Shown: one piece after another, positions 1-64,000 of the stretch
How the letters are laid out: the number at the start of each line of letters is the position of its first letter
Numbering within the stretch: position 1 is the stretch's first letter
Origin: Siphonodentalium dalli
Lineage: Eukaryota > Mollusca > Scaphopoda > Gadilida > Siphonodentaliidae
Direction: 5' to 3'
Length of the DNA: 64,000 bases
NCBI GenBank assembly: GCA_032622095.1
Contig: CP136061.1
Location: 84,170,324-84,234,323 of the forward strand
Program-made: the position numbers and the translations under genes
Notes under the pieces: model-generated
Told to the model about the DNA's origin: nothing
Database searches by the model: none
The model's input: the letters and a program-made list of their open reading frames with translations, nothing else

Positions 1-121
1 CATGTGGGGGAATAGGGGAAGTGTCAACTACAGACTCTACACTGAATCACAGTCAACCCAATCATAGCATGTGGGGGAATAGGGGAAGCGTGAACTGCAG
101 ACTCTACACTGAGTCAGTCAC
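1..121. repeat. 66-bp direct duplication
   Basis: Two copies of a 66-bp unit beginning CATGTGGGGGAATAGGGG, the second slightly diverged. The left copy starts at base 1, so the array may continue outside the window. No coding potential seen. Confidence 0.8.
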
Positions 122-306
122 AAGTTTTAAGCACATTTATTTCGTTCTCTAACTTCTATACAATGACTGAGATAAGAAAATACACTACACATTTCACAAT
201 TTGCATACAATGTATTAGATATATGTTAAGAATTTAATAAAAGCTTGTCCGGCCTGAGAAGTGGCAGATTTTAGGGAGATGTCTCCCAAAGTATATTGGC
301 TGGTTC

Positions 307-776
307 CTGGGACAGGGCATCTATAATTTGGGTGTGTTAAATCCGACAGGGCATCTTTAATTTGGGTGTGTTAAATCCTGCAGGGCATCTTTAATTTGGG
401 TCTGTTAAATCCTGCAGGGCATCTTTAATTTGGGTGTGTTAAATCCTGCAGGGCATCTTTAATTTAGGTGGGTTAAATCCAACAGGGCATCTTTAATTTG
501 GGCATGTTAAATCCAACTGGGCATAACAGGGCATCTTTAATTTGGGTGTGTTAAATCCTGCAGGGCATCTTTAATTTGGGTGTGTTAAATCCTGCAGGGC
601 ATCTTTAATTTGGGTCTGTTAAATCCTGCAGGGCATCTTTAATTTGGGTGTGTTAAATCCAACAGGGCATCTTTAATTTGGGAATTTTAAATTCATATAG
701 GGCATCTTTAATTTGGGTCTGTTAAATCCGACGGGCATCTTTAATTTGGGTCTGTTAAATCCAACAGGCATCTTTA
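307..776. repeat. 34-35 bp minisatellite
   Basis: About 13 tandem copies of a 34-35 bp unit containing GGGCATCTTTAATTTGGG and GTTAAATCC. Units differ by point changes and short deletions. Confidence 0.9.
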
Positions 777-814
777 ACTGTTTTCTAAAAATTATAAACC
801 TCCACCAATTGAGA

Positions 815-2200
815 GACTTGTCTTGACAGTTTAAATGAATGGGATTTTGACAGTTTAAATGAATGGGATCTTGACAGTTTAAATGAATGGGATCTTGGCA
901 GTTTAAAGGTACTCAACCCGATAAAACTCCTCTCAATTACTATTTCAATGGCTTCGGGGGTCAAAAATATTTGATTCGAGTCGAGGAAGTCACCCATCAA
1001 AGCTCAGATTTGTTAGATATCGATTTTAGAAATCTATTATTTTTCATTATCTGGAATACTATCTGGCCCAGAACTCAGTCAAAATTGCGTTAAAATTACC
1101 ACTTGATTTTAGAGTTATTCATCCTTGTCTGTTTGAATATATTTGGAGTACACATCCAGAGCAGATTACAGCAGTTATTAGTACTCATCTCGAGAACATA
1201 ACAAATTTGAAAAATCAATATCTAATAACTCTGAGCTTTGTTTGATGGGTTCCTCGACTCGAATCAAATATTTTTTACCCCCAAAGCCAAAGAAATAGTA
1301 ATATAGGACCCTCTAATCGGATTGTTGTTGTTGGAATCTGTTGAGATGGGGACCCTCTTTACGGGTTGAGTACCTTTAAATGAATGGGATGAAGTTTAAA
1401 TGAATGGGATCTTGGCAGTTTAAATGAATGGGATCTTGGCAGTTTAAATGAATGGGATATTGATAGTCTAAATGAATGGGATCTTGGCAGTTTAAATGAA
1501 TGGGATATTGATAGTCTAAATGAATGGGATCTTGACAGTTTAAATGAATGGGATCTTGGCAGTTTAAATGAATGGGATATTGATAGTCTAAATGAATGGG
1601 ATCTTGGCAGTTTAAATGAATGGGATCTTGAGAGTCTAAATGAATGGGATCTTGACAGTTTAAATGAATGGGATCTTGACAGTTTAAATGAATGGGATCT
1701 TGGCAGTTTAAATGAATGGGATGAAGTTTAAATGAATGGGATCTTGGCAGTTTAAATGAATGGGATCTTGACAGTTTAAATTAATGGGATCTTGATAGTC
1801 TAAATGAATGGGATCTTGACAGTTTAAATGAATGGGATCTTGACAGTTTAAATGAATGGGATCTTGACAGTTTAACTGAATGGGATGAAGTTTAAATGAA
1901 TGGGATCTTGGCAGTTTAAATGAATGGGATGAAGTTTAAATGAATGGGATCTTGAAGTTTAAATGAATGGGATCTTGGCAGTTTAAATGAATGGGATGAA
2001 GTTTAAATGAATGGGATCTTGACAGTTTAAATGAATGGGATCTTGACACTTAATTGAATGGGATCTTGAAGTTTAAATGAATGGGATCTTGACAGTTTAA
2101 ATGAATGGGATCTTGAAGTTTAATTGAATGGGATCTTGAAGTTTAAATGAATGGGATCTTGACAGTTTAAATGAATGGGATCTTGAGAGTTCAGGAAAAG
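815..2200. repeat. 24-bp minisatellite, interrupted
   Basis: Tandem copies of a 24-bp unit, AGTTTAAATGAATGGGATC plus a short variable tail (TTGAC, TTGGC, or a shortened GAAG form). The array is split by a foldback element at 907-1375, so it predates that insertion. Short ORFs across it are repeat translation. Confidence 0.9.
907..1375. mobile_element. Foldback MITE with TTAA target duplication
   Basis: The ends are AGGTACTCAACCCG and its exact reverse complement, flanked by TTAA at 903-906 and 1376-1379. The TTTAAA of the surrounding 24-bp unit is the target. The arms remain alignable for roughly 130-170 bp, sharing for example AAATATTTGATTCGAGTCG, around a short unique centre. No transposase. 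TTAA duplication is typical of piggyBac and Kolobok; the superfamily is not determined. Confidence 0.85.
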
Positions 2201-2410
2201 GAAATCAACAAGATAGTTATACAATAGTATAATTAGTATTCATTATTTCTGCTGAATGTTTTGGTATAAAAATATCACAAATATGCACATCGTGAAAATG
2301 TAACATCACATAACATAACCATAATACAGTTCAGACAAATCAAATGAAAATATTCTAAAACAATGCTGCAATGATGGTTCCAACCATCAGTTGGAAGACC
2401 ATATTCTTAA

Positions 2411-2907
2411 AGATGATCTATCTCTTTGTAAACATGTGCTATATTGTTACCGCTGTATAAAATATGAGATATGAATCAAAGACTTGTTCGGTAACACTTC
2501 TGTCGATTAATAATAATTATATTTTGAATATTTTCTGGTATAAACACGTGATTGTTTAGCTAACAAACATTTGTGGTTACTGTTAGCAGAGACCAGAAAT
2601 TTTATTGTGTAATTTTGTCACAAATAAATGTTAACTAGACTCATTATTGGGATAAAACAATACAAACAATCAATCTGGGAAATTTGACATTCCACGGAGC
2701 GTAAATCGCCATATGATATCACCTGGTCTGTTCTAAAAATAGAACAATTATGTGTCATATTAATCATCTCATTATATAATAAAATATTCAAAATAAAATC
2801 AATAATAATTTATAGAAGCGTTTCCGGACATGAGTCTTCAAATCATATTTATTATTTTATACCCACGAAACTATTTCAAAATTGTTATATGAAAAGATAA
2901 TCCATCT
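2411..2907. mobile_element. Family D TTAA MITE, copy 1
   Basis: A 497-bp element with long terminal inverted repeats of about 125 bp, outer ends close to AGATGGATTATCTC, flanked by TTAA at 2407-2410 and 2908-2911. The interior includes GTTACTGTTAGCAGAGACC, shared with the other copies. No ORF of note. Confidence 0.85.
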
Positions 2908-3069
2908 TTAAAACATCTTATTTCACATGTGAAACAGAAACAGACATAACAGTACACACATCTTAAATATACTAAACTAAATGGATTCTCCCATCATTCA
3001 TTTGGAGGAGTGTTCAGAATAAATGTATGAATGAGCAGATGACAGACAGATGAAAAGATAATACAAGTG

Positions 3070-3202
3070 CAGAAGAATTCATATTCATTGGTGGGAAATG
3101 TTGAGAAGAATTCATATTCATTGGTGGGAAATGTTGAGAAGAATTCATATTCATTGGTGGGAAATGTTGACAAGAATTCATATTCATTGGTGGGAAATGT
3201 TA
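3070..3202. repeat. 33-bp minisatellite
   Basis: Four near-identical tandem copies of a 33-bp unit containing GAATTCATATTCATTGG. The unit length is a multiple of 3, which creates a meaningless repetitive ORF on the minus strand. Confidence 0.9.
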
Positions 3203-3379
3203 AGACATGAAAATTCTCAAATATAGACAATTATTTATACATGTAGGTAGTTAGTTTGCCTTTCTAAAGGAAAATAATAATTAAATTTCATGAATCAAGA
3301 ATAATTAAATCGCCTCTCGTGATCTTGAGATATGATATCATGGATATATGAATTGCACCTTTGAAAGAAATATATTTTA

Positions 3380-3890
3380 CAGAACGTGCCATCAATGACT
3401 CAAATATTGTGCGGGACTTCTAATTTCTGTAGAAACTTCTATAGAAAGTTTCTTTTTCAGTTTAGTTTTTCTATATCCCAAAATCGGCAGACAACACAAT
3501 GCATAATCAAGGTGCCCAATGGTTGCACATCACCATCTGGGAATTTAAATCTGAGTCTTTGTCTCCCATAAGAGATGAATCCATGCAGAATGAGGTCCCC
3601 AGTGGATGAACTCGGTGTAGCTTGCCGCAGTGGATGAATTTGGTGTAGCTTGCCGCAGTGGATGAATTCGGTGTACCTTGCCCGTTATGCAGGATAGTGT
3701 AATTAAATTCATCCTCTGGGGATGTTGAGACGATCCAAATAAAAACATGAATTTATGATCTAAGGCCAAATATAATTGATGTTCTGTTTCCAAGTTTCCA
3801 GCATGCCTTGACATCTATAGAATGAGGTTCCCAGAGGGAATATTTAGTGACACTATCCAGCACGGTGGGCTAGCATCCCCAAATACAGCG
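3380..3890. mobile_element. Decayed family A element with internal 28-bp triplication
   Basis: Contains degraded landmarks of full-length family A (compare 32977-33422): the CTATATCCC block, the TCTCCCAT block, and the AGAATGAGGTTCCC arm at about 3820. Between them a 28-bp unit, GGATGAATTTGGTGTAGC plus flanks, is present three times (3599-3690). Confidence 0.55.
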
Positions 3891-3973
3891 AAACACGCAC
3901 ATACGTACATACGCGTTGGCTCATTCGGCCAAAAACATGTAATTTTTCCGATTTTCATTAAAAATGAAAGTGT

Positions 3974-5772
3974 CAATGACACTGTAGCTCAACTTGGAAA
4001 GGGAATAATTTAATGTATTACAGTCAATGGAGCGATTAGGAATGTGGAAAGTTGAATGTCTAATACTAGTTTATAGACATGAAGAGAAAAGTTAAATCCA
4101 AGATGGCTGCTGGCGGCCATGTTTTTTCGCCAAATGACCCCAAAATTACTCGTTCCCATCTACATGTCAATATTAACATCCATGACAAATTTCATGATGA
4201 TCAGACGAAAAGTACGACCTGTGGCCCGTGCTAATGGATTAAATTTTGAAATCCAAGATGGCCATGGCGGCCATGTTTTTTGTCCGAATGACCCCAAAAT
4301 GACTCGTTCCCATTTACATTCCAATTTCAACAGCCATGACAAATTTTATGATGATCAGACTAAAGGTACGACCTGTAGCCCGTGCTAAAGGATTTAGTCA
4401 TACAAAGAGTAAAATCCAAGATGGCTGCTGGCGACCATGTTTTTTGGCCGAATGACCCCAAAATTACTCGTTCCCATCTACATGTCATTGTTAACAACCA
4501 TGACAAATTTTATAATGATCAGACTAAAGGTACGACCTGTAGCCCGTGCTAAAGAATTTAGTCATACAAAGAGTAAAATCCAAGATGGCTGCTGGCGGCC
4601 ATGTTTTTTGGCCAAATAACCCCAAAATTACTCGTTCCCATCTACATGTCAATATTAACATCCATGACAAATTTCATGATGATCAGACAAACAGTACGAA
4701 CTGTGGCCGGTGCTAATGGATTAAATTTTTAAATGCAAGATGGCTGCTGGCGGCCATCTTTTTAGTCCGAATGACCCCAAAATGACTCGTTCCCATCTAC
4801 ATTCCAATTTCAACAGCCATGACAAATTTTATGATGATCAGACTAAATGTACGACCTGTAGCCCGTGCTAAAGGATTTAGTCATACAAAGAGTAAAATCC
4901 AAGATGGCTGCTGGCAGCCATGTTTTTTGACCGAATGACCCCAAAATGACTCGTTCCCATCTACATGTCATTATTAACATTCGTGACAAAGTTTATGATG
5001 ATCAGACTAAAGGTACGACCTGTAGCCCGTGCTAAAGGATTTAGTCATACAAAGAGTAAAATCCAAGATGACTGCTGGCGACCATGTTTTTTGGCCGAAT
5101 GACTCCAAAATGACTCGTTCCCATCTACATGTCATTATTAACATTCTTGACAAATTTTATGATGATCAGACTAAAAGTACGGCCTGTAGCCCGTGCTAAT
5201 GGATTGAATTTTGAAATCAAAGATGGCCACTGGCGGCCATGTTTATTTTCCGAATGACCCCAAAATTAATCATTCTGGTCTAAATGTTGATGTCAACAGC
5301 TATGACAAATTTCATAATGATCCAACCAAAGGTACGACCTGTAGCCTGCATTGTTGACGCCTTACGTACACATGCACACACAGACACACGGACGACGGAC
5401 GACAAAGCCATGGCAATAGCTCAAACTTTACAAAGTAAAGTTGAGCTAACAAATGACACTGGCAGCCATTTTGGATTTTACTCTTTACATGACTAAATCC
5501 TTTAGCACACCATACAGTCCACTTCCCTCATCCGATCATCACCAAATTTCATATTGATCTTGATATTAATCTACTAGATGGGAGATATCAAATATTTTTG
5601 ATTTTCATTGGAAAACATGGCCACCAGCGGCCATCTTGGATTTTACGTTATATATATCTCTTCATGCTGATAATCTAGTATTACTTAGACATTTCAACTT
5701 TCCGCAGTCCTAATCACTCTATTGACTGTAACACAAATTATCCCCTCTCCAAGTTGAGCTACAGTGTCATTT
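3974..5772. mobile_element. Composite element with about 160-bp terminal inverted repeats and 8 internal tandem units
   Basis: The left end AATGACACTGTAGCTCAAC recurs inverted at the right end, and the inversion remains alignable for about 160 bp. Between lie about eight tandem units of about 160 bp carrying ATCCAAGATGGCTGCTGG, GACTCGTTCCCATC and GTACGACCTGTAGCC (4090-5345). These are followed by an ACACACGGACGACGGACG stretch and a hairpin at about 5419-5450 (AGCTCAAACTTTAC / GTAAAGTTGAGCT). A fragment of the same unit lies at 31195-31405. No transposase. Confidence 0.7.
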
Positions 5773-5926
5773 GAAATTTTTGTTTTTACAAATGACAGGC
5801 TACTATGTCCACAATCTCTGTCCACTACAGGCCATAAATCTAGCTAGACACATTTGATATTTCCCATTGCTATTTCTGATAATAAGACTGGTCAAGTTTT
5901 CTTCTGAGTTTGTTTAAACAGTTTAA

Positions 5927-6446
5927 AGGTGGATTATCTCTTTGTAAACATGTATTATATAGTTACCGGGGTATAAAATATTAGATTTGAATCGAAGACT
6001 ACTGTCCGGAAATGCTTCTATCGATTAATATTAATTTTATTTCATATATTTTCTGGTCTAAAAAGGTGTGTTTGTTCAGCTAACGAACAATAGTGGTTAC
6101 TGTTAACAGAGACCAGAAATTTGATTGTACAATTTTGTCACAAATAAATGTAAATTATACTCATTATCGCTTATATCTGTGGAACAAAACAATACAAACA
6201 ATCAATCTGGGACATTTGACTTTCGGTGCATAGCCATAAGAACAGCCCAGTGCTCTATATCGCAATATGGTATCATCCGAATGGTCTGTTCTAATAATAG
6301 ACAAATAAACGGTCCCGATTTAATATTCGAAATAAAATCAATATTACTTGATAGAAGCCTTTCCGGACAGCGGTCTTCAGTTCATATCTATTATTATATA
6401 CCCACGCAACTATTTCAAATTTGTTATTTAAAGAGATAATCCATCT
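5927..6446. mobile_element. Family D TTAA MITE, copy 2
   Basis: A 520-bp element, ends AGGTGGATTATCTC and GAGATAATCCATCT, flanked by TTAA at 5923-5926 and 6447-6450. Same orientation and interior as copy 1. Short ORFs inside are not conserved. Confidence 0.85.
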
Positions 6447-6450
6447 TTAA

Positions 6451-7018
6451 CTGTATGTACGTGAATTGTTACATTGAATGTGTAATTAACATTTAATCAT
6501 GAAAAGTCATTTTTCTCACCCAACAATGTTTTTGATAATTCTTGAGAACCTGTCTGCTGGGAAATATTGCTCATAAAAAGTGGGAATAAAACCTTCCTGC
6601 CAGCTGCAATTTTGAAAAAAAGATTATCCCAGAAACAGATAATTAATATTGAGTGGCTTAAAGGGATGTGAAACACTCCGGTAGGATGGTCAAATAGAAA
6701 TGGAGAATAATCTTGCGTTAAGTAGTTATTTTTACCAAAATTATATCTAAATTAGCATCACATATCGTCATTCTTATATAATAATTAAATGCAGTGACTC
6801 TCTATGGGGAAACATGTTTTCGTTAGTTTATCGCCGATGTTTTCGGTCCGAATCGAGAAGTATTTACAATTGAGCGTAGTTCACATGATATTTTCTATGG
6901 AGTGGTGCGGTCGATTTGTTTGAGATTTTCGACAATGATACACAAATGAAAGGACGATGAGAACACAAATAAAAACATGGATTTATTGTGAAATATGAGG
7001 TAGATTTATCATTGAGAT
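6451..7018. other. Unassigned AT-rich spacer
   Basis: No open frame, exon-like segment, tandem array or inverted repeat was recognised here. Confidence 0.4.
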
Positions 7019-7362
7019 ACAGTAATGCCTAAATAATCGACTCCTTAACCACAGCAGAATTATGGGTAATTTTTCAGGATTTAGTCGGAACACAGTTACT
7101 GGACATCAAACATGTAAAGTCCCAAAAATAAGGCTTTAATCGAGTTTATAAATCGGTATCCCAATATAAAGAGCACATTGGGATACCGATTTATAAACTC
7201 GATTGAACCCTTATTTTTGGGACTTTATGTCCAGTAACTGTGGTCGGAAATATGGCTTGTTGCCATTCATCGGAAAGATCTCACTGAGAGCTTTCCGATG
7301 AATGGCAACAAGCCATATTTCCAACTAAATCCTGAAAAATTACCCATAATTCTGCTGTAAGA
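7019..7362. mobile_element. Family C foldback MITE, copy 1, with nested insertion
   Basis: The left arm starts near CAGTAATGCC and contains CGACTCCTTAACCACAGC. The right arm is its reverse complement but truncated near 7362. The left arm is interrupted at 7091-7242 by another palindromic element. Other copies: 30688-30904, 53294-53488, 62994-63197. Confidence 0.8.
7091..7242. mobile_element. 152-bp perfect-palindrome MITE nested in family C
   Basis: Ends CACAGTTACTGGACAT and its reverse complement; almost the whole element is a hairpin, with arms containing GTTTATAAATCGGTATCCC. It is flanked by a 7-bp direct repeat GTCGGAA (7084-7090 and 7243-7249), which occurs once in the uninterrupted family C sequence, so this is a clean insertion. 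Confidence 0.85.
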
Positions 7363-7379
7363 GCTATTGATTTTCGAAA

Positions 7380-7874
7380 TGGAGTGGACAAGTGGGAACA
7401 AGAAGCTTGTACAGAAAAAATTATTCAAATCGGTTCATATTTGTTAAAAGTTATTAAGTCAGACAGAATTTTCTAAGTCAAAATAAGTCGAAAATGAGGT
7501 GTAATATTACGAAAAACAGTCTGAGCCAATCCCTAGCCGCATCATGTAGAGAGGGTATTGTGAGAAGCATGTATACCAAAAATGATTGAAATCGGTTCAT
7601 ATTTGTTAAAGTTATTAAGTCGGACAGAATTTTCTAAGTCAAAATAAGTCGAAAAAGAGGCGTAACTTGAAGAAAATAAGTCGGACCGAACCGCAATTAG
7701 CATCATGCGGAGAGACCGTCTCAAAGAGATTGCATACAAAAAATTATTGAAATCGGTTCATAGTTGTTCGAGTTATGAGGTCGGACGGACGGACGGACGG
7801 ACGGACGGCCGGATGGACGGACGGACGCAGTCAATCCAGTATACCCCCCATTTTCTACGAAAGTGGGGGTATAA
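7380..7874. mobile_element. Tandem-unit element ending in GGAC repeat and hairpin
   Basis: Three diverged units of about 110-150 bp sharing AAATCGGTTCATA and TAAGTCGAAAA, then a (GGAC)n run at 7783-7830, then a hairpin TATACCCCCC / GTGGGGGTATA at about 7840-7872. The same order of parts recurs through the window. The layout resembles non-autonomous Helentron-type elements, but that is inference. Its right end abuts the broken copia frame. Confidence 0.55.
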
Positions 7875-9381
7875 TTATACGAAGAAAGTGAAGAATCGAG
7901 GGAAGAAAGTACTATAACTGATATGGAGGTGAACATAACAAAATCTTCTAAAGATAGCGAGATTAATGTAGCTGCTGCAAAATGTCAGGAATTGGAAAAT
8001 TGGAGTAAATTTGAAGTTTACGAGGAAGTTAATGACTCTGGACAGTCATTCATCTCAACTGAAAATTGTGTTGACGGACAACCGAAAGTTAAAGCCAGAT
8101 TAGTCGCCAGAGGGTTTGAAGAAATGGATTCACAAGGACTGATTCTCCCACAGCAGGAAAGGATACACTTAAAATATTCATTGGACTAGCTTCATCGTTA
8201 TCATGGAAATGCAACATTATCGATATCAAAGCTGCGTTTCTACAGGGGAACGCAATTGAAAGGGAAGTCCTGTTAAAACCTCCAAAGTGTTTTTATGGAC
8301 TTAACGATGCTTCTCGTAAGTGGTATTTCAGAGTGTGTGAAGTATTATAATCATCAGGCTGCAAACAATCACAAAATGATCCTGCTCTTTTCTACAAGTA
8401 TTCTGATAAAGGACTAGATGGGCTTTTTCTGATGCATGTGGACGATTTCTTGTGGTGTGGTAATGAACAATTTCGAACGGGAGTGATTTCAGAGATCTTG
8501 CGAACATTTCAAATAGGAAAGGCTTCTCATGATCAATTTCGTTACATTGGATTGGACATTCATCAAAGTGATAAAAATATAATGATGAATCAAACTCAGT
8601 ATATTGGATCATTGTGTGGAATTCCAATAACTTCGGCGAGAGCTTCACAAAAGAATGAATCTCTAAGCAAAAGTGAATTATCTCAATTGAGATGTGCTAT
8701 CAGTCAGATCAATTGGGTCGTTAATCAAACATGACCTGACTCATCTTATGATGCATTGGAACTTAGTACATCAGTGAGAGATCCAAAAGTTGAACACATA
8801 CGAAGTGCAAATAAAGTAATCAAAAAGTTGCAGTTGGAAACTTACAACTTAGTTTTTCCACAATTTACCAAGATAGAGAACTTGAGACTCCGAGTTTACT
8901 GCGATGCGTCGTTCGCAAATCTGCCTGACGGATATTCAAGTGCCGCTGGATTCATAATATTCTTGACTGACGAAAATGATTTGTCATGTCCTTTGTACTG
9001 GAAATCAACGAAAGTAAAAAGAATAGTAAAAAGCACATTGGCAGCTGAGACGCTATCAATGGTGGAAGCAGTAGATGCAGCTTTCTTTCTTGGATGTCTA
9101 TTGAGTGAAATTATTCACCAGAGATGCAATAAAAACTTGATTCCAATCGACGTATTCACAGATTATAAATCCTTGGTTGAAAACATACATTCCACCAAGA
9201 CGGCGTCTGAGAAAAGACTTAGAATGACATTGCTAGTTTAAAGGAGATGTTAAAACGAAATGAGATTGCCGAGATCCGATGGGTGGAAAGCTCTTTACAG
9301 CTATCAGACTGTCTGACAAAAAGAGGAGCTTCATCAAAAAAGCTTGCTGCTATGTTGAGCAACGGATATCTAGTTCTGTAA
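7875..9381 (+). pseudogene. Ty1/copia retrotransposon pol remnant (RT and RNase H)
   Basis: 5'-truncated, multiply broken copia-type polymerase. The frame is open from 7875, upstream of the first ATG at 7923, so the true start is lost. Recognisable in order: KARLVARGF (about 8091-8117), DIKAAFLQG (8224-8250), YGL..A..KWYF, the catalytic-type HVDDFLW (about 8436), an RNase H beginning YCDASFANL (8897), and SDCLTKRGAS near the end, all typical of copia RT/RNase H. Breaks: a frameshift near 8140, TAA at about 8348, TGA at about 8732 where copia has an Arg-Pro-Asp motif (a CGA to TGA change would explain it), and a frameshift near 9225. The 3' polypurine tract follows. Lies downstream of the XPC stop codon. 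Not functional. Confidence 0.9.
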
Positions 9382-9469
9382 ACATTTCTAGTGATGATGG
9401 CATTTATGGAGAAATGGATTTTGCTGTATATAGTGTATTGACATTGTTTTAGAGAAAATTATATCAACA

Positions 9470-9695
9470 AAAAAAGGAGAGAGAGGAATGTGTTAACTTG
9501 AATCATGTACATAACTTTAACTTCCTGGTTGAAGAGTTCTCGTTCGTTCCGGAAGTGACGTAAGTGCGTAAAAATGTTGGACGAGAAGGAAGTGTTTTAG
9601 AGGTGATGGTATTGTAATTGTATGAACCGAAGAAAGGAGAGGCGATCAGTGACAGTGCTGGCGGGATATTGGGCACAGAGGAGAGACACTTCAGG
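9470..9695 (+). repeat. Polypurine tract and probable 3' LTR of the copia remnant
   Basis: A purine run AAAAAAAGGAGAGAGAGGAA (about 9469-9488) about 90 bp after the pol stop is followed by TGTGTTAACTTG, suitable for an LTR start at 9489. The LTR end is not defined; GACACTTCA near 9695 is a guess. No second LTR is in the window. Confidence 0.4.
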
Positions 9696-9774
9696 TGAGC
9701 TTTGCTATCGTTTTTAGCTTTGCTATCGTTTTTCAGTTCCTACATAATATGTCTGCAGAACATTGAATTGCAGA

Positions 9775-9902
9775 GATTTACCTCCACCAGGTTACCCCGA
9801 GTCACCACACCAAATTTGGTTGAAATCGGACCAGCGGTCTGGGAGAAAAATCTGGACAGACAGATGGACGGACAGACAGATCCTACTCTTTAATATATAT
9901 AG
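9775..9902. repeat. Short interspersed repeat with GGACAGACAGAT run
   Basis: Shares ACCAAATTTGGT, AGCGGTCTGGGAGAAA-like and GGACAGACAGATGG-like blocks with an inverted copy at about 42780-42905, which reads TAGGATCTGTCTGTCC. A dispersed family of unknown class. Confidence 0.55.
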
Positions 9903-9904
9903 AT

Positions 9905-10634
9905 AAGGCCAAAAAAAAGAGCTTTGATTCTCAGGCATAGCTGCATCGAAAAAAATGGCCCGCGTTAGACCATTTTATTACGATTTGGAACTCATCGTAG
10001 TTGTAAACTCGTAAGACAAAAATAGGAAACTGTACCATGGAAATTAGTTATGTTTCAAATATCAAATAGGAGCTAAATACAATGGTGTATGTGTGGGTAT
10101 TCAACAAAAGACCATTGGCAACAACAACAATCAGGTATATTGTCACCACAGGCTGTCCAAACCCCCCCAAGTTTATTGGTAAAATGCATTCAATATTTAG
10201 ATCTGTCAGCAGGAAGTTGGATATTGAAAAATCAATAAAATTCGGGAACGCAAACCGGAACACAATAAAAACTCAGTTTGACAATCAGTATATATTGGCC
10301 ATATTTTTAAAAGTTTTATTGTCATCATCCATTGCGGTACATATACAGTCTCTAATTAGTCAGTGGAATATGTGAAACAAGACTTTGTATGATAGTTTGG
10401 AAGATCACTTTATCTTTTCGTTTTGACTGTATTTATGCTCCGTATTTTTATATGAATCGGATATCTGGTGTTGTTAAAAATTATTGTGCCGATATTAAAA
10501 TCATATCAATAGATATATCGTTCTAGGTAATCCCTATATGATGCACGGGAAGTACAATGTCATAATTTTAATTCTTTATATCAGATTAAATTAGTTTATT
10601 GTCTGAGAATCAAATATCTTCTTTTTTTTGGCCT
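9905..10634. mobile_element. 730-bp element with AGGCCAAAAAAAAGA inverted ends
   Basis: The left end AGGCCAAAAAAAAGAGC followed by TTTGATTCTCAG matches the inverse of the right end, giving terminal repeats of about 30 bp. No clear target duplication. The internal 97-codon frame at 10082-10375 has no recognisable domain. Confidence 0.6.
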
Positions 10635-10690
10635 AATAGTATAATGTGGATAATTGCACCTCATGGATTAAATTCAAGAGGCATATTCCA

Positions 10691-10712
10691 CCCCCCCCCC
10701 CCCCCCCCCCCC
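10691..10712. repeat. 22-base poly-C tract
   Basis: An uninterrupted run of 22 C residues about 125 bp beyond the XPC stop codon (G run in the sense of the gene). It would lie in or near the 3' UTR. No AATAAA was seen close downstream of the stop codon on the minus strand. Confidence 0.9.
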
Positions 10713-10796
10713 TACAAATATTTTTTGTAAATTGTGAATTATTTGGCAAGGAGCATGAATCCTGAGGGTGGGGAACCCTAGTTCAACCTCCGAATG

Positions 10797-10870
10797 TGTT
10801 CAGACGGATTCCTCATCAGAGACGTCAGAATATGTTTACATGGTTTCCTCATCAGAGTCGTCTTTTGTAT
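10797..10870 (-). repeat. 36-bp duplication across the XPC stop codon
   Basis: In the sense of the gene, TCTGATGAGGAA with the following 24 bp, which includes the TAA, is repeated immediately downstream in diverged form, with TCTGATGAGGAATCC and a TGA at the equivalent place. The second copy is 3' UTR. Confidence 0.75.
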
Positions 10871-10970
10871 CAGGTTTCATCCGGTTCCTCGGCCATGATA
10901 TCTCTGTATCTATTACTTTCCCCTTTGCTTTTTTCGTCGTCTTTGATATAATTTTTGGTACTTCAGGCCT
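10836..10970 (-). CDS. XPC: XPC last coding exon with stop
   Basis: The acceptor TTTGACAG precedes AGGCCTGAAG, phase 0 from the previous exon. It encodes 44 residues from [10 protein letters not shown] to DDSDEETM, then TAA. The string ISWPRNR matches the ASWPQNR-type motif in the C-terminal tail of vertebrate XPC, the region reported to contact TFIIH. An acidic Asp/Ser/Glu end is normal for the tail. Confidence 0.85.
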   Translation of the reverse strand, partial: RPEVPKIISKTTKKAKGKVIDTEISWPRNRMKPDTKDDSDEETM

Positions 10971-13900
10971 CTGTCAAATATAAAATATACATGTATTATA
11001 TTTTCAGTTACTTTTTCAGTCATGCCCACTATATCAATGTAAGGATGCATGTATATTATTTTCAGCTACTTTTTCCTGTCATCCCCACTATTACCCTGTT
11101 AGGATGTTCATCCACTCTTAGCACTCTGTTACATGTATGACGTTATTTTGTTTGCGTTTTTTCTGTATCCTTGTGCAATAATTTAATGGAGAAGTCTGGT
11201 CAAATTGTAGATTAGACCAAGTATTCTAGGTCCACAACAGTTTGGGATATCGGTTGGGGTGATGCTGTTTTTGGACAGAGTCCCACCCCGTTGATCTTCT
11301 ATAACAGGCGTTCATTCAAAAGACATACCACATGTAAACATGGAGCCCAGACATTCACGTAAACCCATTCGCCTGACATGACCACGATGGTATATCATCA
11401 TATTAGAACAAGAGCATCGCTAGGGCGTGGCAAAATACGCCCTTTAGCCATTTCGAATTGTACTATCGCAAAATAAGATAATATTTTGAGCTTACATTTG
11501 AAGAAAATCTGATATACCCTTAATTTCAATGCCAAAATGTGGTCAAATTCTAAGTCGAAAAATGGCCATAACTCATGTAAAAATAATTAGACAGAACCTA
11601 TATTCAAACTTGGCCTATAGTTTTAGCTGGGAAATACACATACCAGCTTTGGTTCAGCTCAATAATCAAAACTGGAGTTATCGGTCGGAAACCAAAATGT
11701 TATGAAATTGGTCAAATTCTAAGTTGAAAAAGGGCCGTAACTCATGTAAAAATAACTGGACGGAACCCATATTCGAACTTGGCCTGTATCTTTAGCTGGG
11801 AAATGCACATACCAACTTTGGTTCAGATCAAACTAGAGGTGTGACTGTCCCAATGGGACTACGGATACCCCCCTTTTTTAAAAATACTAAGATGTTTGAC
11901 ATGTCAGTAAACATTTAGTTAAAATAATGAAATAACAGTTCCCATTGCAGGTGTACAACCATAACCCTAATCTTAAACCTATTGACCGAAAATTGTAGGA
12001 ATAAAAGCTTGGACAAAATTATGTATGTTGCGAAATAAATTCTAAGTCGAAAATGGGGAATAACTCCACACAAAAAATGTCGGACAGACGTCATAATTGC
12101 AGGTGCACAGGTTCCCATGGTACTAAATATCAGTGCCAAGATTAAAAAACATTGACCGAAAAATGTAGGAATAAAAGCTCGGACAAAATTATGCATGTTG
12201 CAAAAAAAAATTCTAAGTTGAAAAAGGGGGATAACTCCACCAAAAAATGTCGGACAGATGTCATAATCGCAGATGCACAAGTTCCAATGGTACTAAATAT
12301 CTGTGCCACGTTTTAAAAAAATTGACCAAAAAATGTAGGAATAAAAGCTCGGACAAAAGTATACATGCTGCGAAAATTTTCTAAGTCGAAAAAGGGGGGA
12401 TAACTCCCAAAAAAAAGAGTCCAACAGACGTCATAATCGCAGGTGCACAGGTTCCCATGGTGGTTGATGTCTGTGCCAAGTTTCACGGAAATTGATCAAA
12501 AAACGACTGAGAAAAACTCCGGACAAATTTGTGTCCACGGACGGACGGACGACGGACGGACGGACAAGCTGACTCCAGTATACCCCCCCTAACTTCGTTG
12601 CAGGGGGTATAATAATTCAAACTGGAGTTATCGATCGGAAACCAAAAATGTTAACAGACGGTCAAATTTTTAGCTGGGAAATACACATACCAACTTTGGT
12701 TCAGATCAAATAATCCAAACTGGAGTTATCGGTCGGAAACCAAAAATGTTAACAGACGGTCAAATTCTAAGTCAAAAAAGGGCCGTAACTCATGTAAAAA
12801 TAATTGGACGGAACCCATATTCGAACTTGGCCTGTATCTTTAGCTGGGAAATACACATACCAACTTTGGTTCAGATCAAATAATCCAAACTGGAGTTATC
12901 GATCGGAAACCAAAATTGTTAACGGACGGACGGCTCGACAGACGGCTCGACGGACGGACGGACGGACTGATAACATAATACGACCTTTTTTCAAAAAGGG
13001 CGTATAAAAAGGTATAGTGATGTTACGGTCATTTAATGTCTTGTTTACATGCATTTTCCATAGCGCAACAAATCAAAATTCTCTGGAAAACTAGTTGTTT
13101 TTTTTACTAACATAACTCGTTGTTTTTACATTTAACTGACCACTGATATATACATGTTTGATATCATCATGCTTGGGAAAGGCTGCCCTCTATGTTCATA
13201 TATGCAAAGCTTCCATTTGACCTAATCCTAAGACATACAAGCAATATAACTCCCACCCATGATTCTGGGCATAACATCCGTTATAGAAAAGCAACGGAGT
13301 GGGACTCGGTCCAATAAAAGCATCATCCCAACCGATAATCCAAGAAGACTTGGTCTAGTTGTAGATTTGCAGAGTTTCCGCTACCATGGCAGGCTGGCCG
13401 TCGAGCATCCACATTCCACTCCCCAACCGTGACTTTGTATTTAGCCACAAAATGGCCAAAGACTGTGCTCAACCACCATTTTCCCCACGAAGGTCAAACA
13501 CCGACACCGACTATTAACAAGTCGCAAGGAATCATAAACTTGATGCCTGAATAAGACGTGATCAGCAGCACAAACAACGTCAATAGTTGTCTACACTCTC
13601 TTATTAAAACTAGCCCAAGGTTTCATTAAGTCAACACTCTAGAGTCTACAGTACTTAAATTGATTTAAGAGATGAACGGGGAATCCTCAGCTCGCAACAG
13701 CTCATTAATATTCGAGTTTCAAAATAGGCACTGTTTACTGTTTTGATTGACGTGCCCGTATGTGTTTAATATTGTTAATAACAATAGGCGTAACCCGTAA
13801 ACAGAATAGCTGAATTGTCTTTTAATATTTTTGTGGATAAATAAGCCTGAAATAGTGTGTCTGTCATTTGCAGAATGAGGTCCCCAGAGGGTGAATTTAG

Positions 13901-16900
13901 TGATGCTAGCATCACCAAATTCACCCTCTGGGGACCTCATTCTGCAAATGACAGACACACTATCTCAAGGCTTGTGGATAAATAAGCTTTGTAGAATATT
14001 CTCTTGTTCTAGTTTCAGTGAATCAATGCCTATTTGATGAAATAAATTCTTAATTTCAATGTCGAGAATTTTTATTTTGCCAAAATCAGCCATTTTGTTG
14101 TCGTAAGGCCATCACTTCCACTTTCCATAATACTTATTTCTAGCTACATTGGGCAGGAATTGTGAATAAGTGACAAATTGTGAATAATTATTGGTTTTGC
14201 AGGAAGCTATTGATTTGTCGAGCAACGCATTCTTCGATGCGCAAGTAATTTCATAGGGGCGATTCATCACGTATGAAATAATTTATTCCATGGGAGACCG
14301 TAAGTTGATTGAAATGAAACATGGTGTAGTTATAACAAGACTGTTGTCTACAGAGTCCTTGGTAATGCTTAGTCAGTGAAAGTCAAACCCGATATTGTGA
14401 AAATAATAGGACTAATTGATGGCAATTGGCCTGTTAATCATATTTTGTTTACAAACGAAGCGAGTCTCTCCACATCTCACATGCAGTCACTGTTACCATC
14501 CAGGATACAAGATTGGAAACTGACAAGGTGCTTCAAGTGTATTTGAGGAAAAATAGCTACATTGTTAGTAGATAAATATGTGTTATATACACAATGTGTT
14601 TGTACCGATTCATGTATCATGAAAACGAATCATGAATCGGTACAAACACATTGTGTATATAACACGTTTATCTACCATTCGTGTGACAGAATCTACTACA
14701 CAAATTAGTTTAGGAGTTTTTTAAATAACAAAATCGTTGGAGCTTTCTTGAGTAAGTTCTCCCAAAATGCAAATGTAAGTGTCACATCATTATCTTGATT
14801 TGCTAAATTCTCCCAACCTGCAAGTTTACGCGAATATGCCTAACGGAAATTGAATTCAATTCTCTTGCACCTGCATTTTTATAATAATTATATAATAAAT
14901 ACTCCAACAAATATGTATTAGTTAATTTGTTATATGTTTTACCACAATACCCACGAAGAGGTTTTAATTTCTCACGCGATTGATGTGATGTCAATTCATT
15001 CATGATTTTGACCAGTCATGCGTGCCTTATACCGCAACTGCAGTAATGATACAGATGTCTATATCGCCAATTCGTTATCGCCAATTTTATCAGTGAATTT
15101 CATAGGAAATTGTAGATGAATTGAATGATTACCTGATCTTTCTCTGTCTTTTCATCAGATCCATATCTCCTCTTTATCTTTTCTTTAATAAAAAGACCCT
15201 TTACCAGCTTTTTCCAGTTAACGTAAACACGCTGCTCTCTCTTCTACAAGATAAAGATATTATCATAAACACGCTGCTCTCTCTTTTACAAAAATAATAA
15301 TGGTCGTTTGTTAAACTTATTATCTGAACATTTCCTAAAGGAACTACTCATCAATGAGTATTTAGTATAGAAAGGATTATATCAATTAAGACATCTCTTA
15401 TTCTGAGTTAGATATTTGCAATTTGCTTGCCTGCTGTGACAAGTAGAAATATCAGAACATTTCGAGCGCTGGAGATATATGCCGTGTTATTTATACTTGA
15501 GCGCTGGAGATAAAGGCTGTGTCATTTATACTTGTGTCGAGCGTGGGAGATATATGCCGTGTCATTTATACTTGTGTCGAGCGTGGGAGATATATGCTGT
15601 CATTTTTACCTGTGCTTCTTTCTCAATCATTATCTGCTGTTCATCATCCCATGCTAACAACAGAGCTTCTTTATTCTCTTCACAAACGACCCAACCATCA
15701 AACCTAGAATAGATAACAAACATCAAACATCTGTCCCCACAAACGACCCAACCATCAAACACAAACCACCCAACCATCAAACACAAACCACCCAACCATC
15801 AAACACAAACCACCCAACCATCAAACACAAACCACCCAACCATCAAACACAAACCACCCAACCATCAAACACAAACGACCCAACCATCAAACACAAACGA
15901 CCCAACCATCAACCTACAACTAATCATTAGCATAGCTCTGTCCCCACAAACCACCCAACCATCAAACCTACAACTAATCATTAGCATAGCTCTGTCCCCA
16001 CAAACCACCCAACCATCAAACCTACAACTAATCATTAGCATAGCTCTGTCCCCACAAACCACCCAACCATCAAACCTACAACTAATCATTAGCATAGCTC
16101 TGTCCCCACAAACCACCCAACCATCAAACCTACAACTAATCATTAGCATAGCTCTGTCCCCACAAACCACCCAACCATCAAACCTACAACTAATCATTAG
16201 CATAGCTCTGTCCCCACAAACCACCCAACCATCAAACCTACAACTAATCATTAGCATAGCTCTGTCCCCACAAACCACCCAACCATCAAACCTACAACTA
16301 ATCATTAGCATAGCTCTGTCCCCACAAACCACCCAACCATCAAACCTACAACTAATCATTAGCATAGCTCTGTCCCCACAAACCACCCAACCATCAAACC
16401 TACAACTAATCATTAGCATAGCTGTCCCCACAAACCACCCAACCATCAAACCTACAACTAATCATTAGCATAGCTCTGCTCAGAAAAGAGCTGTTAAAGT
16501 GACACAAGGACTTCGAAGTTGGTTCATGTGAATATGATAAATTTTTATAACAGTCTATAAAACTATCAACAACTACATTTAAAAATAAATAAATTTTGTT
16601 CTAATGTTTATTATTATCACTTTACCGGACGTTTTCCAGGGCATTAAAACACCATAATTACCGAGGTGCATTAACCGGAAGCGGGCGTTAATGAAACAAA
16701 TTAATGAACCCGCGGCCCGCATCCGGTTTGGGAAAAATGGTTTTGGACTCCACCTCGAATATGTATCCTATTTTCGTGTTATTATATATAGACACCCCGT
16801 ACAGTTCTGATCACTTAAGGGACCGCAGTCACCATGGTTGTCAGAAATATTTTATCAGAAATAAGCAGATGAGAAAATAGGTTCCCAATAAACTGAATAC

Positions 16901-19900
16901 ATGTATTAAGTTTGTGAACTCTCAGTTTGGAGTGAAGGCTTGCTTCTTGGACTGAGGGGTGCAAGCGGCTTAGTTCACCCAATGTGTTCAGTTCAACAGC
17001 TGCGCAGACATGCAACTGTCACCTTGGCGTTCTTATATATTGTTTGTGAAATGGAACAGAAATTGTTAATTATTGCTTCCGTACAACTTTTGGCCTTAAA
17101 TAACAGTACATGTGAGGGGTAATAATAGTAACAAGTGCACCGCTGGGTGGAGGTAACGCCCCCGACTGTACAATCAGAGAAACTTTCTGGTTAAGCGCTA
17201 TAAAAATGCCACATGTTGTTCTATATTAGCTTCAAATTTGGTCTGGTGCCACAAAAATAGAAGGAAAACTGAATTTTCTAAAAAAAAAACTGAATTTTTA
17301 AGTCGAAAAAGGGTCATAACTCTCACAAAAGTTATCCGATTGAACCGAAATTTTACCTTGACCTGTATTGCGATATTGGTAATACACAAAAAAACGGGTT
17401 TTGCAAATAAACAATCCAAAATCAAGTTATCATCTGGAAACCAAAAAAAGTAGCAGAAAACCTGAATTTTCTAAGTCCAAAAGTTATGGGGAAATCTTGT
17501 CCTCCCGGCTGGTCTATTAGCATACCAAAGATCAACTGAATTGAGTTAGCGAAACCAAAGTTATGAGTTGAAACGTTCGTACGGACGGAAGGACGGTACT
17601 ACCCACATTGAGCCCTATTGTGGTAATTTTGTTATGTGGTACTTTTTTCTCCCAAACGAACCTTAAGTGGGACTACAAATTGTGTTAGTCCAAGTGGACT
17701 TCATGTGGTATTCCACCCAGATTTTTTTTCTTTTGCAACAAAAATTACTGGCAATTACTGAATAAGCAAGAATGAATCAAATAAAACACAAACAATATAA
17801 GGAATTGCTTAATACTTTACAGATAATGTGGTACCATATGTCCTAAGATAATGTGGTACGCTATGTACCAAGGTAAGGTGGTACCCTACGTCCTTTAGTC
17901 AATACATTGAAAAATACATCCATTTAACCCTTTGAATACTGGATACTCAATAATGAGTAGGTGCTGGTTCTCATTAACTTATGTGTAAGGATGTTGAGAT
18001 AATAAGTTCAACAAACAACAATGGGTGGTTTGTTAAACTTATTTTCTCAACATCCTTACAAATGAAAGAATGAGAATCCATTTTAGAAAATTCATGATTT
18101 TTTCTGTCTGCGTCTGCTCATATATTATCAGAACATCCCTACAAATGAACAATGGATAATTCCAATGTATACATTTAGCACTCGATGTAGATTCCATTCA
18201 GTAAACAAAGGGTTAATTTGACACATTTAAATACCGACTTATGTTCTAAGATAATGTGGTAACCTACATCCCAAGATATTAATGTGGTAATATGTCCTAA
18301 GATCATGTGTCGCCATTTATCCAGAGATAACATATAAGATAATGTGGTAACCTACATCCCAAGATATTAATGTGGTATCATATGTCCTAAGATCATGTGT
18401 CGCCATTTATCCCGAGATAACAAATAAGATAATGTGGTAACCTACATCCCAAGATATTAATGTGGTAATATATGTCCTAAGATCATGTGTTGCCATTTAT
18501 CCCGAGATAACAAATAAGATAATGTGGTAACCTACATCCCAAGATATTAATGTGGTAATATATGTCCTAAGATCATGTGTCGCAATTTATCCCGAGATAA
18601 CATATAAGATAATGTGGTAACCTACATCCCAAGATATTAATGTGGTAATATATGTCCTAAGATCATGTGTCGCCATTTATCCCGAGATAACATATAAGAT
18701 AATGTGGTAACCTACATCCCAAGATATTAATGTGGTAATATATGTCCTAAGATCATGTGTCGCAATTTATCCCGAGATAACATATAAGATAATGTGATAA
18801 CCTACATCCCAAGATATTAATGTGGTAATATATGTCCTAAGATCATGTGTCGCCATTTATCCCGAGATAACATATAAGATAATGTGGTAACCAACATCCC
18901 AAGATATTAATGTGGTAATATATGTCCTAAGATCATGTGTCGCCATTTATCCAGAGATAACAAATAAGATAACGTGGTAACCTACATCCAAAGATATTAA
19001 TGTGGTAATATATGTCCTAATCATGTAATAATAATAATAATAATACAAGTGCACCGCTGGGCGGAGGTAACGCCCCCGACTGTACAATCAGAAAAAGTTT
19101 CTGGTTAAGCGCTATAAAAATGCCACATGTTGTTCTATATTAGCTTCAAATTTGGTCTGGTGCCACAAAAATAGAAGGAAAACTGAATTTTCTAAAAAAA
19201 AAACTGAATTTTTTAAGTCGAAAAAGGGTCATAACTCTCACAACAATTATCCGATTGAACCGAAATTTTACCTTGACCTGTGTTGCGATATTGGTAATAC
19301 ACAAAAAAACGGGTTTTGCAAATAAACAATCCAAAATCAAGTTATCATCTGGAAACCAAAAAAAGTAGCAGAAAACTGAATTTTCTAAGTCCAAAAAGGG
19401 GCGTAACTCTGGAACAAATGGGCGGACGAAACCACGGCTATGGGGAAATCTTGTCCCCCCCTGGCTGGTCTATTGGCATACCAAAGATCAACTGAATTGA
19501 ATTAGCGAAACCAAAGTTATGAGTTGAAACGTTCGTATGCCACAGAAAACTGAATTTTCTAAGTCCAAAAAGGGGCGTAACTCTGGAAAAAATGGGCGGA
19601 CGAAACCGCAGTTATGGGGAAATCTTGTCCCCCGGCTGGTCTATTAGCATACCAAAGATCAACCGAATTGAGTTAGCGAAACCAAAGTTATGAGTTGAAA
19701 CGTTCGTACGGACAGATGGACGGAAGGACGGACGGACGGACGGACGGACGGAGAGCTCCACTATATACCCCCAAATCTCCATCGGAGATCGGGGGCATAA
19801 TAAAGGTTTATAGTCACGACTCCACAAATGTGCTCTCGGACTTAACAATATACACATAAAACATATGCAACACAATACAAATATACAACATAAACTGCGG

Positions 19901-21633
19901 CTATTTCTTCACTTTAGGCAATGTGGGCCGAAGACCAAATGCCACTTCAAACAGGTGGGTTTTAAGTGCTGATTCAAAATCATTTATGTTTTGTGGAATC
20001 CTCAAGTGATCAGGAAGTAGATCCCACAGCTTTGGGCCAGCCACGCCGCATGTAACCAGATCCCCAAGTTTATAGACAAGTTGATTTGCCTTGGCGGACC
20101 TGATCTGACGGGCTGATAGCGCTGAATGAGATCCGACAAGTACGATGGTGCCAGATTATTTGAACACTTATAAGTGAAAAGCAAGACCTTAAAATGGATC
20201 CTCTGCTCAACGGAAAGCCAGTGTAATTTAGCTAGAATTGGAGTGATGTTATCAAATTTCTTTGTTTTGGTAACAATCCTAGCAGCACAGTTTTGTACAA
20301 GCTGAAGTTTCCGAATAAGGTATGTGTTGCAACCAAATAAAAGTGAGTTACAGTCTATACGGCTTGTGACAAATGCATGTACGAGTTGTTTGGCCGTCTC
20401 TTCGTCGACCACATTTCGCACCCTGCTGATAGTGCTCAGGTGATAATATGCCAATCTGCAAGCTTGCATTACATGCGCCTCCGCAGATAGATTGTCATCC
20501 ACCATATACCCCAGGTTGCCGACCATAGTCGACTTAGAGACTATCTGATTCTCCAAGCACAATATCGTGGGTAGTTGCTTTTTGCAACTGATACGGTAAC
20601 CCGATATATATCAGTTCAGTTTTGTCAGGATTCAACTTAAGGAAATTATCAGTCATCCAGATTTTAATATCGGATACACAGTGCTCTAGGGATTCTCTGG
20701 CTGGAATATCACAACCAGGGTTGAAATGAACGTAGAGTTGGGAATAACCATTTATCCCAAGATAACAAATAAGATGTGACATGGACATGGCCTCGTATTG
20801 CCCTCATGGAGTGACGTCCATATCCAATTTCGGGCCGAACACTCAGATATTAGATATGGACTCCAGGAGAGTGACATGAGGCCATGGACCATGTCACCCG
20901 TACGGAAAATGGATACCCTATAATATATTGGACAATTACAACAATACATGTAAATTACATCTGACACAGAAATGTTTTATATCTTGTTTGACAGGGCTAA
21001 GGACAAAGCTCAAGCAAGATATGATTATAAAATAGATAATGTGGTATCCAACGCCCCAGATAATGTGGTACTGCATGTCCTGAAATAGGATGTGTCCTAC
21101 ATACTCAAAACAATGCACTTTTCACATTTGGCATATGAACTACTTTCGGAGTATCTGGGATAATTACGGTACATACCGGTATATGGAATAGAATAGAATA
21201 GAATATTTTATTTGACCACGCGAACAATGGACCCTCGCGTGTATCAATAGAACACAATATTACAAGTTACAAGAATAAAATGAAATTAACATATTACATA
21301 GTTATATAATGATCAGGCCAGTTGGCAAATTGTATGACAAAACCAATCAAAATGAGAAGTTGCGCATATAGATTGCATGGATATGTTAACATAAACCAGA
21401 TAGCCTACATGCATTATGATAATGAAAGCATGGTGAAATATCATCAATACCGGTATGTGGTTTTTTAAATGTATTTGTTTATTTAGTTATCTTTTTATAC
21501 CACACTATTATGTATTTCACTCATTATATACTACAGTACCGGTAGCCAGTTAAAGCGGTTTTCAATGCAATTATTTTGCATTATAAAGTTTCAACACGTG
21601 TCCGGAGCAGGATGCTCTATCTGTAGAATTTTG

Positions 21634-21668
<35 letters not shown>

Positions 21669-24600
21669 TAGGCACATGCCCCCCTGGCTATGCGCCTGAA
21701 CAATTGTATATATGCGAGTAATAATATACATTATGTGTATCATATGGTTCGCCAGTACTGTCACGTTTTTGAGCGAACTGTCGCCCATACAAATCGGTTA
21801 CCTAATACTCTGCATGTTGGGTATAGAGTCTACACGATAATTCTCCATTGTACCGTTATCCAATCAAAATCGTCCTTGTATACGTTGTTTGAGGAAGATC
21901 GTCTTTATTTAATGGTAAAGGCATTGTTTACATTAAAAATACTAGTCGAATCAAAGATAACGATGCCGGTAATTGTCTCAATTAACTAACATATTTCCAA
22001 TAATTTTATTATATATTGACCAACAGTCGTTCGGAAAAAGGGCATCACCCGTTTTCGAACTAAGTATCGACTGAAGCAAAAGTTTTTCATTGTTGATTAA
22101 ATATCCTACAGCCCGATCGTTCTGTCAGCAGCCGAATCGATCTGTCAGCATATCGATTCTAAGGTCTTCCTGACCTGTTCTAGACATGATAGTCACACAA
22201 AAATGTTTTTATATTCTACTTCACTTTACTTGGGCCAAGTTAGGGCGAATTTCATTCTACTTAGGTCTTGGAACGTGATCTTGATAAGAAAAAATGCAGA
22301 AAATTGTTTTTTGAAAGAAACAAATTTTGATTTATTTTTGTCAACAAAAACTTTTGAAAAAGTAAAATAAACGAAAGAAATTGCTCCCTGGAATAACCGT
22401 TTATATTTTACACACCACATGACATTAAACATCTTGAATCAGTGTACCTGTAAGCACGAAACAGTTCTGAGATGTAGCCTATGCTAAAAAATTCAAATCC
22501 ACAAACGAAGGCATGCCTTTTACAAAAGGTGTGCTCGATTGAGTTTCTGTCTACCGGTGCCAACCGGTGCACAAAAAATAAAGTCCCAATGTTTATATTA
22601 AAAGATACGATAGGAAGGTCAATATTGAAACAGATAATTGACTTCAAACGTATAACATGGCTTCTAAATGTTAATGCAAGGGCATAATAATTATGAAACA
22701 TCGCCTTCACCCCAAACACGAATAATACAATACCAATATACAGAAGTCATGTCTAAATTTATCATAAATTTTACCACGAATTATCGAAAACTGGAGTCGT
22801 CCGCACACTTCACAGTAGCGTTATTTTCAGTGAAGAAAACAAAATCGAAATATAATGAAATGATTAGGTCTTATCTATATGCTTCACACAGTCTTTGTAA
22901 AGCTTTTTAATATATAAAGTACGAAGTATTGGTGTTTACATTTGAACCTTATTTGACACAATCCACGTCCATGTGTGCCTTATGGATCCTTATGTGGTAC
23001 CTATTTTTGGCCGCCATTTTGTCGATCCCAAAAATAAAATCTCGGAGCATATCTCGCGGCAAAATCTCGCGGTATTTCCCGCCGGCAATCGTCGTTATAG
23101 TCTCATGAGTTACTTCCCTTCAATCCGTCCGATCCGTACGTCTTATGATAAAGACGTACGTCTTGATATCCGGACTAATGTGGTATTTTTTTTCTGCGAC
23201 GGACTCTGACCACATTGAGACGTTCTGGACAAAATTATAATGTGGTTTACCACATAAACCCAAAATACCACATAAGGCACACTTGGACGCAGATTGTACA
23301 ACATAAGGTTCAAATGTAAACGCGGACGGACGGAAGGACGGACGGACGGAGGGCTCCACTATATACCCCCAAATCTCCATCGGAGATCGGGGGCATATTA
23401 TCAAGCTTTACGGTTTTATTAACGGCCCTCCATGAATTATTAACAGCCCTCTGGCCTATTAACGGCCCTTGACTGGTTAAAACCTTAGGGGCATGTTATA
23501 ACTCAAAACTATCACCAAGTATTCATAGTAATAATTTTGATGCCCATGAAAAACGTAATATTCCCTGGCACTAAACCTACAATATAAGTCTGTTAAAGAA
23601 TATAAGAAAAAATTATTAAAATTGTAAAAAATTGTAAAAAATAATAACAAATGATGAAAAATTGTTCGGCCAATGCATTCTCTTATATATGCGAGGCGAC
23701 CTATGGTTGACTCGCATATATAAGAGAATGCATTGGCACAGGGTATATGGGTTGATAAAAAAATCGGACTTGGCACTGAAAGGGTTAAAGTGGCATTACA
23801 GATCAAATTCAGGTTAGTCCAATAAGATACCAACAAAGTTCAATCAAAATTTGACAATAAATGTTACAAAAGGTCAAATTATTGAAACATAATCTGAAAA
23901 TAATATTTAGACTAAGATATTTGAACTTACAACACCATCGGTGATGTTTGTTGGCAAATCATTTTAACAGTTTTGTTACCATTTTAAACAATGGTTTAAA
24001 CATATGAAATGTCATTATTGAAGAATGAATATAAGGAAAACATTTCTCCATGATTTTCTCAGTGGTGATTTTTTTTAACAGACTTTTATCATTTTTGCAT
24101 TCTCATAAAAGCAGCTGATACGATTGTAGAATGCTAAAATTGATTCTCGCAAATTTTGAAGGATTTAAAGTCTGTTGACTTAAGGTGGGTAAAGCCATGA
24201 TGTAAAATCATATCCAATCATCGCCTAGTTATGACATCTGTGATGTAAATCAAATCAATCATCATTACATTGGGTGGGTGAATCCATGATGTAAACCACA
24301 TCCAATCATTGCCTAGATATGACTTACATTGGGTGGGTGAAGCCATGATGTAAACCACATCCAATCATTGCCTAGTTATGACTTACATTGGGTGGGTGAA
24401 TCCATGATGTAAACCACATCCAATCATTGCCTAGTTATGACTTACATTGGGTGGGTGAATCCATGATGTAAATCAAATCCAATCATCGCCTCGGCACAGT
24501 CAACACCAAGCTTCTTAGCAACCTTCTTTAGTCCAGGCACTGAAAAGTTTAAATGAAAATTCAAACAGTTGAAAGATCCTATAATATATTCTTAGATTGT

Positions 24601-27600
24601 ATGTATATGTAATTCAAGTTGAATATTTGTCACTAAAACACGCGTTTTGACTGGTTGAGAGCTGCTAAAGTTAGTTTTTGTTTCATAAGCATCGTCCACT
24701 GAAGGGTGCACCAATATAGAGCATGTTGGGATTGATAGCATGCAAGCCTGAAAATAGTGTCAGACATGAGTTACGTTATCGAGTTAAAAACAAATACGTC
24801 ACCACAAGCAGACATGAGTTACGTTATCGAGTTAAACACAAATACGTCACCACAAGCAGACATGAGTTACGTTATCGAGTTAAAAACAAATACGTCACCA
24901 CAAGCAGACATGAGTTACGTTATCGAGTTAAACACAAATACGTCACCACAAGCAGACATGAGTTACGTTATCGAGTTAAAAACAAATACGTCACCACAAG
25001 CAGACATGAGTTACGTTATCGAGTTAAACACAAATACGTCACCACAAGCAGACATGAGTTACGTTATCGAGTTAAACACAAATACGTCACCACAAGCAGA
25101 CATGAGTTACGTTATCGAGTTAAACACAAATACGTCACCACAAGCAGACATGAGTTACGTTATCGAGTTAAACACAAATACGTCACCACAAGCAGACATG
25201 AGTTACGTTATCGAGTTAAACACAAATACGTCACCACAAGCAGACATGAGTTACGTTATCGAGTTAAACACAAATACGTCACCACAAGCAGACATGAGTT
25301 ACGTTATCGAGTTAAACACAAATACGTCACCACAAGCAGACATGAGTTACGTTATCGAGTTAAACACAAATACGTCACCACAAGCAGACATGAGTTACGT
25401 TATCGAGTTAAACACAAATACGTCACCACAAGCAGACATGAGTTGCTTAATCGAGTTAAACACAAATATAAACCATGCAGACAGGAGTCGTGTCATCAAG
25501 TTCAACAAAAGTATGTCACCGTGCAGACAGGAGTCGCGTCATCGAGTTCAACAAAAGTATGTCGCCGTGCAGACAGGAGTCGCTTCATCAAGTTCAACAA
25601 AAGTATGTCACCGTGCAGACAGGAGTCGCGTCATCGAGTTCAACAAAAGTATGCCACCGTGCAGACAGGAGTTACATTATCGGGTTTAACCACGTCACAC
25701 AAATATAAACCATGCAGACAGGAGTCGTGTAATAAACTTCAAGACAAATACGTCACCATGCGCAAACATGAGTTGCGTTATCGAGTTCAACACAAATACG
25801 TACGACGCCATGCAGACAGGAGTCCCGTTATCGAGTTCAACACAAATACGTCACCACGCTCAGACATGAGTCGCGTTATCGAGTTCATAACAAATACGTC
25901 ACCACGCGGACATGAGTCGCGTTATCGAGTTCAAAACATATACAGGTAATTAATTGATCGTCCTTAACGACGCTGACATGCAGTATTGTCGTGGTGCAAT
26001 ACCGAGGTCAGGTGGTCAACCGCGGTATCAGGGCCGCGAAGTACCACGCACACCTCGATATTTAAGTTAGCCTGTGGAGGTTCTGGCATAGGAGCCAAAA
26101 AAGGCCAGGAACCACACTGAAGGTGGAGAGAAGAACGCAGGTGGATAACAGTGATACTTGCTTGCCCCAAAATCTGGAGGTACGGAAGCCAAAAGAGACC
26201 TGAATAGAGGACAGACCGTAGCCAGTGCAGTAAATTCCCCTGGAATGGAGGTGGTGGTAGGGGACACATTGAACTGTGATGGCAGGCAATGTGTCGAGAG
26301 CACTGGGGCTTGCCAGCAACATGGACCACCGACATTGGGGTAGCTATTTCAAGAAGCCGGCATGTGCAGTAAAGGAATGAACCTGGAGACCGGAGGCAGG
26401 ACCAGCGGTAGCTGCCACAGAACTTCCATTGCTGCCCTTCTCAGCGGAGGCCGCGACTAAATGTATAGAGGAGGCATGACTGCAGGCTGTACAGAGGTGG
26501 CAGAAGAAGGTGCCATGTCAGAGGGAAAAAAACATTTACGAAGATATGTCACCATAATTTAAAAGAATTTAATCGTCTGTTGAAGACAGGTGTCGATTTA
26601 ATTTTGAAAATTTGAATAGCATTTTGCAGCACTGGGTAACAGAATTTGGACATTTGCTTCACAATTTTTTAAGTGAATCCAGTTAAATCGAGCCCTGGGA
26701 TATATTCGAGGAGCCATTTTTGGCCAGCCATCCAAAATGGAATCACCAACCACATCTAGCTTCATGATGGCTAGTTTATATGATAAAGAAAGGAATGGAA
26801 AATGTTATTGGCCTAACAATTATCTGGCACCCTGTAGTATAAATATTGCTACAATATTCATTCCAAATTCCATTTGATTAAGTCTGTGGATCTAATTATT
26901 CCAACAGAGCTAGTCGCTCACGAATATAGATAGCTTGCCTCTTCCAAACCTTTTTCAAGCCAATGGACGCATAGCTGACCATTCGAAACCACAGGTCACT
27001 GAGTGCAAACCACGCCTGGTACAGGGCTCAAAATCCTACGAGAATTCGAAGAATTATTTAATTTAATCTGAGCATGATACTCGGGGAAAAAAAAAAAAAG
27101 GATTCAAGAAATTCGACATTGGTTTATTCTCACAAATTGTTTTGGAATTTTTACATCTGCGGTGCATGTTCATTGAAGCAATGTGTTACCCAAACCACAG
27201 CGCATACAATGACTATACATAATATTCATGTATAATGAAATAGTGAATAAGGATAAGAATAAGTGACTTATCTTGTCAGAGAAGAAAATAAGAATGAACA
27301 TATTCTCGTGTCATGTGGCCGGAGTTCCGGCTGGTGATTGGGAATCGGGAATTGGGAGCACTAGGCTTTTACCAGTACACAAATAAATATGTTGTACAAA
27401 TTATCTTTTTTTTATTTCTTCTAAGAATGCGGAGCATTAAGGATATATAAAACCAATAGTTCAGTGTCCACAATATCTTTGATGGAGATATATATATAAT
27501 ATGATGCAAACGTTCACCATTTGCAGAATGAGGTCCCCAGAGGGTGAATTTAGTGACGCTATCCCGCATAGCGGGCTAGCATCACTAAATTCACCCTCTG

Positions 27601-30600
27601 GGAACCTCATTCTGCATGGCCTCATCTGCTATGGGAGACATAGACTCAGACTGAAGTTCTTAAATGGTGAATATTGTGATGTACACCTATTGGGAACCTC
27701 GATTATGCAATGTGTCGTCTGCCAATTTGGGGATATAGAGAAACTAAATTAAAAAAGAAATAGAATCTATGTGAAGAAGTTTCTATTGCAATTTGACATG
27801 AAGAAACTTTCCAGAGAAGATGAGGTCTAAGCTGAGATTTGAATGAAACAGTTGAGAAAAAAATATAATTGACTTACACCCCTTGAGATGAGCACAGCCC
27901 CTAGGCAACATCGATAGTTTATACATGTCCACATTACCAAACTCATTCTTTGGAACGATACCCTGAAAAGAGATAAAAATAAGAAGTTTCACCTAGGGCA
28001 CTGGCATACCCCTACTACGGTGCCAGATTAAACTATGAGCAAGACGGTACCAAAACTTAAAATAAACATAAAAATAAAAATGTTTTAACTTTTGAATGCT
28101 GTCATGATACCAAATTTCACTCAGATCAGATAACCCATGGCTGAGATATCTGCGTGGACGGACAAAAAAAATCACGATAACCAGAAAAACAAAGAAGGAT
28201 AACTCTAGAATGTAAAACAGGAACGTCATTTGCACCTCTTCAAATAATTGGCGATCCTTCATAACAAATTTCATTCATATCAGATAACCCATGGCCGAGA
28301 TATATTCCTGAATGGATGGACACACACGTCCGCACCCATGAATGACCACAAGTTGGGTTACTCAGTGTCCGTTACTTATTGGGCGCTCTTGTTGGGTATC
28401 AAAAGTGCTCTTGTTGGGTTGTTTTGGCATATGGCGCATTTGTATAACACGTGCTTCAAAACAACACTTCTAATCTGCTGCTTGGTGCAATAACGTCACC
28501 AAGCCTTGAAATAGTGTGTCTGTCATTTGCAGAATGAGGTCCCCAGAGGGTGAATTTAGTGATGCTAGCCTGCTATTTGGGGTAGCATCACTAAATTCAC
28601 CCTCTGGGGACCTCATTCTGCAAATGACAGACACACTATTTCAAGGCAATAATGTCACATGACACTATAAGGATAATGTCACATGATACTATATGGCGTG
28701 AACTGTCAAATTTAAGGGACTGACCATCTTTTGGTAAAATATTATGGACTCGGAAAAGTCCAAACCTTTGTTGGGTACTTTTCATTAAACACACAATAAC
28801 CATTTTGGACACTTTTAAGGGGTTTTTATGGAGTTCTACCCAACAGTCGAAAAGTACCCAGCAAGTACTCTTTCAGCCCACATTTTACCCAATATATGCC
28901 CTCTGGTAAACAGACAGACTGATGGACAAACCTCTGGTAAACACAGACAGACTGATGGACAAACCTCTGGTAAATACAGACAGACTGATGGATAAACCTC
29001 TGGTAAACACAGACAGACTGATGGACAAACCTCTGGTAAACACAGACAGACTGATGGACAAACCTCTGGTAAACACAGACAGACTGATGGACAAACCTCT
29101 GGTAAATACAGACAGACTGATGGACAAACCTCTGGTAAACACAGACAGACTGATGGACAAACCTCTGGTAAACACAGACAGACTGATGGACAAACCTCTG
29201 GTAAACACAGACAGACTGATGGACAAACCTCTGGTAAACACAGACAGACTGATGGACAAACCTCTGGTAAACACAGACAGACTGATGGACAAACCTCTGG
29301 TAAACACAGACAGACTGATGGACAAACCTCTGGTAAACACAGACAGACTGATGGACAAACCTCTGGTAAACACAGACAGACTGATGGACAAACCTCTGGT
29401 AAACACAGACAGACTGATGGAAACACAGACAGACTGATGGACAAAGTCAATCCAGTATACCCTTTTTGAAAGAAAAACAAATTGACTGATAATTTAGAGT
29501 GTTATCCATTCCATGACTACAGACTCCTGAAATTTTGCGAAAACCCTGTGCCAATGCATTATCTTATTTATTATACGCACAACAGTGAATTATAGAAAAA
29601 ACGCGTTTAGATAAATATCGATATCACCCAGAAGGGGATATAGAAGAATATACTTTCACACTAGCTTGCGCGTGCGACCGATTCACTTGCGAGTACCAAT
29701 ACTGTTTCCGGTTTGTACTAAGGTCAAAGTGAAAGAACCCATTGTAATATTCTAAATTATATTATATTCACTGATACAGTTATAATTAAAATCTATTTTA
29801 TGTTGAAATTCGACATATTTATGGCGGAAATAAAGGGAAGAATACGGGAACTACATATTTATATTCTGCGGATGGTGAAGTAGCATTGTGAGAACAGGCA
29901 TTGATCAGCTGATGGCTTCAAAAATTATGCATCGATTGAAGACGATTGTGATATCATTTAACGTCTTAAGTGGTGAATTTCTTTGGAAATGCGTATAATA
30001 AAAAGAATATCTAGTGTTTTTTTTAGTGGATACCGAAAAATACGTCATTCGTGACCGCGACAAATGTTTATTTTGGCTCGCGGCAAGCCGCTCGCGAAAA
30101 TAAACATTTGTCTCGCTCACTCATGACATATTTTTCGGTATCCACTCAAAAACACTAGATATCCTCTATATATGTGAGTCTTCCATAGGTTGATGGTAAA
30201 CATCGCAAAGAGTCAAAGTATTGAAAAATATTCTGAAAATCATACTTAGAAAATTATTTACAACGCAATTTTTATGTTTGCTGATAAATCACTGTAACAG
30301 TTTTTTTTTAATAAAAATGTTTCAATGTGCGAAATTTCATTACTGGAGAACTATCAATAACAAGAGATGGACTGCCGTCCGGTGCATACCCCCTTTGTGG
30401 AATACGACCCAGTGTGGGCTTATCTATAAATCATATTCCCAGATATTTCCAGATAAACAAACTTGAATAACTCTAGAATGGAAAACCCTCTATTGAATGT
30501 CCTCATAGTAGTGAACATCCATACTATATTTCATTGAGATCCAAGCACTACTGTTCAAGTTATAACCTGAATACCTGAATAGACATCAGACGGACCAAAA

Positions 30601-33600
30601 AGCCAACATTTCCAGATAAACAAAGATGAATAACTCAAGAATAAAAAACACGAACAAAACGATTGAATGCCATATTGAATGTCCTCATACAGTAATGCCC
30701 TAAGTAATCGACTCCTTAACTACAGCAGAATTATGGGTAACTTTTCAAGATTTAGTGGGAAATATGGCTTGTTGCCATTCATCGGAAAGCTCTCGGGGAG
30801 AGCTTTCTGATGAATGGCAACAAGCCATATTTCCGACTAAATCCTGAAAAGTTACCAATAATTCTGCTGTGGTTAAGGAGTCGATTACATAGGGCATTAC
30901 TGTAGTAATGAACATCCATACCAAATTTCATTGTGATCATCGGACGGATGCCCCAACGGAAGGACGGATAGTTGCAAAAATAAAGGGGGTATAATGAATA
31001 TAAGAAGAAAGTTAGCATATTCACATTTACCCACTGTGAGTGCCTTCGATTCCTTTAAAACCAGGGGGGGGTGGGGAAAAGTTTTTTCCGGGCACGTATG
31101 CCGGGGTGGGTGGGTGGTCGTTAGGACCAACAAACAATTTTTTCCGCAACTCAAAAATATTTTTCCTGCAAGTCTTTTTGACTGTTTTTGCAATGAGTTT
31201 GGCTTAAAACACATCTATATGTCAATATTAACATAAATGACAAATTTCATGATGATCAGACAAACAGTATATCCTGTAACGCATGCTAATGGATTGAATT
31301 TTGAAATTCAAGATGGCTGCTGGCAGCCATGTTTTTTTTTGGCCGAATGACCCCAAAATGACTTGTTCCTATATACATGTCAATGTTAACATCCATGACT
31401 AATAGTATGCACAGAAATTCATATACAGCAGTTTACAGTGAATTTACACCCGAAAATCTCTGTTTTAGTGTTAAAAGGGGGTGGGTGTAAAAAAATGGTC
31501 GGAAATAACTGCCGAAAACAGAAAAAAATTTGGACGCGGGGGTGGGTGGGTCCCAACAAGGGTCGAAAGTAAACAATCAGCATACGTGCCTGAAAAAAAA
31601 TTCCAACCCCCCCCCCACCCCTGTTAAAACTGGAGAAAATAAAACTAAGGTAATGATCTTACGTCAACAGCTTCACCGGGCTCATAGTCCATCGTCTGCC
31701 ACACACCAAATATTCCAACAAGACCATCAGATGCTTTATTCTGTGAACAATAAGAAACAAGTTTATTTCAAACTGATGGGACTATCCCAGTGGGACTAAC
31801 GAAAACCCCGCATGGCAATTGGGCTACAGTAAAGGTAGCCATGCATTTTTTATATAATTTATTCTCTTTTATTTTTAAAGTTTGTACAACAAATATATTA
31901 CATAATATGACCATACGCTAGCATAATAACGAACCAAAGCTAAACCACTCACATGAGGATAGCTGCGGCTTTTAATTAAATTTTTTTTTTATCAAAATCA
32001 GACCTATGGCCGACTCGCATATATAAGAGAATGCATTGGCACAGGGCCGTTCTGTTGGGTAAAGGGTTAATGAGATGGACAACACCATATAGACCCGTCA
32101 AAAAGTTTCCACAGCGGTCCCCAATAAATTTTTTGAAAGTCGGTCGAGAGTTCCATAAAAATTCCTCAACTAGTTCATTATCTATATTATATTCAACCAT
32201 CGATTTTGAAAATGAAAACAAGTCTACAACCAATGTTCTCAATTAATGTGTGATGGTGCTACTGGACCATGTGACAAAGTTCTACTTTCGTTTGATGGGG
32301 AACTGCAGCCGGGCATACTAACATATTTGTTTAAAAAAAAAAAGGTTTGCATAGGGGTAAATATCTATGCCAAATTAAAACAAAATTTACAGGAAAATGA
32401 AGGAATATAAGCTCGGACAAAATTATGCATGTTGCAAAATGTTTCTAAGTCATAAAAGGGGGATAACACCACTAAAAGAAGTCGGACGGACCTCTTAATC
32501 ACAGGTGCACAGGTTCCCATACTACTAAATATCTGTGCCAAGTTTTAAAAACTTCATAACAATCAACAAAGAAATGAATGAATAGAATAAAATTGTGTAT
32601 GTCGCGATGAATTTCTAAGTCAAAAAGGGTGATAATTCTCCTAAATTAAGTCAGTCCAACCTCTTAAATCGCAGGTGCAATTCCCATGATGGTAAATGTT
32701 TGTACCAATTTTCCACAGCATTTAACAAAATTATGTAAGCCTATGTGTTAATTTAGCGATCAATAGCTGCTGACCTTGCAAATAGAATGACTGCCCTTGG
32801 ATTGTGAGGATTGGAGAAGACAGAAGTGACGTAACAATGAAGGCGCAGAAGTGATTTTAGCGATTGGAAATTTGTGCGATTGTGTAAAATATATATTGAA
32901 CTGGGAACAACAACGAGATCATGGGCCCAAGTAGAGGAGGAATCCAGAGTAAACTCTGCTACTGACATTTGTTAACCATGCCTGCAAATAGCGTGTCTGT
33001 CATTTGCAGAATGAGGTCCCCAGAGGGTGAATTTAGTGACGCTACCCCGCATAGCGGGCTAGCATCACTAAATACACCCTCTGGGGACCTCATTCTGCTC
33101 AGGACTTCAACTGCTATGGCAGACCTAGGATCAGATTGAAGTTCCCCAGTTGAAGTTGGTGATGTTCACCCATTGGGTGCCTCGATTATGGATTTTATCT
33201 TCTGCAAATTAGGGGATATAGAAACTTCCCAGATGGGAAAACGTAACTAAAAACAATGTTAATTTGATACCATAGATACTTCCCAGAAGATGAGGCCTAA
33301 GCAGAATGAGGTACACAGAGGGTGAATTTAGTGATGCTAGCCCGCTATGCAGGATAGCGTCTCTAAATTCACCCTCTGGGGACCTCATTCTGAAAAGGAC
33401 AGACACGCTATTTGCAGGCTTGTTGTTAACAGGATCAGGTTTTGATCCTCGGACCTCTCGGCCTATTACCCAGAGGTCCAAGGATCGAAACCTTGCTCTG
33501 TTACCAAATGTTAGCAAGCCTTGAAATAGTGTGTCTGTCATTTGCAGAATGAGGTCCCCAGAGGGTGAATTTAGTGATGCTAGCCCGCATAGCGGGCTAG

Positions 33601-36600
33601 CATCACCAAATTCACCCTCTGGGAACCTCATTCTGCTGAGGTGTAAGCAGAATAAGGTCCCCAGAGGGTGAATTTGGTGATGCTAGCCCGCTATGCGGGC
33701 TAGCATCACTAAATTCACCCTCTGGGGACCTCATTCTGCAAATGCTTGAATGTTAGTAGCAGAGCTTTCCCTGAAAAACAACAAGAGCATTGCTAGGGAG
33801 TGGCAAAATACGCTCCTGATAATTTCAACAATGGGCCATAACTCCGGTGAAAATTGGCCGGCTGAAGCCAAATTTGAACTTGTCCTGTATTTTGGGCTAG
33901 TAAACTCAAATACCAAATTTTATGCCATTCAGTTCAGACTTAAAGTTCTCATCCAGAAACAAATAATAAGGGCAAATGCCAACAAAAAGGGCTATAACTT
34001 GGGTGAAAATTGGCGGGCGGAACCCAAATTTGAACTTGACCTGTATTTTGGGCTAGTAAATTCACATACCAAATTTCATTTCATTCAGGTCTGACTTACT
34101 AAAGTTCTCATCCGGAAACGAAAATTAAGTGCAAATTCCAACAAAAAGGGCCGTAATTCCGGTGAAAATTGGCAGGCGGAACCCAAATTCGAATTTGACA
34201 TGTATTTTGTGCTAGTAAACCCACATACCAAATTTCAGTCCATTCAGTTGAGACTTACTACAGTTATAATCCGGAAAAAAAAAGCAAATGGAAGGACGGA
34301 CCAATAACATAAATTTTTTTTCTCAAAACGGGCATATGAAAACAAAGAATGGTGCATTACCCAACCATATGTTAGTAACAAACAGTCCAGATAGCTGCAC
34401 TTTATCAACCTTAATTTGAATTGTGAAAAATTAGACAAGAATATATAAACAGAAAGTACCTTCCTCGACTTTGACTTTACCATCTTGTATGGGACTTCCC
34501 CAGGCTACAAATAAAAAGAAAGATAATTATTCAAGTTGGTCCTGATATTCGATTTGAACTTACATTCAAAGTTTAATTTTCAAACATTCAGATGTCTTAA
34601 ATTATAAAGCTAGACATTCTTTTTTTGTTTTCCATCAATAACTCCTTCTCATTAATAACAAGGGCTGTGTACTGAAGATGTCGCTCTTCTTTTGTGTATT
34701 TGTGAATATTTTATAGTATGATCGATTATGCATACTATACCTTTATAGATCTCGCTTCTTTCAGCCAGGTTTCTTTTGAATGAAGCTTTAAAATAGAATG
34801 AAGAAATAGTAAGAGAGATAGTACAAAGAGATAGTACAAAGAGATAGTACAAAGGGGAAGAGAATCAATTTAGGAATCAGGAGGTTAACTTACCATGTGT
34901 ACAACCTCTCCCCTAACAGATAATCTAGCCACATCCTTGTGAATGGGGGAAGCCTAATAGAAATCAGGAGGTTAATAACTTACTGTGTGCACACCCCCCC
35001 CTATCAGACCATCTAGCCACATCCCTGTGAATGGGGGAATCCATTTAGGAATCAGGTAAACTTACCGTGTTCACACACACCCCCCCCCCAACAGACCATC
35101 TAGCCACATCCCTGTGAATTGGGGAATCCATTTAGGAATCAGGTTAACTTACCGTGTGCACACCCCCCCCCCCCCAACAGACCATCTAGCCACATCCCTG
35201 TGAATGGGGGAATCAGGTGAACTTACCGTGTTCACACACCCCCCCCCCAACAGACCATCTAGCCACATCCCTGTGAATGGGGGAATCCATTTAGGAATCA
35301 GGTTAACTTACCGTGTGCACCTCCCCCCCCAACAGACCATCTAGCCACATCCCTGTGAATGGGGGAATCCATTTAGGAATCAGGAGGTTATCTTACTGTG
35401 TGCACCCCCTAAACAAACTTACTGTATGCACCCCCCCCCCCCCAACAGACCATCTAGCACATCCCTGTGAATTGGGGAATCCATTTAGGAATCAGGAGGT
35501 TAACTTACCCTGTGCACACACCCCCTCCCCAAACAGACCATCTAGCCACATCCCTGTGAAAGGGGTAATCTATTTAGGAAGAATCAGGTGGTTAACTTAC
35601 CGTGTGCATCCCCCCTCCAACAGACCATCTAGCAACATCCCTGTAGGAATCAGATAGCTAACTTACCGTGTGCACCCCCCCCCCCCCCCCCCCATCCCCA
35701 ACAGACCATCTAGCCACATTCCTGTATGAATCAGATAGCTAACTTACCGTGTGCATCCCCCCCTCCAACAGACCATCTAGCCACATCCCTGTATGAATCA
35801 GATAGCTAACTTACCGTGTGCACGCAATCTCGAGAATAGACAGGTTCATTTTTCTTAAGATAACCTACAGGAATCGATGAATCGGGATAGATCGCCTCAA
35901 ATTTCAGCAGGTGTCTCCTCAGGAAGTACCTAAATTAGAAACAAGAGAGATAACTCTATAATAGTATCGATGAATCTGGATAGATCACTTCAAATTTCAG
36001 CAGGTGTCTCCTTAGGAAGTACAATGTACCTAAGTGAGAAACAAGAGATATAACTCTATAATAGTATCGGATGAATCAGGAGAGACGGGAATACGCTAAC
36101 AATTGTCATGTTTAATTTGAGGATTAACCCTTTCTATACTAAATACTCATTGACGAGTAGTTATCCAATAGGAAATGTTCAGATAATAACATTTGACACA
36201 TCCAAAGGAGGCTTAAGCAAAATGAAGTCCCCAGCGGGTAAATTTGGTGATGCTAGCCCACTGTGTGGGATAGCCAGAGACGTGGCGACAGGGAAGGTTT
36301 GGGGAGGTGTCTCACACCCCACCAACTTTGGTCAAAATTTTCAACAATTGCAAATGTCATACCTGCCAAAACAATAGTTGGAAATTTCACACCAACAATA
36401 GGTTGAAAATGTTCTTGTAGTTTGATTTCAAACAATTTATTGGAAGGAATTAATTGTTTTTGGAACAATATTTGTATATTTTCCTATTTTTGGTAAAAAC
36501 TTTGGACTGAAATTGTCATCAGTTGGAAATTTTCCAATCTTAGGGGGGGGGGGGGGGGGGGGGGTGGCAGGTTGGACATTTCCAACACTTGGAAAGCTTG

Positions 36601-39600
36601 TGTCCTGGTCCCTCCACCAGTCAAAAACTGCTAGTTAATTAAGAAAACAATATTGTCATACATTTAATTGGTCTTCATTGTCATTGGAATTGTCATCAGT
36701 TGGAAATTTTCCAACCTAAGTGGTGGGGTCAGGTTTGAAATTTCCAACTCTAGGAAGGCTTGATGCTAGTCTAGATGCTAGGATTTTGTGATTTTCCTTG
36801 TTCAAATTTCAAAATTTTCGCACACCTGGCCGAACCATGGTCGGCCCGGGTGTCATTGTCCCTTCCTCGTGGCCAATACAAACCTGCTAATTAGTTTAAC
36901 AAAACAATAATTACTACATTTGGTCAAACTTGTGGACTGAATGGTCATGAGTTGGAGAATTTTCCGACCTGAGTGGGAGTATGAGGTTTGAAATTACCAA
37001 CACAAGGAAAGCTTCAGTTGAGGCCAGTCTAGATGCTAGGATTTTCTTGTATCGTTTTCAAAATTTTCTCACACCGGTCGGCCCGGTGTGTCCTGATCTC
37101 TTGCCCGTATCTGTGTGCATTTAGACCACTAGATGTTAGAATTTATGCAATTTTCAGGTTAAAATATATTAATTTTCTCATACCGGGGATATAGACCCAT
37201 GGTATGGTTTATGAATATATAGGATATTCGGCCTGAGCACTGAGGTGCAAGGGGGGTGTAAATGGAATTATTGCAAAACTTGTGTTTGGTCTGATTCTGA
37301 TTCAAGGGGAATTTCACAAGGTGGACACCCCCCCCAGCTGTTAAGTTTCACGGATTGTCCGTGAGACTCACGGTTTGCCAAGGCAATTCCGCAAACATGG
37401 ATAACCCCCAATTTCTCACGGATTCGTCAAAACCCCACATTGAAAATCCCAAACGAAGTTTTTTTATTTTTTAAATTCGTGCATTTGCGGGAATTCCCCA
37501 AATGACAGTGACTTCCTTATTTCCGGTACCGTAAATACCCACACATTAACATTCACAGAATGTACCGTCAGTATCTTTTGATTGAAGACTCAAGTTGTGG
37601 TGAACTGTGACTGATATTAATTGATTTTCACACTCTGGTGAAGCCACACGTATAAAGGGTGTTGTTTTAGTAAACAATATGTATAATCACAAGTGTGCAA
37701 AGTTCTGTATTGTTAGGCTTCATTGATGAACATTTCTTAGTAACGGATTAGTGGCATGCATTGCAAACGAAATAAAACAATACGTTTAATCACAAGTGTA
37801 TTGTGAGGCCCCATTGATGAACATAAGTAATGGATACTTTATGATTTAAGTTAACTGATAGTGGTATGCATTGAGAACGGAATGTGTCTTTTATTTTGCG
37901 GGTAAAACTTTTAAGACAGGTCATTTTGTACTTTCGGTTTCACGCATGCATGTCCGGTTGTAACCTGTGTAACTCGGGTTCGTTTTGACTTACTTTAAGT
38001 TTCTGCTTCTTAAAATTTTTTAATAAATGGTGGAATGTGTGCATTTCTTTTGTGGGTTAAACCGTAAGACGAGTCCATTTTGTCATTTATTACGATGTTG
38101 TACTTTCGGTTTCGCGCATATCCGGCTGTATCCGGTGGAATTCTGAGTATTTTTACGAACTGTGATCTGCTTCTTTCTTTTCAATAAATGGTGGTATCTC
38201 CCACACAGAGCAGCTCTATTACAATTACCAACAGAACATTCATTACCATTTTATTAGATCTATATATTTATAAAATAGAAACTCATAAAAACTATGCAAT
38301 CTTCATCATAAAAATTATTTTTGGAACATGAACATATTTGGGCATACCTCCCGCAAAAATCTCACGGATTGACATTTTCAAAACTCTGACACCCACCAAC
38401 AGAGACCCTCTAGCCACATCCCTGGGTATAGCATCACTAAATTCACACTCCGGGACCTCAATCTGTAAATGTCAGACATACTTTATTCAGGCCTGATGCT
38501 CTACCAGACCTGTTTACTTTCAAAATTGGAAATAGGGAGATTTGTCCTCACAAATCAGGAGATTTAGTGAAAAATCGGGAGATTTTTTTTTCAATGTCAG
38601 TATCGTGGAAAAAAACTTCATATTTTTCATTTTAAATGTCATATAGACTGTTTGTTGCATTGGGTTTTCATCTGCCACAATTATTGGCCTTGAAATCACT
38701 CAATCATTTGTGAATAAAATTACGATTTTCCAGTTATGGATCACGTTTTATTCCGAACAAGGCAATACAACGATTAAAACTATAGTTGCACACTATAAAA
38801 TGGTGCTATCAGATAACATCGGTGAATTTAAAGAGAATACGTTTTGACAGAATTGTTTGAGGTCCGTTCGATTCGCGTTCTGTTATTGCGTATACAAAAC
38901 ACGGAATACCAAAAAGACGGAAACGGAACTTTCACCGACACAAAAACGAACAAAAAGTTTAAATCGGCAATATAATAATTTGAGTCGGCGGTTTTAAAGC
39001 ACTTGGTCGGGACGAGCAGAAACAAACACTTTATTAAGTGTGGCCAAAAGGGAAGGCTTCTTGTTTGATATTTTATAATCCTTGTCTGGACATTGAAGAC
39101 TGCATTTACTTACTCAACGCTGTTAAACAAAAGAGTTGACGTTGTGTCAACATTTTGTCACTGTTTGACTCGCAGGCGATATATTCCTAATTGATTTGTA
39201 ACACTATAGCATGCATGGCTTATTGCTTAATACAGCCGTTGGCTAATTTTTGGTTTTAACTTTTGAATCGGGAGATTTCGTTTCCCGATAGGGAGCACAG
39301 GAGAAATGACACAAAATCGGTTTCGGCGGGAAAGTAAACAGGTCTGTGCTCTACACATATAAATTCAGTTTACAATTCAAACATGGTCCATTATCATGAC
39401 ATAATTTAGTTGGGTCTGGCTTTAAAGTGAAATGAAACACTCCGCTCTTTCCATCAATGTATCACATTATTATAATCAATAAATTTGAAAAATGATCAAG
39501 GAAAAATGGGTTGATACAAAAATCAGACTTGGCACTGAAAGGGTTAACAATATACAGATCTCATATTTGTTCACAATACAATCGTAAGATCATAAAATGC

Positions 39601-42600
39601 TACTTACAAGGGATGACTTTTGTACTCTTGAACACTTTCAGGTAGTGGCTTGTTCATTAGCTGATCTACAATTGAAAACATTGAAATTTGTCATTGAATG
39701 AAATGTCCTGATAACATGAGTTTACTGCGAGACAATCAAAATATTCCTCATGAGACCACAGGGGCATGTCGTTAAAATGAATAAAATATAAATTAAAAAA
39801 TATAATAAGTTTAAAACGAGCACACCACTCTAAACAAGAGGTTGTACTGGCAGTGCTCAAGCCTTGAAATAGTGTGCCTGTCATTTGCAGAATGAGGTCC
39901 CCTGAGGGTGAATTTGGTGATGCTAGCCCACTATGCGGGGTAGCATCACTAAATTCACCCTCTGGGAACCTCATTCTGCAAATGACAGGCACACTATTTC
40001 AAGGCTTGGCAGTGCTGGAATATCCTCACTGTGGCAAATTCAATGGACAAAAAGTATGAGTGAGATATCTGCTCTTGACGGGAAAAAACCCAACATTTTC
40101 ATATAAACAAGAACGGAAAACATGAACAAAACGATTGAACACACAATTGATTGCTGTTATAGTAGTCAGGGTTTCTGCCAGGGGGAAATTAATGAGTCCG
40201 TATTGGGGAAACACATAACGCGACGGGACAACCATGGTTCGTCCCGTCGGGCGAAAATTTTGTTATTTTACACTGCAAAGTAGCCATTTCCTTGCACCTG
40301 AGTGTCCCACAAAGCAATCCAAAGCTACGTATATTATGCAAGTCGATCATTTCCGTGGGTGCATTAATTTTGTTGATGGTATCCAAATAATTAATTATGT
40401 AATTACGTACGTATAAGACTGCCGTCTGATTGAACACTATATAAATGAACGAGTTACAGTGTTAACACATTTATAACTTACAATTCCAACAGCTATAATG
40501 AATATAAACACTAAAAAGCATCTACACATTGACCAATAACACCTAGCAAGGAGAATTGAATAAAGTATTTCTTAGAATTTCAAGTAGCGTCCGTGAAAAT
40601 AAAACTGACAGGATTATATATTCTGTCAATCGTAAAACTATTTGTGCGCTGTGACGTCATACTGCAGGGTTTGTCTGCAGGAGCTATTTATAGCCGCGAA
40701 ATACGAATAGTAGCAAAATCTTTCACTCGGAACGCGTAGCTTGTTCAATAGTCTTTATAGGCCAACAACTGACGACCGCAGCTATAGAACAGAGTTTTAG
40801 CCAACGTTTTATAAAATATAATTGAGTTTTGGCGGGAAATATGAACATGTGCGTCGTTGATTGTGCTTGGGGACCCAGGCGGGACAAGGAAACTATTATT
40901 GACCGTACTTTGACTTTATCTCCATATTGGGGGGGGTATGTGTTTGTGTTTATCCTCCGTGCATGTAATATGGCTCAAATGAATGGTGTTGTCACTATGA
41001 ATTCCCGCTATAAAGACTGATTTGGGACAGGTTCCGTATTATTGTGAAATAAATCACTTTGGGATTTTGTTGAGTATGCATGGCAATATACGCATAATAA
41101 TCAACACACGTAGAGAATCACATGTATTTTTCAGGAACTTCACTTACATCGAACTCAAAACAAATGATAATACAGCAATAAGATAAATGATCAACATTGA
41201 GTAGTTTCATCCACGAAATCCCGTGCATTAAAATGTCCCGACTCAGCAATTGGGTGTTCTTTGATCCAATTATGTAATCGTACGATAACACGGGGTCTTC
41301 GAGCGTGAGTAGTTTCATCCATGGAATCCCGTGCACAAAAATATCCGTACTCAACAGTCCGGCATTCTTTGATGTTACCGCGACATGTATTACGCTGTAT
41401 CTAATGTCGCTATTTGACCCGCTTTTTCACCAGTATTCTGTTTAACCCCTGAACTCCCGTTGCAGCCGGATTTTTTACGACATATTGCTACTGACTTTTG
41501 GTACAAGCATGAATCAAACAGATCATCTGCGAGGGGAATGGGTCCGTGGGACGGACCCCCAGCCGGCCTGGCGGAAACCCTGTAGTAGTGAACATCGATC
41601 CATACAAAATTTCATTAATATCCTTCAACCAGTGGTGGAGATATCTGCTCGGATGGACAAAAAAATAAACATTTCCAAATAAACAATGATTCAAGCCTTG
41701 AAATAGTGAGCCTGTCATTTTCAGAATGAGGTCCCCAGAAGGTGAAGCCTTGAAATAGCGTGTCATTTGCAGAATGAGTGAGCCTGTCATTTGCAGAATG
41801 AGGTCCCCAGAGGGTGAATTTGGTGATGCTAGCCCACTATGCGGGGTAGCATCACTAAATTCACCCTCTGGGGACCTCATTCTGCAAATGACAGGCTCAC
41901 TATTTCAAGGCTTGAGGGAAATTACGATGAACACTCCAGTGAACATCCATACCAAATTTCATTCAAATCCGACAACTGGTGTTTGATATATCTGCCTGGA
42001 CGGAAGGAACGGAATGATGGACGACCGCCCTGAAAATGTCTGGACATACGGCTACACCGAAGGGCGGACAAACGGACAGGGTCAATCCAGTAAACACCCC
42101 CATTCTCTTCGAGAGTTGGGGTATAAAAATGCATCGCTATACAATACCTATGAAACATGGGAGTTAACTTTTTCAGATACCACCTCACTTCTAATGGCCA
42201 TAATTCACAAATGCCTGAACCGATTCTTAATTTTCCAAAACCAATCGCTTCGTAATTATTGTTAAATTTTGGAAGAGTGGTGACTTGGATTCAAATATGC
42301 GATTGATTTGGAGAAATTAACATTAGATCATTAGATATGAGTTTGGAATAAAATCATTTAATTTTCCAAGTAATCTATCCTTAATTCTGGAGGGGAGAGC
42401 AGTATGTAATTCTATATTGGATCCCCTCCAAACGGAGAACCTCTAGTCACGTCCCTGCATAGATTAAAAATAAATACCCTTCATTTTTGTGTTTTCTTTC
42501 TTTTCTCTGTCGACGTGCCTGCTTCTGTATGGACCTACGGTTTCTTTCCACCAATCAGAATCGATGCGTAACTTCTGGGTGGAGACCATCCAATTTGACG

Positions 42601-45600
42601 CATACTTTGCAGTCATGTCTTTGATCGAACCATCTGTAAAGACATCATACAGTAATAATGTTCCCTCAATGTTATCAAGCGATGTCGATAATCTATATAT
42701 ATAACAAGAGTAGGATCTGTCTGTCACAATACATCATACAGTAATAATGTTCCCTCAATGTTATCAAGCGATTCGATAATCTATATATATATCAAAGAGT
42801 AGGATCTGTCTGTCCGTCTGTCTGTTTGGATGTTTCTCCCAGACCCCTAGACCGATTACTACCAAATTTGGTGCGGTGACGCGGGGTACCCTGGCGGAGG
42901 TTATAACAGTGTTAGTTTTTCAAAATTTTGATTTAAAATGATTTAATTAAATAAATAAAAAAACACAAATAAAAATAAGCTCACTGTGGCCCACGCCATA
43001 CAATGGGTATAAGTCCACTATAGGCTTGGCTTATTTCAGAATCAAATAAGTCAAATATGAACCTATGTGAATATTTATTTCCAAATGTGCAGGGGCAGCA
43101 GGCCCCTCCGATGCTGAATAAATTCACCTGAAGGGAGCCTGTTTCAGCTAGTAAAACATAAATTCACAATACATCATTCAGTAATAACGTTCCCTCCATG
43201 TTATCAATCTATTCTGATAATGAAATGTAACATCACAATCATTGTTTAGGACCTATAACCCATTACACGAGAAGCCTGGATATGGAATGAGGTCCTCAGA
43301 GGGTGAACTGGGAAGTATCTATAGTCTCAAAATAACATTGTTTGTAATTACCTCTGTTCAGTTTCTATATCCCCTAATTTGCAGAAGATAAAATGCATAA
43401 TTGAGGTGACTAATGTGTGAACATCACAACTTCAACTGGGGAACTTCAATCTGATCCTAGGTCTCCCATAGTAGATGAGGCCTAAGTAGATTGAGGTGAA
43501 TTTGGTGATGCTAGCCCACTGTGCGGGATAGTGTCACTAAATTGACCATCTGGCGACTTCATTCTGCAAATGTAGGATGCACTATTTCCAGGCTTGCGAC
43601 ATGCACGTCTGTGCAACAAATAAAATTGATCCAGGCTTAACTCTTTCAACACCGAATTTACAGAGGTAAATTATCCAGGACACCGGGTTTACAGCAGTTT
43701 ACATGGAAATTCTTTGTCTCACATGTGGGGCATTCATACTAGTATTTATAGATGTGGTAGATATGGCACCCATATATTGTCATGACCAGTAACAACTAAC
43801 TACCCATCAATTTGCACTAACTGCTGATGGATGACGTCATATAATAACTTTATTTGCAATATTTCACCACATAAGTATATTGACCAAACTCATTTTCAAA
43901 TAGTTAGTATTATATCCATCACATGTCGTGATTTTAGCATATGTAATTAGAAGGTGAACAATGAGCATAATGATGAGAACAGACCAATAGTATGCCAAGA
44001 AGGCGTTATTTAACTAAAATAGACCCATTATCCCTCATTTAGGCCCATGTGTATTCAACTGTGATTATGCTAATGAATTATGAGTAACTCTCCAAAAACA
44101 ACTGCCAATGATCTCATTGCGTTCCCAACATGTTTATGGATGTCAATAGCATGCTTTCAACGTGCACTCGTAGCTATTATTATTGAAGTCGAACTATTGC
44201 ACGGCATGGTGAATTTCATAACATTACGTCGAAAATAGGAGACACTAGATGGATATCACAAAGAACACGTCATTAGAAAGGGCAACAATCTTCTTTATTT
44301 CATAAACATGTGTTATCGACATGTGTTTGTGATAAACAATAACAAACTAAATCAATCGGTACAATTGCATCTGATTAAAAACACCACACCTGTCAGCATT
44401 GTTTCATCAACATTTTTTGGGAAAACCCAGGAAAACCCCAAAATAGTAATTGTGATGTCATACATGTGCTGTCTATATTTAGGCCGGGAACATCTCATTG
44501 TGACTGTACTTGTCAGGTCTGCATGTTCAACAATCAATTAGTATTGATACAGAATATCACCCAAATGATATCTAAGTCGCCAACCAATACACAATCATTA
44601 GCATATCCCCGTAGATATGGTATTATTGACTGCTAATCCCGAAAATTATTCTCCGCCAGCTAAAGCGGGCTGCGGTGGTGAACGTAAATTAGCGGGCTGC
44701 AGTGTTGAAAGAGTCAATGCTCTTTATTGATCATATAATTTATTAGTTCCCCTTTAAGTTATCTGAGATCAAACATCAACGTCAAACTTCAAATACGCCC
44801 ATCCCATGGCATTCCCCTGGTCAGGTGAGTGGTGACCCATCTGTACCAATTTTCCCACATATCTTCTAAGCTCACAAGGAACACTCTTTATTGCTCATAT
44901 TTGCTCCTTTAAGTCGTCTGAATTCAACGGCATCTAACTCTTGACACTCTATGGGTCAATTTACCCCCCCCCCCCCCCCCCCCCCCCCAAGGTTTCAATT
45001 TTCACCGACCAGATTACATCCATTTTGTTATGTAATTAAAAAATTATTTTATTGTATTAATAATTTTAGCGCCCTTTTAAGATGTCTGATGTCAACGGGA
45101 CCTATCTAATTTTCCCGAGTCAAATTACCTCTATATACAAATTTTCATCTCCAATCCAGCCGATCAGTTATTTATTACCGCCGCTAGATAAAAGCCAATT
45201 GCGTCAGCCTTTCAAGTTTGACACTGCGTGTCTCTAGTAGTCCTTCATGTGACATCACATGAGGGAACATTAACTATTCAGACTGCATAATCCGTGATGG
45301 AACTTTAAATCGACATAACTTCAGTTACGGGTGGCCTATTACAAAAAACAATTTCGCCACCGTGTTCATTGGATTAGTGGCAATCGATAACGATAAAAAG
45401 AAATCTGGACCGGAGTAATCCTTTAAATCCGGTTACCGCGATTTGATTGGCCTGCTAACTTTGAAGCTCAGATACACCATTGTATTTATATGCACAGATT
45501 AACCTCTTGTGGATATTTAATCTGCGCCGTTTTCAAAAAGAAGAGTAGTGAACATTGTCAAATGATTATATTTATGTGATAGACATTGGTATGGGAATTG

Positions 45601-48600
45601 TTGGAGATAAATTTTAATACCATAATTGCCTATTCTATTGTGTGTATAACACCTATTTTGTAAACTTCATCTTTACACCCTATTGTAGGTATACAGCTTC
45701 CTACTGTGGGTATAAATGTCTACTGTGGGAGTAAATGTTCAAACGTAATTTCATGTGTTAAATGTTTATACCCATAGTAGAATTACATCATATTTAGCAA
45801 AAATAGTTCCTTAATTTGGAACATTCATTTAAAATTGGAAGGGTCAGGAAATAAATTAGATATGAGAAAAATTTCCTGCATTTCAATCCAATGTAGCTTG
45901 TTAGTGTTATATGAATTAGGAAACATATGAATGGTAATTCCAAGTGACTGATCGATCGGAAACAGTCTGACATCACGACGTAAATGTATGTATCACTACG
46001 CGTGACGCGACGCACATAGCGTCGTGTAAAGTAAACAGCAGAGTAGTTGAATTCGTTGAACAGATACAAAAAATAATAATTATGGAATAAATAAAATACA
46101 CGCATAGTAGCCGTGAGTACAAAATTTTCACCACTCGTAACCACTCGCTAACAAGTTCGTGGTTAAAACCACAATTCCAATCGTGTTGAAAATTTGGTAT
46201 TCTCGGCTACTATGGGTGTATTCTATATATATTCATATAACAATTATAATTGTCTCACTGTATGACAAGACATGACAGAGCTTGGGCGACTGTATATGCT
46301 ATATTTACAATTTTCTCACCGTTGCTGTACGACAAGACATATGAAAGAGGTATCGTAGCATGGTCCTCAAATTCTTCGTGCTTGCCGATAATGCCCCTCG
46401 AACAGTCTATGGCTGTTGAAGAAGAAAAGGCATGTGTCATTATATCAGGAGAACAACGGACAAGATACATGGGAATCATAGCTTCCTGAAATTTTGCGAA
46501 AACTCTGTGCCAATGCATTCTCTTATATATGCTAGTCTCCCATAGGGAGCCTCACGTATATAAGACAATAATTGGCCTAAAAATATTAACCTAGACCTTG
46601 TAAGTCCCTATGGAACACTCGCATATATAAGAGAATGCACTGGCACAGGGTCTTTAATGAGGCACCAACATAGCTCCCGTCATGAAAGGGTTTACACTTT
46701 CAATACTAAATACTCTATTAACCCTTTACCCAACAAAACGGCCAAAACTGGCCAAATAAGGCTTCAACAGCCTAAATTATCTTGGGTCTGTCTCAATAAA
46801 ACCATACAAATATGGATATCATTGGAACCGGCTCCTTGACCACATTGTGATAGTTACAGTTATGCCCTGTGCCAATGCATTCTCTTATATATGCAAGTCG
46901 ACCATAGGTCGCCTCGCATATATAAGAGAATGCATTGACCAATTTTTAATGTGTTAAGCCAATGCATTCTCTTATATATGCGAGGCGACCTATGGTCGAC
47001 TCGCATATATAAGAGAATGCATTGGCACAGGGCCCTCCTGTTGGGTAAAGGGTTAACAAGTAGTAGAACAGTACGTCGTTTGTAGAACTTATTATCTGAA
47101 CAATTTCCCACCAATAAATTGGACTCCTTCTATACTTGTATTATCTGCCGTCTGCTTATTTTTCCTGGAAACCCCTCCAGATGAATAATAGACCATTCCA
47201 ATGGATACTTTTATAGCCGAGTGGGAGAAACCATTAAGTATAGAAAGGGTTAACTTACTTATCCATTCTTCCATTGAAACCATGTATACCTCAATCGCCA
47301 TGTCGGTATCTGTAATGTTAACACAGAGTGTACATCCCTGCAAATCAATAATAGACCATTCCAATGTACACATTTTAACTGACTATCCATTTAGAAAAGA
47401 AAGGGTTAAATCACAGTAATATTATCTGTCGTCTGCTTTTATCACCTTATCATTCCTCCAAATCAATAATAGACCATTCCGATGTACACATTTTAAATGA
47501 CTGGGAGAATCCATTTAGTATAGAACGGGTAAAATCAGTTAAATTATCCACTGTCTGCTTTTACCACCAAATCAATAATAGACCATTCCAATGTACATGT
47601 TTTAACTGACTGGGAGAATCCATTTAGTATAGAACGGGTTAAATCACAGTAAATTTATCAGTCGTCCCATTTTATCACCTTAATATCCGTCCAAATCAAT
47701 AATAGAACATTTCCAATGTACAAGTTTTAACTGACTGGGAGAATCCATTTAGTAGAGAAAGGCCTATTAATGAAGCTATTTTTATCCCAGAACAGAGCAT
47801 GAAATGTGACAAAATTGAGAAGTAAATTGTACAGATACACAAATCAAGTTACCATCCCTTTTAATGGATGACAAGTCCTATCCACGCCTATCAGGGTATT
47901 GAATAAATCCACGCCTATCAGGGTATGAACCAGGTTCACCAGCAGTGGATAGCTTGTTTGTCTAATAGCAGGGTTTCCACTTGGGTAAAAATGTAGGGAC
48001 AGTAGAAGCTAGGATAGAACTGGCTGACCATGGTTAAAATGTAGGGTCCGTAGAACCTAGGATATTACAAGCCGACCATGGTTAAAATGTAGGGTCCGTA
48101 GAACCTAGGATATTACAAGCTGACCATGGTTAAAATGTAGGGTCCGTAGAACCTAGGATATTACAAGCCGACCATGGTCAAAATGTAGGGTCCGTAGAAC
48201 CTAGGATATTACAAGCCGACCATGGTTTAAATGTAGGGTGCGTAGAAACTAGGATACGACGGGCTGACCATAGTGAGTTGTATGAACATTTTGAAATTCC
48301 ATGCCCAAAACCCCCCTATTTCCTTACATCAGAGAATAATGCTGGGCGGTTCTATTGGGCTAAAAATACCGCCGCAATTTGAAAATCACCCCACATTACA
48401 CACAATTACATGTTATTTTCATTAGTAACAAGAAATTTAACCTAATTTATCTTTTATCATCTATGAACAAAAGACAACCCTGGTCATCGATACATAGATG
48501 TCATGGTAATATCGGATCAATCTAATCCTGAGCACGGAATTACTATTTATGACCCGCCATATCAAATCCAGTCGTAAGTCGGGATTTTTTTTACCCTGTG

Positions 48601-51600
48601 CCAATGCATTCTCTTATATATGCGAGTCGACCATAGGTCGCCTCGCATATATAAGAGAATGCATTGGCCTAACAATTTTGTATCATTTTTTTTAAATAAA
48701 TGTTTCTGACAATTTTTAGGACATAAAATAAAAAACATCCATTACCCTGCAGGGAGCCCCACTCATATATAGAAGCATGTAGAAGAGTGTCGTCTGCTCA
48801 TGTTAGTCTGGGGCTCTGTATGGGTGAAATTATAAAATTGTTAAAGAATACAAGAAAAAATTATTAAAATTGTAAAAAATTGTTAGGCCAATGCATTCTC
48901 TTATATATGCGAGGTGACCTATGGTCATCTCGCATATATAAGAGAATGCATTGGCACAGGGTAAAAAAATCCCGACTTACGACTGGATTTGATATGGCGG
49001 GTCACATTTATGAAATTGTCAAGGGCACTATTTATCAAAGTTAATTTTCAGGCTCATGATTATCCCATTTAAATTCACAATTTACGGACAGAAATATATG
49101 GATGGATTAATTTATTGTACAGTACATACCAGACGATAGCTCAAAAAGATCTTGAATTCTAGTTCAACCCTGTCTGTGCACATGCCACTGTTTTTCCCGC
49201 CATCGGCCATATGGTCTTTCTTGCCAAAATCAAAGTTTTGATAAGGAAGGTTAAGCTTGTATTTTCCTTTGTGCCCGACCCCTGATATTTTTGCATGTAA
49301 CATTTCCCTCATTTTAGGAAATTACTCTTTGAATTTGTTTCATACAAAATTGAATTAGTCAACGGCAAAACACAGGTGCCTGCTTTCTTTTGATCTGTTG
49401 CAGTTTGTGGCATTGGTGACCAGTAATCAGAATTCAAATACAACCAGACCTGTACAAAACATCTCTTTTTATATTGATTTATGCCCCATTTTGTGGGGTG
49501 GCACCAAAAACCTTGTGGAAACCCTGCTAATACACCTTACCAACTGAAACACTACTCATTGAGAGATCAAATGTGTGATATACATACTTAGCAGTCAGGG
49601 CTTAAAATCCGTTGGAAGTGAGGAAATTCAAAACTGATTCAGATCTTTTAATAGTTAAGAGCCCTACTAATTGAGAGATCAAAATGTGATGGACCTTCAC
49701 ATACTTAGCAGTCAGGGCTTAAAATCCGTTGGAAGTGAGGAAATTCAAAACTGATTCAGATCTTTTAATAGTTAAGAGCCCTACTAATTGAGAGATCAAA
49801 ATGTGATGGACCTTCACATACTTAGCAGTCAGGGCTTAAAATCCGTTGGAAGTGAGGAAATTCAAAACTGATTCAGATCTTTTAATAGTTAAGAGCCCTA
49901 CTAATTGAGAGATCAAAATGTGATGGAACTTCACATACTTAGCAGTCAGGGCTTAAAATCCGTTGGAAGTGAGGAAATTCAAAACTGATTCAGATCTTTT
50001 AATAGTTAAGAGCCCTACTAATTGAGAGATCAAAATGTGATGGACCTTCACATACTTAGCAGTCAGGGCTTAAAATCCGTTGGAAGTGAGGAAATTCAAA
50101 ACTGATTCAGATCTTTTAATAGTTAAGAGCCCTACTAATTGAGAGATCAAAATGTGATGGAACTTCACATACTTAGCAGTCAGGGCTTAAAATCCGTTGG
50201 AAGTGAGGAAATTCAAAACCGAATTCAGATCTATTAATAGCTAAGAATCATAGTATCAGAATGATGTACCCAAGTGGGGTTACGAGGGCCGAATCCAGGG
50301 TGGGTACGGGAGGGGGTCCCACATGGATTTCTGTACTGCATTTCCATTTCCGACATGAAAAACGCTTTTCACAATGAACAGGACTTCATTCCCCTGACAT
50401 ATATAACCATTTATACATCTATAACCATTTATACATCTATAACCATTATACATTTATAACCATTTATACATCTATAACCATTTATACATCTATAACCGTT
50501 TATACATCTAGAGCCGTTTATACATCTATAACCATTTATACATCTATAACCATTTATACATCTATAACCGTTTATACATCTATAACTGTTTATACATCTA
50601 TAACCGTTTATACATCTATAACCGTTATACATCTATAACCATTTATACAGCCATAACCATTTATACATCTATAACCATTTATACATCTATAACCGTTTAT
50701 ACATCTATAACCATTTATAGATCTATAACCATTTATACATCTATAACCATTTATACAGCTATAACCATTTATACATCTATAACCATTTATACATCTATAA
50801 CCGTTTATACATCTATAACCGTTTATACATCTAGAACCATTTATACATCTATAACCGTTTATACATCAATAACCATTTATACATCTATAGCCGTTTATAC
50901 ATCTATAACCATTTATACATCTATAACCATTTATACATCTATAACCATTTATACATCTATAACCATTTATACATCTATAACCATTTATACATCTATAACC
51001 ATTTATATATCTATAACCGTTATACATCTATAACCGTTTATACATCTATAACCGTTTATACATCTATAACCGTTATACATCTATAACCATTATACATCTA
51101 TAACCATTTATACATCTATAACCGTTTATACATCTATAACCGTTTATACATCTATAACCGTTTATACATCTATAACCATTATACATCTATAACCGTTTAT
51201 ACATCTATAACCGTTTATACATCTATAACCGTTTATACATCTATAACCGTTTATACATCTATAACCGTTTATACATCTATAACCGTTAATACATCTATAA
51301 CAGTTTATACATCTATAACCGTTTATACATCTATAACCATTTATACACCTATAACCATTTATACATCTATAACCGTTTATACATCTATATCCGTTATACA
51401 TCTATAACCATTTATACATCTATAACCATTTATACATTTATAACCATTTATACATCTATAACCATTTATACATCTATAACCGTTATACATCTATAACCAT
51501 TTATACATCTATAACCATTTATACATCTATAACCATTATACATCTATAACCGTTTATACATCTATAACCGTTATACATCTATAACCATTTATACATCTAT

Positions 51601-54600
51601 AACCATTTATACATCTATAACCGTTTATACATCTATAACCGTTTATACATCTATAACCATTTATACATCTATAACCATTATACATCTATAACCATTTATA
51701 CATCTATAACCATTTATACATCTATAACCATTATACATCTATAACCGTTTATACATCTATAACCGTTATACATCTATAACCATTTATACATCTATAACCA
51801 TTTATACATCTATAACCGTTTATACATCTATAACCGTTTATACATCTATAACCATTTATACATCTATAACCATTATACATCTATAACCATTTATACATCT
51901 ATAACCATTTATACATCTATAACCATGTATACATCTATAACCGTTTATACAACTAGAACCATTTATACATCTATAACCATTTATACATCTATAACCGTTT
52001 ATACATCTATAACCATTTATACATCTATAACCGTTTATACATCTATAACCGTTTATACATCTATAACCATTTATACATCTATAACCATTTATACATCTAT
52101 AACCGTTATACATCTATAACCGTTTATACATCTATAACCGTTTATACATCTATAACCATTTATACATCTATAACCGTTATACATCTATAACCGTTTATAC
52201 ATCTATAACCGTTATACATCTATAACCATTTATACATCTATAACCATTTATACATCTATAACCATTTATACATCTATAACCATTTATACATCTATAACCG
52301 TTTAAACATTTATACATCTATAACCGTTTATACATCTATAACCATTTATACACCTATAACCATTTATACATCTATAACTGTTTCAGCCGAATTACTGCCA
52401 TTATTCTATGAAAAAGAGTTTTCTACACGAATCAGATGTTGGCAATTGTGCGAATCAATTTTGATTTTGTTATTCTGCTGTGTTATTTAATTTCATATAT
52501 AAAACAGACTAACATAGCGCTACAGTTTAGCGTTAAACAACCAATTGAGGCAGTGCATCACAAACTATAAAGGCAGATAATATTTCTTTCAAAATGGCGG
52601 TGTCAAGCTACCAACGTAATTCCTTGTGCAGGTTAGTTTGAGACGCCATATCTCCGTTCTTGTGTGAAGGTTTGCACTGAAACTTTACAAACGAACAGAG
52701 AACAGATTACTTAATGCACATGCCTTTTCGTTATGCGAGTTTCCTTTCCAGTTAAAGGTGGATTATCTCTTCAGCAACATGATCTATTTATAGTTTCCTG
52801 GGTATGAAATAGTACATACGAATCGAAGACCCCTGTCCGGAAACGCATCTATCAATTAATATTCATTTTACATATAATTAAAATTAGTCTGTGCCGTTCA
52901 ATAATGGTCCCTGATATTCACGAAAGTCTTATTTATTTGCGTTTCTTCGTTATTTTCAGTTATTTTAATCATTGAAAATAAGCATATGATACACTCTAGG
53001 TCATATCTAGTCGATTCGCACTTAAAAATTACAATAGATACAATCAATCAGAGACATTTTGCGGTAAGCAAGCGTTCGAAGCACTACCTTGGATGCCTCT
53101 ATCTAAAAGTTCTATTTATAGAACAAAGAAGTGTCCCATTAATTGAATAAAATATTATCGACATAAAATCAATATTAATTGATAGAATTGTTTCCGGGCA
53201 GGGATTTCCAACTCATACGTATTATTTAATACCTAGGAAACTATCTAAAATTTATTGTTTAAAGAGATAATCCATCTTTTAAGATCCTGGCAGTACAGTA
53301 ATGCCCTAAATAATCGACTCCTTAACCACATAAGAATTATGGGTAACTTTTCAGGATTTAGTCGGAAATATGGCTTTTTGCCATTCGTCCGAAAGCTCTC
53401 AGTGAAAGCCATATTTCCGACTAAATCCTGAAAAGTTACCAATAATTCTGCTGTGGTTAAGAAGTCGATTATTTAGGGCATTATTGTACCACATACTACA
53501 ATGACTCACGGTTTCTCTTGTTCTTGGGTGATTTATTTGTAGATGGTTTCTTAAGATTCCTCTGGACAGGTGATGTTTGCTCTTCAAAGTCACTGTCCGA
53601 GCTGAAGTTTATAATATTAATTCAACATTCAATGTATATTTTAACATGGACATGACATGTTACTTTAACATTCAATGTATATTTTAAAATCGACAAGAGA
53701 CATTACTTTAGCAATCAATGCATATTTTAACATGGACAGGACAGAACCCAGATTTCAAGATAAAATATCAACAATTCCAACTAAACAAAGAAGATAATAA
53801 TGTTATCAGAGATGCAGGGGTCGAGTTTTGGTAGCTATCCCGCAGTGGGCTAGCAACAGCACATTCACCTTCTGGGGGACCTCATTCTGCTTAGATCTCC
53901 TCTCCTGGAAAGTATATGTAGTCTCATATTAACATTTGTAGTTACTGGGGAACTTCAATCTGATCCTACCGGTAGGTCTCCCATTGCAGTTGAGGCCTAA
54001 GCAGAACGAGGTTACCAGAGGGTGAATTAATTTGGTGGTGCTAGCCCATCGTGCGGGATAGCATCACTAAATTCACCCTCTGGGTACCTCATTCTATGGT
54101 AGTTATGCTAAACATGGGCTTGGTTTTCGAACTCAATCAAGACATTGTTGAGCAAGTCTCATATATTGATATTTGTTCATGATATCCTGAAAAATTCAAG
54201 AAAATGAACTAATTAAGGGTCGTAACTCAGTCAAAAGTAGGAAAACCAGGCCGTTTTCTGACTTGATTAAAACAATGTTGAGAAAGTCTCATATACCGAA
54301 TATTAACAAAATCAGTTGGTATTTGTTCAAGTTATCGCACTATCGCCATCTGTGGATGCCCGCTGGTGAACACACCTCACCAGATTTAGGTTGAGTTTTT
54401 TTTAATCTCAACCATAAAAGAAGGATAACTCTATATGACAAACCTCCATATCAAGTTTCATTGAAATCTGATAAATAATGGCTGAGATATCAGCGCGGAG
54501 GGAGAGAAATCCATTGTTTCCAGACAAGCAAAGAAGGGCAAATGGAAAATATTCTTGATCGGCATTTGCCTCTCATTATAAAACACACCTGGTGGATACA

Positions 54601-57600
54601 ATAGTGGACTAGTACTGTATAAGTTGCTTTAAAGACTCACTCGAGATTTCTAACATTGCTCTCTTCATTAGAATCACAGAAATATTTGCTAGTATTCTTT
54701 GTTTGTTTTGCTTTGCCTTTTTTGGTTACTTTATCCTTGTTATTTGGCTGCTTGGCGAGTTTCGGGTGGTTTTTCTTCCCACTAGACATCTTCTTTTCTC
54801 TACCATCTTCAGTCATGTTCTTGTGTTTCGTTTTAGCTGAATGTTCTGACTGAGTACTGCTTGAAGTATTTGACCTTGACCTAAATCCTGGAAGTGGAGG
54901 GAACGTTTCCTTTCCTTTTGTTTTCTGGCACAGTTCGTTCTGAAATGATAATTAATATGAAAACAATTAAAGATGGATTATCTCTTCATATAACAATTTT
55001 GGAATAGTTTTGTGGGTATAAAATAATAAATATGAATTGAAGAATGCGACCCGGAAATGCTTCTATCAATTAATATTAATTATATTTCGAATATTTTCTG
55101 ATATAATGCAATGATTAAAAGGGACCATTATATTTGCTTTATTTTTAGAACAGACCATTCAGGCGATAAGAGATTCTTGGAGTGCTCCCATTGCTACACA
55201 CCAAACATCAAATGTCTCAGGTGGATTGTTTCTATTGTTATATTCTATAGTAGTGATGTGACGATACGGGGGTTATCGGTAAAAGCCGATAGCCGATATT
55301 TTCAGTAGAATTATCGGCCGATCCGATACAGATACCGATAAGTCTTGTACGTGAACCAAACTCCATATCAATTTGTCTTTTAAATTACATCACTATTCTA
55401 TAGTTACAAGCGATAATTAATATAATTAACGTTGTTTATTGGTGACAAAATTACACAATAAAATTTCTGGTCTCTGTTAACAGTAACCACTATTGGTCGT
55501 AAGCTAAATGTTCACCCATATTTGACCAGAAAATGTTTGAAATATAATCAATATTAATCGATAGAAGCATTTCCGGACAGGGGTCTTCGATTTATACCTA
55601 ATATTTTATATTCAATTTTTTTTACGAGAACAGTTGTAGATTAGGTCCTACGTAATATACGGGCATGGCTTTATAATAACAACACATCGCGATACATATA
55701 ATAATAACACGATAAAGACGTTTAATTACGAGAACTGCGATGTATTTCGACGAAGTTTTGCATTTTTCCATAACGCGACCAACTTCAAAAGCCGTGATCG
55801 AATTCATGATCGCTTTGCGCGTGCAAACTTTATATACCACTGTTGTGTATCTATGCGTTGTCAATGAGTTACCACGTGATCATGTGCTATGCTTCTGTTT
55901 ACATGTGACAATCATGTGATCGGACCGATGCTCACGTGACTTCGTCTACAACACAAAATCTTCGGCTAACTTCGGAATTTTTTTTAATCGTTATCAAAAT
56001 AACGATTGGCGGCCGAATATTTGATTATATGCGCCTAATGGACATTATATATATATTATCGGTATATTGAAAGAAAATACTATATATTTTTTCAGGATCA
56101 TATTCCTTTAATATCAATGTAAAAGATTATTAAATATAAAACAATGAGATTTTGAAGATGTATACTTAATATTGTAGTGGGGACAATATAGGTCAACAAA
56201 TACATGAAATACTGGTACATAGACTTTAAAGATGGTCAATCTCTTTATAAACATGTGTTATATAGTTACCGGGGTATAAAGATGGTATATCTCTTTGTAA
56301 ACATGTGTTATATAGTTACCGGGGTATAAAGATGGTCTCTCTCTTTGTAAACATGTGTTATATAGTTACCGGGGTATAAAGATGGTCTATCTCTTTGTAA
56401 ACATGTGTTATATAGTTACCGGGGTATAAAGATGGTCTATCTCTTTGTAAACATGTGTTATATAGTTACCGGGGTAAAAAGATGGTCTATCTCTTTGTAA
56501 ACATGTGTTATATAGTTACCGGGATATAAAGATGGTCTATCTCTTTGTAAACATGTGTTATATAGTTACCGGGGTATAAAGATGGTCTATCTCTTTGTAA
56601 ACATGTGTTATATAGTTACCGGGGTAAAAAGATGGTCTATCTCTTTGTAAACATGTGTTATATAGTTACCGGGATATAAAGATGGCCTATCTCTTTGTAA
56701 ACATGTGTTATATAGTTACCGGGGTATAAAGATGGTCTATCTCTTTGTAAACATATATGTGTTATATAGTTACCGGGGTATAAAGATGGTCTATCTCTTT
56801 GTAAACATGTGTTATATAGTTACAGGGGTATAAAGATGGTCTATCTCCCATTAATCGCCTCAAATTTTATCTTCTGCAAATTAGGGGATATAGAAACCTC
56901 CCAGAAGGGAAAAAGTAACTAGAAACAATGTTAATTTGAGACTATAGATTCAAAAGATGAAGCCTAAGCAGAATGAAGTCCCCGCTGTGCGGGATAGCAT
57001 CACTATATTCACCCTCTGGGGACCTCTTTGAATACTCACATGTGGCACTTTGAATGTAACAGGATGATGAGACATGACGAGGCGAGCATCGAGATGCAAC
57101 ACTCTTAATATAATGATGAACACCTGAAAATAACCAGGAAATATTAATACAGATTAATATAATGATGAACAACTGAAAATAACCAGGAAATATTTATACA
57201 GATTAATATAATAATGAACAGCTGAAAATAACCAGGAAATATTTATACAGATTAATATAATGATGAACACCTGAAAATAACCAGGAAATATTTATACAGA
57301 TTAATATAATAATGAACAGCTGAAAATAACCAGGAAATATTAATACAGATTAATATAATAATGAACAGCTGAAAATAACCAGGAAATATTTATACAGATT
57401 AATATAATGATGAACGGCTGAAAATAACCAGGAAATATTTATACAGATTAATATAATGATGAACGGCTGAAAATAACCAGGAAATATTAATACAGATTAA
57501 TATAATAATGAACAGCTGAAAATAACCAGGAAATATTTATACAGATTAATATAATGATGAACGGCTGAAAATAACCAGGAAATATTTATACAGATTAATA

Positions 57601-60600
57601 TAATAATGAACAGCTGAAAATAACCAGGAAATATTAATACATATTAATATAATAATGAACGGCTGAAAATAACCAGGAAATAGTAATACAGATTAATATA
57701 ATAATGAACGGCTGAAAATCACCAGGAAATATTAATACAGACTAATATAATAATGAACACCTGAAAATAACCAGGAAATATTAATACAGATTAATATAAT
57801 GATGAACGGCTGAAAATAACCAGGAAATATTAATACAGATTAATACAAGAGGTGGCATCAGAGATGCTGTGTCTCGTTTTCGGTGGCTTACCGCCGGTGG
57901 CTACCGCCAATTGGTGTGCATCAGTATCGGTAGACTAATTAATAGGTAAAATCGAAAAATGACTAATTAAGGGCCATAACTCCATCAAATTTTATCGGGC
58001 TAGGCTGGTTTTCGAACTCGTCCGAAATATTCTTGGCAAGTATGTCTATTCCAAATTTTAAACAAATCGGAGAACGTTTGTTGAAGTTATCGCGCTAACG
58101 AGCTGACAATTCGTGAAAAATGACTAATTAAGGGCCATAACTCTATCAAATTTTATCGGACGAGGCCGGTTTTCGAACTCATCCGAGATATTCTTGGGAG
58201 ACACCTGTATACCAAATTTCAATCAAATCGGATAACGTTTGTTGAAGTTATCGCGCTAACGAGCTGAAAATTCATGAAAAATGACTAATTAAGGGTCATA
58301 ACTCTATCAAATTTTATCGGACCAGGCCGGTTTTCGAACTCATCCGAGATATTCTTGGGAGACACCTATATACCAAATTTCAATCAAATCGGATAACGTT
58401 TGTTGAAGTTATCGCGCTAACGAGCTGAAAATTCAAAGGGCCATAACTCTGTAATAAATGTGCGGACGAACCCGATTTTTTGTCTGCAGCTTACGAGCAT
58501 GGATATTTTTTAATCCGTCAATAAACGGTTGAGTTATAAGCAAAACACGCCCGCCCGCCTGCCCGCCCGTCCGCCCGCCCGTCCGCCGCCCACCGTCCCT
58601 CATCAAACTATAAGTCGAGTTTTGGAAAAAAACTCGACTAATAATAATGAACACCTGAAAATAACCAGGAAATATTAATACAGATTAATATAATGATGAA
58701 CGGCTGAAAATAACCAGGAAATATTAATACAGATTAATATAATGATGAACGGCTGAAAATAACCAGGAAATATTAATACAGATCAGGCCAATATAAATAA
58801 ATTGCTAGATTTACACCCAACTTTTTCAGAAAAATGAGTCGGAAGGGCAAATTAATTTTTTTATATTTTATTCATCTTAACATAAGTGGTGATGGACAGT
58901 TCTAGATATTGAAGCAGTATCCTATCTAAGGAGATTTAGATTATCAAAATACCAAAATAATTGTCAAATTATAAGTCAACAAGGACCATAACTCTGGTTA
59001 AAATAGGCGGACGGGACCCAAATTCAAACTTGACCTGTATTTTGGGCTAGTAAACTCACAAACCAAATTTAATTCCATTCAGTTTAGACTCACTAAAGTT
59101 ATCATCCCGAAATGAAAATTGAGTACAAATTCCAACAAAAAGGGCTGTAACTGGTGTAACTTAATCTGTATTTTGGGCTAGTAAACCCACACAACAAATT
59201 TCAGTCCATTTAGATTAGACATACTAAAATTATCATCCGGAAACGAAAAAAGTGAATGGACAGACGGAAAGGACCAATAACATAATATGTCGTTTTTTTT
59301 CAAAACGGGCATGAAGGCAGCTGCGGTGGGGCAGCATTAAAGATTCTGTAGCAGTGCATTCTCTTATATATACATAGAGAGCCTCGCATATCTAAGAGAA
59401 TGCACTGGCCTACAAGGTGAAGGTAAATATTGTTAAGCCAATGGATTCTCCTATATATGCGAGGCTCCCAATGGGAGACTCGCATATATAAGAGAATGCA
59501 TCAATTGGCACAGGGTTTTCAAAAAATTTCAGGAAGCACCTGTTATGGAAGGGTTTACAGTAAAATTTATTTTGACATGCATCTACTATTTTCAAAATGG
59601 CAAACGCAATAGTTTAATGAGGTAAAAGTTTTGTTGACCAAAATGTTTTTGAGGATTTTTTATTTTATGGACTATTGGACAACCATGAATAAATGTACGT
59701 TTGCAGTAGATTTCAGTCGATATATCATTACTTTTATTATCAATATGATCATAGGTAACTCACCATAACATAACTGTTCTCATATATGTAACTCACTGTA
59801 ATATAATTGTTCTCACACCGTAATAATTGTTCTCATAAAGATAACTCACCGTAACAATAGTTCTCATATAGCAGCTCACCATATAATAATTGTTCTTATA
59901 TCAGGGATGAGAATGGCTGAGAGTCAAAAACACTGAAATGACAGCCGAAGGCGGGGGAGGGTATGGGAGGGGGTGTCCCCCTCCCCTAGATGGGGGGTTT
60001 GGGGGTTCTCCCCCAAGAAAATTTTAGATTTTTCAGTGCCCTTAGAGCGAATCTGGGCTATTCTGAAGCCAAAATTATAGTTGGAGAATTACTAACATTT
60101 TGTATATGAATTCAATGAAAAATTATGTTAAACACATCATGCATCACATTACAGGTAGTTTTAGTACTTTGTTATTGGTACCCATATTTCAGACTCACTA
60201 CTGGTAGGGTATATTAAGCATGCATAATAAAGAAAATGTACTCATCGCTTTGGTTTCCTCAATATTCTGTCCAATGGTAATGTCTATCACACTTTCAACA
60301 CAAACTATTTTAGTCTTTGAATGTAAGGTCCTCCAGGTAAAGAATACAGATCATCATCAAGTCACCATTTGTTCATTATTAATCACATATATACAAATGT
60401 ACATTGACCACTTTACAGGTTAAATTTTCACTGACAAATCTTTCTTTTTTTCACATTTACTGAAAGCTGCTCCAGGGCTCTTTTTCTACAGTTTTTCTTC
60501 TCTCTCTGCTCGTGTTTAGCTAGTTCTTCTTTTTGCTCTAACGCAGAGGCAGCCTTCGTTTTAGCTTTGGAGAGAGGAATACTTCGTTTGATCTTGAGTT

Positions 60601-62935: not shown

Positions 62936-62993
62936 CTGAAGCAGTCTGTTATACTGTAAGTGGAATTATAGTATGGTCATTAAAATATATATA

Positions 62994-63197
62994 TAGTAAT
63001 GCCCTAAATAATCGACTCCTTAACCACAGCAGAATTATGGGTAACTTTTCAGGATTTAGTCGGAAATATGGCTTGTTGCCATTCATCGGAAAGCTCTCAC
63101 TGATGAATGTCAACAAGCCATATTTCCGACTAAATCCTGAAAAGTTACCCATAATTCTGCTGTGGTTAAGTAGTCGATTATTTAGGGCGTTACTGTA
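62994..63197. mobile_element. Family C foldback MITE, copy 4
   Basis: AGTAATGCCCTAAATAATCG to GGGCGTTACTGTA, an almost full-length hairpin with AAATATGGCTTGTTGCC in both arms. Confidence 0.85.
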
Positions 63198-63239
63198 CTT
63201 GAGTTCTCAGCAGGCCTATTAACCTTCCAGGATTTGGGC

Positions 63240-63470
63240 CATGCTTTGAAATAGTGTGTCTGACATTTGCAGAATGAGATTTTCAGATGGTGAATTTAGT
63301 GATGATACCCCACATGGCGGGCTAGCATCATCAAATTCACCATCTGGGAACCTCATTCTGCTGAGGCCTCAACTATGGGAGACCTAGGATCAGATTGAAG
63401 TTCCCCAGTTTAAGTTGGTGATGTTCACACATTAGTCACCTCGATTATGCATTTTATCTTCTGTTTTAAG
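63240..63470. mobile_element. Family A element, left half
   Basis: CATGCTTTGAAATAGTGTG, a complete left foldback (63270-63361) and interior landmarks to GATTATGCATTTTATC. Truncated on the right. Confidence 0.7.
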
Positions 63471-64000
63471 GGAATGTCATGGTCCTATACATATTTGAAC
63501 GGTTTTGTTCAAGTTATCGCACCAACGGACAAAAATTTGCTTAAAATAGACAAACTTAGGCACATAACTAAGGTAAAAACAAGCACTGGGCTGTCACCCG
63601 ACACATCCCCCCCCCATGTGGCTTACCACCTAGTGTGGGCATACCTACAACCTATGGCTGAAATACTCAGACAGATGGACCAAAAAATCAACTTTTTCAT
63701 ATAAATAAAAATGAATAACTCCAGAACGGAAAACAAAATGATTGAACACTCCACCTAACTTACTCATAGACTTTGAACATCCATACCAAAGGGTTGCACA
63801 TCAAAGATGGCTCTCGTCAAGTTTTTCTGCCCATAAGAGTGAATCGGTCTGACCGCGGATTGCTAAAAATGGACAAACTAAGGAACTATAACTCAGAACT
63901 AAGGGTCATAACTCAGGTAAAAAAATCAGATAAACCTGGTTTTTTAACTCGTTCGCGATAGTGTTGTAAAAAATAGATATACCAAATTAGAATTAAATTG
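63471..64000. repeat. Tandem-unit element fragments to the window edge
   Basis: Diverged units with AACTAAGGTAAAA, GAATAACTCCAGAACGG and GGGTCATAACTCAGG. No end structure within the window. Confidence 0.45.

Follow-up and report, generated by a model that had tools for sequence, protein, structure and literature searches.

Mirage-like minisatellites at exon-intron boundaries of an XPC gene and of blindly sampled genes in the scaphopod mollusc Siphonodentalium dalli

Introduction

The closest described counterpart of the arrays treated here comes from amphioxus; the original paper on its Adh gene is, according to later citations, that of Canestro from 2002. As far as the accessible parts of two publications go, so-called mirages are minisatellite-like tandem duplications of exon-intron boundaries that occur in Adh3, in the globin genes BflGb6 and BflGb9, in troponin C and in PGBD5, are unstable in copy number, are spliced normally according to RNA evidence and have been proposed as a source of new introns (PMC3087553; PMC3902484). 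In human genes of segmental duplications, internal tandem repeats at such boundaries can change the intron structure, according to the accessible part of that study (PMC2812944). A model by Rogers, as told in the available text of PMC3087553, derives intron gain from the tandem duplication of AG/GT segments, and the accessible part of PMC4974935 presents the RdRp gene of potato as a case of intron gain by tandem duplication. Among the open-access matches listed, the human genes (PMC2812944) are the sole case of boundary duplications outside cephalochordates; nothing further to the point was listed there on duplicated splice sites in molluscs or elsewhere, and in the accessible part of PMC7931591 nothing on tandem repeats was found.

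The preliminary description of the DNA analyzed here knew of no described class for its arrays. However, this class already exists in the mirages of amphioxus, and the present set of arrays probably belongs to it. Measured against the accessible descriptions of mirages, the unit likewise spans the boundary and holds both exon and intron bases (here at six of the eight XPC edges and in 12 sample arrays), donor and acceptor boundaries are both hit, unit length varies by boundary (10-160 bp there, 22-182 bp here), and AG or GT is kept in many but not in all units (here in 70 of 78 decoys). Copy number varies among mirages; the two assembled copies of one array here, which may be alleles or paralogues, have 25 and 8 + 4 anchors. 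In contrast to amphioxus, the host is a mollusc with a genome of 2.2 Gb instead of a cephalochordate, and the evidence consists of 12 crossings in three blindly sampled gene families with a measured excess over shifted junctions. Furthermore, RNA evidence of normal splicing is reported for the mirages, whereas for the present arrays normal splicing is presumed from the DNA. The human repeats, in the accessible part of PMC2812944, are minisatellites at exon-intron boundaries as well, but differ in that copy number changes between paralogues and half of them lie in coding sequence. The Rogers model and the potato case, as far as their accessible accounts go, share the duplication of gene segments in head-to-tail arrangement, but yield a new intron in this way, whereas here introns already present are extended from their ends.

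Materials and Methods

The window, a stretch of 64,000 nucleotides (C1:84170324-84234323), belongs to an assembly of 2.2 Gb in nine contigs. XPC exons were located through similarity to human XPC, the reading frame and GT/AG splice sites; the human XPC query of one homology search, and part of the query of another, came from outside the window.

Since the window had been picked for the pattern, an independent sample is the real test. This sample was chosen blind to repeats and comprised 115 exon matches, which belong to P4-ATPases, SLC12 transporters and kinesins. Its first part (P4-ATPases and SLC12 transporters; 89 exons, 221,624 bases) used all 44 matches of one family search and 45 of the 49 matches of the other, four of a near-identical paralogue being omitted. 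For the second part, the kinesins (26 exons), the selection rule was fixed before search and sequence retrieval. From the 123 matches listed we took the first 25 without internal stop by E-value, plus one neighbor, which was added from a retrieved piece with an E-value above the pre-set cut; flanks were 1250 bases a side, the rule fixed beforehand having said 1300. The myosin family search returned mostly recent duplicates and was left out of the sample; mutually similar matches to the myosin heavy chain form a large cluster at C4:274.2-275.5 Mb and elsewhere on C4, many of them with a TAG inside the 376-435 match. Joined myosin exons scored highest against chains attributed to scallop (407 bits) and squid (395 bits), followed by one attributed to tarantula (354 bits) and by vertebrate Myosin-7 (343 bits), a ranking that fits a mollusc. 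A family search with PF14830 (molluscan haemocyanin), run without a positive control, gave no match.

Splice sites were called with a home-made score, which 146 junctions of the first and 44 of the second part passed. The TRF score threshold of at least 100 was chosen after the first part had been seen, one acceptor at locus L003 was moved by eye, and arrays at stop codons (L060, L072) were left out of the crossing counts. In the junction-shift null all junctions were shifted within their loci in 3000 trials. In our view the appropriate tests are the single-unit and shift tests restricted to local arrays, because dispersed repeats arrive ready-made and because an array of n copies samples one unit of ancestral sequence. 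The frequency with which junctions lie inside arrays was dropped as a test: tandem arrays make up 25% of the XPC gene (12,048 of 47,821 bases), and therefore such an inclusion is weak evidence.

Results

The minus strand of the window contains most of an XPC/Rad4 gene, as the preliminary description had proposed. We found 14 exons, running from 62953 to 15133 (Table 1). Exon e matches the Rad4 domain PF03835 with 32.3 bits, which is over the cut-off, and further exons are collinear with human XPC (phmmer). One open frame spans exons d to n and another one exons a to c, thus at least one XPC exon is missing between c and d. A second PF03835 match lies outside XPC (L001, C3:75562535-75562795; 39.1 bits, in an open frame of 442 codons).

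Table 1. Exons of the XPC gene and copies of their edges, in positions of the window.
Feature	Position	Strand	Remarks
Exon a	62891..62953	-	donor 62891; acceptor cttacag/exon, donor exon/gtgagt; in-frame join to b; a+b aligned with human XPC
Exon b	57040..57123	-	acceptor 57123; human XPC homology
Exon c	54641..54939	-	linker; placed by frame and splice sites only
Exon d	46320..46412	-	acceptor either 46412 or 46485
Exon e	42478..42633	-	carries the PF03835 match
Exon f	39608..39665	-	homology, frame, GT/AG
Exon g	35815..35929	-	acceptor 35929, donor 35815
Exon h	34741..34785	-	homology, frame, GT/AG
Exon i	34460..34504	-	homology, frame, GT/AG
Exon j	31663..31740	-	homology, frame, GT/AG
Exon k	27878..27962	-	homology, frame, GT/AG
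Exon l	24446..24539	-	donor 24446
Exon m	15610..15703	-	acceptor 15703, donor 15610
Exon n	15133..15243	-	acceptor 15243
Exon a donor array	62620..62922	-	33 bp units, 8 anchors; TRF
Exon a donor array, second piece	59751..59900	-	4 anchors; beyond the 2.7 kb insert (about 59901-62620)
Exon b acceptor array	57105..57845	-	49 bp x 15.1; 18-19 exon bases per copy; TRF
Exon b acceptor array, second piece	58641..58783	-	3 units
Exon g donor array	34862..35822	-	units about 73-112 bp (~87 bp); 8 exon bases TGCACACG/gtaagt
Single duplicate of exon g acceptor edge	35973..36073	-	upstream of exon; about 50 exon bases
Exon l donor array	24265..24491	-	59 bp x 3.8; 44-46 exon bases per copy; TRF
Exon m acceptor arrays	15738..16478	-	22 bp x 8 (exon bases only) + 54 bp x 10.9 (AG + 22 exon bases)
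Exon m donor array	15462..15614	-	40 bp x 4; about 5 exon bases; TRF
Partial copy of exon n edge	15266..15291	-	single; AG lost

The eight positions named beforehand as splice edges each coincide exactly with an end of a placed exon, its last or its first base. That all eight are tandemly copied holds for six of them, where true arrays copy the junction (donors of exons a, g, l and m, acceptors of exons b and m), whereas the acceptors at 35929 and 15243 have one extra copy each. Four junctions were crossed by TRF directly (the donors at 62891, 24446 and 15610 and the acceptor at 57123), and the arrays of the 35815 donor and the 15703 acceptor were added by inspection. As described before, the arrays are built of exon edges together with splice sites, and unit length differs from edge to edge. 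Two further regularities proposed for them have exceptions: 8-55 exon bases per copy do not fit the 15610 donor with its five or so, and the splice dinucleotide, said to be present in every copy, is intact in 70 of the 78 decoys covering it (18 arrays: six from XPC, 12 from the sample) but gone from the copy of 15243.

At the exon g donor the true site and its neighboring copy agree in 52 of 53 aligned bases, and the duplicate of the exon g acceptor agrees in 86 of 93, with gaps of 1 and 7 bases. The partial copy at exon n comprises 26 aligned bases with one mismatch, which destroys the AG. All 14 decoys found in the exon b acceptor array have an intact AG, the CAG/GT of the true exon m donor reads CAA/GT in the three copies found, and the arrays at the exon m acceptor repeat the first 22 bases of that exon. 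Two other repeats stop just short of an acceptor, namely an 89 bp duplication (42642-42814) 8 bases from exon e and a 25 bp array (34793-34849) 7 bases from exon h. Part of the repeated exon sequence encodes conserved protein, among it a 17-letter stretch that aligns with ITGFDFHGGYSHPV of human XPC. Because the translations of several such stretches share residues with human XPC, the exons are the source of those arrays and not their product.

The exon a region occurs a second time about 73 kilobases away (L104, C1:84304150-84307000). Its upstream flank is 96% identical to the window over 771 bases, and exon a is identical at 63 of 63 bases. The donor array of exon a has 25 anchors there (C1:84305957-84306773), compared with 8 + 4 in the window, and it is continuous, without the 2.7 kb insert; the acceptor array of exon b runs into a gap of 100 N. 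No second full-length match to the exon c region was found among the 40 candidates scored out of 2498. L104 represents either a second haplotype left in the assembly or a partial duplication, and in both cases the arrays are present in two assembled stretches with differing copy number. The insert itself (window 59901-62620), which L104 lacks, contains three open frames of more than 200 codons, which look transposon-like by eye.

In the independent sample, 12 arrays cross a splice junction, nine by the strict rule and three by inspection, a step which the shuffles did not receive. Ten of these junctions come from the first part (eight strict; L027 and L056 by inspection) and two from the kinesins (one strict; L099 by inspection). 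Nine of the crossed junctions are donors and three acceptors; the XPC edges with copies, single copies included, are four donors and four acceptors. One of the arrays, L003, repeats exon bases that encode GDGANDVSMIQTAD, a hallmark of P-type ATPases, so that here too the array derives from the exon; the two matches of this array outside its locus are presumably paralogous exons, although this is a guess.

In this sample, the frequency at which locally born arrays cross splice junctions is several times that predicted by shifted junctions. Eight of 38 local arrays scoring at least 100 do so (L003 excluded), compared with a mean of 1.42 under the junction-shift null, and 0 of 3000 shuffles reached eight; with scores of at least 50 the values are 8 of 69 and 1.91 (p = 0.0013). 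Once all 119 arrays are taken, dispersed ones included, the excess becomes marginal (nine strict crossings against 5.05, p = 0.06). Placement of single units in the first part gave 8 of 33 local arrays scoring at least 100, with L003 counted as local, against 1.35 (p about 1e-5). If arrays were placed at their full length instead, the first part yielded 8 against 3.33 for local arrays scoring at least 100 (p = 0.012) and 8 against 7.69 for all arrays (p = 0.51; inclusion of the inspected ones gives 10, p = 0.25). The pre-declared kinesin sample, small as it is, was not significant alone (1 of 6 local arrays scoring at least 100, 0.25 expected, p = 0.23). The association is beyond chance for local arrays of other genes, and the proposed scan for overlap of arrays with exon edges, run here on the 115 exons, found an excess for local arrays and a marginal one for all arrays. 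The strength of the enrichment depends on taking single-unit and shift tests on local arrays as the proper ones.

Within the XPC gene, with each array represented by one randomly placed unit, 4 of 15 local arrays scoring at least 100 cross a junction against 0.53 expected (p = 0.0013); for all 31 arrays scoring at least 50 there are four TRF crossings against 1.20 (p = 0.028). The density is higher than in the sample, with 8 of 28 junctions (single copies included) against 12 of 190 (p = 0.001), where the L099 donor falls outside the 190. This difference is partly due to XPC having been picked for the pattern. The near ends of 29 local sample arrays with a score of at least 100 and a measured distance lie inside the exon in eight cases, within 50 intron bases in five, at 50-100 bases in none, at 100-200 bases in two and beyond in 14. 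The donors of L027 and L056, though tallied within the first 50 intron bases, are crossings on inspection.

In the 18 arrays the copies drift like neutral DNA, with no overall sign of splice sites being kept, removed or translated. Decoys match the true copy at 0.949 in the dinucleotide, 0.906 in the rest of the splice core, 0.929 in the exon part and 0.934 in the intron part. Distinct changes in the exon part fall on codon positions 1, 2 and 3 in 28, 22 and 32 cases (15 arrays), a fairly even distribution on which coding constraint on the copies was rejected. Unit lengths range from 22 to 182 bp between loci, and those divisible by three (8 of 18) are near the chance third. Weakened decoy donors occur in single arrays (L016 and the exon m donor). 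Four two-copy arrays show exact microhomology of 2, 6, 2 and 1 bases, one of them notable; L060, one of these four, sits at a stop codon and not at a splice junction. A GC-driven origin was rejected, as 23 non-crossing local arrays have a GC content of 0.373 compared with 0.391 for their loci.

Discussion

We consider it probable that these arrays are boundary-crossing minisatellites of the mirage kind, which start as duplications of splice junctions, grow by slippage or unequal exchange, are tolerated because the exon-proximal site is used, and then drift neutrally. A short segment spanning the junction would duplicate head to tail, perhaps via short direct repeats on its exon and intron sides, for which the two-copy arrays are only suggestive. 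Slippage or unequal exchange would subsequently let the copy number grow and shrink. If the exon-proximal splice site stays intact and in use, the extra exon bases would leave with the intron. Afterwards the copies drift as ordinary intron, as seen in the 18 arrays. Of this scheme the anatomy, the neutral drift and the excess in the sample are observed, the other steps inferred.

The tolerance by splicing that the preliminary description had offered as a cause is plausible, but it falls short of explaining the excess over purely intronic arrays, because purely intronic duplications are equally harmless to the protein. Our leading, if weakly held, explanation for that excess is that duplications arise more frequently at the junction itself, and not that selection favors spare splice sites. 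The main rival to a raised duplication rate is a longer survival of arrays beside exons, given that deletions cannot enter the exon and selection holds one copy there. This would fit the over-representation of both crossing arrays and arrays ending 0-50 bases from an exon. However, protection from deletion should fade over typical deletion lengths and not end within about 50 bases, and with 0 of 29 near ends at 50-100 bases, small as these numbers are, we regard longer survival as an unlikely account.

One might also argue that tolerance is all there is: duplications would strike all non-coding DNA equally, and those at junctions would be noticed through their recognizable exon bases. Arrays that lack exon bases are indeed frequent as well: in XPC, 11 of the 15 local arrays scoring at least 100 do not cross a junction by TRF, of which five belong to the arrays of exons b, g and m and six are unrelated. 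The marginal excess among all sampled arrays points the same way. Yet tolerance by itself predicts about 1.4 crossings among local arrays scoring at least 100, where the strict rule found 8-9, and an even distribution of distances, where the observed one peaks at the junction. We thus doubt that tolerance suffices.

Selection could also retain the extra splice sites as back-ups or as decoys that regulate splicing, the latter having been suggested earlier for XPC. In favor of this, the dinucleotide is kept in 70 of 78 decoys, and an intronic minisatellite of C. elegans is over-represented near alternatively spliced regions, according to the accessible part of that study (PMC4039745). However, decoy splice sites change about as fast as the remaining unit, dinucleotide and splice core being no better kept than the rest, and use of a decoy would shift the frame for 10 of 18 unit lengths. 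Nor do weak true sites seem to be in need of back-ups, since donors with arrays score 3.73 on average (n = 7) and those without 4.09 (n = 64; p = 0.78). Retention by selection is therefore improbable, and a role of decoys in regulation is not supported.

That the arrays are an assembly artefact is very improbable. Assembly is hard here, as L104 ends in a gap of 100 N inside the acceptor array, but substitutions distinguish the copies, the same arrays stand in two separate assembled stretches with different copy numbers, and the pattern recurs in unrelated genes. Finally, although 40 of 94 arrays of the first part are dispersed (L003 set aside), it is hardly credible that transposon-borne or dispersed satellites inserted by chance at exon edges, an origin largely refuted by the coding bases of their own gene which the crossing arrays hold, and contradicted by searches (skipping very common words) in which the arrays at the exon l donor and the exon m acceptor match nothing but their own locus, while those of exons a and b match the XPC locus and its copy some 73 kb away but no other place.

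The known cases, among the open-access matches listed, amount to a handful of amphioxus genes. Recurrence of mirage-like arrays in a mollusc, in several unrelated genes picked blindly and above chance for local arrays, suggests a recurrent process and not a lancelet curiosity. Three questions thereby become testable: by what route introns gain length, how splicing can disregard a dozen nearly perfect copies of its own signal in the vicinity, and whether DNA at junctions has an unusual tendency to duplicate. A tentative extension, to which we give less than even credence, would be that the splice junctions of this lineage are birth hotspots of minisatellites, that introns throughout the genome expand outward from their splice sites and that the arrays form a reserve of splice sites. 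If so, they would offer ready-made splice sites for exon shifts or intron gain.

The phenomenon may extend to coding-noncoding borders that are not splice sites. In the last exons of SLC12 genes, two arrays apparently lie across the stop codon, one at L072 (527-904; 93 bp x about 4) and one at L060 (1458-1502; 22 bp x 2).

Repeats of other kinds were observed along the way. Dispersed families with tandem units of about 150-175 bp occur in the window (4090-5346, 11981-12503, 33833-34283 and 57954-58435) and at many sampled loci, and arrays of 22 bp x 2.2 and 103 bp x 1.9 likewise recur as dispersed families. At 50397-52378 of the window, an 18 bp unit is repeated about 110 times in tandem and the strand skew is strong, with a GC skew of about -0.5 over 50001-52000.
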